The position numbers and the translations under genes were made by a program. A stretch of DNA of 38,000 bases from Pseudomonadota bacterium (GTDB lineage Bacteria; Pseudomonadota; Gammaproteobacteria; Burkholderiales; Burkholderiaceae_C): the NCBI GenBank assembly GCA_018242005.1, contig JAFECU010000285.1:1-38000 (forward strand). The letters run 5' to 3'. Shown here one piece after another: positions 1 through 38,000 of this stretch; the stretch's first letter is position 1, and each line of letters begins with the position of its first letter. A model generated the notes under the pieces. The model was not told the DNA's origin, made no database searches, and saw only the letters and a program-made list of their open reading frames with translations.

Positions 1-293
1 GCCAGCTTGGCGCCGGCGTGGCGCGCAGCCTGATGCCTAAGACCGCCATGCAGCTGCGCGTGCTCAGCGGCCGGGCCTGGGTGACGCTGAACGACGGGCC
101 GCACGGCTGGCGCGAGGAGTCGGGCGACCTGCTGCTGCTGGCCGGCCAAAGCCTCAACGTGGCCCCGGGCCAGCATGCCGTGATCGAGCCGCTGGGGCAC
201 GAGGCGCTGGACTATCAGTGGTGCAGGCAGGACGCAGCCAGGACTGCGGGCCGGCCGGTGGCAGTCATCGCGTGTGACGCCTGCCACGCCTGA
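1..293 (+). CDS. DUF2917 family protein, 5' end off the window
   Basis: The frame is open from the window edge to the TGA at 291-293. In-frame starts exist at GTG 18 and ATG 33, but the domain seems to begin further upstream, so this is probably a truncated gene. The visible product has the DUF2917 pattern: a short beta-rich core with 'LRVLSGRAWVTLND', then an acidic turn, 'GDLLLLAGQSL' and 'PGQHAVIEPLG'. Small DUF2917 proteins are common in Burkholderiales and have a cupin-like look, but no function is established. It lies about 100 bases upstream of glmU on the same strand, with no obvious functional link. Confidence 0.7.
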   Translation, partial: QLGAGVARSLMPKTAMQLRVLSGRAWVTLNDGPHGWREESGDLLLLAGQSLNVAPGQHAVIEPLGHEALDYQWCRQDAARTAGRPVAVIACDACHA

Positions 294-395
294 CCCTTGT
301 TGACGCAGTGGGTGCCGCGTGGCGCCGGATAATGGCGTGTTTGCCGGTGGGTGCAGCGCCCGCTGGACTTTGATTCGCCATTTCCACCACACCTC

Positions 396-1820
396 ATGAC
401 AGCACTGGACATCATCATCATGGCCGCGGGCAAGGGCACGCGCATGAAAAGCCGCACCCCCAAGGTATTGCAGCGCCTGGCCGGCCGGCCGCTGCTGCAC
501 CATGTGCTGGACCAGGCGGCCAGCCTGCAGGCGCGGCGCGTGGTGGTGGTCACAGGTCATGGCGCTACGGAAGTGGAAGCTGCCTGCGTAGGTGGTGCGG
601 GCGCTGGAGGCCAATTTGACCTGAAATTTGTGCGCCAGGAGCCGCAGCTGGGCACGGGCCACGCCGTGCAGCAGGCCGTGCCCCAGCTGGCCGGTGACGG
701 CATGGTCGTCGTGCTCTCGGGCGACGTGCCGCTGACCCAGGCCGCCACGCTCGCCGCCCTGGTCGATGCCGCGGGCGGCGAACGGCTGGCGCTGCTCACC
801 GTCACCCTGCCCGATCCCACGGGCTACGGACGCATCGTGCGCGCGCCCGGCGGCACCGTGCAGCGCATCGTGGAGCACAAGGACGCGAGCGACGCGCAGC
901 GCGCCATCGACGAGATCTACAGCGGCATCATGGCCGTGCCCGCGCGCCTGCTGGCCGGCTGGCTCGCGCTTCTCACCAACGACAACGCCCAGGGCGAGTA
1001 CTACCTGACCGACATCGTCGCCATGGCCGTGGCCGACGGCGTGCCCGTGGTGGCGCACCGCATCACGGACGCGCTGCAGGTCGCCGGCGTGAACAGCCCC
1101 GTGCAGCTGGCCGAGCTCGAACGCGCGCACCAGATGCGCCAGGCCACGGCCCTGATGGAGCAGGGCGTGCGCCTGACGGACCCGGCGCGGTTTGATGTGC
1201 GCGACGACGCGCGTGGCCGCCGGGCCGAGCTCGTCTGCGCGCAGGACGTGGAGATCGACGTGGGCTGCATCTTCACCGGCCGCGTGGAGCTGGGCGAGGG
1301 CGTGCAGATCGGCGCGCACTGCCACATCAGCAACGCCCGCATCGCCGCGGGCGCCGTCATCCACCCCTACACCCATATCGACGGCGAAAAGGCCGGCGCC
1401 CAGGTAGGCGAGGGCGCGCTGGTCGGGCCGTTTGCGCGCCTGAGGCCGGGCGCAGAGCTGGGGCGCGAGGTGCATATCGGCAACTTCGTCGAGGTCAAGA
1501 ACTCCACCCTGGCCGCAGGCGCCAAGGCCAACCACCTGGCCTACCTGGGCGACGCCACGGTGGGCGAGCGCGTCAACTACGGCGCCGGCAGCATCACCGC
1601 CAACTACGACGGCGCCAACAAGCACCGAACCGTGTTGGAGGCCGACGTACACGTGGGCAGCAACTGCGTGCTGGTGGCGCCCGTTACGATTGGTGCGGGC
1701 GGCACCGTGGGTGGCGGCTCCACCATCACCAAGAGCACGCCGCCGGGCGCCCTGAGTGTGGCGCGCGGCAAGCAGGTCAGCATTGCCAACTGGAAGCGCC
1801 CGGCCAAGCAGGCCAAGTGA
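396..1820 (+). CDS. glmU: Bifunctional UDP-GlcNAc pyrophosphorylase / glucosamine-1-phosphate N-acetyltransferase
   Basis: GlmU makes UDP-N-acetylglucosamine for peptidoglycan and LPS: it acetylates glucosamine-1-phosphate and then transfers UMP from UTP. The 474-residue product fits the family (about 455). The N-terminal nucleotidyltransferase domain opens with 'AAGKGTRM' at residues 10-17 and Lys23. The C-terminal left-handed beta-helix (about 265-460) carries hexapeptide repeats and the family stretches 'NFVEVKN', 'HLAYLGD' and 'NYGAGSITANYDG'. ATG 396 is chosen because family proteins begin right before 'LDIIIMAAG'; an upstream GTG at 351 would add 15 atypical residues. There is no clear Shine-Dalgarno. 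The stop overlaps a possible GTG start of the next gene. Confidence 0.97.
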   Translation: MTALDIIIMAAGKGTRMKSRTPKVLQRLAGRPLLHHVLDQAASLQARRVVVVTGHGATEVEAACVGGAGAGGQFDLKFVRQEPQLGTGHAVQQAVPQLAGDGMVVVLSGDVPLTQAATLAALVDAAGGERLALLTVTLPDPTGYGRIVRAPGGTVQRIVEHKDASDAQRAIDEIYSGIMAVPARLLAGWLALLTNDNAQGEYYLTDIVAMAVADGVPVVAHRITDALQVAGVNSPVQLAELERAHQMRQATALMEQGVRLTDPARFDVRDDARGRRAELVCAQDVEIDVGCIFTGRVELGEGVQIGAHCHISNARIAAGAVIHPYTHIDGEKAGAQVGEGALVGPFARLRPGAELGREVHIGNFVEVKNSTLAAGAKANHLAYLGDATVGERVNYGAGSITANYDGANKHRTVLEADVHVGSNCVLVAPVTIGAGGTVGGGSTITKSTPPGALSVARGKQVSIANWKRPAKQAK

Positions 1821-1855
1821 GACCGGTGACACGAGTGCCACCCATTCACGGCGAC

Positions 1856-2608
1856 ATGTCCGCGAGCGATGAGGCGGCGCGACTGCAGGCCGAGCTGGCG
1901 GCGGCCCGGCAGCAGATTGCCGAGATGACCGCTGCGCAGGAGGATTTTTTGCGCGGCGTGTCGCATGATCTGCGTGCGCCGCTGCGCCATGTCACCTCCT
2001 ACGGTGCGCTGGTGCGTGAGGTGCTGCAGGAGCAGCCGCCCCAGGTGGACGAGGCACTGGGTTTCCTGGCCACGATGGAGCAGTCCGCCCGGCGCATGGC
2101 GCTGATGATCGACGGCCTGCAGGCCATCTCCCGCGCCGGCCGTGCGCCGCTGCGGCTGCAGACGCTGGACCTGGGCGCTGCCGTGCAGCAGGCCCGAGCC
2201 GCGCTGGGCGCGGCTGCCGAAGCCGCGCACTGGCATATCACTCCCGCCATGCCGGCCGTATCGGCCGATAGCGCACTATTCGCCCAGTTGTTGCATCAAC
2301 TGCTGGCAAATGCGCTCAAATTCACGCGCGATATGCCCAAGCCTTGCATCACCATCCACGCCCAGGCAGGCGGCCAGGGCCGGGTGCACGTCAGCGTGCA
2401 GGACAACGGCGCAGGCTTTGACGGCACACGCGCAAGTCAGTTGTTCGGGGTGTTCCAGCGCCTGCACCGCGAGTCGGACTTCGAGGGCGTGGGCGCCGGC
2501 CTGGCCCTGTGCCAGGCCATAGCGCGGCGCCACGGCGCCACGATCAGCGCGACGGCAGCGCCAGCAGCGGGTTGCAGCATAGAGCTCGACTGGCCGGCGG
2601 CCGCGTAG
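1856..2608 (+). CDS. Soluble sensor histidine kinase (HisKA + HATPase)
   Basis: A 250-residue kinase core with no membrane segment. A coiled N-terminus (1-30) leads into the phospho-acceptor box 'GVSHDLRAPLRH' with His37. The ATP-binding domain has the N box 'LLANALKFTR', the G1 box 'DNGAGFD', an F region 'LFGVFQRLHR' and the G2 box 'GVGAGLAL'. All catalytic boxes appear intact. The H box resembles the phytochrome/PAS class ('DLRAPLRH'). No sensor or receiver domain is present and no response regulator is adjacent, so its input and partner are unknown. Start: ATG 1856 is taken; GTG 1817, overlapping the glmU stop as GTGA, would add 13 residues and imply translational coupling. The gene converges on cbpM. 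Confidence 0.87.
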   Translation: MSASDEAARLQAELAAARQQIAEMTAAQEDFLRGVSHDLRAPLRHVTSYGALVREVLQEQPPQVDEALGFLATMEQSARRMALMIDGLQAISRAGRAPLRLQTLDLGAAVQQARAALGAAAEAAHWHITPAMPAVSADSALFAQLLHQLLANALKFTRDMPKPCITIHAQAGGQGRVHVSVQDNGAGFDGTRASQLFGVFQRLHRESDFEGVGAGLALCQAIARRHGATISATAAPAAGCSIELDWPAAA

Positions 2609-2628
2609 CTCTTGGCCCGTCAGGGCGT

Positions 2629-2952
2629 CTAGCCCAGCCGGCTTTCGAGCTGTTGCAGGCGCTGGCGCAGGGCCGCCACTTCCTCGATCAGGTCGGTGGT
2701 AAGCGCGGCGAGCTCGGGGTCGGCGTCGAAGGTGGATTCGAGTCGCGCCAGGCGCCGCGCACGCAGCACGGTGGTGCTGGTGAACAACCAGCGGCCGCCG
2801 GCTTGCTCGCCGGCAAGCAGGCCGGCCTCCAGCCGCGCGATCACCCAGTCGGGCGCCATGCAGCAGGTGCGGGCCAGGTCGTCCAGCGTGAACTGGGTGT
2901 GCTCGTCCAGAAGTTCGGCCAGGGCGTTGTCCACGAAGTTGTGCGTGACCAT
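2629..2952 (-). CDS. cbpM: Chaperone modulator CbpM
   Basis: A 107-residue MerR-like modulator. In known systems CbpM binds the J-domain of CbpA and inhibits its DnaK co-chaperone and DNA-binding activities. The sequence shows a helix-turn-helix-like N-terminal half ('TLDDLARTCCMAPDWVIARLEAGLL') and a coiled-coil C-terminus rich in Leu, Glu and Arg ('VAALRQRLQQLESRLG'), as in the family. The start is supported by AGGAG 7 bases upstream. It follows cbpA by only 10 bases on the same strand, the usual cbpA-cbpM operon. Confidence 0.9.
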   Translation of the reverse strand: MVTHNFVDNALAELLDEHTQFTLDDLARTCCMAPDWVIARLEAGLLAGEQAGGRWLFTSTTVLRARRLARLESTFDADPELAALTTDLIEEVAALRQRLQQLESRLG

Positions 2953-2962
2953 TTCAGGCTCC

Positions 2963-3952
2963 TTATGCGCCGGATGCGGACGTATTGCGCGGGTTGAACT
3001 GCGGGAAGGCCTGGGACAGCGCGCGGTAGGCCTGCTGCTGCGCCGGGGTGGTGGCGGCGGGCAGGGCCACGTGCAGCTCCAGGTACAGGTCGCCGGGCGT
3101 GGCGGCGGGTATGCCGCGCCCCTTCAGGCGCAGCTTGCGGCCGCTTTTCCAGCGCGGCGGCACGGTCACCTCCACGGTGCTGCCGCCGGGCGTCTGCACT
3201 TCAATGGCGCCGCCCAGCTCGGCCTCCCAGGGGGCCAGGGTGACGGACTGGTAGACGTCGCGGTCCTCGGCGCGCCAGCGCGCGTCGGGCTTGAACTGCA
3301 CCTCCAGGAACAGGTCGCCCGCCGGTGCGCCACCCACGCCCGGGCCGCCCTGGCCCGAGAGGCGTATCAGCTGGCCGGCACGCACGCCCTTGGGGATGGT
3401 GACCTGAAGCTGTCGTTCCTGGCTCACGAGGTGGCCGCCATCGTCCAGCCGCGCGCCGTGCAGGGTCAGCAGACGCTCGGCGCCATGGTAGGCGTCGCGC
3501 AGATCCAGCTCTATGCCGGCGTGGTGGTCGCGGCCACGCTGTTGGGTTGGGCCTGCGCCATGGGCCTGGGCCCCGCCGCGCTCGGCGCGCTGCGCCCGGG
3601 CGCCGCGGCCGAAGAGCTGTTCGAAGAAGTCGCTGAACTCGGCGCCGTCCATGCCTTCGCCGCCGGGGCCGCCGGTGAACTCGAAGCCCGCGTCCCAGTT
3701 GGGCGGTGGGCGGAAATCCTGGCCGGCGCGGTGTGGCGCCTCGCGGCCCAGGGCGTCGTACGCGGCGCGCTTCTCGGGGTCCGAGAGCACGGTGTTGGCC
3801 TCGTTCACCTCCGCCATGCGCGCGGCGGCGTCGGCCTCCTTGCTCACGTCGGGGTGGTATTTGCGCGCGAGCCTGCGGTAGGCGCGCTTGATGTCTGCGG
3901 CGCTGGCGTCGCGCGCCACGCCGAGGATGTTGTAGTAGTCCTTGAACTCCAT
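2963..3952 (-). CDS. cbpA: Curved-DNA-binding J-domain co-chaperone CbpA
   Basis: A 329-residue type II DnaJ homologue. The J-domain (1-70) starts 'MEFKDYYNILGV' and has the HPD motif at 33-35 that stimulates DnaK ATPase. A G/F-rich linker with a run of Gly, Arg and Ala follows (about 75-140), then the two-lobed DnaJ C-terminal substrate-binding domain with 'IPKGVRAGQLIRLSGQG' and 'KLRLKGRGIP'. There is no CxxCxGxG zinc-finger set, which separates CbpA from DnaJ. ATG 3952 is preferred over ATG 3967 because GGAGG sits 5-6 bases before it and family proteins begin here. It is co-transcribed with cbpM. A run of ten C residues (G on the plus strand) lies about 60 bases upstream. Confidence 0.95.
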   Translation of the reverse strand: MEFKDYYNILGVARDASAADIKRAYRRLARKYHPDVSKEADAAARMAEVNEANTVLSDPEKRAAYDALGREAPHRAGQDFRPPPNWDAGFEFTGGPGGEGMDGAEFSDFFEQLFGRGARAQRAERGGAQAHGAGPTQQRGRDHHAGIELDLRDAYHGAERLLTLHGARLDDGGHLVSQERQLQVTIPKGVRAGQLIRLSGQGGPGVGGAPAGDLFLEVQFKPDARWRAEDRDVYQSVTLAPWEAELGGAIEVQTPGGSTVEVTVPPRWKSGRKLRLKGRGIPAATPGDLYLELHVALPAATTPAQQQAYRALSQAFPQFNPRNTSASGA

Positions 3953-4011
3953 GCGTCCTCCATGCATTACCGCCCGAGAGTGGGGGCGATGGGGCTAGAG
4001 GTCAAGTGCTC

Positions 4012-4021
4012 GGGGGGGGGG
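4012..4021. repeat. G10 homopolymer tract upstream of cbpA
   Basis: Ten consecutive G on the plus strand, about 60 bases upstream of the cbpA start and downstream of the cytochrome c terminator, hence in the likely cbpA promoter region. Tracts like this can change length by slippage. Confidence 0.6.
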
Positions 4022-4044
4022 CCGACGGACTTGCGAGCTGCCAA

Positions 4045-4080
4045 CAAACAAAAGCCGCAGCGTTGATGGCGCTGCGGCTT
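4045..4080 (-). terminator. Rho-independent terminator of the cytochrome c gene
   Basis: An 11-bp perfect stem (AAGCCGCAGCG paired with CGCTGCGGCTT, 4052-4062 and 4070-4080) with a 7-base loop. Read on the minus strand it is followed by a T-rich stretch. It lies 37 bases past the stop of the cytochrome gene at 4117. Confidence 0.88.
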
Positions 4081-4116
4081 GCGATGATCTGCAACGGGGG
4101 GCCGTTGCTGGCGGAA

Positions 4117-4422
4117 TTACTTGAGCGACAGGATCCAGCTCACCAACTGCTTGGCTTCGGCCTCGTTGACCTGCGCGTTCGCGGGCATGGGCACGGGACC
4201 CCACACGCCCGAGCTGCCCTTGAGCACATGCTGCACCAGTGTGGCTTCGGCGGCCTTGTTGCCAGCGTACTTCTTGGCCACGTCCTTGTAGGCCGGACCA
4301 ACCAGCTTCTTATCGATGGCGTGGCAGGCCATGCAATTCTTGGCTTTCGCCATGGCCTCGTCCGCCATGGCGGGAGCGGCGACCGACAGTGCCATGGCAA
4401 GGGTGATCAGGGTACGTTTCAT
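4117..4422 (-). CDS. Periplasmic class I cytochrome c (c551/c552 type)
   Basis: A 101-residue small monohaem cytochrome that would shuttle electrons in the periplasm. A Sec signal peptide (1-20, 'MKRTLITLAMALSVAAPAMA') is followed by mature 'DEAMAKAKN'. The haem site is CMACH at 30-34 and the probable axial ligand is Met79 in 'PMPAN'. The pattern 'VGPAYKDVAKKYAG' is typical of c551/c552 proteins linked to terminal oxidases or nitrite reductase. ATG 4422 is chosen because it gives a complete signal peptide and AGAGGA lies upstream; an in-frame extension to 4497 would bury the signal peptide. It is monocistronic and ends in a strong hairpin. It closely resembles the cytochrome encoded at 14339. 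Confidence 0.93.
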   Translation of the reverse strand: MKRTLITLAMALSVAAPAMADEAMAKAKNCMACHAIDKKLVGPAYKDVAKKYAGNKAAEATLVQHVLKGSSGVWGPVPMPANAQVNEAEAKQLVSWILSLK

Positions 4423-4530
4423 CGCAAGGTTCCTCTTGGGGTTGGGGTACATTTGGCCTTCAATGCGATTGTAGTGTTCAAGGTTGACGGGCTCCAAACG
4501 AAAGCTCGCACACCTGCGGAGGATGTGACC

Positions 4531-4773
4531 ATGTATGCCTTGCTTTTGGGTGTTTTGTTGATGTTGCTCAAATACCTGGAGATAGGTCCGGTGGCGAACT
4601 GGTCATGGTGGTGGGTGTTGTCGCCCTTTGCCCTTGCCGCCGCATGGTGGGCCTGGGCCGATGCCACGGGCTACACCAAGCGCAAGGCCATGGAAAAGAT
4701 GGACCAGCGCAAGAAGGATCGCATCAGCAGGCAAAAGGATGCGCTGGGCATGGGTCCGCGCCGGTCACGCTGA
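4531..4773 (+). CDS. Small Trp-rich membrane protein (TIGR04438 type)
   Basis: An 80-residue protein with a hydrophobic N-terminal half and the striking sequence 'LEIGPVANWSWWWVLSPF' followed by 'AAAWWAWADATGYTKRKAMEKM'. Two short membrane segments (about 1-18 and 26-44) precede a basic, charged cytoplasmic tail (45-80). It matches the 'small Trp-rich protein' family found mainly in Burkholderiales; function unknown. GGAGG at 4518-4522 supports ATG 4531. It is divergent from the cytochrome c gene at 4422, so the two share a short promoter region of about 108 bases. Confidence 0.88.
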   Translation: MYALLLGVLLMLLKYLEIGPVANWSWWWVLSPFALAAAWWAWADATGYTKRKAMEKMDQRKKDRISRQKDALGMGPRRSR

Positions 4774-4995
4774 GCCCGGGGTGGCAGCACCGGGCCTGCC
4801 TCAGAGTCTGGGGGTTTTTGGGCCCGTGACCCAAAGGCACGTCAGAACAGTGCAACGCTAGCCCCGCAGCCGTGGCTCGGGTTGTGAGGCGCATCTGCAA
4901 CAATGTGCGGCGGCGTTTTGGTTTGCAAGGCGCCATGGGCAAAAGACCCTTGCCGCTCGGGCCCGCCGCGCCGCCGAGGCGACAATGCCTGGCAG

Positions 4996-5409
4996 ATGAA
5001 CCCCGTACCAACGCCTGCCTGCCCCTGCGGACGCACCGATGCCCGCCACCGCCCCTTGCCTTATGGGCAATGCTGCGGCCGCTATATCGAGCACTACGCG
5101 CAGTGCCCGGCGCCCGATGCCGAGAGCCTCATGCGCTCGCGCTATACCGCCTTTGTACGTGAGGACGCCGTCTATCTGCTGGCCACCTGGCAGGCCGACC
5201 ATCGCCCAGCGCGGCTCGACTTCGAGGCGGGCGTGCGCTGGCTGGGGCTTCAGGTGCGCGCTCACCTGCCGCTGGACGAAACGCATGCCATGGTCGAGTT
5301 TGTCGCCCGCCAGCGTGATGGTGCGGGACGCGCCCACCGCCTGCATGAGCGCAGCCGCTTCGTGCGTGAGCAGGGGTGTTGGTACTATGTAAATGGCGAC
5401 TTGTTTTGA
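4996..5409 (+). CDS. YchJ-family protein with N-terminal metal-binding Cys cluster
   Basis: A 137-residue protein of the YchJ (UPF0225) family. The N-terminus has the SEC-C-like cluster 'CPCG' (9-12) and 'CC' (26-27), expected to bind zinc. The central domain has 'AESLMRSRYTAFV' and 'AVYLLATWQ', family signatures of an NTF2-like fold. It ends 'RFVREQGCWYYVNGDLF' without the second SEC-C motif seen in longer homologues, so it is a short member. ATG 4996 begins just before the Cys cluster; upstream in-frame starts add unrelated sequence. It appears to be a single gene. Biochemical function is not established. Confidence 0.9.
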   Translation: MNPVPTPACPCGRTDARHRPLPYGQCCGRYIEHYAQCPAPDAESLMRSRYTAFVREDAVYLLATWQADHRPARLDFEAGVRWLGLQVRAHLPLDETHAMVEFVARQRDGAGRAHRLHERSRFVREQGCWYYVNGDLF

Positions 5410-5427
5410 TATGAAATTCGCATATCA
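5407..5427. promoter_or_regulatory. Perfect 7-bp inverted repeat in an AT-rich gap, operator-like
   Basis: Arms TGATATG and CATATCA separated by 7 bases, overlapping the ychJ stop and 110 bases upstream of the GGDEF/EAL gene. The local AT content is far above the surroundings. The shape fits a dimeric repressor or LysR-type site; it could also be a weak transcript-end hairpin. No partner protein can be named. Confidence 0.4.
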
Positions 5428-5536
5428 TTACAAAGATTAGTTAGTGTTTGCTTCGATTCGTCGGGTCGTTCCCGGGGATCGCCCGTGTTGCCCCGTTCTT
5501 GAAACTCGCCTAGTGAAGCCATCCGCAATCTCGGTC

Positions 5537-8488
5537 ATGCAGCACCACTGGAGCCGTTGGAATGGCGCGTTGGAGCACGCCCTATCGGGGCTGATGGTCT
5601 ACGTGCTGCCCTGCGCCATGCTGGTGGTGTCGGTGCTGGCATTGCAGACCTGGGTCCCCCGATACGCGCACGAGGCGCCGCAGCGCCTTCACATGCGTGT
5701 GCTCGAGGATCCAGGTGCGGAACTGACCGTTGCCGCCGCCAGGCAGGCGCTTGAACACCAACCGCAGGTGCGGCTGCGCGACACCCATTTATCGGAAGCG
5801 CCATTCTGGCTCAGCTTCCCCGTGCCGTCGCCCGGGCCCGATGGTGCCGTCGTGGTCGAGTTCCCCTCGCGCCACCTGGTTCGGCTTGCCTGCTGGGATG
5901 GTGGCAGGCTCGAGCCGCTCGGCGAAGCGGATCGCGCCCACCACCAAGGGCGCCTCTTCGACTCGCAGGCCGGCTTTGGCCTGCGCCTTCAGGATTTGAC
6001 ACCGGGCACGCCGGTACTGTGCCGGGCACGGCTCATCGGCCCGGGCCGCCTGACGGTGGAGCAGTGGGATGAAGCTGCGCTGCAGACCGCCACCCAGGCG
6101 TTCGAGCGCAACGCAGGCCTGCTCGACGGCGGCATCCTGCTGCTGGCGATATTCGTCTTCATCACCGCGCTTATCAATCGCAACCCAACCTATGTTCTGT
6201 TTGCCGTGTGGCTGCTCGTCAACCTGCGCATGGGGGCCTTGTCGGCCGGCTGGGATGTGCAATGGCTGGGGCGCGACCTACCCATAGACTGGCTCATCCA
6301 GGGGCGAGCCATCACCGTGGCACTGCTGTATGTAGTGACCTTCGTGTTGTTTCGCTACCTGTTCGAGGAGGAACTACCGAAGGTGGGCTTTAGCCAGTTG
6401 CTGCTGCTGGCGCAATGGAGTTGTCCGTTGCTACTGGTCCTTGCCGTGACGCTGCCCTACGCCCGGTTTCTGCCTGTTGTCTGGGTATGCACGGGGCTTG
6501 GCAGCTTGCTGCTGGTGTTCTTCCTGGTGCGCATTGTCGTCATCACGCGCTCGTCCGTGGCGGCCTGGTATGGTGCCTCGATCGGCGTGACCTTGCTGTC
6601 CAGCTCCTATGAGGTGGTGGCTGCGGCCTTCGGCCTACAGAGCTGGATCGGCTCGGTCAACAGCGTGACGGCCGCGCTCTCGTCGAGTCTGCTGGCCACC
6701 ATGGCCATTGCGGCCCAGATGCGCCAGGAGCACCAGGAGCGCCTGCAGGCCCAGGCCGAACTGGAGCACACGTACAAGGCGATTCCGCTGGGCCTGTTCA
6801 CGCTGAACCTGCAGGGCCAGTTCATAGCGGCCAACCCTGCGCTGCAGGCCGCGCTGGGCCCGGCCGTACTGGCCGTGGGCAACAACCATTGGAACGACCA
6901 TATCCACGGAACCGGCTGGCAGCCTTTGTTGCACTGCCTCAATGCCCAGCCGGTGGCCGAGTTCGAGGTTCAGGGCAGGCCGGACCCGCAGCTGTCGCAA
7001 GTGCGGCGCTACCTGGTGCGGGCTTCGCGCGCAGGCGATCGAGTCGAGGGCTCCCTGCAGGATGTGACGGAGCGTGCCATGGCCACCGAGCGCCTGCAGT
7101 TCCTGGCCAGCCACGACCCGCTGACCGGGGTGCTCAACCGCAACGGCGTCCAAGCCGAGCTGGAGCGAGCGTTGCAACCCGCGGGAGCCGGGCAGGATCT
7201 GGCACTGGCCTACCTGGATCTGGATCGCTTCAAGCTGATCAACGACATGTTTGGCCACAACACTGGCGACGAGGTGCTGCGCCAGGTCTGTGCGCGCGTC
7301 ACGGAGGTACTGCACGCTGGCATGTACCTGGGCCGGGTAGGGGGCGATGAATTCGTCATCCTCATGCCCAGCACCCGCCTGGACTGTGCCAGCCTGCTTT
7401 GCCAGGACATCGTTGACAGCATAGGCAACCGTACATTCCGCGTCGGCGAGCTGTCCTTCCAGGTGTACGGTTCGGTGGGGCTGATCGAGGTTGCCAGGGG
7501 CGGCTCGGCCAAGGATGCCATATCCACGGCCGACCGCGCCTGCCGCGAGGCCAAGAAGCGGCGCGGCAGCCACCTCGTGGTGTTCGAGCGCGACTCCTGC
7601 GTGTTCCACGAACATGAGGCCGAGATCCGCCTCGCCGGCCAGCTCTCGGGCTCGGACGAACTGGAGGGCCTGTATTTGGAGATGCAGCCCATCATGTCTC
7701 TGAGGGACCCTCACCGCGCGCTCGACTTCGAGGTGCTGCTGCGCATGCGCGACCCTGAAGGGCAGATCGTGCCCACGCCGCGCCTCATCACGGCGGCCGA
7801 GAACAGTGGCCGCATGGGCGTGATCGACCGCTGGGTGCTGCGCCAGACCCTCGCCTGGATGCGCGAGCACAACGGACGCCTGAAACATACCCGCTTCATC
7901 TGCATGAACCTGAGTGGTGCCTCGCTCAACGACGAGCGTTTCGTGCAGGATGTCGTGCGCCTGCTGTCGCAGTACGCCGACGTCGCGCCGCGCCTGTGCC
8001 TTGAAATCACGGAGAGCGTGGCCCTGCACGACCTGGAGAACACCCGGCGTTTCATCGCCCAGGTGCATGGTTTCGGGGCCAAGGTGGCGCTCGACGACTT
8101 TGGAGCCGGCTATACCTCGTTTTCCTATCTGAAGGAGCTCAGGGGCGACCTGCTCAAGATCGATGGCAGCTTCATTGTCAACATGAACGAGCATCCGGCC
8201 AACCTGGCCATCGTTGAGGCCATCGTGGGCCTGGCGCGCAACCTGGGCATGAAGACCATTGCCGAATGGGCCGAGGACAGCGCCACGGTGCAGGCGCTGG
8301 CTGAGATTGGGGTGGACTATGTGCAGGGCTTCGCAATTGCCCGTCCGCAGCCGCCGGAGCGCATGTTGACCATGCGCTCATCGGCCGATCTCGTGGCCGA
8401 TGCGGGCTTGCTGCACGCCCTTTTGCTTCAGGCCTGGCCGACGTCCCCGCTGTCAGGGGATTCCAAGCCGGGCCAGGCGACCCATTGA
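5537..8488 (+). CDS. Membrane c-di-GMP enzyme: 7TM-PAS-GGDEF-EAL
   Basis: A 983-residue signalling protein that should make and/or degrade cyclic di-GMP. An N-terminal membrane anchor and a periplasmic domain precede a seven-helix 7TMR-DISM-like block (about 196-393), a short coiled coil, a PAS-like domain (about 409-514), GGDEF (about 515-680) and EAL (about 695-940). GGDEF is intact at 602-606, but the RxxD inhibitory site is replaced by 'HAGM'. The EAL signature reads EVL (732-734). Other phosphodiesterase residues are visible: 'NLSG', 'LEITES', the DDFGAG stretch (853-858) and 'LKIDGSF'. The start at ATG 5537 is chosen for its fit to the membrane anchor; GTG 5444 would add 31 residues. 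Bifunctional or phosphodiesterase-dominant activity is inferred. Confidence 0.93.
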   Translation: MQHHWSRWNGALEHALSGLMVYVLPCAMLVVSVLALQTWVPRYAHEAPQRLHMRVLEDPGAELTVAAARQALEHQPQVRLRDTHLSEAPFWLSFPVPSPGPDGAVVVEFPSRHLVRLACWDGGRLEPLGEADRAHHQGRLFDSQAGFGLRLQDLTPGTPVLCRARLIGPGRLTVEQWDEAALQTATQAFERNAGLLDGGILLLAIFVFITALINRNPTYVLFAVWLLVNLRMGALSAGWDVQWLGRDLPIDWLIQGRAITVALLYVVTFVLFRYLFEEELPKVGFSQLLLLAQWSCPLLLVLAVTLPYARFLPVVWVCTGLGSLLLVFFLVRIVVITRSSVAAWYGASIGVTLLSSSYEVVAAAFGLQSWIGSVNSVTAALSSSLLATMAIAAQMRQEHQERLQAQAELEHTYKAIPLGLFTLNLQGQFIAANPALQAALGPAVLAVGNNHWNDHIHGTGWQPLLHCLNAQPVAEFEVQGRPDPQLSQVRRYLVRASRAGDRVEGSLQDVTERAMATERLQFLASHDPLTGVLNRNGVQAELERALQPAGAGQDLALAYLDLDRFKLINDMFGHNTGDEVLRQVCARVTEVLHAGMYLGRVGGDEFVILMPSTRLDCASLLCQDIVDSIGNRTFRVGELSFQVYGSVGLIEVARGGSAKDAISTADRACREAKKRRGSHLVVFERDSCVFHEHEAEIRLAGQLSGSDELEGLYLEMQPIMSLRDPHRALDFEVLLRMRDPEGQIVPTPRLITAAENSGRMGVIDRWVLRQTLAWMREHNGRLKHTRFICMNLSGASLNDERFVQDVVRLLSQYADVAPRLCLEITESVALHDLENTRRFIAQVHGFGAKVALDDFGAGYTSFSYLKELRGDLLKIDGSFIVNMNEHPANLAIVEAIVGLARNLGMKTIAEWAEDSATVQALAEIGVDYVQGFAIARPQPPERMLTMRSSADLVADAGLLHALLLQAWPTSPLSGDSKPGQATH

Positions 8489-8511
8489 GGCCGCGGCCGG
8501 CCGGCGCAGGG

Positions 8512-9321
8512 TTACATCGCCGATGTGGGGGCGGGGACCTGCAGCGCAGCGTCGTGCCACCCGGTTGGGACAGCTGCCTCGGGTGCATCCAGCCGAATGT
8601 CCGGGTGGTGCGTGAGAACCATGAAATTGAACAGTGGGTGGCGCACCTGGGCCCAGCGGCGTTCGGCCGTAGCCACCTCGAACTTCATCACGCGGTGCGG
8701 CAGGTTGCCAACATGGCGCATCGGTAGGTAGCCCTGGTCCGGGTAAACATCCTCGAACAGCATGCGCAGATACTGGCGGTCAACAGGGGCGCGTCCCGTG
8801 ACCACCATCCAGTCCACGCCACTGTGCAGGCAGTACAGGTAAAAGGCCTTGAACAGCACCGTCTTGACCAGCGTGCCCACTCGGCCGTCGGCCACGCCAA
8901 GCCGTGTGGCCTCGGCCAGCAGGCAGTTGTTCAGCGATGGCGGCAAGGTCAGCGACTGCTCCAGCGCCAGCGGGGCGTAGCGGTTGGTCTGGATGCGCAT
9001 GGTGCCCAGGGGCGAGCCGTCAAGGTGGGATTCGGCCAGCAGCACCAGGGAGCCGTCGGCGAAGTCGGCGTGTTCGGGCTGCTGCAGCGTGCGGGCCAGG
9101 TCGGGAACATGGCGGGCATAGGCGGCGTGACGGACATGCACGGCCTTCGCCAGCGTCTCGGCATCGCTGACGACGCGCACCGAGAAAGGCAGGCGCTCCT
9201 CGATCCTGTCCCTGCCTGCGGACATGCCGGCGATGGCGATGGGGGACGGGTCGATCTCGCGCGCCACGCCTGGCGACAGGGGCACGGTGGGCAACTCGGC
9301 TATCAAGGCTTGGGGGTTCAT
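8512..9321 (-). CDS. FeeM-like N-acyl amino acid synthase (GNAT-fold acyltransferase)
   Basis: A 269-residue cytosolic protein with the look of the FeeM catalytic core, which joins acyl chains to amino acids and is related in fold to acyl-homoserine-lactone synthases. Support comes from 'VRHAAYARHVPD' near residue 65, the central 'GSPLGTMRIQTNR' strand pair and the highly characteristic 'LAEATRLGVADGR' followed by 'FKAFYLYCLHSGVDWMVV' and 'PVDRQYLRMLF'. GGAGAG 8 bases upstream supports ATG 9321. It converges on the GGDEF/EAL gene and is the only gene of its unit. The acyl donor and acceptor cannot be read from sequence; some relatives belong to exosortase or signalling loci. Confidence 0.72.
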   Translation of the reverse strand: MNPQALIAELPTVPLSPGVAREIDPSPIAIAGMSAGRDRIEERLPFSVRVVSDAETLAKAVHVRHAAYARHVPDLARTLQQPEHADFADGSLVLLAESHLDGSPLGTMRIQTNRYAPLALEQSLTLPPSLNNCLLAEATRLGVADGRVGTLVKTVLFKAFYLYCLHSGVDWMVVTGRAPVDRQYLRMLFEDVYPDQGYLPMRHVGNLPHRVMKFEVATAERRWAQVRHPLFNFMVLTHHPDIRLDAPEAAVPTGWHDAALQVPAPTSAM

Positions 9322-9519
9322 GGGCGACTCTCCGGCCCGACGGACATGCGGACCATGCCATCACTATGGGCATGGCCGCGCTGCGCCATTGCCCGATAAA
9401 CGCGGAATTTCGCCGCCATTTCCGCCGAATGGCCGAGGCCTGGCGCAGTACTACTTCAGCGCCATGGGACGGGGCACGCCATCCCCTGTGTCCTGAATAG
9501 ATGGGGAAAACTGCCTGAA

Positions 9520-9560
9520 GTGCTTTGTCATAAAGCGCTTGATGCTACTAAATTTGAATA
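9520..9560. repeat. Degenerate copy of an intergenic repeat
   Basis: Read on the minus strand, this stretch has an AAATTTAGTAGCATCAAGCGC-like core followed by a second AAGC half. It resembles the 'TTGATAGCTGCTAGC...AAGC' repeat at 16489-16528 and similar intergenic repeats remembered from Acidovorax-type genomes. The match is partial, so this call is tentative. Confidence 0.35.
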
Positions 9561-9566
9561 ATCGCC

Positions 9567-11078
9567 TCACTCCCACCACATGGCGGCGATGTCGTGCGCA
9601 AAGATGGGGTAGTTCATCCACACGCCGCGCAGGCCCTTGCGTACCACGTTGCCGATCTGGGGGGCAAAAATCCAGGCGTTGACGGCATCCTGCGCCAACT
9701 GGCGCTGTAGCTGGGCAAATAGCTGCTGGCGCTCGTGCGCATGGCTGGCGTTGGCGTGGCGCTGCACCAGCGCACGGTACGCGGAGCTGTCATAGCCGAA
9801 GTAGTAGCCGGGATCTGTGTAGATCGGGTAATCCAGCGGTTCGACATGGTTGATCAGGGTCATGTCGAACTGCCCTTTGAACGGACCGTCCAGCCACTGC
9901 TGCCAGCTCAGGCGTTGTATGTCGGCCACGATGCCGACCCGCGCCAGGTCCCGGGCGATCACCGGGCCGCCCTCATGGGCGTAGGGCGCGGGCGGCAAGG
10001 CCAGGGCCAGATGTAACGGCGTGCGCACACCGGCGGAGGACAGCAGGGCGCGGGCGCGCTCGGGGTCGTAGGGGTACATGCTGGCCAGGTGCACGTAGCC
10101 CGCGTCCGCCGGGCTGAAGTGGCTGCCTATGACCACGCCGCGGCCGCCAAGTACGTTGCGTATGAAGGCCTCGCGGTCAATCGCGTGCGTGATGGCACGG
10201 CGCACGCGCACATCGTTCAAGGGGGCGCGGCGCTGGTTCAGCGCCAACATGCCCTTGCCGCTCGATGAGCCCGTCAACAGCTGATAGTGGTTGTGGTCCT
10301 GAAAGCGCTGCACCACCTGAGTGACAAAGTTGAACTGCAGATCGATCTCGCCGGCCTGTATGGCCGCATCCTGCTGCGCGGGCTCATGTATGAAGCGATA
10401 GGTCGCCTGCTCGATGCGCACCCGTGCGGCATGGCGGTAGCCGTCGGCCCTGGCCAGGGTGATCCGGCGGCCGCGTTCCCATTGCGCCACGCGATATGGG
10501 CCCGTGCCCACGGGTTCGCTGGCGGCACGGGCTGCCGTGGCCGGGTGCAGGATCACGGCCGTGCCCTCGCCCAGGCGGAACGGCAGTTGCGGGTCCGGGT
10601 GGTGCAGCGTGAGCACCACGGTGTATGTGTCCGGCGTGGTAATGGACGCTATGTTGTCGAACAGCGCCTTGCGTGCCTTGTTGGTCGCGCCGGGCGCCAC
10701 GGCGCGCTCGAAGCTGAAACGCACGGCCGCCGCGTCCAGCGGGCTGCCGTCGTGAAAGCGCACACCCCGGTGCAGGCGGAAGCGGTAGTTCAGTGCCGCG
10801 GCATCCACGCTCCAGGACTCGGCCAGCAGCGGCGCCACCGTGCCGTCCTCATTGATGCGGGTCAGCCCCTCCAGAACGTTGTAGTGCACGACCTCGCCAA
10901 CGGCGGCGGCGGGCGCCATCGTGGGGTCCAGGCTGTTGGGCTCCAGCGACAGGTTGATCACCACGGCCCGCGCCGCCGCGCGTTCCCGTGCCGGCGCAGG
11001 ATCGGCAATGCTGGAGGCGGCGCAGAGCGCCAGCGAACGGGTCAGGCAGGCACGGCGGGTCAGGGTGGATGAGGGCAT
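9567..11078 (-). CDS. Family 5 extracellular solute-binding protein (peptide/nickel ABC type), orphan
   Basis: A 503-residue periplasmic binding protein of the DppA/OppA fold. The N-terminus 'RRACLTRSLALCAAS' is a signal peptide with a twin Arg. The family start 'NLSLEPNSLDPTMAPAAAVGEVVHYNVLEGL' and the downstream 'LAESWSVD', 'YRFRLHRGVRFHDGSPL' and 'VGTGPY' blocks are clear, as is the late 'ALNQRRAPLNDVRVRRAITHAIDR' segment. Such proteins deliver peptides, glutathione, opines or metals to an ABC importer. No permease or ATPase gene is next to it. It is divergent from a Cache/GGDEF gene with only 95 bases between, so it may feed or sense with that protein rather than an importer; this is inference. 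Confidence 0.9.
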   Translation of the reverse strand: MPSSTLTRRACLTRSLALCAASSIADPAPARERAAARAVVINLSLEPNSLDPTMAPAAAVGEVVHYNVLEGLTRINEDGTVAPLLAESWSVDAAALNYRFRLHRGVRFHDGSPLDAAAVRFSFERAVAPGATNKARKALFDNIASITTPDTYTVVLTLHHPDPQLPFRLGEGTAVILHPATAARAASEPVGTGPYRVAQWERGRRITLARADGYRHAARVRIEQATYRFIHEPAQQDAAIQAGEIDLQFNFVTQVVQRFQDHNHYQLLTGSSSGKGMLALNQRRAPLNDVRVRRAITHAIDREAFIRNVLGGRGVVIGSHFSPADAGYVHLASMYPYDPERARALLSSAGVRTPLHLALALPPAPYAHEGGPVIARDLARVGIVADIQRLSWQQWLDGPFKGQFDMTLINHVEPLDYPIYTDPGYYFGYDSSAYRALVQRHANASHAHERQQLFAQLQRQLAQDAVNAWIFAPQIGNVVRKGLRGVWMNYPIFAHDIAAMWWE

Positions 11079-11173
11079 GGAAGGGCTTGCGTAGGGCGCA
11101 GGATCGCTACAAACTGTGACATAGTCTGCAAAATTTGGCTATCTCACGCCATGCGCCCGTCTGTTTTTCCGTC

Positions 11174-13219
11174 ATGAAGATGCTCACTGCCCTGCTTCGC
11201 CAGCACATGCGCCCACGCGCATGGTGGCTGCTGCTGGCCGTGGCGCTGCTGCTGGGGGGCATGGGCTGGGGTATCTACGCCATCTACCAGGAGCGCGAGC
11301 AGCGCTATCGCCATCAGATCGAGGGCAGCCTGCAGGCGGTCAACCAGTTGCAGCTGCGGGCCGCCTCGGACTGGCGCGCACGGCGCCAGTCCGAGGCGGC
11401 CGCCCTGTCGCAGGACGGGCTCTTTGCGCAGGCCGTGGCACGCTGGCGCGCCGCGACCACGCCGGGCGGCGAGGCGCTGCTGCGCGAGCGCCTGCGCATC
11501 CTCGTCGAGCAGCAGCGCTATATGTCGGCCTATTTGGTGGATGCGCAGGGGCGGCTGCTGCTCGATCCCGCAGGGGCGGCCACGGGGATGCTGCCGGCGC
11601 CCGAACTCCAGATGCTGCAGCTGGCTCTGGCACAGGCGCAGCCGCAGGTCGTGGAGCTGCGCCGCGATCCGGCCTTTGCCTTCCCGATACTTGGCCTGCT
11701 GGCGCCGCTGTTCGATGGCAGCACGCCCCTGGGCGCCGTGTGGCTGGTGATCGACGCGCGCACGGCGCTGTTCCCGCTGCTGGAGACCTGGCCGGACCAC
11801 AGCAGCACCACCGAGTCGGTGCTGGTGCAGCGCGAGGGTGATGCCGTCGTGGCCCTGAGCCCCCTGCGCCTGCGCGGCGAAGAGTCCCAGCCGCTGCGCC
11901 TGCAATTGGCGCAGCACGAGCACGACCCAATGGTGCTGGCCGCCGAAGGCGTGCGCGGCGCGTTCTATGCCAGCGACTACCGGGGGAAGGAAGTTCTGGC
12001 CGTGGCCAGCGCAGCACCCGACGCGCCATGGCTGCTGGTCTCCAAGGTCGATGTGGCCGAGGCCTTCACCGACGCCCAACGCCGCGAATGGCTGATGCTC
12101 AGCCTGTTCGTCAGCCTGGGGCTGTTGTCGCTGGGCTGCATCGTCGTCGCCTGGCAATGGCGTGCCTGGCGGCTCGAGCGCGCGCTCAAGGGGGAACTGG
12201 AGCGCAACCTGCGCTGGCTGGAAAACGCGCAGAAGGCGGCCGCGGTTGGCTACTTCACCTACGACGCGGGCCGCGAGACCTTTGTCATGTCACGCATGGC
12301 CAGCGTGATCTTCGGCCTGCCGTCCGACGGAGGCATGACGCTGCGCCAGTGGGTCGCCATGCTGCACCCCGAGGAGCGCGAGCAGACCCTGAAGATCCAT
12401 GGTCGGGCAATGGCCCAGCGCATGCTGCTGCGCGACCAGTACCGCATCCGCCGCCAGTCTGACATGCAGGAGCGCTGGATCGACGTCTGGGGGGAGTACA
12501 GCCAGGCGTCGGACGCCGAGCCGCTGCTCATGACGGGCACCGTGCAGGACATCACAGAGCGCAGGCGCACCGAGGAGCAGCTTGCCCGCTACCGCAGTGC
12601 GCTAGAGGCCCAGGTGCGGCTGGACCCGCTGACCCAGGTGGCCAACCGCCTGGCGCTGAACGAGGCCGTGGCGCAGGAGTGGAGCCGCGCGCAGCGCGAG
12701 GGTACGGCGCTGGCGCTGTTGATGATCGACGTGGATCATTTCAAGTCCTACAACGACCACTATGGCCATGTTGCCGGCGACCAGTGCCTGCAGCGCGTCA
12801 CCGTGGCGCTGTCATCCCTGCTGGGGCGTGCGGGCGACCTGCTGGCGCGCTATGGCGGCGAGGAATTCGCCGTGCTGCTGCCCGGCGCCGATGCGCCCGC
12901 GGCCATGGCCGTGGCCTTGCGGCTGGAGGATGCGGTGCGCAGCCTGGCGCTGGAGCATCAGTCCAACCCCAGCAGCCGCATGGTCACGGTCAGCATGGGC
13001 GTGACCAGCCTGCTGCCCGCGCAATGCACCGACGACGAAGGACAGGCGCGCGTCGGCGTGGATGCCGCCCAGGTTCTGTTCCAGCAAGCCGACGCCGCGC
13101 TCTACACAGCCAAGCACACCGGGCGCAACCGCGTGGTGCTGTATGGTGCGGACTGCATGGCGGCGCTGCACCCGTCGCAATGGGCGCCGCTCACTCCTGC
13201 TCGATCCCATGACATTTGA
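11174..13219 (+). CDS. Cache-PAS-GGDEF diguanylate cyclase
   Basis: A 681-residue inner-membrane protein. Helix one (about 13-36) and helix two (about 305-326) bracket a periplasmic sensor of the double-Cache type, with 'YMSAYLVDAQGRLLLDP' as a typical segment. A PAS/PAC domain (about 345-465, ending 'GTVQDITERRR') leads to the GGDEF domain with GGEEF at 561-565. The RxxD inhibitory site is intact (Arg552, Asp555), so product feedback is expected. ATG 11174 gives a conventional short basic N-terminus before helix one; GTG 11135 would add 13 residues. Its end overlaps the start of the HAD gene by 11 bases. Confidence 0.93.
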   Translation: MKMLTALLRQHMRPRAWWLLLAVALLLGGMGWGIYAIYQEREQRYRHQIEGSLQAVNQLQLRAASDWRARRQSEAAALSQDGLFAQAVARWRAATTPGGEALLRERLRILVEQQRYMSAYLVDAQGRLLLDPAGAATGMLPAPELQMLQLALAQAQPQVVELRRDPAFAFPILGLLAPLFDGSTPLGAVWLVIDARTALFPLLETWPDHSSTTESVLVQREGDAVVALSPLRLRGEESQPLRLQLAQHEHDPMVLAAEGVRGAFYASDYRGKEVLAVASAAPDAPWLLVSKVDVAEAFTDAQRREWLMLSLFVSLGLLSLGCIVVAWQWRAWRLERALKGELERNLRWLENAQKAAAVGYFTYDAGRETFVMSRMASVIFGLPSDGGMTLRQWVAMLHPEEREQTLKIHGRAMAQRMLLRDQYRIRRQSDMQERWIDVWGEYSQASDAEPLLMTGTVQDITERRRTEEQLARYRSALEAQVRLDPLTQVANRLALNEAVAQEWSRAQREGTALALLMIDVDHFKSYNDHYGHVAGDQCLQRVTVALSSLLGRAGDLLARYGGEEFAVLLPGADAPAAMAVALRLEDAVRSLALEHQSNPSSRMVTVSMGVTSLLPAQCTDDEGQARVGVDAAQVLFQQADAALYTAKHTGRNRVVLYGADCMAALHPSQWAPLTPARSHDI

Positions 13220-13868
13220 AGCCATTCTGTTCGACTGCGACGGTGTGCTGGTGGACAGCGAGCCCATCACCAACGGCGTGCTGTGCCGCATGCTGAACGA
13301 GGCTGGCTGGCCGCTCGCGCCCGAGGAATGCATGCGCCTGTTCATCGGCAAGACCGTGCGCAGCGAGGCCGCGCGCATAGAAGCCCACACCGGCCGCCCG
13401 CTCACCGACGCCTGGATGGCCGAGTTCTACGCGCGCCGCAACGCGCGTCTGCAGGCCGAGCTGGTGGCGATACCGAACGCGCCCGAGGCCGTGCGCGCCG
13501 TGCATGCCAGGCTCGGTGGGCGCATCGCCTGCGCGTCCGGGGCCGACCGTCAGAAGGTGGAGATGCAACTGGCCCAGGTGGGCCTGGCGTCACTGTTCGC
13601 AGGGCGCATCTTCAGCGGCCACGAGATGCCGGCCACCAAACCCGCTCCCGACGTCTACCTGGCCGCTGCCGCCGCCGTTGGCGTGCCGCCCGCGCGCTGT
13701 CTGGTGGTGGAGGACACGGTCACCGGCGTCCAGGCCGGCGTGGCGGCGGGCGCCACCGTGGTGGGCTACAGTCCCTCGTCCGTGGGCCATGGCTCGCCCG
13801 AGGCGCTGCGAGCGGCCGGGGCCTGGCGCGTCATGGTGGATATGGCGGAACTGCCGGCACTGCTTTGA
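13209..13868 (+). CDS. HAD-IA hydrolase, phosphoglycolate phosphatase / beta-phosphoglucomutase-like
   Basis: A 219-residue cytosolic phosphatase. Motif I is 'FDCDGVLVDSE' with the nucleophile Asp9 and acid/base Asp11; motif II is 'CASGAD'; the motif III Lys is in 'TKPAPDVY'; motif IV is 'VVEDTVTGVQAG'. A helical cap (about 18-80) fits subfamily IA. The protein resembles YieH/Gph-type enzymes acting on small sugar phosphates; the exact substrate is not visible. ATG 13209 lies inside the end of the diguanylate cyclase gene, so the two are probably translationally coupled, although no functional link is known. Confidence 0.92.
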   Translation: MTFEAILFDCDGVLVDSEPITNGVLCRMLNEAGWPLAPEECMRLFIGKTVRSEAARIEAHTGRPLTDAWMAEFYARRNARLQAELVAIPNAPEAVRAVHARLGGRIACASGADRQKVEMQLAQVGLASLFAGRIFSGHEMPATKPAPDVYLAAAAAVGVPPARCLVVEDTVTGVQAGVAAGATVVGYSPSSVGHGSPEALRAAGAWRVMVDMAELPALL

Positions 13869-14277
13869 CCCTAAAAACGGCAGTTGACCACTTGCCATCT
13901 TCCGGTGCGCCGCATGGGTACCGAGTTTGACCGCGCCGTTAGCGCCGCCACCTGATGGGTGAGCACGCTACCGGCCGTTGGATGCCCTCGTCAGTGCCGT
14001 GATGGGCGCGAGCAATGTGGCATGACACGGCCAGCATGGTGCTGGCGGGTGCATGGCGCTTTCACGCAACAGGTGGGCGCCATTGAAACAAAAATGGCCA
14101 ATCGCCATAAAACCCTATCGAAGATCACAGGCGGTCAACTGCCGCCCACGCTCCCAGGCCCGTCCGGAGTGCAGGCACGGTGGCCTGTGGCAGGCCTTGC
14201 TTCATTCCTGAACACTTTGTTCGGGCCTGCTGGCATGTATGGGCACACAACAGGGCGGTCCAGCGGGTCGGCAGGGC
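13869..14277. other. 409-base gap with short inverted repeats, no gene seen
   Basis: No convincing coding frame or RNA gene is visible. Close to the sigma-54 site that follows it there are two small perfect inverted repeats: GGCCTG-TGG-CAGGCC at 14182-14196 and GAACA-CTT-TGTTC at 14210-14222. They lie at roughly the distance where bacterial enhancer-binding proteins bind (about 55-100 bases upstream of -24). Their role is inferred only. Confidence 0.4.
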
Positions 14278-14293
14278 TGGCATGGATATTGCC
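14278..14293 (+). promoter_or_regulatory. Sigma-54 promoter of the small cytochrome c gene
   Basis: TGGCATGGATATTGCC matches TGGCAYG-N4-TTGCW at every defined position but the last. GG at 14279-14280 and GC at 14291-14292 have the strict 10-base spacing. The predicted transcript start is near 14304, about 35 bases before the cytochrome start at 14339. Confidence 0.8.
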
Positions 14294-14338
14294 AACGCAG
14301 GGGACGAGTCTTTGAACCCAACGGAAGGGCCCCCCGCC

Positions 14339-14659
14339 ATGCGCAACGTCTTCATCTTCGCCTCGCTCTGGGCTGCCGCCGCGGCCCAGGCCTCCACCGA
14401 TCTGGCGGCCGCGGCCGAGATCGCCAAGAGCAATGGCTGCTATAGCTGCCACGCCGCCGCCGAGAAAATCGTCGGCCCGGCGTTCAGCTCCGTGGCCGAG
14501 AAATACGCCGGCGATGGCGATGCCGCCGCCACGCTGGCGCAGTCCATACAAATGGGCTCCAAGGGCAAGTGGGGCCGTGCCGCCATGCCCGCGCATTCCA
14601 GTCTCAGCGCGCAGGACCTGAAGCTGCTGGCCGGCTGGGTGCTCAGCACCAAGCCATGA
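14339..14659 (+). CDS. Periplasmic class I cytochrome c in the quinoprotein region
   Basis: A 106-residue monohaem cytochrome. Signal peptide 'MRNVFIFASLWAAAAAQAS' (1-19); haem site CYSCH (34-38); likely axial Met83 in 'AMPAHS'. It shares the 'VGPAF..VAEKYAG' pattern with the cytochrome at 4117 and is probably a paralogue. It would carry electrons from periplasmic dehydrogenases to an oxidase. GGAAGGG lies upstream of ATG 14339, and a strong sigma-54 promoter lies just before it, which ties it to the alcohol-oxidation regulon. Its stop overlaps the start of a 74-residue gene as ATGA. Confidence 0.93.
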   Translation: MRNVFIFASLWAAAAAQASTDLAAAAEIAKSNGCYSCHAAAEKIVGPAFSSVAEKYAGDGDAAATLAQSIQMGSKGKWGRAAMPAHSSLSAQDLKLLAGWVLSTKP

Positions 14660-14880
14660 GTCGCGCAGCCATGGCCGCCGCCCATCCGCGCACGTTGCTC
14701 GGCGCCGCCTGGGCCATGCTGCAGCCGGCGGTCGACGTCCAGAGCCAGCACCTGCAGGCCCATGCCGCCTGCCTCCTGGGAGACTACCAGCGCGCGCGCC
14801 GGCTGTGGGAGTCGCTGGCGCAGGACGGCGATGGCGAGGCCCTGGAGCAGCTGGTTCTGCTGGCGCGGCGGGGCGAATAG
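14656..14880 (+). CDS. Small TPR-like protein translationally coupled to cytochrome c
   Basis: A 74-residue protein I do not recognise. It starts with ATG 14656 overlapping the cytochrome stop (ATGA), so it is almost certainly coupled. There is no signal peptide; the sequence is helical and contains one TPR-like unit, 'AHAACLLGDYQRARRLWESLAQDGD', followed by a short 'EALEQLVLLARRGE'. A single TPR or Sel1-like hairpin suggests protein binding. Codon use matches the neighbours. It converges with the flavoprotein gene, 3 bases away. Confidence 0.68.
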   Translation: MSRAAMAAAHPRTLLGAAWAMLQPAVDVQSQHLQAHAACLLGDYQRARRLWESLAQDGDGEALEQLVLLARRGE

Positions 14881-14883
14881 GAA

Positions 14884-16167
14884 TCAGCGTCCCCAGATGT
14901 CCGCGCTGATGGCCGCATACCAGTCCGCGCCCTGGTGCGCCTCGGCGGCGCGGTGCGCGGGCGGGGCGTCCAGCGGGCTCACGCCCACGCTGTGCGGCAG
15001 ATCGACGATGCGCCCCTCCTGCGCACGGTACACGCCCACGACCGAGATGCCGTAGCCCGGCGCCAGCAGGCTGTAGCAGGTGTTGGCAAACCAGGCCGTG
15101 GGGGCGCTGTGGCCGCTCAGTTCGGCCGCCAGCGCCGCGGCCACCACCTTGCCCTGGTTGTTGGCGGCAAAGCCCGACTTCGGAATCGGCCCGGCCAGGG
15201 CCGCGTCGCCCAGCACATGGATGCCGGGCACGCGCTGCGACGCCATGTTCTCGCCGCGCACGGGTGCCCAGCCGCTGGCGTCCACCACGCCCGCGCGCTC
15301 GGCAATCAGCCCGGCCTTTTGCGGCGGGATGACGTTGAGCACATCGGCCCGGTGGCGCGCGCCAAAGGCGGTCTCCACCTCCAGGGCCTGGGCGTCCACG
15401 CGCACCACCTGGCCGTCCTGCGCCAGGCTCACCCATTCGACCATGTCGCCGTACAAGGCCTTCCAGCCCTGCAGGAACAGCTCCTTCTTCGAAAAGTTGT
15501 TCTTCGCATCCAGCAGCACCACCTTGCTGCGCGGTTTGTGTGTCTTCAGGTAATGCGCGACCAGGCTGGCGCGCTCGTAGGGTCCGGGCGGGCAGCGGAA
15601 GGGGTTGTCGGGGATGACCATCACGAAGCGCCCGCCGTCGGGCATGGCCTCGAGCTGGCGGCGCAGCAACTGCGTCTGCGTGCCGGCCTTCCAGGCGTGG
15701 GGCGCGAGTTCGGCCGCCGCCCGGTCGTAGCCTTCGAGCGCGCCCCAGCGCATGTCCACGCCGGGCGAGAGCACGAGCCGGTCCCACGGCAGGACCTGGC
15801 CGGTGTCCAGCCGCAGCCGGCGCCGCTCGCCATCCACATCCTCGGCGCGTGCATGCACGACCTGCACGCCGGCGGCGCGCAGGCCATCGTAGCCGTGGCC
15901 GATGCTGTCCCAGCTGCGCAGGCCCGCGAGGTAGTGGTTGGAAAACGGGCAGGTGACGAAGCGCCCGGCCGGCTCGACCAGCGTGACCTGCACCTGTGGC
16001 GCCCAGTGGCGCAGATAGCGCGCCACGGTGGCGCCGCCAAAGCCGCCACCCACGACCACCACGCGCGCGCTGGCGCCCTTGGCGCGCACCAAGGCGGGGG
16101 TGAGTGCCGGCGCGGCCAGGCCGGCGGCGCCGAGCAGGAGGCGGCGGCGGGGCACAGTGGCGCTCAT
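14884..16167 (-). CDS. Flavocytochrome c-type FAD subunit (FccB / sulfide dehydrogenase-like)
   Basis: A 427-residue FAD oxidoreductase of the FCSD/SQR group. A twin-Arg signal ('PRRRLLLGAAGLAAPAL') directs export as a folded flavoprotein. The FAD-binding 'VVVGGGFGG' is at 37-45, and the conserved redox-active cysteines seem present as Cys73 ('TCPFSNHY') and Cys364 ('NTCYSLL'). 'IHVLGDAA' is the second FAD motif. Family members oxidise sulfide to sulfur and pass electrons to a cytochrome c subunit, here encoded just upstream with an ATGA overlap (16164-16167). In this alcohol-oxidation context the substrate could differ. ATG 16167 is chosen for the Tat signal; an upstream ATG at 16197 would add 10 residues. 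Confidence 0.9.
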   Translation of the reverse strand: MSATVPRRRLLLGAAGLAAPALTPALVRAKGASARVVVVGGGFGGATVARYLRHWAPQVQVTLVEPAGRFVTCPFSNHYLAGLRSWDSIGHGYDGLRAAGVQVVHARAEDVDGERRRLRLDTGQVLPWDRLVLSPGVDMRWGALEGYDRAAAELAPHAWKAGTQTQLLRRQLEAMPDGGRFVMVIPDNPFRCPPGPYERASLVAHYLKTHKPRSKVVLLDAKNNFSKKELFLQGWKALYGDMVEWVSLAQDGQVVRVDAQALEVETAFGARHRADVLNVIPPQKAGLIAERAGVVDASGWAPVRGENMASQRVPGIHVLGDAALAGPIPKSGFAANNQGKVVAAALAAELSGHSAPTAWFANTCYSLLAPGYGISVVGVYRAQEGRIVDLPHSVGVSPLDAPPAHRAAEAHQGADWYAAISADIWGR

Positions 16168-16520
16168 GGCTTGTCCGCCGCCGGGCTGGCGAACCATTCG
16201 GCCAGCGCCTGCATCTGCGCCGCGTCATAGCCTTGCATCAAGAGTGGCATGACGGTGGCATTGGCCACCCGTCCGGCCTTGAAGGCCTGCATGCGCTCCA
16301 GAAGCGCGTCGCTGCTCAGGCCGCGCAGGGCCGGGATGCTGCCCGTGCTGCCGGCCGGCGGCTGGCCGCCCGGGCCGTGGCAGGTGACGCAGTTGGCGGC
16401 CAGCAGGGCCGTGTTCCGCAGGCTCCAAGGGGGCGGGGTTTGCCCCACGCATGGCGCCAACCATGTCAGCAGCATTGCCGGTGGAACGAATTTTTTGATA
16501 GCTGCTAGCACTTGCTGCAT
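16164..16520 (-). CDS. Monohaem cytochrome c partner of the FccB-like protein
   Basis: A 118-residue cytochrome c with one haem motif, CVTCH, in 'ANCVTCHGPGGQPP', and a possible axial Met in 'TVMPLLMQGY'. The order cytochrome then flavoprotein with an ATGA overlap matches FccA-FccB. The N-terminus is hydrophobic with two Lys ('MQQVLAAIKKF...PAMLLTWLAPCVG'), a plausible signal peptide, but no Shine-Dalgarno is visible and the first codons lie within an intergenic-type repeat (16489-16528). A later start at ATG 16475 is possible, and a TTG at 16553 less so. No sigma-54 site was found upstream. Confidence 0.82.
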   Translation of the reverse strand: MQQVLAAIKKFVPPAMLLTWLAPCVGQTPPPWSLRNTALLAANCVTCHGPGGQPPAGSTGSIPALRGLSSDALLERMQAFKAGRVANATVMPLLMQGYDAAQMQALAEWFASPAADKP

Positions 16521-16528
16521 AAGCTTTA
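16489..16528. repeat. Intergenic-type repeat overlapping the fccA-like start
   Basis: The segment contains TTTTTTGATAGCTGCTAGC and a following CTTGCTGCATAAGC. It resembles a short, partly palindromic repeat remembered as scattered between genes in Comamonadaceae genomes (recall, not a search). It covers the first codons of the cytochrome gene. Confidence 0.45.
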
Positions 16529-16582
16529 CGCCGTGATTTATTGAAGGGCTCAAGCAGCGAATTCCGTTGAGGAGTCAACCGC

Positions 16583-16669
16583 CGTCATCCCCGCGAACGC
16601 GGTAATCCAAGGGCCAGCCAAACGCTTGATTCGTCGCCGCCGTGGCTCCCCACTTTCGCGGGGATGACG
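16583..16669. repeat. 87-bp element with perfect 15-bp terminal inverted repeats
   Basis: Ends CGTCATCCCCGCGAA (16583-16597) and TTCGCGGGGATGACG (16655-16669) are exact reverse complements. The 'GTCATcCCCGCgaa...CGGGgATGAC' signature matches the REP/MITE-like elements common in beta- and gammaproteobacteria, often between genes. It lies between pqqD and the fccA-like gene and may end or stabilise the pqqD transcript. Confidence 0.8.
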
Positions 16670-16730
16670 ACGCAGGGGCTGCTCAACGGAAACCACCCCC
16701 TGAGCCAATGGGAAATAGCAGGCAGTCATG

Positions 16731-17033
16731 CTAGTCGAACCAGCCACGGCGCCAGCTCTCGGCGAGCAGCTCCTGCACCTGGGGGGCTATGCCCCGGGTG
16801 TCGAACAGCGTCTCCAGCTCATTGACGATGTTGGCCACGGTGCGGCGTCCGTCGCAGCGGCGCAGGATTTCGGCGGCGCTGTCGTTGAGCTGCACCATGC
16901 TGTCCGGGGCGATCAGGACCCAGCGCGCCTGTGCGGCCTCGTAATGCAGCTGCAGGTGGCGTGACAAGTGGGGCAGTGCTGGCGGGCTGGGATGGGGGAG
17001 CCCCGGTGCGTTGGTAGCGGCGTCAAAGTGCAT
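16731..17033 (-). CDS. pqqD: PqqD, peptide chaperone of PQQ biosynthesis, standing alone
   Basis: A 100-residue PqqD. In PQQ synthesis PqqD binds the precursor peptide PqqA and presents it to the radical-SAM enzyme PqqE. The family pattern is clear: 'LSRHLQLHYEAAQARWVLIAPDSM' then 'VQLNDSAAEILRRCDGRRTV' and 'IVNELETLF'. Length is normal (about 90-100). ATG 17033 is chosen; upstream extensions are not family-like. Neither pqqA, pqqB, pqqC nor pqqE lies in this window, so the gene is an orphan here. It may serve a pathway encoded elsewhere, be a relic, or act with another RiPP-type peptide. Confidence 0.88.
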   Translation of the reverse strand: MHFDAATNAPGLPHPSPPALPHLSRHLQLHYEAAQARWVLIAPDSMVQLNDSAAEILRRCDGRRTVANIVNELETLFDTRGIAPQVQELLAESWRRGWFD

Positions 17034-17322
17034 GGCAATTGTTCTGGATGGCGTTCGGCAGGGGCCACGGTGGCGCACTGCGCAAAACCATTCCCGCGCA
17101 GTCGCAGGAAACCACAGCAAAATAAGTGCCACACCCTTGTCCATGCCACTTAGCGACTCAAGGTGGCAGGCGCCGGCGACATCGCCTCATGACAGGGCGG
17201 ACAACGGCTACCCAGTGCCCCGCAATGCACGATGCAATTGCTCCAAAGCGGAGCAGCGGCTGTTACAGCGCTCAAGCCGCTGCCGAGACACGCGACAGCG
17301 CTGTGTTTGTGCCAACGAGTGG

Positions 17323-17338
17323 TGGCCTGCTTTTTGCT
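17323..17338 (+). promoter_or_regulatory. Sigma-54 promoter of pedF
   Basis: TGGCCTGCTTTTTGCT differs from TGGCAYG-N4-TTGCW only at the A. GG at 17324-17325 and GC at 17336-17337 are 10 bases apart. The predicted start is near 17349, 28 bases before pedF. The rest of the 343-base gap 17034-17376 has no gene; it holds a 10-bp palindrome ACAGCGCTGT (17295-17304) and GCTG-TTA-CAGC (17259-17269), possible activator sites. Confidence 0.8.
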
Positions 17339-17376
17339 TTTGCTGGGCATTGCCATTTATCAAAGGAGACATCCCA

Positions 17377-17868
17377 ATGCAATCCGCTTTTCAGACCTGG
17401 GCCCGCACGGGCGCACGCACGGCCCTGGCCCTGGCCCTGGCGGCCGGCGCCTGTGCTTCCTGGGCGCATGGCGACGTGACGCCCCAGCCCGTGGACACGC
17501 ACACCCTGCCGCAGGTGGGGCAAAAATGGCTGGAGGACAACCCCTACAGCCAGGGGCCGGCGCAGGGCGAGGCCGTGCGCATAGGCGCCTCGGGCTACAA
17601 CCAGAACTGCGCGCGCTGCCACGGGCTCGAAGCCATCTCCGGTGGCATTGCCCCCGACCTGCGCCACCTTGATGACGAGTGCACCGGCCTGGCGGATGCG
17701 GCGAAGAAGGCCGCCTGCTTCAAGGAGGTCAACGACTACTTCATCGGCACCGTTCGCCGCGGCCGCACGCGCGATGGCCGGGTGTACATGCCGCCCTTCG
17801 AGGGTATGCTGTCCCAGGAAGCCCTGTGGGCCATCAAAACCTATCTTGAAACGCGTCGTGAACCATGA
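17377..17868 (+). CDS. pedF: Cytochrome c-550 PedF
   Basis: A 163-residue periplasmic cytochrome c550, the usual electron acceptor of PQQ-dependent alcohol dehydrogenases (ExaB/PedF type). The signal peptide (1-30) ends 'ACASWA' and contains an Ala-Leu repeat coded by CTGGCC triplication. Family landmarks are 'HGDVTPQPVDT' at the mature N-terminus, 'KWLEDNPYSQG', haem site CARCH (78-82), 'GGIAPDLRHLD' and the axial Met region 'GRVYMPPFEGML'. AAAGGAGA 7 bases before ATG 17377 is a strong ribosome site. A sigma-54 promoter lies 39-54 bases upstream, and the stop overlaps the next start as ATGA. Confidence 0.94.
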   Translation: MQSAFQTWARTGARTALALALAAGACASWAHGDVTPQPVDTHTLPQVGQKWLEDNPYSQGPAQGEAVRIGASGYNQNCARCHGLEAISGGIAPDLRHLDDECTGLADAAKKAACFKEVNDYFIGTVRRGRTRDGRVYMPPFEGMLSQEALWAIKTYLETRREP

Positions 17869-18758
17869 TCGAGGCCATGCAAACTCCCCATTCGCCGGGC
17901 CGGCGCCAGCTGATGCTGGGACTGCTGCCCCTGCTCGCCGGCGTGGGTGCGGCCCAGGCCCAGGATGAACGCAGCGCCCTGGCGCGCATTCGCGCCAGCG
18001 GTGCGCTCAAGGTCGCCCTGTACAACGCCTTTCCGCCGTTCTCGTCGCGCTCCGCCCAGGGGGCGCAGGGCATGCAGGGCCTGGATGTATCTCTGGCCCA
18101 GGCCCTGGCGCGCGCCATGGGGTTGCAGCTGGCTCTGCTGCCCTTCGATGCCGACGAGAACATGAACGACGATCTGCGCAACATGGTCTGGAAGGGGCAC
18201 TACCTGGGCTACGGGCCCGCGGACGTGATGCTGCATGTGCCCGTGGACAAGTACTTCATGCAACAAAACAGGCAGGCCCTGATCTTTGCGCCCTACATGC
18301 GCGAGCAGGTGGTGCTGGTGCGCGACCGGCAGCGCTTGCCCCAGGTGACGGGCGTTGCCGACCTCAAGGACATGCCGCTGGCGGCTGAACGCGGCACCAG
18401 CGCGGCCAGCGCCTTGATCGGGCATGACAATCGTCTATTGAGTGCGCAGGTGCACCTGTACGACGACGGTGTGAAGGCCGTGCAGGCGGTTCTGCAAGGC
18501 CAGGCGGCGGCGGCCTACGTCACACGCGCACAGGCCGAGTCCGCGATCTTTCAGTCCCAGGCGCGGCCCGAGCAGTGGGAGATCAGCGAGTTTCCGCTGA
18601 CGGGCGTGCCTGCCCAGGGCTGGCTGGTGGGTATGGCCATCAAGGCCGGGAACGAAGAACTGGGCCAGGCATTGCAGCAGGCCCTGCAATCGCTGCGCGG
18701 CAGTGGCGAGCTGCTGGCGATTTTCAAACAGCATGGCCTGACCCTGACCGCCCCCTGA
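17865..18758 (+). CDS. XoxJ/MxaJ-like periplasmic binding protein of quinoprotein systems
   Basis: A 297-residue family 3-type solute-binding fold. It matches the quinoprotein-dehydrogenase-associated subgroup by 'ALKVALYNAFPPFS', and especially by 'FDADENMNDDLRNMVWKGHY' followed by 'GPADVMLHVPVDK' and 'ALIFAPYMREQVVLVRD'. XoxJ-type proteins are thought to help activate or mature the PQQ dehydrogenase rather than to import a solute. The signal peptide includes 'RRQLMLGLLPLLAGVGAAQAQ'. ATG 17865 overlaps the pedF stop (ATGA), so the two are coupled and share the sigma-54 promoter. A strong terminator follows. Confidence 0.88.
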   Translation: MIEAMQTPHSPGRRQLMLGLLPLLAGVGAAQAQDERSALARIRASGALKVALYNAFPPFSSRSAQGAQGMQGLDVSLAQALARAMGLQLALLPFDADENMNDDLRNMVWKGHYLGYGPADVMLHVPVDKYFMQQNRQALIFAPYMREQVVLVRDRQRLPQVTGVADLKDMPLAAERGTSAASALIGHDNRLLSAQVHLYDDGVKAVQAVLQGQAAAAYVTRAQAESAIFQSQARPEQWEISEFPLTGVPAQGWLVGMAIKAGNEELGQALQQALQSLRGSGELLAIFKQHGLTLTAP

Positions 18759-18772
18759 ACCCGGCCCCATAA

Positions 18773-18810
18773 AAAAACCCCGGTAGGCTTGGCGGCCTTC
18801 CGGGGTTTTT
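18773..18810. terminator. Bidirectional rho-independent terminator
   Basis: Arms AAAAACCCCGG (18773-18783) and CCGGGGTTTTT (18800-18810) pair perfectly, with a T run on the plus strand and an A run (T on minus) on the left. It separates the convergent pedF-xoxJ unit and the TonB receptor gene. Confidence 0.92.
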
Positions 18811-18847
18811 CTTGCCACTCACCACTTACGGCGCGTCACTCGCGACG

Positions 18848-21136
18848 TCACCTCCACTCATAGCGCATGCCCACGACAACGCTGCGTCCCATGCCCGGCG
18901 CCACGAAGCGCGCCGATCCCATGTCTTCGCCGGGCTTGACCACCACGCCGCCAGGGAAGGCGTCCTCGTTGCCGGTGGCATAGGTCACGTAGCGCTTGTC
19001 CAGCAGGTTGGCGATGCGCAGGTAGGCCTTCCAGCCCGCATTGACCTGCCAGGTGACGCGGGCGTTGAGAAGGCCGTAGCCGGCCACGTCGGCGAGCTTG
19101 GGGCGCGTGCCACTCTCGTTGCCGGCCGCCACCATGGAGCCCACGGCCAGCCAGTCGCCACCCACGACCACCGCAGGCGTGGCGCGCCAGTCGGCCGAGA
19201 GCTTGAACACATGGCGTGGCAGGGCGGCCATGCGGGTGCCCGGTAGGAAGGTGTTGGGTTTCTTGGCCGTGCTCAAGGGGCCGAAGAGTACGCCGCTGCT
19301 TTGGTAGGTGGCATCCAGGTAGGCGTAGCTGGCGCGCATGTCCCAAGGGCCGCGCTGCACGCGGCCGCTCAACTCCAGGCCCTGGCGGCGGGTCTTGCCA
19401 ATGTTGGTGAAGTAACCCGCCTGCGCGATGCCCGAGCGCATGAAGGCGATGTCGTCGTTGTTCACCGAGCGGAACAGGGCACCCGTCACCTGTACGCCTT
19501 CGGCCGGGCGCAGCCTGGCGCCGAACTCCAGCGTGCGCGTGACCACCTGCTTGAGGTAGGGGTCGGCCTGCAGGCCGGTGGGCAGGGTGCAGGGCTTGGC
19601 CGGGTCGGCGCAGCCCAGCTCCAGCGCCGTCGGCATGCGCGTGCCCTGCGACAGGCTGGCAAAACCGAGGGCTGCCGGCGTGAAGGCATGCGTGATGCCG
19701 ATGGCGGGGTTGAGCTTGCTGTATCGGAAGCTCTCGCGGTCATAGGGCGAAGGGTGGCCCAGGTCATTGCGCACGCGGCTGCTGTTCCAGCGCGCCGACA
19801 GGCTCAGGCGCGTGTGCTCCGTGAGGGCGATGGTGTCGGCGGCGAACAAGCCCACGCGCGTGCTGCGCCCGCGCAGCGACACCTCGTGCTCCAGGTCTTC
19901 TCCCGCGATGGGCCGGGCGACGCGGTTGGCGTCAAAAACGGCTTCCTGCTGGTACTGGTCATACTCGGCCGTGCTGCGTGCGAGCTCGCCGCCCACGGCC
20001 AGTTGGTGCGCGCCGGTCTGGTGCGTCCATTGCAGCGTCGTGCCGACCTCTGAATAGCGCGCCTGGCTGACGTTGAACACGGCGTTGTTGCTGACGTAGC
20101 CCGGGGCGGCTGGGTTGGTGCAATTGGTGGTGCCGGGCTTCTCGCAGTCCTCTATCCAGTCAGCCCATTTTTCACTCACATCACCATTGCTGCCGTTGCG
20201 GCGCGAGGAGCGGTGCCAGGCCACCAGCGACAGCTGGTCGTTCGGGGTGATGGCGTGGGTCAGCTGGAAGTTGAGCAGGCCGCCCTGATTGCGGGTCTGG
20301 TCGTAGAAGGTGTAGCCCGCGTTGCGCTGCATGTTGTACAGGCTCTGGTTGAGCAGTCCGTTGCCGATCAGGTTGCTGCGCCCGTAGGTGTAGCTCAGCG
20401 CCCAGGAGGTATCACCGAGGTGGCGCCCAAGCTTGAGGAACAGATTGCCCAGATGGCCCGGCGAGCGCTCGCGCCAGCCGTTTTCATCGAACCAGGTGCC
20501 CGCCACATAGCCGTGCCAACCCTCGCCCCACTGCGCGCCATGGCCGAACTCGACGCGCTTGCGCGCATGGCTGCCATAGGAGACATCGAGCTCGGTTCCC
20601 GGGTGCGTGAAGCCGGACTTGGTGCCCAGCACCAGCGCGCCACCCAGGGTGTTGAGGCCGTACAGCGGGTTGGAGCCGGGGATGATGGCCACGTCGGCCA
20701 GGGCCATTTCGGGAACCAGATCCCAGTCCATGACATCACCCAGCGGCTGGTTGATGCGCACGCCGTCCATGTACACCGACAGGCCCTGGGGCGAGCCGAG
20801 CAGAGGCGACAGGCGGTGGCCGCGGTAGCTCAGGTCGATCTGGTAGGGGCTGCCCTGGATGCTGGCGGTGCTGACGCCGGGCATGCTGCGGTCGAGAAAA
20901 TCGGTCAGGCTGGTGGCGCCGGCGCGCTCGATCTGGGCGTCGCTGCGCATTTGCGCATTGCCGGGATATTCATCGACCGACACATCCAGTCCGGGCAGCG
21001 GTGCCTGATGCACGACCTCGACCTGCGGCAGGCGGCGGACCTTGTCAATGTCAACGGCCTGCGCCACCGCCGCCAGCGGGAAGGTGGAGGCCATGGCCAG
21101 CCAGAGGCGTCGGTGCCTCGAAGGGGGATTTTTCAT
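18848..21136 (-). CDS. TonB-dependent outer-membrane receptor next to the quinoprotein dehydrogenase
   Basis: A 762-residue receptor: signal peptide 'RLWLAMASTFPLAAVAQA', a TonB-box-like segment around 'LPQVEVVHQ', a plug domain ('TSLTDFLDRSMPGVSTASIQG', 'VYMDGVRINQPLGDV', 'NPLYGLNTLGGALVLGTKSG') and a 22-strand barrel with 'RIANLLDKRYVTY' near the end. It ends 'GMRYEWR' rather than in Phe. The ligand is not readable. Its place 158 bases after the dehydrogenase, on the same strand, suggests uptake of something that enzyme needs, such as a lanthanide chelate (LutH-like role) or PQQ. ATG 21136 is chosen for its fit to the signal peptide; an in-frame extension to 21259 has no signal character. 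Confidence 0.9.
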   Translation of the reverse strand: MKNPPSRHRRLWLAMASTFPLAAVAQAVDIDKVRRLPQVEVVHQAPLPGLDVSVDEYPGNAQMRSDAQIERAGATSLTDFLDRSMPGVSTASIQGSPYQIDLSYRGHRLSPLLGSPQGLSVYMDGVRINQPLGDVMDWDLVPEMALADVAIIPGSNPLYGLNTLGGALVLGTKSGFTHPGTELDVSYGSHARKRVEFGHGAQWGEGWHGYVAGTWFDENGWRERSPGHLGNLFLKLGRHLGDTSWALSYTYGRSNLIGNGLLNQSLYNMQRNAGYTFYDQTRNQGGLLNFQLTHAITPNDQLSLVAWHRSSRRNGSNGDVSEKWADWIEDCEKPGTTNCTNPAAPGYVSNNAVFNVSQARYSEVGTTLQWTHQTGAHQLAVGGELARSTAEYDQYQQEAVFDANRVARPIAGEDLEHEVSLRGRSTRVGLFAADTIALTEHTRLSLSARWNSSRVRNDLGHPSPYDRESFRYSKLNPAIGITHAFTPAALGFASLSQGTRMPTALELGCADPAKPCTLPTGLQADPYLKQVVTRTLEFGARLRPAEGVQVTGALFRSVNNDDIAFMRSGIAQAGYFTNIGKTRRQGLELSGRVQRGPWDMRASYAYLDATYQSSGVLFGPLSTAKKPNTFLPGTRMAALPRHVFKLSADWRATPAVVVGGDWLAVGSMVAAGNESGTRPKLADVAGYGLLNARVTWQVNAGWKAYLRIANLLDKRYVTYATGNEDAFPGGVVVKPGEDMGSARFVAPGMGRSVVVGMRYEWR

Positions 21137-21245
21137 GGGGGTTCTTCGTTGCACGGCGCTGCCGGCCAGCGCCGCCGGTTGTTGATGGGGGCATGGGCAG
21201 GCGCGCCCCGCGCAGATAGCGGGGGGGTGCCGCTTGTCATCGGTA

Positions 21246-21280
21246 CGGCCGGCATGCACGCAAGTGGCGCATGCCGGCCG
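21246..21280 (-). other. 12-bp perfect hairpin after the dehydrogenase gene
   Basis: Arms CGGCCGGCATGC (21246-21257) and GCATGCCGGCCG (21269-21280) with an 11-base loop, 14 bases past the dehydrogenase stop. There is no T run, so it is more likely an mRNA-stabilising or attenuating hairpin than a full terminator. It could set a lower level of receptor expression. Confidence 0.6.
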
Positions 21281-21294
21281 CCGTCAAGCCAGCG

Positions 21295-23013
21295 TCACTG
21301 CATGACCTTGAAGGTCCAGACGCTGCCGCCCTGCTCCAGGAAGTTGACCTTCTTGGCCACCTCGCCGCCCCACAGAGGCACGGCGCCGCCCCAGCCGGAG
21401 ACCACGCTCAGGTACTGCTCGCCATCCTGCGTCCAGGTGATGGGCGGGGCCACGACGCCCGAGCCGGTCTGGAACTCCCACACCACCTTGCCGCTCTTGG
21501 CGTCGGCGGCCTTGAGGTAGCCCTCGGGTGTACCCCAGAACACCAGGTCGCCTGCCACCAGCACGCCGCCCCACAGCGGCGCCTCGTTCTTCACCTCCCA
21601 GGCCACCTTGCCGGTCTTGGGGTCGATGGCGCGCAGCGAGCCGATGTGATCCTCGAACAACGGCTTGATCGTGAAGCCGGCGCCCAGGTAGGCCGCGCCC
21701 TTCTTGTAGGTAATGGGCTCGTTCCAGATCTCCATGCCCCATTCGTTGGTGGGCACGTAGAACAGACCGGTCTTGGGGCTGTAGGCCATGGGCATCTGGT
21801 TCTTGCCGCCCAGGAAGCCCGGCGCGGCAAACACCGACTTGCCCTTCTTGCCGTCGGCGTCGGCAGCCGTGGGGTCGCCGGGACGGTTCTCGGGCACGAA
21901 GTTCGGGCGGCCCGTCTTCAGGTCGATGCCCGTGGCCCAGGTGATCTTCTGCACGAAGGGAAAGGCGTTGAGCAGCTTGCCATCGGCCGCGTCCATCACG
22001 TAGAAGAAGCCATTGCGGTCGGCCTTGGCGCCCACGCGCTTGCCGTCCATGTCGAAGGTGATGAATTCGTTCACCCCGTCAAAGTCCCAGCCGTCATTGG
22101 GTGTGGTCTGGTAATGCCAGACGATCTTGCCGGTCTTCACGTCCAGCGCCAGGGTCGAGGCTGAGTACAGGTTGTCGCCCTTGCGCACATGGCTGTTCCA
22201 GGGGCCGGGGTTGCTGGTGCCGATATAGGCCAGGCCGGTCTTGGGGTCGTAGCTGCCGCCCAGCCAGGTGGAGGCGCCGCCGGTCTTCCAGGTCTCGCCC
22301 GGCCAGGTGGCGCCCGGCGTGCCGGTGATGCCGTTTTCCTTGCCGTCCTTGTAGCCCATGTGGCCCTCGACGGTGGGACGCGTCCACAGCAGCTTGCCGG
22401 TCTTGGCGTCGCGCGCATCGACGCGGCCGACCACGCCGAACTCGCCGCCGGAGTTGCCGGTGATGACCATGCCGTCGACCACCAGCGGGGCTGCGGTGTA
22501 GCTGTAGCCCGCCTGGTAGTCGTCGATCTTCTCGCGCCACACGACCTTGCCCGTGTCCTGGTTCAGCGCCACCAGCTGCGCATCAAGCGTGCCGAAGATC
22601 ACCAGGTTGTCGTACAGCGCGGCGCCGCGGTTGACCACGTCGCAGCAGGGCATGATGCCCTCGGGCAGGCGGTGCTCGTATTTCCAGAGCTTCTTGCCGG
22701 TCTTGGAGTCGAGCGCAAAGATGCGCGAGTACGAGGCTGTGACGAACATCTTGCCGTTGTGCACCAGCGGCTGGCTTTCCTGGCCGCGCTGCTTTTCGCC
22801 GCCGAATGACATGGCCCAGACCGGGGTCAGGCGTTTGATGTTGCCTTCGTTGATGCCGGTCAGCGATGAAAAACGCTGGCCCTGCGTGCCAATACCCCAG
22901 GTCAGCACGTCATCGGGCGTGTTCGCGTCGTCTTGGATCATTTTGTCGGTCACTACCGCGCCGGCCTGGCTGGCGGCAAGTGTCACCAACAAACTCATTA
23001 GCGTGCGTTTCAT
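21295..23013 (-). CDS. PQQ-dependent alcohol dehydrogenase with lanthanide signature (PedH/ExaF-like)
   Basis: A 572-residue periplasmic quinoprotein of the methanol/ethanol family (eight-bladed propeller with repeated 'D.KTGK..W' W-motifs). The signal peptide is residues 1-19. The vicinal disulfide is Cys123-Cys124 ('MPCCDVV'). Predicted metal ligands are Glu191 ('GGEFG'), Asn268 ('TSNPGPW') and catalytic Asp310 in '[11 protein letters not shown]'. Asp312, two residues further on, is the extra acidic residue found in XoxF, ExaF and PedH enzymes that use lanthanides, where calcium enzymes have Ser, Thr or Ala. It oxidises primary alcohols to aldehydes; an ethanol/2-phenylethanol-type range is inferred from PedF. 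A sigma-54 promoter lies about 100 bases upstream, and the TonB receptor is downstream. Confidence 0.93.
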
Positions 23014-23114
23014 CGTCGGTCTCCTTCGTTGTGAGAAAAGCCATGTCCGTGCACCATGCCCAGACTCTGCGCAACCGCCCCGCTAGGCGCGAAACTCTTG
23101 GCAGCCCATCACCA

Positions 23115-23130
23115 CGCAAAACCCATGCCA
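23115..23130 (-). promoter_or_regulatory. Sigma-54 promoter of the PQQ alcohol dehydrogenase
   Basis: On the minus strand this reads TGGCATGGGTTTTGCG, matching TGGCAYG-N4-TTGCW except at the last base, with GG-N10-GC spacing. The predicted start is near 23104, giving a leader of about 90 bases before ATG 23013. Confidence 0.82.
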
Positions 23131-23157
23131 TGAACGCAAGGCGATTTGCAGGGGTGC

Positions 23158-23191
23158 TTGTGTCCCGCCGGCAAGGGCTTGGCGGGCACAA
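23158..23191 (-). other. Imperfect hairpin between relay operon and dehydrogenase promoter
   Basis: CTTGTGTCCCGCC and GGCGGGCACAA form a long arm pair with one unpaired base, just after the metallohydrolase stop and just upstream of the -24/-12 site. It could end the upstream operon or be part of an activator site; no T run follows. Confidence 0.4.
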
Positions 23192-23242
23192 TGCTCCAAA
23201 AGGCAACACATCCTTCCCGGTCCGATGTGCCGCCATTGATCT

Positions 23243-24226
23243 TCACTGCGCGGGCCGCATCAGTGCCCGCCGCTCATAGGCGGGATACCACTGCACCAGG
23301 CTGCGATGCAGCTCTGCGGGCTGCGCCGCCCAGCCGGCGAACCGGTCGGGCACGGGGGTGCGCAACAACTCGCTCAAATCCACGCCCCGATCGGCGCTGT
23401 TCTGCAGCAAACCGGTCAACCACTGAAGCCAGTCGCGTGTCTGTGCGATGCCTTGCAGGCCCTTGTCCACGGGGCCGTGGCTGGGCACCAGCAGCTTGAA
23501 CTGGCCCTGTCGGTGCCATTGCTCCAGCGTGGCCAGGCTCTGCAGCCATCGTTCGGGCTGGGCGTGGGGGGTGGTGGGGACACGTTCGGCAAACACCAGG
23601 CCGCCAGCAAACAGCACGCCGGTCGTGGTGTCGAGCAGCACCAAGTCGTCCCGCGTGTGGCCCTGCAGGCGGCGCAGCTCCAGTCGGTGCGAACCCAGGG
23701 TGAAAGTCTTGGGCTCCAGTGCCTCGCGCGCAGGCGTGGGCTCGGTGCCCTTCATCCAGTCGCCGCACAGGCGATACAGGTTGTCGGCGTAGCCCGTGCC
23801 CTCGGCGCGCATGCCGGCGATGCTGCCTGCGAGCGCCTGGGTTGGCACATCGCCCCAGGCCTGGTTGCCAAAGAAGTAGTCGGGGTGCAGGTTGAGGTTG
23901 AGAACGGCGCGCACGGGCTGCGATGTCGCGGCGGCAATGGCTCGGCGCTGCTGCTCGCCATACAGGCGAGATGGCCCGGTGTTGATGACGATGACCCCGT
24001 CGCCCGTGGCGATGAATGCGGTGTTGATGATGTTGCAACCGTTGGCGGGCAGGAAGTCGGCCACGGCACCTTCGATGACCCAGGTGCCCGCGGCGATCTG
24101 GCGCGGCTGCAGGCGGTAGTCGAGCGTGGCGGCATCGGGCCGCGGCCCCGGGTTGGGGGGCGTTGCCTGGGCCAGGGCGGCGCAGGTGCAGGCCCATGCC
24201 AGCAGGAAGGTCCTCAGGGTTTTCAT
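23243..24226 (-). CDS. Quinoprotein relay system zinc metallohydrolase 1 (SoxH-like)
   Basis: A 327-residue exported metallo-beta-lactamase-fold protein of the kind found with PQQ dehydrogenases and SoxYZ-like carriers. Signal peptide 1-19. Recognisable blocks: 'GTWVIEGAVADF', 'NGCNIINTAFIATGDGVIVINTGPS', 'GHTRDDLVLLD', 'FAGGLVF' and 'LVPSHGP'. The first metal motif, normally HxHxDH, reads 'NLHPDY', so two usual ligands appear changed to Asn and Tyr while later His residues remain. Its start overlaps the SoxYZ gene stop (ATGA, 24223-24226). A longer in-frame extension upstream overlaps SoxYZ and is not used. Substrate unknown; removal of a thio-linked group from the carrier is a guess from Sox chemistry. 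Confidence 0.88.
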   Translation of the reverse strand: MKTLRTFLLAWACTCAALAQATPPNPGPRPDAATLDYRLQPRQIAAGTWVIEGAVADFLPANGCNIINTAFIATGDGVIVINTGPSRLYGEQQRRAIAAATSQPVRAVLNLNLHPDYFFGNQAWGDVPTQALAGSIAGMRAEGTGYADNLYRLCGDWMKGTEPTPAREALEPKTFTLGSHRLELRRLQGHTRDDLVLLDTTTGVLFAGGLVFAERVPTTPHAQPERWLQSLATLEQWHRQGQFKLLVPSHGPVDKGLQGIAQTRDWLQWLTGLLQNSADRGVDLSELLRTPVPDRFAGWAAQPAELHRSLVQWYPAYERRALMRPAQ

Positions 24227-25014
24227 GCGCGCACCCCGGCGTCGATACGGTTGCCGTTGTTGTCCTGGCCCACCAGACGAAACTCCCGCGGGCCCTGTGC
24301 CGGCATCTCCAGGGTGATGAGCGGGTTCTCCGATACCGGCTCGTGCAGCGCGAGTCGCCACCAGGGCTGGCCGCTGGCGTCGCGCAGCTCCAGCTCCTCG
24401 ATGTAGAAGGCGGGGATGCCGGCGACGAGTCCGGTGTCCATGGGGTGCATGACCTGCAGACGCAGGCGGCGGCTGGCGTCGGCGAGGTTGGTGAAAAAGC
24501 GCGCCTGCACCTGGTTGAGCGTCTGACTCCAGGAGCCGTCGGCGCGCGTCACGCCGGGCACCGTGCATCCGCCGCCCGCGGCCTGCACCATGACCCCGCC
24601 CACCTGCCATTGCCCGTCCTGCATCTGCACCAGGCAGCGGATCGGCGAGGCCTGCTCCAGCCGGATGCGAAATGCCAGCAGCGGCAGCGCGCGCAGCGGC
24701 TCGAAGCTCAGCACCTCGCGGATGGGGTTGCGATCGGCAATGACGATCATCCTGGCGATGCCGCCACCCTGGGCCTGTAGCGCGCGCGCGTCGATCTGCA
24801 GCGGGACGTTGAGCGCATCGTCGGCAAAGGCGGGCGCGCGCACGAGCACCCGGTCGCTGAACTGCAGTGGGGCATTGCCCGCATATTTCTTGCGCAGATC
24901 GGGCCATTGCATGGAGCCCAGGGGGTCGCCTCCGGTGGGGTCTTCGGTGGCCCACAAAGGTCTGGCCGCCATGGCACACAAGCCTGTCAGCAGCAGGTCA
25001 CGACGTCTTGCCAT
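24223..25014 (-). CDS. Quinoprotein dehydrogenase-associated SoxYZ-like carrier protein
   Basis: A 263-residue fusion of SoxY-like and SoxZ-like halves. In sulfur oxidation SoxYZ carries substrates on a Cys of SoxY; here the likely equivalent is the Cys in 'AAGGGCTVPG' near the domain junction. The N-terminus 'MARRRDLLLTGLCAMAARPLWA' is a Tat-type signal. The SoxZ-like part has 'VMHPMDTGLV', 'AFYIEELELRD' and 'VSENPLITLEMP'. ATG 25014 is supported by AAAGGAG 11 bases upstream. It is coupled to the metallohydrolase gene, which points to the two acting on the same bound species. The cargo in alcohol metabolism is unknown. Confidence 0.9.
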   Translation of the reverse strand: MARRRDLLLTGLCAMAARPLWATEDPTGGDPLGSMQWPDLRKKYAGNAPLQFSDRVLVRAPAFADDALNVPLQIDARALQAQGGGIARMIVIADRNPIREVLSFEPLRALPLLAFRIRLEQASPIRCLVQMQDGQWQVGGVMVQAAGGGCTVPGVTRADGSWSQTLNQVQARFFTNLADASRRLRLQVMHPMDTGLVAGIPAFYIEELELRDASGQPWWRLALHEPVSENPLITLEMPAQGPREFRLVGQDNNGNRIDAGVRA

Positions 25015-25064
25015 GCTTCATGCACTCCTTTGTTCATAGCGGCCAACGCTTTCTGCATCAGCCT

Positions 25065-26261
25065 TCAGTCGCTTAAAGGCCTGCAGGCGCTGTGAGACGC
25101 GTCCATGCCCAGGGTGTCCAGCGCCTCGCCCGCACGCAGCCATTCGCCCAGCGGGGCCATGGCCGCCACGGCGTCGCCGTGGGACAGCAGCACGGGTTGG
25201 CGCAGCTGCCCATCCCAGGGGCGGAACGTCAGGCGCTGGCCCTTGAAACCATCGAGAGCCACCGCGCCGCTGCGCAGCTGCTTTAGCTGCTGGGCCACGC
25301 TGGACCGGGGCGCATCCACCAGCACGGCGGCCACGGTCTTGCCCGCCATCCAGGCGGCCCAGTCCTGGCCCTGCATGGGACGCTGTGCGAGCTTGCGAAA
25401 GCGCCGGTTGAGTTGCATGCCGCCATAGCGCTGCCACTGCGGGTGCCAGGCCTGCGCCACCAGGCCGGCAGCGCCGACCACCGGGCGCGGCCATTGCGTC
25501 GCATAGGGAACGCCGCGTGCAAATTCACCGTCGCTGTCGAGCACGGCGACCACGTCGTAACCGGGTTCGCTCGTGAGCTTGCGCACATTGGCCAGGTCGC
25601 GTTCATTCGCCTCGCCACTGAGCTTGAAGTCCCTGGTCTGCACGGCCTCCAGTCCATGGCGCGCCAGCGCCCGTGTCCAGGCCGCTGCCAGCGGTGCATC
25701 CGCAGGCTGCGTGCCCTGCAGCAGCAGCAGCTTGCGCCACTGGCGCGAGGCAAGGAACTGGGCCAGGGCGTCGGCCTCCATCTGCTGGCTCGGGAATGTG
25801 TGCAGCAGTTGGGGGGCGCAGCCTTCGGCGCGCAGGCTGTCCTCGGGCAGGCCAGTGTTGAAGATCATGGCGTCTCCCAGCACGGCGGGGGCGCTGCGCA
25901 CCAGATCGCGCAGCGGTGCTTCGGGCAGGTCGGCCACGATATGCCCGACCTGTGCCGCCTTGAGCTCCTGCAGCGCCTGCGGCAGGTCCGCGGCGTTCGC
26001 CAGCACGAGATCGCGCACGCTCAGCTCCACGCCAGCGTCCTGAAGCTCCAGCGCCGTATCCTGCACCGCCAGCTCCACGCCCTGCAGGGCGCGGCCCTGG
26101 GGCTGGTTGGGGTAGGCGAGCTCCAGTCGCCGCTTGGCATAGCGCGCGTCGTCGGCCAGGGAGATCACGGCCAGCGTCACCTTGCGCGCGGCGGCCGCCT
26201 GCAGCGGCAGGCAGCAGGCAAGAAGGGCGCAGGTGGCAACAAGGTTCAGCGTCTTCTTCAT
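25065..26261 (-). CDS. PQQ-associated ABC transporter substrate-binding protein (TIGR03863 type)
   Basis: A 398-residue periplasmic binding protein of the branched-chain amino-acid type fold (two Rossmann-like lobes), with signal peptide 'MKKTLNLVATCALLACCLPLQAAA'. Family-like segments are 'TLAVISLADDARYAKRRLELAYPNQPQG', quoted here only in part as landmarks, then 'VLGDAMIFNTGLPEDSLR' and 'VVAVLDSDGEFARGVPYATQ'. In related gene sets (ped-type loci) an ATPase and permease follow; neither is here, where SoxYZ comes 50 bases downstream instead. It may act as a periplasmic ligand carrier or work with transporter genes elsewhere. Confidence 0.86.
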   Translation of the reverse strand: MKKTLNLVATCALLACCLPLQAAAARKVTLAVISLADDARYAKRRLELAYPNQPQGRALQGVELAVQDTALELQDAGVELSVRDLVLANAADLPQALQELKAAQVGHIVADLPEAPLRDLVRSAPAVLGDAMIFNTGLPEDSLRAEGCAPQLLHTFPSQQMEADALAQFLASRQWRKLLLLQGTQPADAPLAAAWTRALARHGLEAVQTRDFKLSGEANERDLANVRKLTSEPGYDVVAVLDSDGEFARGVPYATQWPRPVVGAAGLVAQAWHPQWQRYGGMQLNRRFRKLAQRPMQGQDWAAWMAGKTVAAVLVDAPRSSVAQQLKQLRSGAVALDGFKGQRLTFRPWDGQLRQPVLLSHGDAVAAMAPLGEWLRAGEALDTLGMDASHSACRPLSD

Positions 26262-26328
26262 CGCCGGGTCGCCCCAAGATGAAAGATGGCAGCGACCCGC
26301 GTGGCGGTGGAGCGTGGGGCGGTAGTCC

Positions 26329-27348
26329 TCATGGCTCGACCAGCACGCCCGACGGCGTGCGCCCGGTGGGCACGGTGCGCAGCGGTTTGGCGGTTGCGGT
26401 GTCGATCAGCGTCAGCTCGTCCGACAGGCCATTGGCGACATACAGCGTCTTGCCGTCGGGGTGCATGGCCAGGCCCCAGGCGCGCCTGCCCACGGGCACC
26501 TGGTGCGTGACGGTCTTGTCGGCCGCGTTCACGCGGGCCACGCGGTTGGCGCGGCCCAGGCCCACCCAGACGCTGGTGCCGTCGGGGCTGATGGCCATGC
26601 CCACGGGGGTGATGTCGGTCGCGGGCACGCCCGGCAGGTTGAAGGCGATCTTGTCTTTGATCTGCTGGGTGTTGGTGTCGATCACGGCGACCGAGGCCTC
26701 CAGCTCGTTGCTCACCCACAGCTCGTTGGCCGCGGCCAGCAGCACCAGCCGACGCGGGCGCTTGCCGGTCTTGATGGTCTTCACGACCTTGTGCTGCGCC
26801 AGGTCGATGAGGTACACCGCGTCTGCCGCCTCGGAGGTGACATAGGCGAACCGGCCATCGGCCGTGACCAGTACGCCCTCGGGCTCCTTGCCCGTTGGCA
26901 CCTGGAACAGCGGTTTCTTGCCGGCGATGTCGTAGGCGGCAAGCACGTTGTCGTCCTCGATCGAGACGTAGGCGGTCTTGCCGTCGGGGCTGAGGTCGAA
27001 GATTTCCGGGCTCTCGCCCACGGGAACCGTGTCTACGAGCTTGCCTGCTGCCACATCCACGATGCCCAGCTGGTCGCTGTCGCCGCAGCTGACGACGATC
27101 TGCGCATGCCCGGGCAGGAACATCATGTGGCGCGGCCGCTGGCAGACCGCTATCTCGCCCAGGCGGTCGCCCCGGGTGTTGAACACCTGCAACCGGTGGT
27201 CTTTTTCGTTGGAGACGTAGACCCGGTCGGCCACACCCGCGGCGTGCACGGCCGTGGCCGACGCCAGGCCGACGAGTGCGGTCAAGACCCAGTCCAGGGG
27301 GCGCCGACCGCGCGGGGGGGACTGTGGCCTTGGGGCTGTGTCTGCCAT
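26329..27348 (-). CDS. PQQ-dependent catabolism-associated beta-propeller protein
   Basis: A 339-residue exported seven-bladed YVTN-type propeller. Signal region 1-37 ('VLTALVGLASATAVHAAG'), then repeated blades such as 'RVYVSNEKDHRLQVFNTRGD', 'ELWVSNELEASVAVID' and 'TLYVANGLSDELTLIDTAT'. Length and blade sequence match the family found beside PQQ dehydrogenases; its biochemical role is unknown. GGAG lies 9 bases before ATG 27348. It is part of the unit running from the sigma-54 regulator to the metallohydrolase, with gaps of about 65 bases to each neighbour. Confidence 0.92.
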   Translation of the reverse strand: MADTAPRPQSPPRGRRPLDWVLTALVGLASATAVHAAGVADRVYVSNEKDHRLQVFNTRGDRLGEIAVCQRPRHMMFLPGHAQIVVSCGDSDQLGIVDVAAGKLVDTVPVGESPEIFDLSPDGKTAYVSIEDDNVLAAYDIAGKKPLFQVPTGKEPEGVLVTADGRFAYVTSEAADAVYLIDLAQHKVVKTIKTGKRPRRLVLLAAANELWVSNELEASVAVIDTNTQQIKDKIAFNLPGVPATDITPVGMAISPDGTSVWVGLGRANRVARVNAADKTVTHQVPVGRRAWGLAMHPDGKTLYVANGLSDELTLIDTATAKPLRTVPTGRTPSGVLVEP

Positions 27349-27414
27349 GAGAGTGTCTCCGGTATTGTTGTCGGGTTTGCTACATGCACCGCTTGGGGTG
27401 TCACGGCCAGTGTG

Positions 27415-27987
27415 TCATTGTGGAGCAGCCGTTTGCTTGGCGCGGCGCCGCCCTGCGTCGCTCCAGCGCATGCGTTGCAGCAAGGCATCTTTCAAAACGA
27501 GCTGGTGGTACAGGAAGGCCAGCACATGCAGGACGATGAGCAAGATCAGGGCCAGTGCCGATATATGGTGCACGCCGCTGAGCAGATCCTTGGCGCCTTC
27601 CCAGCGCGCTGCGAGCTTGGGTAGCTGCATGCCGAAGAAACGTATGGGATAGCCCGAAAACACCGAGCTCAGAAAGCCCGACAGCGGCATCACCAACATC
27701 AGGGCATACAGCAGGCCATGGGCACCGCGGGCGGCCAGCTGCAGGCGGCGCGCCTGTGGCCACGCGGGCACGCGCGGGCGCAGAAGTGCCCAGGCCAGGC
27801 GCAGCACGATGAGCAGGCCCAGCACCATGCCCAATGACTTGTGCACGTTGAACCAGGAGGCGCGCAGGCCCGTGCTGTCCTTGGGCAGGCCAATCATCCA
27901 CAGGCCCAGGGCGATCTGCCCCAGGATCAGGGCCGCCATGAGCCAGTGCAGCGTGACGGAAAATCGGTCGTATCGGGCCGGTTGCAC
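27415..27987 (-). CDS. Cytochrome b561
   Basis: A 190-residue four-helix membrane protein of the prokaryotic b561 family, which passes electrons between quinone and periplasmic carriers. Haem-ligand histidines are in 'SVTLHWLMAALILGQ', 'NVHKSLGMVLGLL', 'RGAHGLLYALMLVMPLSG' and 'SGVHHISALALILLIVLHV'. GTG 27987 is chosen because AGGAGG lies 6 bases before it; a GTG at 28005 places that ribosome site inside the gene. It begins 21 bases after the regulator stop, so it is in the same unit. It may return electrons from the quinoprotein chain to the membrane. Confidence 0.93.
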   Translation of the reverse strand: MQPARYDRFSVTLHWLMAALILGQIALGLWMIGLPKDSTGLRASWFNVHKSLGMVLGLLIVLRLAWALLRPRVPAWPQARRLQLAARGAHGLLYALMLVMPLSGFLSSVFSGYPIRFFGMQLPKLAARWEGAKDLLSGVHHISALALILLIVLHVLAFLYHQLVLKDALLQRMRWSDAGRRRAKQTAAPQ

Positions 27988-28007
27988 GGAAAACCTCCTG
28001 TCCACTA

Positions 28008-30032
28008 TCAGTCGAGCAGATCGGGCGGCAGCAGGTTCTTCTTGCGGTAGATGGTGTTGCGGGAGACGCCGAGCGCCTTGGCCGCTGCCGACACATTGCC
28101 CTTGTGCAGACGCAACATCTGTGCCATGGCATTGATGGTGACGTCCTGCAGGCTTTGGCTGTCCTCGCCCTCATCGGCGGTGGGCGGCGGTGGCGCGCCG
28201 ACGCTGGGCATGAGCGGTGCTTCTGCCGCAGGCAGGGGTATGGCCACCGGGCGCATGGGAGCGCGCAGTTCGTCGAGGAAGTCGTCGGGCAGATGCTCCA
28301 GGCGGATGGTGCAGTCGTCGTCCACCATGACGGACGCCGTGCGCAGCAGGTTGTGCAGCTGGCGCACATTGCCGGGCCAGTGGTAGGCGCGCAGCAATTC
28401 GAGCACCTGCGGCGCCAGTGTGATGCGGGTGCAGCTCTCGCAAAGCGAATGCAGCACCTTTTGCACCACGGCATCAAAGTCGCTCCTCTCGCGCAGCGCG
28501 GGCAGGCGCACGACCAGGCCGTTCAGGCGGTAGTACAGGTCTTCGCGGAAATCACCGCGCGCGATCAGTTCCTTGAGGTTCTTGTGCGTGGCGCTGATGA
28601 GGGTGACATCGACCTCCACTTCCTTTCCGGCCCCCAGGGGGCTGACCTTGCGCTCCTGCAGCACGCGCAGCAATCGCGCCTGCAGGTGCTTGGGCATGTC
28701 GCCGATTTCGTCAAGGAACAGCGTGCCGCCGTGCGCCTGCTGGATCTTGCCCGGCGCGCCTTTCTTGCGCGCGCCGGTGAAGGCCCCTTCCTCGTAGCCG
28801 AAGAGCTCGGCCTCGATCAGCGTGTCGGGGATGGAGGCGCAGTTGACGGCCACGAAGGGCTGGCGTGCGCGCGCCGAATCGTGGTGTATGGCCTGGGCCA
28901 GCAGATCCTTGCCGGTGCCGGTCTCGCCCAGGATCATGACGGGAATGTCGCGATCGACCACCTTGCGCAACTTGGTGATGACGCCCGACAGCTGGGCATC
29001 GCCCGTGTCCAGGTATTCCAGGGACGACAGCTGCTGCGGTTTGCGCGGCGCATTGCCGCTGTTGCTGCTGCTGCGCGGGGGCGGCGCGCCGCCTTCGGCC
29101 AGTGGCGAGACGATGGGCGCGGCCCAGGGGCCTGCGGGCTTGATCTCGGTGCGGCACCAAACCGTGACCCCGTTGTGCAGGCACAGCTGGCGCGGCGTCG
29201 CGTTGGGGCTGGCGAACAGCTCGAACAAGGCCGAGATCGGCAGGTTGAACAGCGAGGGGAAGGTGTGCGCCTGCAGCGCGCCGAACGACATGCCGAGCTG
29301 AAACTGCGCGCTGCGGTTGGCCGAGACGAACCGCCCCTCGGCGGTGAAGGCCGCAATGCCCTCGACCAGCGTGCCCAGGAACTCGGGGCGTGAGTGGAAA
29401 TGCACGCGCACGGCCTTGGGAAAGCTGCCCGCGAACATATGGTTCTCGATCATCTGAGCCGACATGCGCACCAGCGCCAGCGTGTGCTGGTGGTAGCTGC
29501 GGTGGTCGCCCGAGACGTCCAGTGCGCCCACGATCTGCCCGTAGGGGTCGAGAATGGGCGCGCATGAACAGGTCAGCGCGTGGTTGACGTTCATGTAGTG
29601 CTGGTTGCCGTGCACGGTGACGGGCTGCTGCGTCGTGAGGGCCGTGCCCACGGCGTTCGTGCCCTTGGCCTGTTCGCTCCAGTCCATGCCGGGCACCAGG
29701 GCCACGCGGTCGGCCTTCTCCAGGAAGTCGTTGTCGCCCATGGAATGCAGCACCGTGCCCTGGGCCGATGTCAGCAGCACCATGCTATGGGTGTTGGCAA
29801 TCTGGCCGTAAAGGGTCTCCATGACCGGCACGGCGTGCTGGAACAGGAAGCGGTTTTCTTCCAGGGCGTCCTTCAACTGCCCGATCGCCAGGCTGGAGTG
29901 ATCGGGCTGGTCGTCCGTTGATATGCCAAAGGACTTGGAGCGCTGGTGTGCCTGGTCTATCAGCGCGGCCGCATCGTGCTCCGGTGATATGTGCACGGCC
30001 ATGTTGGTTTGCCTGACCAGCGTGGTGTCCAT
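28008..30032 (-). CDS. Sigma-54-dependent transcriptional activator, AcoR family
   Basis: A 674-residue enhancer-binding protein. The N-terminal GAF-type sensor (about 60-205; 'SEQAKGTNAVGTAL' is an AcoR-family hallmark) is followed by a PAS-like segment (215-290), an AAA+ domain with Walker A 'GETGTGKD' (369-376), the sigma-54 contact loop GAFTGA (416-421) and Walker B 'LFLDEIGD', and a Fis-type helix-turn-helix at the end ('GNVSAAAKALGVSRNTIYRKK'). AcoR-type proteins respond to small metabolites such as alcohols, aldehydes or acetoin. Sigma-54 sites in front of five units here, including its own, make it the likely regulon controller. Confidence 0.94.
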   Translation of the reverse strand: MDTTLVRQTNMAVHISPEHDAAALIDQAHQRSKSFGISTDDQPDHSSLAIGQLKDALEENRFLFQHAVPVMETLYGQIANTHSMVLLTSAQGTVLHSMGDNDFLEKADRVALVPGMDWSEQAKGTNAVGTALTTQQPVTVHGNQHYMNVNHALTCSCAPILDPYGQIVGALDVSGDHRSYHQHTLALVRMSAQMIENHMFAGSFPKAVRVHFHSRPEFLGTLVEGIAAFTAEGRFVSANRSAQFQLGMSFGALQAHTFPSLFNLPISALFELFASPNATPRQLCLHNGVTVWCRTEIKPAGPWAAPIVSPLAEGGAPPPRSSSNSGNAPRKPQQLSSLEYLDTGDAQLSGVITKLRKVVDRDIPVMILGETGTGKDLLAQAIHHDSARARQPFVAVNCASIPDTLIEAELFGYEEGAFTGARKKGAPGKIQQAHGGTLFLDEIGDMPKHLQARLLRVLQERKVSPLGAGKEVEVDVTLISATHKNLKELIARGDFREDLYYRLNGLVVRLPALRERSDFDAVVQKVLHSLCESCTRITLAPQVLELLRAYHWPGNVRQLHNLLRTASVMVDDDCTIRLEHLPDDFLDELRAPMRPVAIPLPAAEAPLMPSVGAPPPPTADEGEDSQSLQDVTINAMAQMLRLHKGNVSAAAKALGVSRNTIYRKKNLLPPDLLD

Positions 30033-30191
30033 GTTGTCTCCTGAATCCGGGAACCATGAGTTCGCGGAGGCATTGTTTTATTCGCCATGCGCTCGGCGTG
30101 CGCACGGCGGTCAAAGATGTGTGCTTTGACAGGACTGTAAATTGTCCCGGGCATGTGAGTGCTTGGCAACCTGGTAACCCTCCAGGTTTGT

Positions 30192-30207
30192 GGCAAAAGG
30201 CGTGCCA
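30192..30207 (-). promoter_or_regulatory. Sigma-54 promoter of the regulator-relay operon
   Basis: On the minus strand this reads TGGCACGCCTTTTGCC, matching TGGCAYG-N4-TTGCW except at the last base, with correct GG-N10-GC spacing. The predicted start is near 30180, about 150 bases before the regulator start. No other gene lies in the 274-base gap 30033-30306. Confidence 0.78.
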
Positions 30208-30306
30208 GGCGTGGGTTGAATGTCCGCGATTTATGCTCGCAGCGCTTGTGTGGAAAGCGCCGCGCGCTATGGAAAAATGAGGCCATCAAGCCCGCGCGGA
30301 CAAGGC

Positions 30307-32451
30307 TTAGAACTGATAGCCCAGGTTGACCCCCGCCATCCACTGGCGCCCGGGCGCGGCCTCGTAGTAGCGGCCATTGCCTTCGTTGACGATGACGGAG
30401 CCTACATATTTCTTGTCGGCCAGGTTGTCGATGCGGGCAAAGGCGTTGAGCCTCCAAGGCCCCCATTGCCGGGTGTAGCCGGCGCTCAAGGCCAGCACGT
30501 CGTAGCCGGGGGCGAGGGTGGTGTTGCTGTCGTTCGCGGCAATGGCGCTGACATGGCGCCAATCGGCGCCCACGCGCCAATCGTTGTGGGGCCGCCAGTC
30601 CAGCCCTATGGCCGCCTGGGTGCGCGCCGTACCCGCAAGTCGCTTGCCCGCGGGCACGCAACTGCCCTTGCTGTCGCAAAAACCATCGCGCAGCTTGGCG
30701 TCCAGCACCGAGAGGGCCGCATTGAGCTGCCAGAGTGGAGACAGCCACAGCTGGGTGGCGAACTCCGCACCCTGGCGCCGCGTGCGCCCGGCGTTGCGGT
30801 AGGTGGACCGACCGCCGGTGTTGTCGGCGGTGACGATTTCGTTCCTGGTGTCGGTGTGGAACAGCGCCAACGACCATTGGCCACGCAGCGCATCGCCGGC
30901 AATGCGCTGACGCAGGCCGACTTCCACGCTGCTGGAGCTGGCCGGTTGAAGGCCGAAGTTCAGGCCCGGCAGGCCTCCCGGGCGGTAGGAGATCTCGTTG
31001 AACGTTGGCGTGTCCATGCCGCCGCCAAGCGAGGCGTAGACATGGGTGTTGGCGTTCAGCTCATGCTGCAGCGACAGCATGGGGAGCCAGCGCTGGTAGC
31101 GCGTGCTGCCGCTGTCGTCGCCATTGCCGGGGACGATGTAGCGGTCGCGCGAGATGAAGTGCACGTTGCTCCAGCGCAGTCCAGCGTCGAGCTTCCACCG
31201 CGGCGCAAAGGCCCAGCTGGCCTGCATGTAGGGGTCGGCATTGCTCAGCGTGTTGCGTTCGTTGCGGCGCAGTGCGCCCATTACGCCGAACTGGCTGCCC
31301 AGGAAGTTGTTGTAGCCCTGGCGGTCTTCCTCCACCATGTTGGCGGCCAGGCCCAGTACCAGGCTCAAGGGGCTGTCTGCGAGCCGCGTGTCATGCGCCC
31401 AGCGCAGGTCCACGCCGCCATAGTCGCGCCCCAGGTCGATCACGCCGCCGGCGCTGGTGGCGGGCTTTTGCGCCGCCACCGGCGTGGACTGGTACTGCGT
31501 GATGTGGCGCTGACCGACGTAGACCATGAGGCGCAGCGCGTTGCTTGCGTCCACACGGTTGTCGTAGGCCAGGCCCACCTGGGTCTGGCGCATGTACTTG
31601 CGCATATTGAAGTCCAGCGGCCCCTGCGCCGTGGCGCGCGGGTTGGTCGCCCATTCGGCGGGCGTGACGCCGCCGGGGTCCTTCGCATCCACGTCCACAT
31701 GGTTGGCCACCAGCATCAGGTGGCTGCCGTCGCTCGGGTCGGTGTCCAGGCGGGCGTTGAGCAGATTCTTGTCGGCCGCGCTCTGCGGGCGGAAACCATC
31801 GGTCAGGAAGCGGCTGGCACTGACCACGTAGCCCACGCCGCCCTGTTCGCCCTGGGCCTTGATGCCCAGTCGCTTCTGCCCGTTGCTGCCCATGGCGAAG
31901 CTGCCGTCCACGCGCGGGCGGCCCTCGCCGCGCTCGGTGTAGGCGTTGATGACGCCGCCCGAGGCGTTGCCGTACAGCGTGGAGTAGGGGCCGCGCAGCA
32001 CCTCGATGCGCTCTACCGACTGCAGGTCGATGTTGTTGGTCTGGCCCTGGCCGTCAGGCATGGTGGCGGGAATGCCATCGACGAATATCTGCACGCCGCG
32101 CACGCCGAAGGTGGAGCGCGCACCATGGCCGCGGATCGACAGCTGCAGATCCTGCGCATAGTTCTGGCGGTTCTGCAGCAGCAGGCCGGGCGTGCCGGAC
32201 AGCGATTCCGACAGGTTGACCTGCCACTGCCGGTCGCGCACCCGGTCGCCATCGACGATGGTGACCGCGGCCGGTGTGTAGTCCAGGGCAGACTGCACCA
32301 GGGTGCTGCGCACGGTGACATCGGGCAGGCTTGGAGGCGCCGGGGCGGCGCCGGTCTGGGCGCTGGCGCCGTGGGCCAGCGCCATCAGGCTGGCCAGGGT
32401 GGACAGGCGCAGGGGCCAGCCGGCGGATAGGCAGAGGCGGACGACATGCAT
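30307..32451 (-). CDS. pqqU: PqqU/YncD-like TonB-dependent receptor for PQQ
   Basis: A 714-residue outer-membrane receptor strongly similar by eye to E. coli YncD (PqqU), the TonB-dependent importer of PQQ. Shared stretches include 'TPAAVTIVDGDRVR', 'NLSESLSGTPGLLLQNRQNY', 'GIPATMPDGQGQTNNIDL', 'LRGPYSTLYGNASGGV', 'IVPGNGDDSG' and the end 'YVGSVIVNEGNGRYYE'. The signal peptide ends 'AHGASAQ', and the final residue is Phe as usual for barrel insertion. AAGGA is upstream of ATG 32451. No sigma-54 site was found before it, so it may be constitutive or controlled otherwise. The ligand assignment rests on this similarity. Confidence 0.9.
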   Translation of the reverse strand: MHVVRLCLSAGWPLRLSTLASLMALAHGASAQTGAAPAPPSLPDVTVRSTLVQSALDYTPAAVTIVDGDRVRDRQWQVNLSESLSGTPGLLLQNRQNYAQDLQLSIRGHGARSTFGVRGVQIFVDGIPATMPDGQGQTNNIDLQSVERIEVLRGPYSTLYGNASGGVINAYTERGEGRPRVDGSFAMGSNGQKRLGIKAQGEQGGVGYVVSASRFLTDGFRPQSAADKNLLNARLDTDPSDGSHLMLVANHVDVDAKDPGGVTPAEWATNPRATAQGPLDFNMRKYMRQTQVGLAYDNRVDASNALRLMVYVGQRHITQYQSTPVAAQKPATSAGGVIDLGRDYGGVDLRWAHDTRLADSPLSLVLGLAANMVEEDRQGYNNFLGSQFGVMGALRRNERNTLSNADPYMQASWAFAPRWKLDAGLRWSNVHFISRDRYIVPGNGDDSGSTRYQRWLPMLSLQHELNANTHVYASLGGGMDTPTFNEISYRPGGLPGLNFGLQPASSSSVEVGLRQRIAGDALRGQWSLALFHTDTRNEIVTADNTGGRSTYRNAGRTRRQGAEFATQLWLSPLWQLNAALSVLDAKLRDGFCDSKGSCVPAGKRLAGTARTQAAIGLDWRPHNDWRVGADWRHVSAIAANDSNTTLAPGYDVLALSAGYTRQWGPWRLNAFARIDNLADKKYVGSVIVNEGNGRYYEAAPGRQWMAGVNLGYQF

Positions 32452-32520
32452 GGAAGATCCTTCGCTTCACTGCGGTGAACGAGAAGCAGGGCGGCAATCG
32501 TCCCTTCACGCCCTGCCATG

Positions 32521-32561
32521 AAAAATCACCCGGCCCGCGGCGGCGCGCTGTGGGCCGGGTG
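32521..32561 (-). terminator. Terminator of the aldehyde dehydrogenase gene
   Basis: Arms CACCCGGCCC (32527-32536) and GGGCCGGGTG (32552-32561) pair perfectly; on the minus strand the stem is followed by ATTTTT. It lies 14 bases past the aldehyde dehydrogenase stop. Confidence 0.88.
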
Positions 32562-32574
32562 GCTGGCGGGACGC

Positions 32575-34101
32575 TTAGAAGAAGCCCAGCGCCTTGGGGT
32601 TGTAGCTCACCAGCAGGTTCTTGGTGTGCTGGTAGTTGGACAGGGCCAGCTTGTGGGTCTCGCGGCCGATGCCCGACTTCTTGTAGCCGCCAAAGGCCGC
32701 GTGCGCCGGGTACAGGTGATAGCAGTTGGTCCACACGCGGCCTGCCTGGATGGCGCGGCCCATGTGGTAGGCGACGCTGCCGTTGCGGCTCCAGACACCC
32801 GCGCCCAGGCCGTACTCGGTGTCGTTGGCGATCTGGATCGCGTCATCGACATCCTTGAAGGTGGTCACCGAGGCCACGGGGCCGAAGATTTCCTCCTGGA
32901 ACACGCGCATGTCGTTCTTGCCAAAGAGCAGCGTGGGCTTGATGAAGAAGCCGTCGTTGATCTCGCCGCCGGCGCGCAGGCGCTCGCCGCCGGTGAGGCA
33001 CTTGGCACCCTCGCCACGGCCGATGTCGATGTAGCCAAGAATGCGGTCGAGCTGCTGCTGCGACACCTGCGCGCCCACCATGGTGCTCTTGTCCAGCGGG
33101 TGGCCCTGCTTCATGGACTGCACACGCGCCACGGCGCGCTCCATGAAGCGGTCGTAGATGGATTCCTGCACCAGGATGCGCGACGGGCAGGTGCAGACCT
33201 CGCCCTGGTTGAGCGCGAACATGGCAAAACCCTCGAGGGCCTTGTCCAGGAACTCGTCGTCGGCGTCCAGCACGTCGGCAAAGAAGATGTTGGGGCTCTT
33301 GCCGCCCAGCTCCACGGTGGACGGAATCAGGTTGTCGGCCGCGGCGTGCAGGATGCGCTGGCCCACCGGGGTGGAGCCGGTGAAGGCGATTTTTGCGATG
33401 CGCTTGCTTGTCGCCAGGGCCTCGCCGGCCTCCTTGCCGAAGCCGTTGACGATGTTGACCACGCCCGGCGGCAGCAGGTCGGCGATCAGCTCCATCAGCA
33501 CCATGATGGAGGCAGGCGTCTGCTCGGCCGGTTTCATGACGACGGAGCAGCCGGCCGCCAGCGCGGGCGCGAGCTTCCAGCAGGCCATGAGGATGGGGAA
33601 GTTCCAGGGGATGATCTGGCCGACCACGCCCATGGGCTCATGGAAGTGGTAGGCCACGGTGTTGGCGTCGATCTCGGAGATCGCGCCTTCCTGGGCGCGT
33701 ATGCAGCCGGCAAAGTAGCGGAAATGGTCGATGCCCAGCGGCAGGTCGGCGGCCATGGTCTCGCGCAGGGGCTTGCCGTTGTCTATGGTCTCGGCAATGG
33801 CCAGCAGTTCCAGGTTCTGCTCCATGCGGTCGGCGATCTTGAGCAGCATGTTCGAGCGCTCGGTCACCGAGGTCTTGGCCCACTTGGCCTGGGCAGCGTG
33901 GGCCGCGTCCAGCGCCAGGTTGATGTCGGTGGCATCGGACTGGGCCACTTGGCAGAAGGGCTTGCCGGTAATCGGGGAGACATTGTTGAAGTAGCGCCCG
34001 GCCGCAGGCGCCACCCACTTGCCACCGATGAAGTTGTCGTACTTCTGGCGATAGGGGTACGAGATGTCGAGATTGAAGCGCTTGAGTTCGAACATGTCCA
34101 T
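32575..34101 (-). CDS. NAD-dependent aldehyde dehydrogenase (AcoD/ExaC-like)
   Basis: A 508-residue cytosolic ALDH that would oxidise the aldehyde made by the quinoprotein to the acid. Catalytic Glu264 is in 'VELGGKSPN' and Cys303 in '[11 protein letters not shown]'; the NAD-binding 'FTGSTPVGQ' and 'PWNFP' are clear. The N-terminus ('[21 protein letters not shown]') and 'CTCPSR' are typical of the AcoD/ExaC group of acetaldehyde-type enzymes. GGAG lies 7 bases before ATG 34101. A sigma-54-like site 58-73 bases upstream links it to the alcohol regulon. It is monocistronic with a strong terminator. Confidence 0.95.
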
Positions 34102-34158
34102 GGTGGTCTCCTGAGTAAGGTTGTGGCCGGAGTGATTTGGCCGGCTGCCACAGGAGCA

Positions 34159-34174
34159 ATCAAGCTTCGTGCCA
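34159..34174 (-). promoter_or_regulatory. Probable sigma-54 promoter of the aldehyde dehydrogenase
   Basis: On the minus strand this reads TGGCACGAAGCTTGAT. The -24 half is perfect and the spacing correct, but the -12 half is TTGAT rather than TTGCW, so one key base differs. The predicted start is near 34147, leaving a 46-base leader. An inverted pair GTGACAC (34258-34264) and GTGTCAC (34302-34308) lies further upstream, reaching into the 3' end of the AraC-type gene, and could serve the activator. Confidence 0.65.
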
Positions 34175-34304
34175 AGCCGTTTGCATGGAGTGGATGGGTG
34201 TTTTGTAGCAACCGGCGGTGCCAACTGTTCCAGATTGGGCCAGTGGTGTGCAGGCCTGTGACACCGCTGCGGCGCCGTGGACCGCGTGGCCGGTTTGGAT
34301 CGTG

Positions 34305-35396
34305 TCACTTGGGGCGCTGCTGGAGCCGCGCCGCCCGTTGTCGGAACTCGCTGGGCGACTGCCCCGTCCAGCCCTTGAAGGCCCGCATGAAGCTCTTTTC
34401 GTTGGCAAAGCCCACCGTCTCTGCCACCTGCTTGATGGGCTGGCGCGTGCGCTGCAGCAGATCGATGGCGCGGGCGCTGCGCGCCTCGTCCTTGAGTGCC
34501 TGCAACGTCGCGCCTTCCTCCTTGAGCTGGCGGTGCAGCGTGCGCGTGGACAGGTGCAGCCGCCCGGCCAGTTGCCCGGCGTTGTGCGCGCTGCCCGGGT
34601 CCGTGGCCAGGATCTGGCGCACGCGCGCCACGAGCAGCCGGTCGCGCCGGTACTGGCGCACCGTGAGCGGCAGCGCGTGCTGCAGCATCTGCTTCATGGC
34701 GGCTTCGTCGCGTGTGAGGGGCAGGGCCAGGTAGCGCGCGTCGAAGTGCAGGGCCGCGCAGGGGGCGCCAAAGCGCGTGGGGCCGTCGAAGAGCACGGCG
34801 TAGGCCGGCGCATGGGGCGGCGCGTCAAACGGAAACTCGGCCGCCAGCACCGGCAGGCGCGAGTCTATGAACCAGCTCGCCAGGCCCAGCGCGTTGCGCA
34901 GCATGGACACCAGGCAGAACTCGCGCAGCGCGCCCAGCTCGCGCCGCTCGCTGATGGCCAGGCGGGCATGGTCGCCCGCGCTCGTCAGTTGCAGCAGGAT
35001 GTCGTCGGTGAGCAGCGCGTGGTGGCGGCACCAGCGCGCCAGCGCCAGCCCCAGCGTGGGCGCGCTCAGCGAGGCGCGTGCCAGCAGCCCATAGCTGCCC
35101 CAGGGCAGGCGGCGCGCGAACCAGCCCAGGGCCTCGTCGTCGAGCTCGCGCATGGCCGCGGCGGACAGGGTCTCGAACTGCCCGCTGCTCACGCGCGCCT
35201 CGCTGTCCCGCCATTGGTCTGGCGTGATTTGTGCCTGGCTCAAGGCCGCGCCGGGGTCCATGCCGCGCGCCCTGTAGGCCTGCACGATGGCCTGGACGAA
35301 CGCCATGGGCGTGGCGGCTATTGGGGTTGTGCTTGGGGCCGACTGGGGCGCGTCGAGGGTGGGCGCGGGGGGCGGGCGATGGGCGCTGTCGGACAT
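34305..35396 (-). CDS. AraC-family transcriptional regulator (Arabinose_bd-type N-terminus)
   Basis: A 363-residue regulator. An N-terminal domain of the Arabinose_bd type (about 30-230, with '[13 protein letters not shown]'-like and '[24 protein letters not shown]' segments) precedes a C-terminal double helix-turn-helix: '[20 protein letters not shown]' and '[21 protein letters not shown]' with '[10 protein letters not shown]'. These OruR/ArgR-like activators usually control a neighbouring catabolic operon. It is divergent from the acyl-CoA synthetase gene across 143 bases, so that operon is the likely target. ATG 35396 is chosen as the first start with family-like length; upstream in-frame codons overlap the promoter region. 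Confidence 0.9.
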
Positions 35397-35404
35397 GGCG
35401 CGAG

Positions 35405-35430
35405 TTTGCACATACGTGGCGCAATTTGCA
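35405..35430. promoter_or_regulatory. Direct TTTGCA repeats, 20 bases apart, possible AraC operator
   Basis: TTTGCA at 35405-35410 and 35425-35430 are spaced two helical turns apart, the arrangement AraC-type dimers prefer, in the divergent promoter between the regulator and the acyl-CoA synthetase. Six-base repeats can arise by chance. Confidence 0.4.
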
Positions 35431-35453
35431 ACCTTGCTGGCCCTTATCGGTGT

Positions 35454-35481
35454 TTGCCGAAAGCGCCCTGCGGCGTATGCT
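35454..35481 (+). promoter_or_regulatory. Possible sigma-70 promoter of the acyl-CoA synthetase operon
   Basis: TTGCCG (35454-35459) and TATGCT (35476-35481) with a 16-base spacer, about 60 bases before ATG 35540 and just downstream of the TTTGCA repeats. The match is moderate. Confidence 0.4.
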
Positions 35482-35539
35482 TTGGGCCCATCGCCAGATG
35501 GGCGCATGCCGCCCGTACGACCGCTCAGGAGATCAAGAA

Positions 35540-37248
<1,709 letters not shown>

Positions 37249-37252
<4 letters not shown>

Positions 37253-38000
37253 TTCTCGAATCACAACTCAATCCGCGCTCGGCGGACTTTCAGGCCAACG
37301 CTGCCGCCATGCACGCCGTGGTCGATGACCTGCGCGCCCATGTCGAGCGCGTGGCCCAGGGCGGCGGCGAGGCCGCGCGCGCCAAGCATGTGGCGCGCGG
37401 CAAGCTGCTGCCGCGCGAGCGCGTGGAGATGCTGCTCGACCCGGGCACGCCGTTTCTGGAGATCGCACCGCTGGCCGCGCTCAACATGTACGGCAACGAT
37501 GCGCCCGGCGCCGGCCTGATCGCGGGCATAGGCCGCGTCTCGGGCGTGGACTGCATGATCGTGTGCAACGACGCCACCGTGAAGGGCGGCACCTACTACC
37601 CGGTCACCGTCAAGAAGCACCTGCGCGCGCAGGAGATCGCCGAGCAGAACCACCTGCCCTGCATCTACCTGGTGGACTCGGGCGGCGCCAACCTGCCCAA
37701 CCAGGACGAGGTCTTCCCCGACCGCGACCACTTCGGCCGCATCTTCTACAACCAGGCCAACATGAGCGCCATGGGCCTGGCCCAGATCGCCGTGGTCATG
37801 GGCTCCTGCACGGCCGGCGGCGCCTATGTGCCGGCCATGAGCGACGAGACCATCATCGTCAAGAACCAGGGCACCATCTTCCTCGGCGGCCCGCCGCTGG
37901 TGAAGGCCGCCACGGGCGAGGTGGTGAGCAGCGAGGACCTGGGCGGTGGCGACGTGCACACGCGCCTGTCGGGCGTGGCCGACCACTTGGCGCAAAGCGA
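37249..38000 (+). CDS. Methylcrotonoyl-CoA carboxylase beta subunit (carboxyltransferase), 3' end off the window
   Basis: The first 250 residues of a biotin-dependent carboxyltransferase. '[25 protein letters not shown]', '[26 protein letters not shown]' and '[21 protein letters not shown]' are landmarks (each a part of longer conserved blocks), with '[15 protein letters not shown]' forming the oxyanion-hole region. The '[28 protein letters not shown]' stretch favours the MCC beta subunit over propionyl-CoA carboxylase. In leucine breakdown it carboxylates 3-methylcrotonyl-CoA. ATG 37249 overlaps the synthetase stop. The alpha (biotin) subunit is expected downstream, outside the window. Confidence 0.93.

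Follow-up and report, generated by a model that had tools for sequence, protein, structure and literature searches.

A probable sigma-54 regulon for lanthanide-type PQQ alcohol oxidation with a shared upstream palindrome

Genes at the locus

The window, by which we mean the whole 38-kb stretch of DNA analysed, carries alcohol-oxidation genes on both strands. A small cytochrome c of 106 aa (14339..14659, plus strand; PF00034) and an orphan PqqD of 100 aa (16734..17033, minus; TIGR03859, 80 bits, cut-off 46) come first; pqqB is absent from the genome, and pqqE and pqqC have no match over cut-off in it. Next are the cytochrome c-550 PedF (17377..17868, plus; TIGR04494, 202 bits, cut-off 122) and a solute-binding protein (17865..18758, plus) that is weakly XoxJ/MoxJ-like; a sequence-only reading had labelled it xoxJ, a name that sits poorly with 26 bits on TIGR03871, far under the cut-off of 212. 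We rejected the idea that pqqD is a decaying remnant: its dN/dS values of 0.35, 0.28, 0.48 and 0.44 (against relatives L010, L012, L194 and L015) argue for constraint. This constraint is weaker than in the five neighbour genes compared, the next being b561 (dN/dS 0.31 and 0.20).

The PQQ alcohol dehydrogenase (21298..23013, minus; TIGR03075, 767 bits) is followed downstream by a TonB-dependent receptor (18851..21136, minus). Its closest solved entries are 6zcv/6zcw (809 bits), which we take to be PedH, and it shares with them the active site WDFDG, with a second aspartate two residues past the catalytic one. The XoxF entries 4mae (presumably a XoxF as named) and 6dam read WDYDG, and 1flg, which we assume to be ExaA, reads WDFSG. 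By this aspartate motif the enzyme is of the lanthanide type, and a lanthanide requirement for its activity is putative. The aspartate was also present in 91 of 91 dehydrogenase motifs counted, a tally we set aside as evidence because the search pattern could not match calcium-type genes.

Upstream of the dehydrogenase, also on the minus strand, lie a quinoprotein relay zinc metallohydrolase 1 (23246..24226; TIGR04558, 406 bits, cut-off 300), a SoxYZ-like carrier of quinoprotein dehydrogenases (24226..25014; TIGR04557, 214 bits, cut-off 140), an ABC substrate-binding protein of PQQ-ADH systems (25068..26261; TIGR03863, 393 bits, just below the cut-off of 414), a PQQ-catabolism beta-propeller protein (26332..27348; TIGR03866, 270 bits, just below 287) and a cytochrome b561 (27418..28005; PF01292). 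Beyond the regulator gene are a TonB receptor (30310..32451, minus) that scores 819 bits on the PqqU model NF041535, below its cut-off of 1200, and is thus a PqqU relative with a putative role in PQQ uptake, and the acetaldehyde dehydrogenase ExaC (32578..34101, minus; NF050026, 905 bits, cut-off 900).

The regulator itself (28011..30032, minus; start at 30032 or 30002) has the make-up of an enhancer-binding protein: a GAF domain, a sigma-54 AAA+ domain (PF00158, 226 bits) whose translation contains GAFTGA, as the sequence-only reading had said, and a C-terminal Fis-type helix-turn-helix (HTH_8, PF02954, 32.5 bits). None of the 25 NCBIfam models listed for it exceeds its cut-off. We call it AcoR-type by analogy, on the strength of its domain layout and of the pairing with ExaC that is described in Ralstonia; control of acetoin catabolism genes by it is putative. 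The 20 window ORFs scanned include no PedS2/PedR2-type sensor kinase and LuxR-type regulator.

Sigma-54 sites and a shared palindrome

Five sigma-54 sites had been proposed at 14278 (+), 17323 (+), 23115 (-), 30192 (-) and 34159 (-), and all five are present there, each with exactly one mismatch to TGGCAYG-N4-TTGCW. They precede cytochrome c (14278..14293), pedF (17323..17338), the dehydrogenase (23115..23130), the regulator (30192..30207, score 17.3) and exaC (34159..34174). The proposed GG-N10-GC spacing holds for the first four, but the exaC site reads TGGCACGAAGCTTGAT, which is GG-N10-GA with an imperfect -12 element. Distances to the gene starts are 45, 38, 101, 159 and 57 bases, near the 28-150 claimed, and depend on the start codon judged likely for each gene. 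A further site that had been overlooked, TGGCACTTATTTTGCT at 17116..17131 (minus), also has GG-N10-GC and is the best-scoring in the window (20.0); it lies 82 bases ahead of pqqD if that gene starts at 17033. The genome encodes rpoN.

Sites with at most one mismatch are concentrated in the window, as the sequence-only reading had suggested checking: 8 of the 85 in the 3.96-Mb genome fall in this roughly 1% of it, where 0.8 are expected (Poisson p 1.2e-6). Two of the eight, at 16245 (+) and 35068 (-), are intragenic. At up to two mismatches the window is ordinary, with 23 matches against 18.8 expected, a count reached by 19 shuffles, and 4.5% of random 300-bp windows reach a sigma-54 score of 12.

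Most of these promoters also share an upstream element, the palindrome TGTTCC-N5-GGAACA (consensus cAcTGTTCCAAATTGGAACAgTg), which we treat as a candidate upstream activating sequence. A generic dyad scan of upstream regions returned mostly GC-rich noise; the palindrome first emerged from enriched 8-mers and a TGTTC-N7-GAACA pair upstream of pedF and the propeller gene. Its matrix was trained on relatives' promoters only, with close kin L010-L012 excluded. Five copies in the window score at least 9, and four of them precede five sigma-54 sites at distances of 48-104 bp: 14195..14217 for cytochrome c (score 17.0, 60 bp from the site), 17236..17258 shared by the divergent pedF and pqqD promoters (18.6; 64 and 104 bp), 23189..23211 for the dehydrogenase (13.6, the weakest of the five; 58 bp) and 34223..34245 for exaC (18.5; 48 bp). 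The fifth, at 27408..27430 (19.3), lies ahead of the beta-propeller gene, and we found no recognisable sigma-54 site between the two.

Of the ten window sigma-54 sites scoring at least 12.5, five carry an upstream palindrome, compared with none of 88 elsewhere in the genome (Fisher p 3.7e-6); these 88, at the same threshold, come from 388 kb of DNA in which all of the genome's other 77 one-mismatch sites lie. Among 1000 permuted matrices none gave five pairs, the maximum being four. With only dehydrogenase promoters as its training set, a matrix again picks out these five places in the window, and no others there reach 8; it recovers the palindrome in 22/24 pedF and 6/7 exaC upstreams, 0/91 upstreams of four other cluster genes and just 11/24 propeller promoters. 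Conversely, a matrix from pedF and propeller promoters finds it in 74/76 dehydrogenase promoters; in the window this matrix has three extra, weaker matches outside such a setting (11.2 at 288, 9.0 at 11102 and 8.3 at 30844).

Genome-wide, TGYTYCANNNNKRARCA with at most one mismatch returned 44 rows, against 21 for the reversed pattern, at 38 distinct places, four of them inside the window. Looking for further regulon members at the 34 places outside (33 stretches), we found that none of the eight palindromes scoring at least 9 has a sigma-54 site of at least 10 within 250 bp; the same stretches hold three weak pairs, with palindromes of 5.4-7.5.

Conservation in relatives and the signal sensed

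The dehydrogenase has a sigma-54 site ahead of it in 76 of 77 loci from relatives (antisense control, 1/77), and all 24 pedF upstreams from relatives contain one too. The palindrome lies ahead of both genes in most relatives examined, including the dehydrogenase of Comamonas badia (L015), where it is paired with a sigma-54 site. There are exceptions: genome G004 has sigma-54 sites yet no palindrome of at least 9 near its own dehydrogenase, and a Variovorax plasmid has the palindrome before exaC without a sigma-54 site scoring 12. Sites at other genes are rarer; one of at least 13 precedes the best cytochrome match in 2/53 loci (L012 and L077), and one precedes pqqD in 2/31, both close kin (L010 and L012). 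The regulator co-occurs with the dehydrogenase: of the 28 family genomes that encode the dehydrogenase or a relative with 54-58% identity, 27 have a regulator homologue, versus 31 of the 92 genomes without; pedF is present in 21 of the 30 regulator loci fetched.

The earlier suggestion that the promoters form one regulon stands for cytochrome c, pedF, the dehydrogenase and the aldehyde dehydrogenase, through the shared palindrome, conserved sites and co-occurrence, and the pqqD promoter is supported as an addition on sequence grounds. It does not carry over to the regulator's own promoter. No palindrome scoring even 0 occurs in the 388 nt before the regulator, and its sigma-54 site is only partly conserved in the genus, the GG being lost in one close relative; with no palindrome there in the window, control of the regulator, b561 and relay genes is therefore unproven.

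Judged by its promoters and palindromes, their spacing, their conservation and the co-occurrence, the locus is very probably a single alcohol-oxidation regulon under the AcoR-type activator. From neighbourhood and co-occurrence we infer that this activator is the palindrome's binder: it would bind the palindrome, whose centre lies about 85-145 bp ahead of the expected transcription starts, and turn on sigma-54 RNA polymerase at five promoters, those of cytochrome c, pedF, pqqD, the dehydrogenase and exaC. The exaC promoter may also drive the PqqU-like gene behind exaC.

A narrower role, in which the regulator is an acetoin/aldehyde activator of exaC only and another activator or a two-component system drives the dehydrogenase and cytochromes, finds some footing in Cupriavidus metallidurans. 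There a 56% identical regulator adjoins exaC, which is preceded by a palindrome scoring 25 and a sigma-54 site, and we found no alcohol dehydrogenase match in the fetched 9-kb flanks. (The plasmid records of C. metallidurans and Caballeronia are unannotated over the stretch concerned, so genes there were named by tblastn, with proteins from the window and from Variovorax as queries.) An AcoR-ExaC pairing is also predicted, in the passages describing it, for R. solanacearum, and the 31 family genomes above have the regulator without the dehydrogenase. Yet the palindrome stands before the window's own pedF, cytochrome c and dehydrogenase promoters, and most relatives examined have it ahead of pedF and the dehydrogenase too. 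With the co-occurrence of regulator and dehydrogenase, this leaves the exaC-only role improbable.

Equally improbable, in our estimate, is that the regulator is the lineage's metal switch, answering lanthanide availability, as its position near a lanthanide-type dehydrogenase might suggest. Three genomes of the genus combine 86-87% identical regulators with a calcium-type dehydrogenase (WDFSG), and in two of them that gene is preceded, as in the window, by the palindrome paired with a sigma-54 site. GAF domains are typically small-molecule sensors. Because the same regulator occurs with both metal types, its GAF domain probably senses an alcohol or the derived aldehyde rather than a lanthanide. 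That the sigma-54 sites arose by chance in GC-rich DNA is hardly credible: the ordinary count at two mismatches and the random windows reaching 12 speak for it, but the clustering at one mismatch, the near-universal dehydrogenase site and the pairing with palindromes speak against it.

Within the genus, the same regulator is found either with a lanthanide-type enzyme and no PQQ-synthesis genes or with a calcium-type enzyme and those genes. A speculative extension, which we think unlikely though worth stating, is that one alcohol-responsive sigma-54 regulon was rebuilt here between calcium-type oxidation with PQQ synthesis and lanthanide-type oxidation with PQQ scavenging, and that PqqD, with the best-scoring promoter, came to serve a new function involving imported PQQ.

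Relation to known systems

Among the matches listed in the open-access full-text literature, we found no such regulon described. It would supply a candidate activator, binding site and set of promoters for the lanthanide-type PQQ alcohol oxidation of Comamonadaceae, and would separate substrate sensing from metal sensing. Calcium- and lanthanide-type enzymes under one regulator within one genus offer a natural experiment, and cultured relatives such as Comamonas badia make the candidate circuit testable.

The sequence-only reading had called this a different wiring. Two precedents exist, exaA of Azospirillum brasilense, a PQQ alcohol dehydrogenase gene under sigma-54, and AcoR-ExaC of Ralstonia. 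Passages of PMC6115532 describe exaA as controlled by sigma-54 together with a regulator of the LuxR type that shares 45% identity with PedR2; the dependence on sigma-54 is alike, but the partner there is not an enhancer-binding protein. Passages on R. solanacearum describe a predicted AcoR-ExaC pair and RpoN-dependent growth on ethanol. Like the Ralstonia/Cupriavidus systems, the window has an AcoR-type activator beside exaC, and C. metallidurans has the same palindrome before exaC; those passages mention no set of PQQ dehydrogenase genes as part of that regulon, whereas the window's putative regulon takes in the dehydrogenase, the cytochromes and pqqD. Passages of PMC8899819 describe another sigma-54 activator that responds to alcohol and has an inverted repeat upstream, BmoR of Thauera butanivorans, a likeness by description; it acts at a butane monooxygenase promoter, where its element lies 193 bp ahead of the sigma-54 boxes.

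Against the Pseudomonas ped/exa system (PedE/PedH, PedS2/PedR2, AgmR) the wiring does look different. The two share PedF, a PedH-kind dehydrogenase and ExaC, where the names PedF and ExaC follow NCBIfam models and the PedH likeness comes from comparison with structure entries. Pseudomonas relies on two-component and LuxR-type regulators, according to passages of PMC6115532 and PMC12997753. In contrast, the window has a sigma-54 activator of the AcoR type and a palindrome shared among promoters, so that the control circuit for alcohol oxidation of the rare-earth-using type appears to differ from the Pseudomonas one.

Sigma-54 sites and a paired palindrome

All five sigma-54 sites proposed in the sequence-only reading lie where they had been placed, each with one mismatch: 14278 (+) before a cytochrome c gene, 17323 (+) before pedF, 23115 (-) before the PQQ alcohol dehydrogenase (21298-23013 (-)), 30192 (-) before the AcoR-type regulator (28011-30032 (-)) and 34159 (-) before exaC. 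The exact GG-N10-GC spacing claimed for all of them fails at 34159, which reads GG-N10-GA. Clustering depends on stringency: with up to two mismatches the window is ordinary (23 matches vs 18.8 expected from shuffles), and with one mismatch 8 of the 85 sites in the 3.96-Mb genome fall within its 38 kb (Poisson p 1.2e-6), two of the eight inside genes. Another of the eight, 17116(-), is a strong site absent from the sequence-only reading and lies 82 bases upstream of pqqD; the start codons behind site-to-gene distances were picked from translations. The genome encodes RpoN.

From words enriched 5' of the sigma-54 sites we traced a palindrome, cAcTGTTCCAAATTGGAACAgTg. Its matrix was trained on 120 sequences upstream of the dehydrogenase, pedF and the PQQ-catabolism beta-propeller gene in relatives other than the closest kin (L010-L012), of which 108 supplied a site. 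Seven window matches score at least 7: 27408 (19.3), 17236 (18.6), 34223 (18.5), 14195 (17.0), 23189 (13.6) and two weaker ones (8.5 and 7.4). With thresholds of at least 9 for the palindrome and at least 12.5 for sigma-54, five of the window's 10 sigma-54 sites form a pair with a palindrome: those at cytochrome c (60 bp apart), pedF (64 bp), pqqD (104 bp, sharing the pedF palindrome), the dehydrogenase (58 bp) and exaC (48 bp). Elsewhere, 388 kb of the same genome, which takes in each of its other 77 one-mismatch sites, holds 5 palindromes and 88 sigma-54 sites and no pairs (Fisher p 3.7e-6). None of 1000 symmetric permutations of the matrix yielded five pairs; the most was 4.

The palindrome is recovered across gene classes. 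A matrix built from dehydrogenase promoters alone finds just the same five window places at a score of at least 8, and four of these precede other genes; one built from the promoters of pedF and the propeller gene adds weaker matches at 288 (11.2), 11102 (9.0) and 30844 (8.3) to these five, and recovers 74 of 76 dehydrogenase promoters. The dehydrogenase-trained matrix is positive upstream of pedF (22/24), the propeller (11/24), exaC (6/7), the regulator (24/29), the PqqU-like receptor (3/6), the ABC substrate-binding protein (3/40), pqqD (2/31) and cytochrome c (1/53), and in none of the 91 combined upstreams of the metallohydrolase, SoxYZ-like, TonB receptor and solute-binding protein genes. 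Random windows of the same loci, real elements included, were positive in 133/2000 and 105/2000 cases.

A single regulon had been proposed over all five promoters. The pairs support this at cytochrome c, pedF, the dehydrogenase and exaC; the regulator's own site at 30192 has no palindrome upstream of it in the window. In the genus, the counterpart of this site is good in G004, G120 and G123, has its first base changed in L010 and G122, has lost GG in L012/G125, and was not seen in the one examined of G121's two copies. In G122 (15.7) and G120 (16.8) a palindrome lies directly 5' of it, so autoregulation is plausible there. No recognisable promoter follows the propeller palindrome in the window; its L010 counterpart has a downstream sigma-54 site scoring 13.2. 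Within the regulator gene, 105 bases 5' of b561, 28111-28126 (-) reads TGGCACAGATGTTGCG, with no palindrome nearby. It is identical in seven of eight related loci scanned and missing from L217, whose stretch ends early; this identity may reflect coding constraint.

Gene content

Profile searches of 20 window ORFs matched cytochrome c, PqqD, PedF, a TonB receptor, the dehydrogenase, cytochrome b561 and ExaC, together with the quinoprotein relay set (TIGR04558, TIGR04557, TIGR03863 and TIGR03866, the last two slightly below cut-off). The activator read among the sites is indeed encoded there, with GAF, AAA+ and HTH_8 domains, and the binding protein after pedF, labelled xoxJ, is only weakly XoxJ-like. 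The PqqU-like TonB receptor scores 819 bits against a cut-off of 1200. The nearest solved entries to the dehydrogenase are 6zcv/6zcw (809 bits), which we take to be PedH, followed by 1flg (665 bits), presumably ExaA; the window enzyme's motif WDFDG corresponds to WDYDG in XoxF entries and WDFSG in 1flg. At 25014-27348, the propeller (26332-27348 (-)) and binding protein (25068-26261 (-)) stand without the ABC ATPase and permease genes found with them in many relatives; these two had no match in the window. Adjoining pqqD, at 14887-16520 (-), are genes for a flavoprotein that resembles flavocytochrome c sulfide dehydrogenase and for a small cytochrome c, both of which also lie beside pqq genes in L013, L015 (Comamonas badia) and L194.

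Promoters in relatives

For each window gene we took up to 300 bases 5' of its best match in the 80 top-ranked of 406 dehydrogenase relatives from a scan of named genomes, dropping stretches under 200 bases and matches beginning beyond residue 25 (regulator exempt). Sites were counted at a score of at least 13, reached by 3.3% of random 300-base windows, with the antisense strand as control. Sites precede the dehydrogenase in 76/77 cases (antisense 1), pedF in 24/24 (5), the propeller in 20/27 (11), the regulator in 5/29 (12), exaC in 5/7 (2), the PqqU-like receptor in 4/6 (2), the ABC substrate-binding protein in 9/40 (3) and b561 in 2/7 (1); we provisionally attribute the high antisense counts to divergent neighbour genes with their own sites. 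Counts were 2/44 for SoxYZ-like (0), 2/31 for pqqD (2; both sense sites in close kin) and 2/53 for cytochrome c (0; L012 and L077). For the small cytochrome, the best match is not necessarily the orthologue and may be another homologue. None was found for the metallohydrolase (0/21), solute-binding protein (0/17), TonB receptor (0/9), flavoprotein (0/3) or second cytochrome (0/2).

A set of 118 loci, among them the training loci and two from the window's own genome, holds 318 palindromes, and 218 of these are paired with a sigma-54 site scoring at least 12, upstream of the dehydrogenase, pedF, propeller, TonB receptor, regulator, exaC and other genes. The TonB receptor in these pairs shares 33-43% identity with the PqqU-like protein and accounts for 12 rows from 11 loci. 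Translations of 23 of the 35 unassigned pairs included, by eye, PqqB-like, ABC-transporter, tripartite-transporter and TolQ-like genes and porins. The TolQ/ExbB-like gene (by eye) has a palindrome and sigma-54 site in L036, L049, L050, L053, L062 and L087; its product may power the TonB-dependent uptake of PQQ or metal. By its annotation, a Variovorax plasmid unites acs, exaC, pedF and pqqBCDE with the regulator; pairs lie upstream of pedF and pqqB, and exaC is preceded by just a palindrome. In C. metallidurans the regulator adjoins exaC, which is preceded by a palindrome (score 25) and a sigma-54 site.

Metal type, PQQ supply and precedents

In a sample of 120 genomes of the family, 28 have the dehydrogenase and 27 of these also encode the regulator (E at most 1e-100, paralogues included), vs 31 of the 92 that lack the dehydrogenase (p 1e-9, kinship ignored); the dehydrogenase call (E 1e-150) admits 54-58% identical relatives, the only kind in G004 and G018. 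Of the eight genus genomes examined, three have a lanthanide-type dehydrogenase (the window's genome G000, G123 and G125), three a calcium-type enzyme (WDFSG; G004, G121, G122) and two no dehydrogenase match; seven of the eight encode the regulator. In G121 and G122 the calcium-type gene has a palindrome paired with a sigma-54 site before it; in G004 it has sigma-54 sites alone. Since the same regulator occurs with either metal type, these comparisons suggest that it would sense substrate or product.

Of these eight, the three of calcium type are the only genomes with PqqE and PqqC above cut-off; no lanthanide-type genome has either (completeness G000 91%, G123 95%, G125 99%). G000 has a PqqC-like protein far under cut-off (51 of 240 bits), and PqqB was not found in it, the sole genome searched. 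The PqqU-like receptor occurs in 7/8 genus genomes, one copy truncated, and is therefore no marker of scavengers. The orphan pqqD (16734-17033 (-)) has a dN/dS of 0.28-0.35 against L012 and L010, which argues for constraint. The flavoprotein-cytochrome-pqqD order is repeated in L012; G004 has pqqE-pqqD-pqqC at that place. G120 (L211, L216) retains the regulator and only part of the PqqU-like receptor, with no dehydrogenase match and no pqqE or pqqC over cut-off; its locus is apparently eroded.

Judged from its sequence, the locus is a sigma-54 regulon that is well conserved and serves PQQ-dependent alcohol oxidation; we infer both the regulator-palindrome link and the inducer. In the open-access literature, none of the best-ranked matches, by title and abstract start, concerns an enhancer-binding protein over a lanthanide or PQQ dehydrogenase regulon. 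PMC12316311 has a single alcohol dehydrogenase passage in its main text, without PQQ, quinoprotein or lanthanide; PMC12997753 and PMC8899819 treat the ped cluster and BmoR; and PMC12124388 places PqqU alongside PQQ-synthesis genes in four Burkholderiales genomes. Excerpts of PMC6115532 put Azospirillum brasilense exaA, a PQQ alcohol dehydrogenase gene, under sigma-54 control together with a LuxR-type regulator 45% identical to PedR2, and those of PMC4676750 report that R. solanacearum requires rpoN1 for growth on ethanol and predict AcoR-ExaC control there. A regulon of this type has precedents: the variant is new, and the kind is already known.
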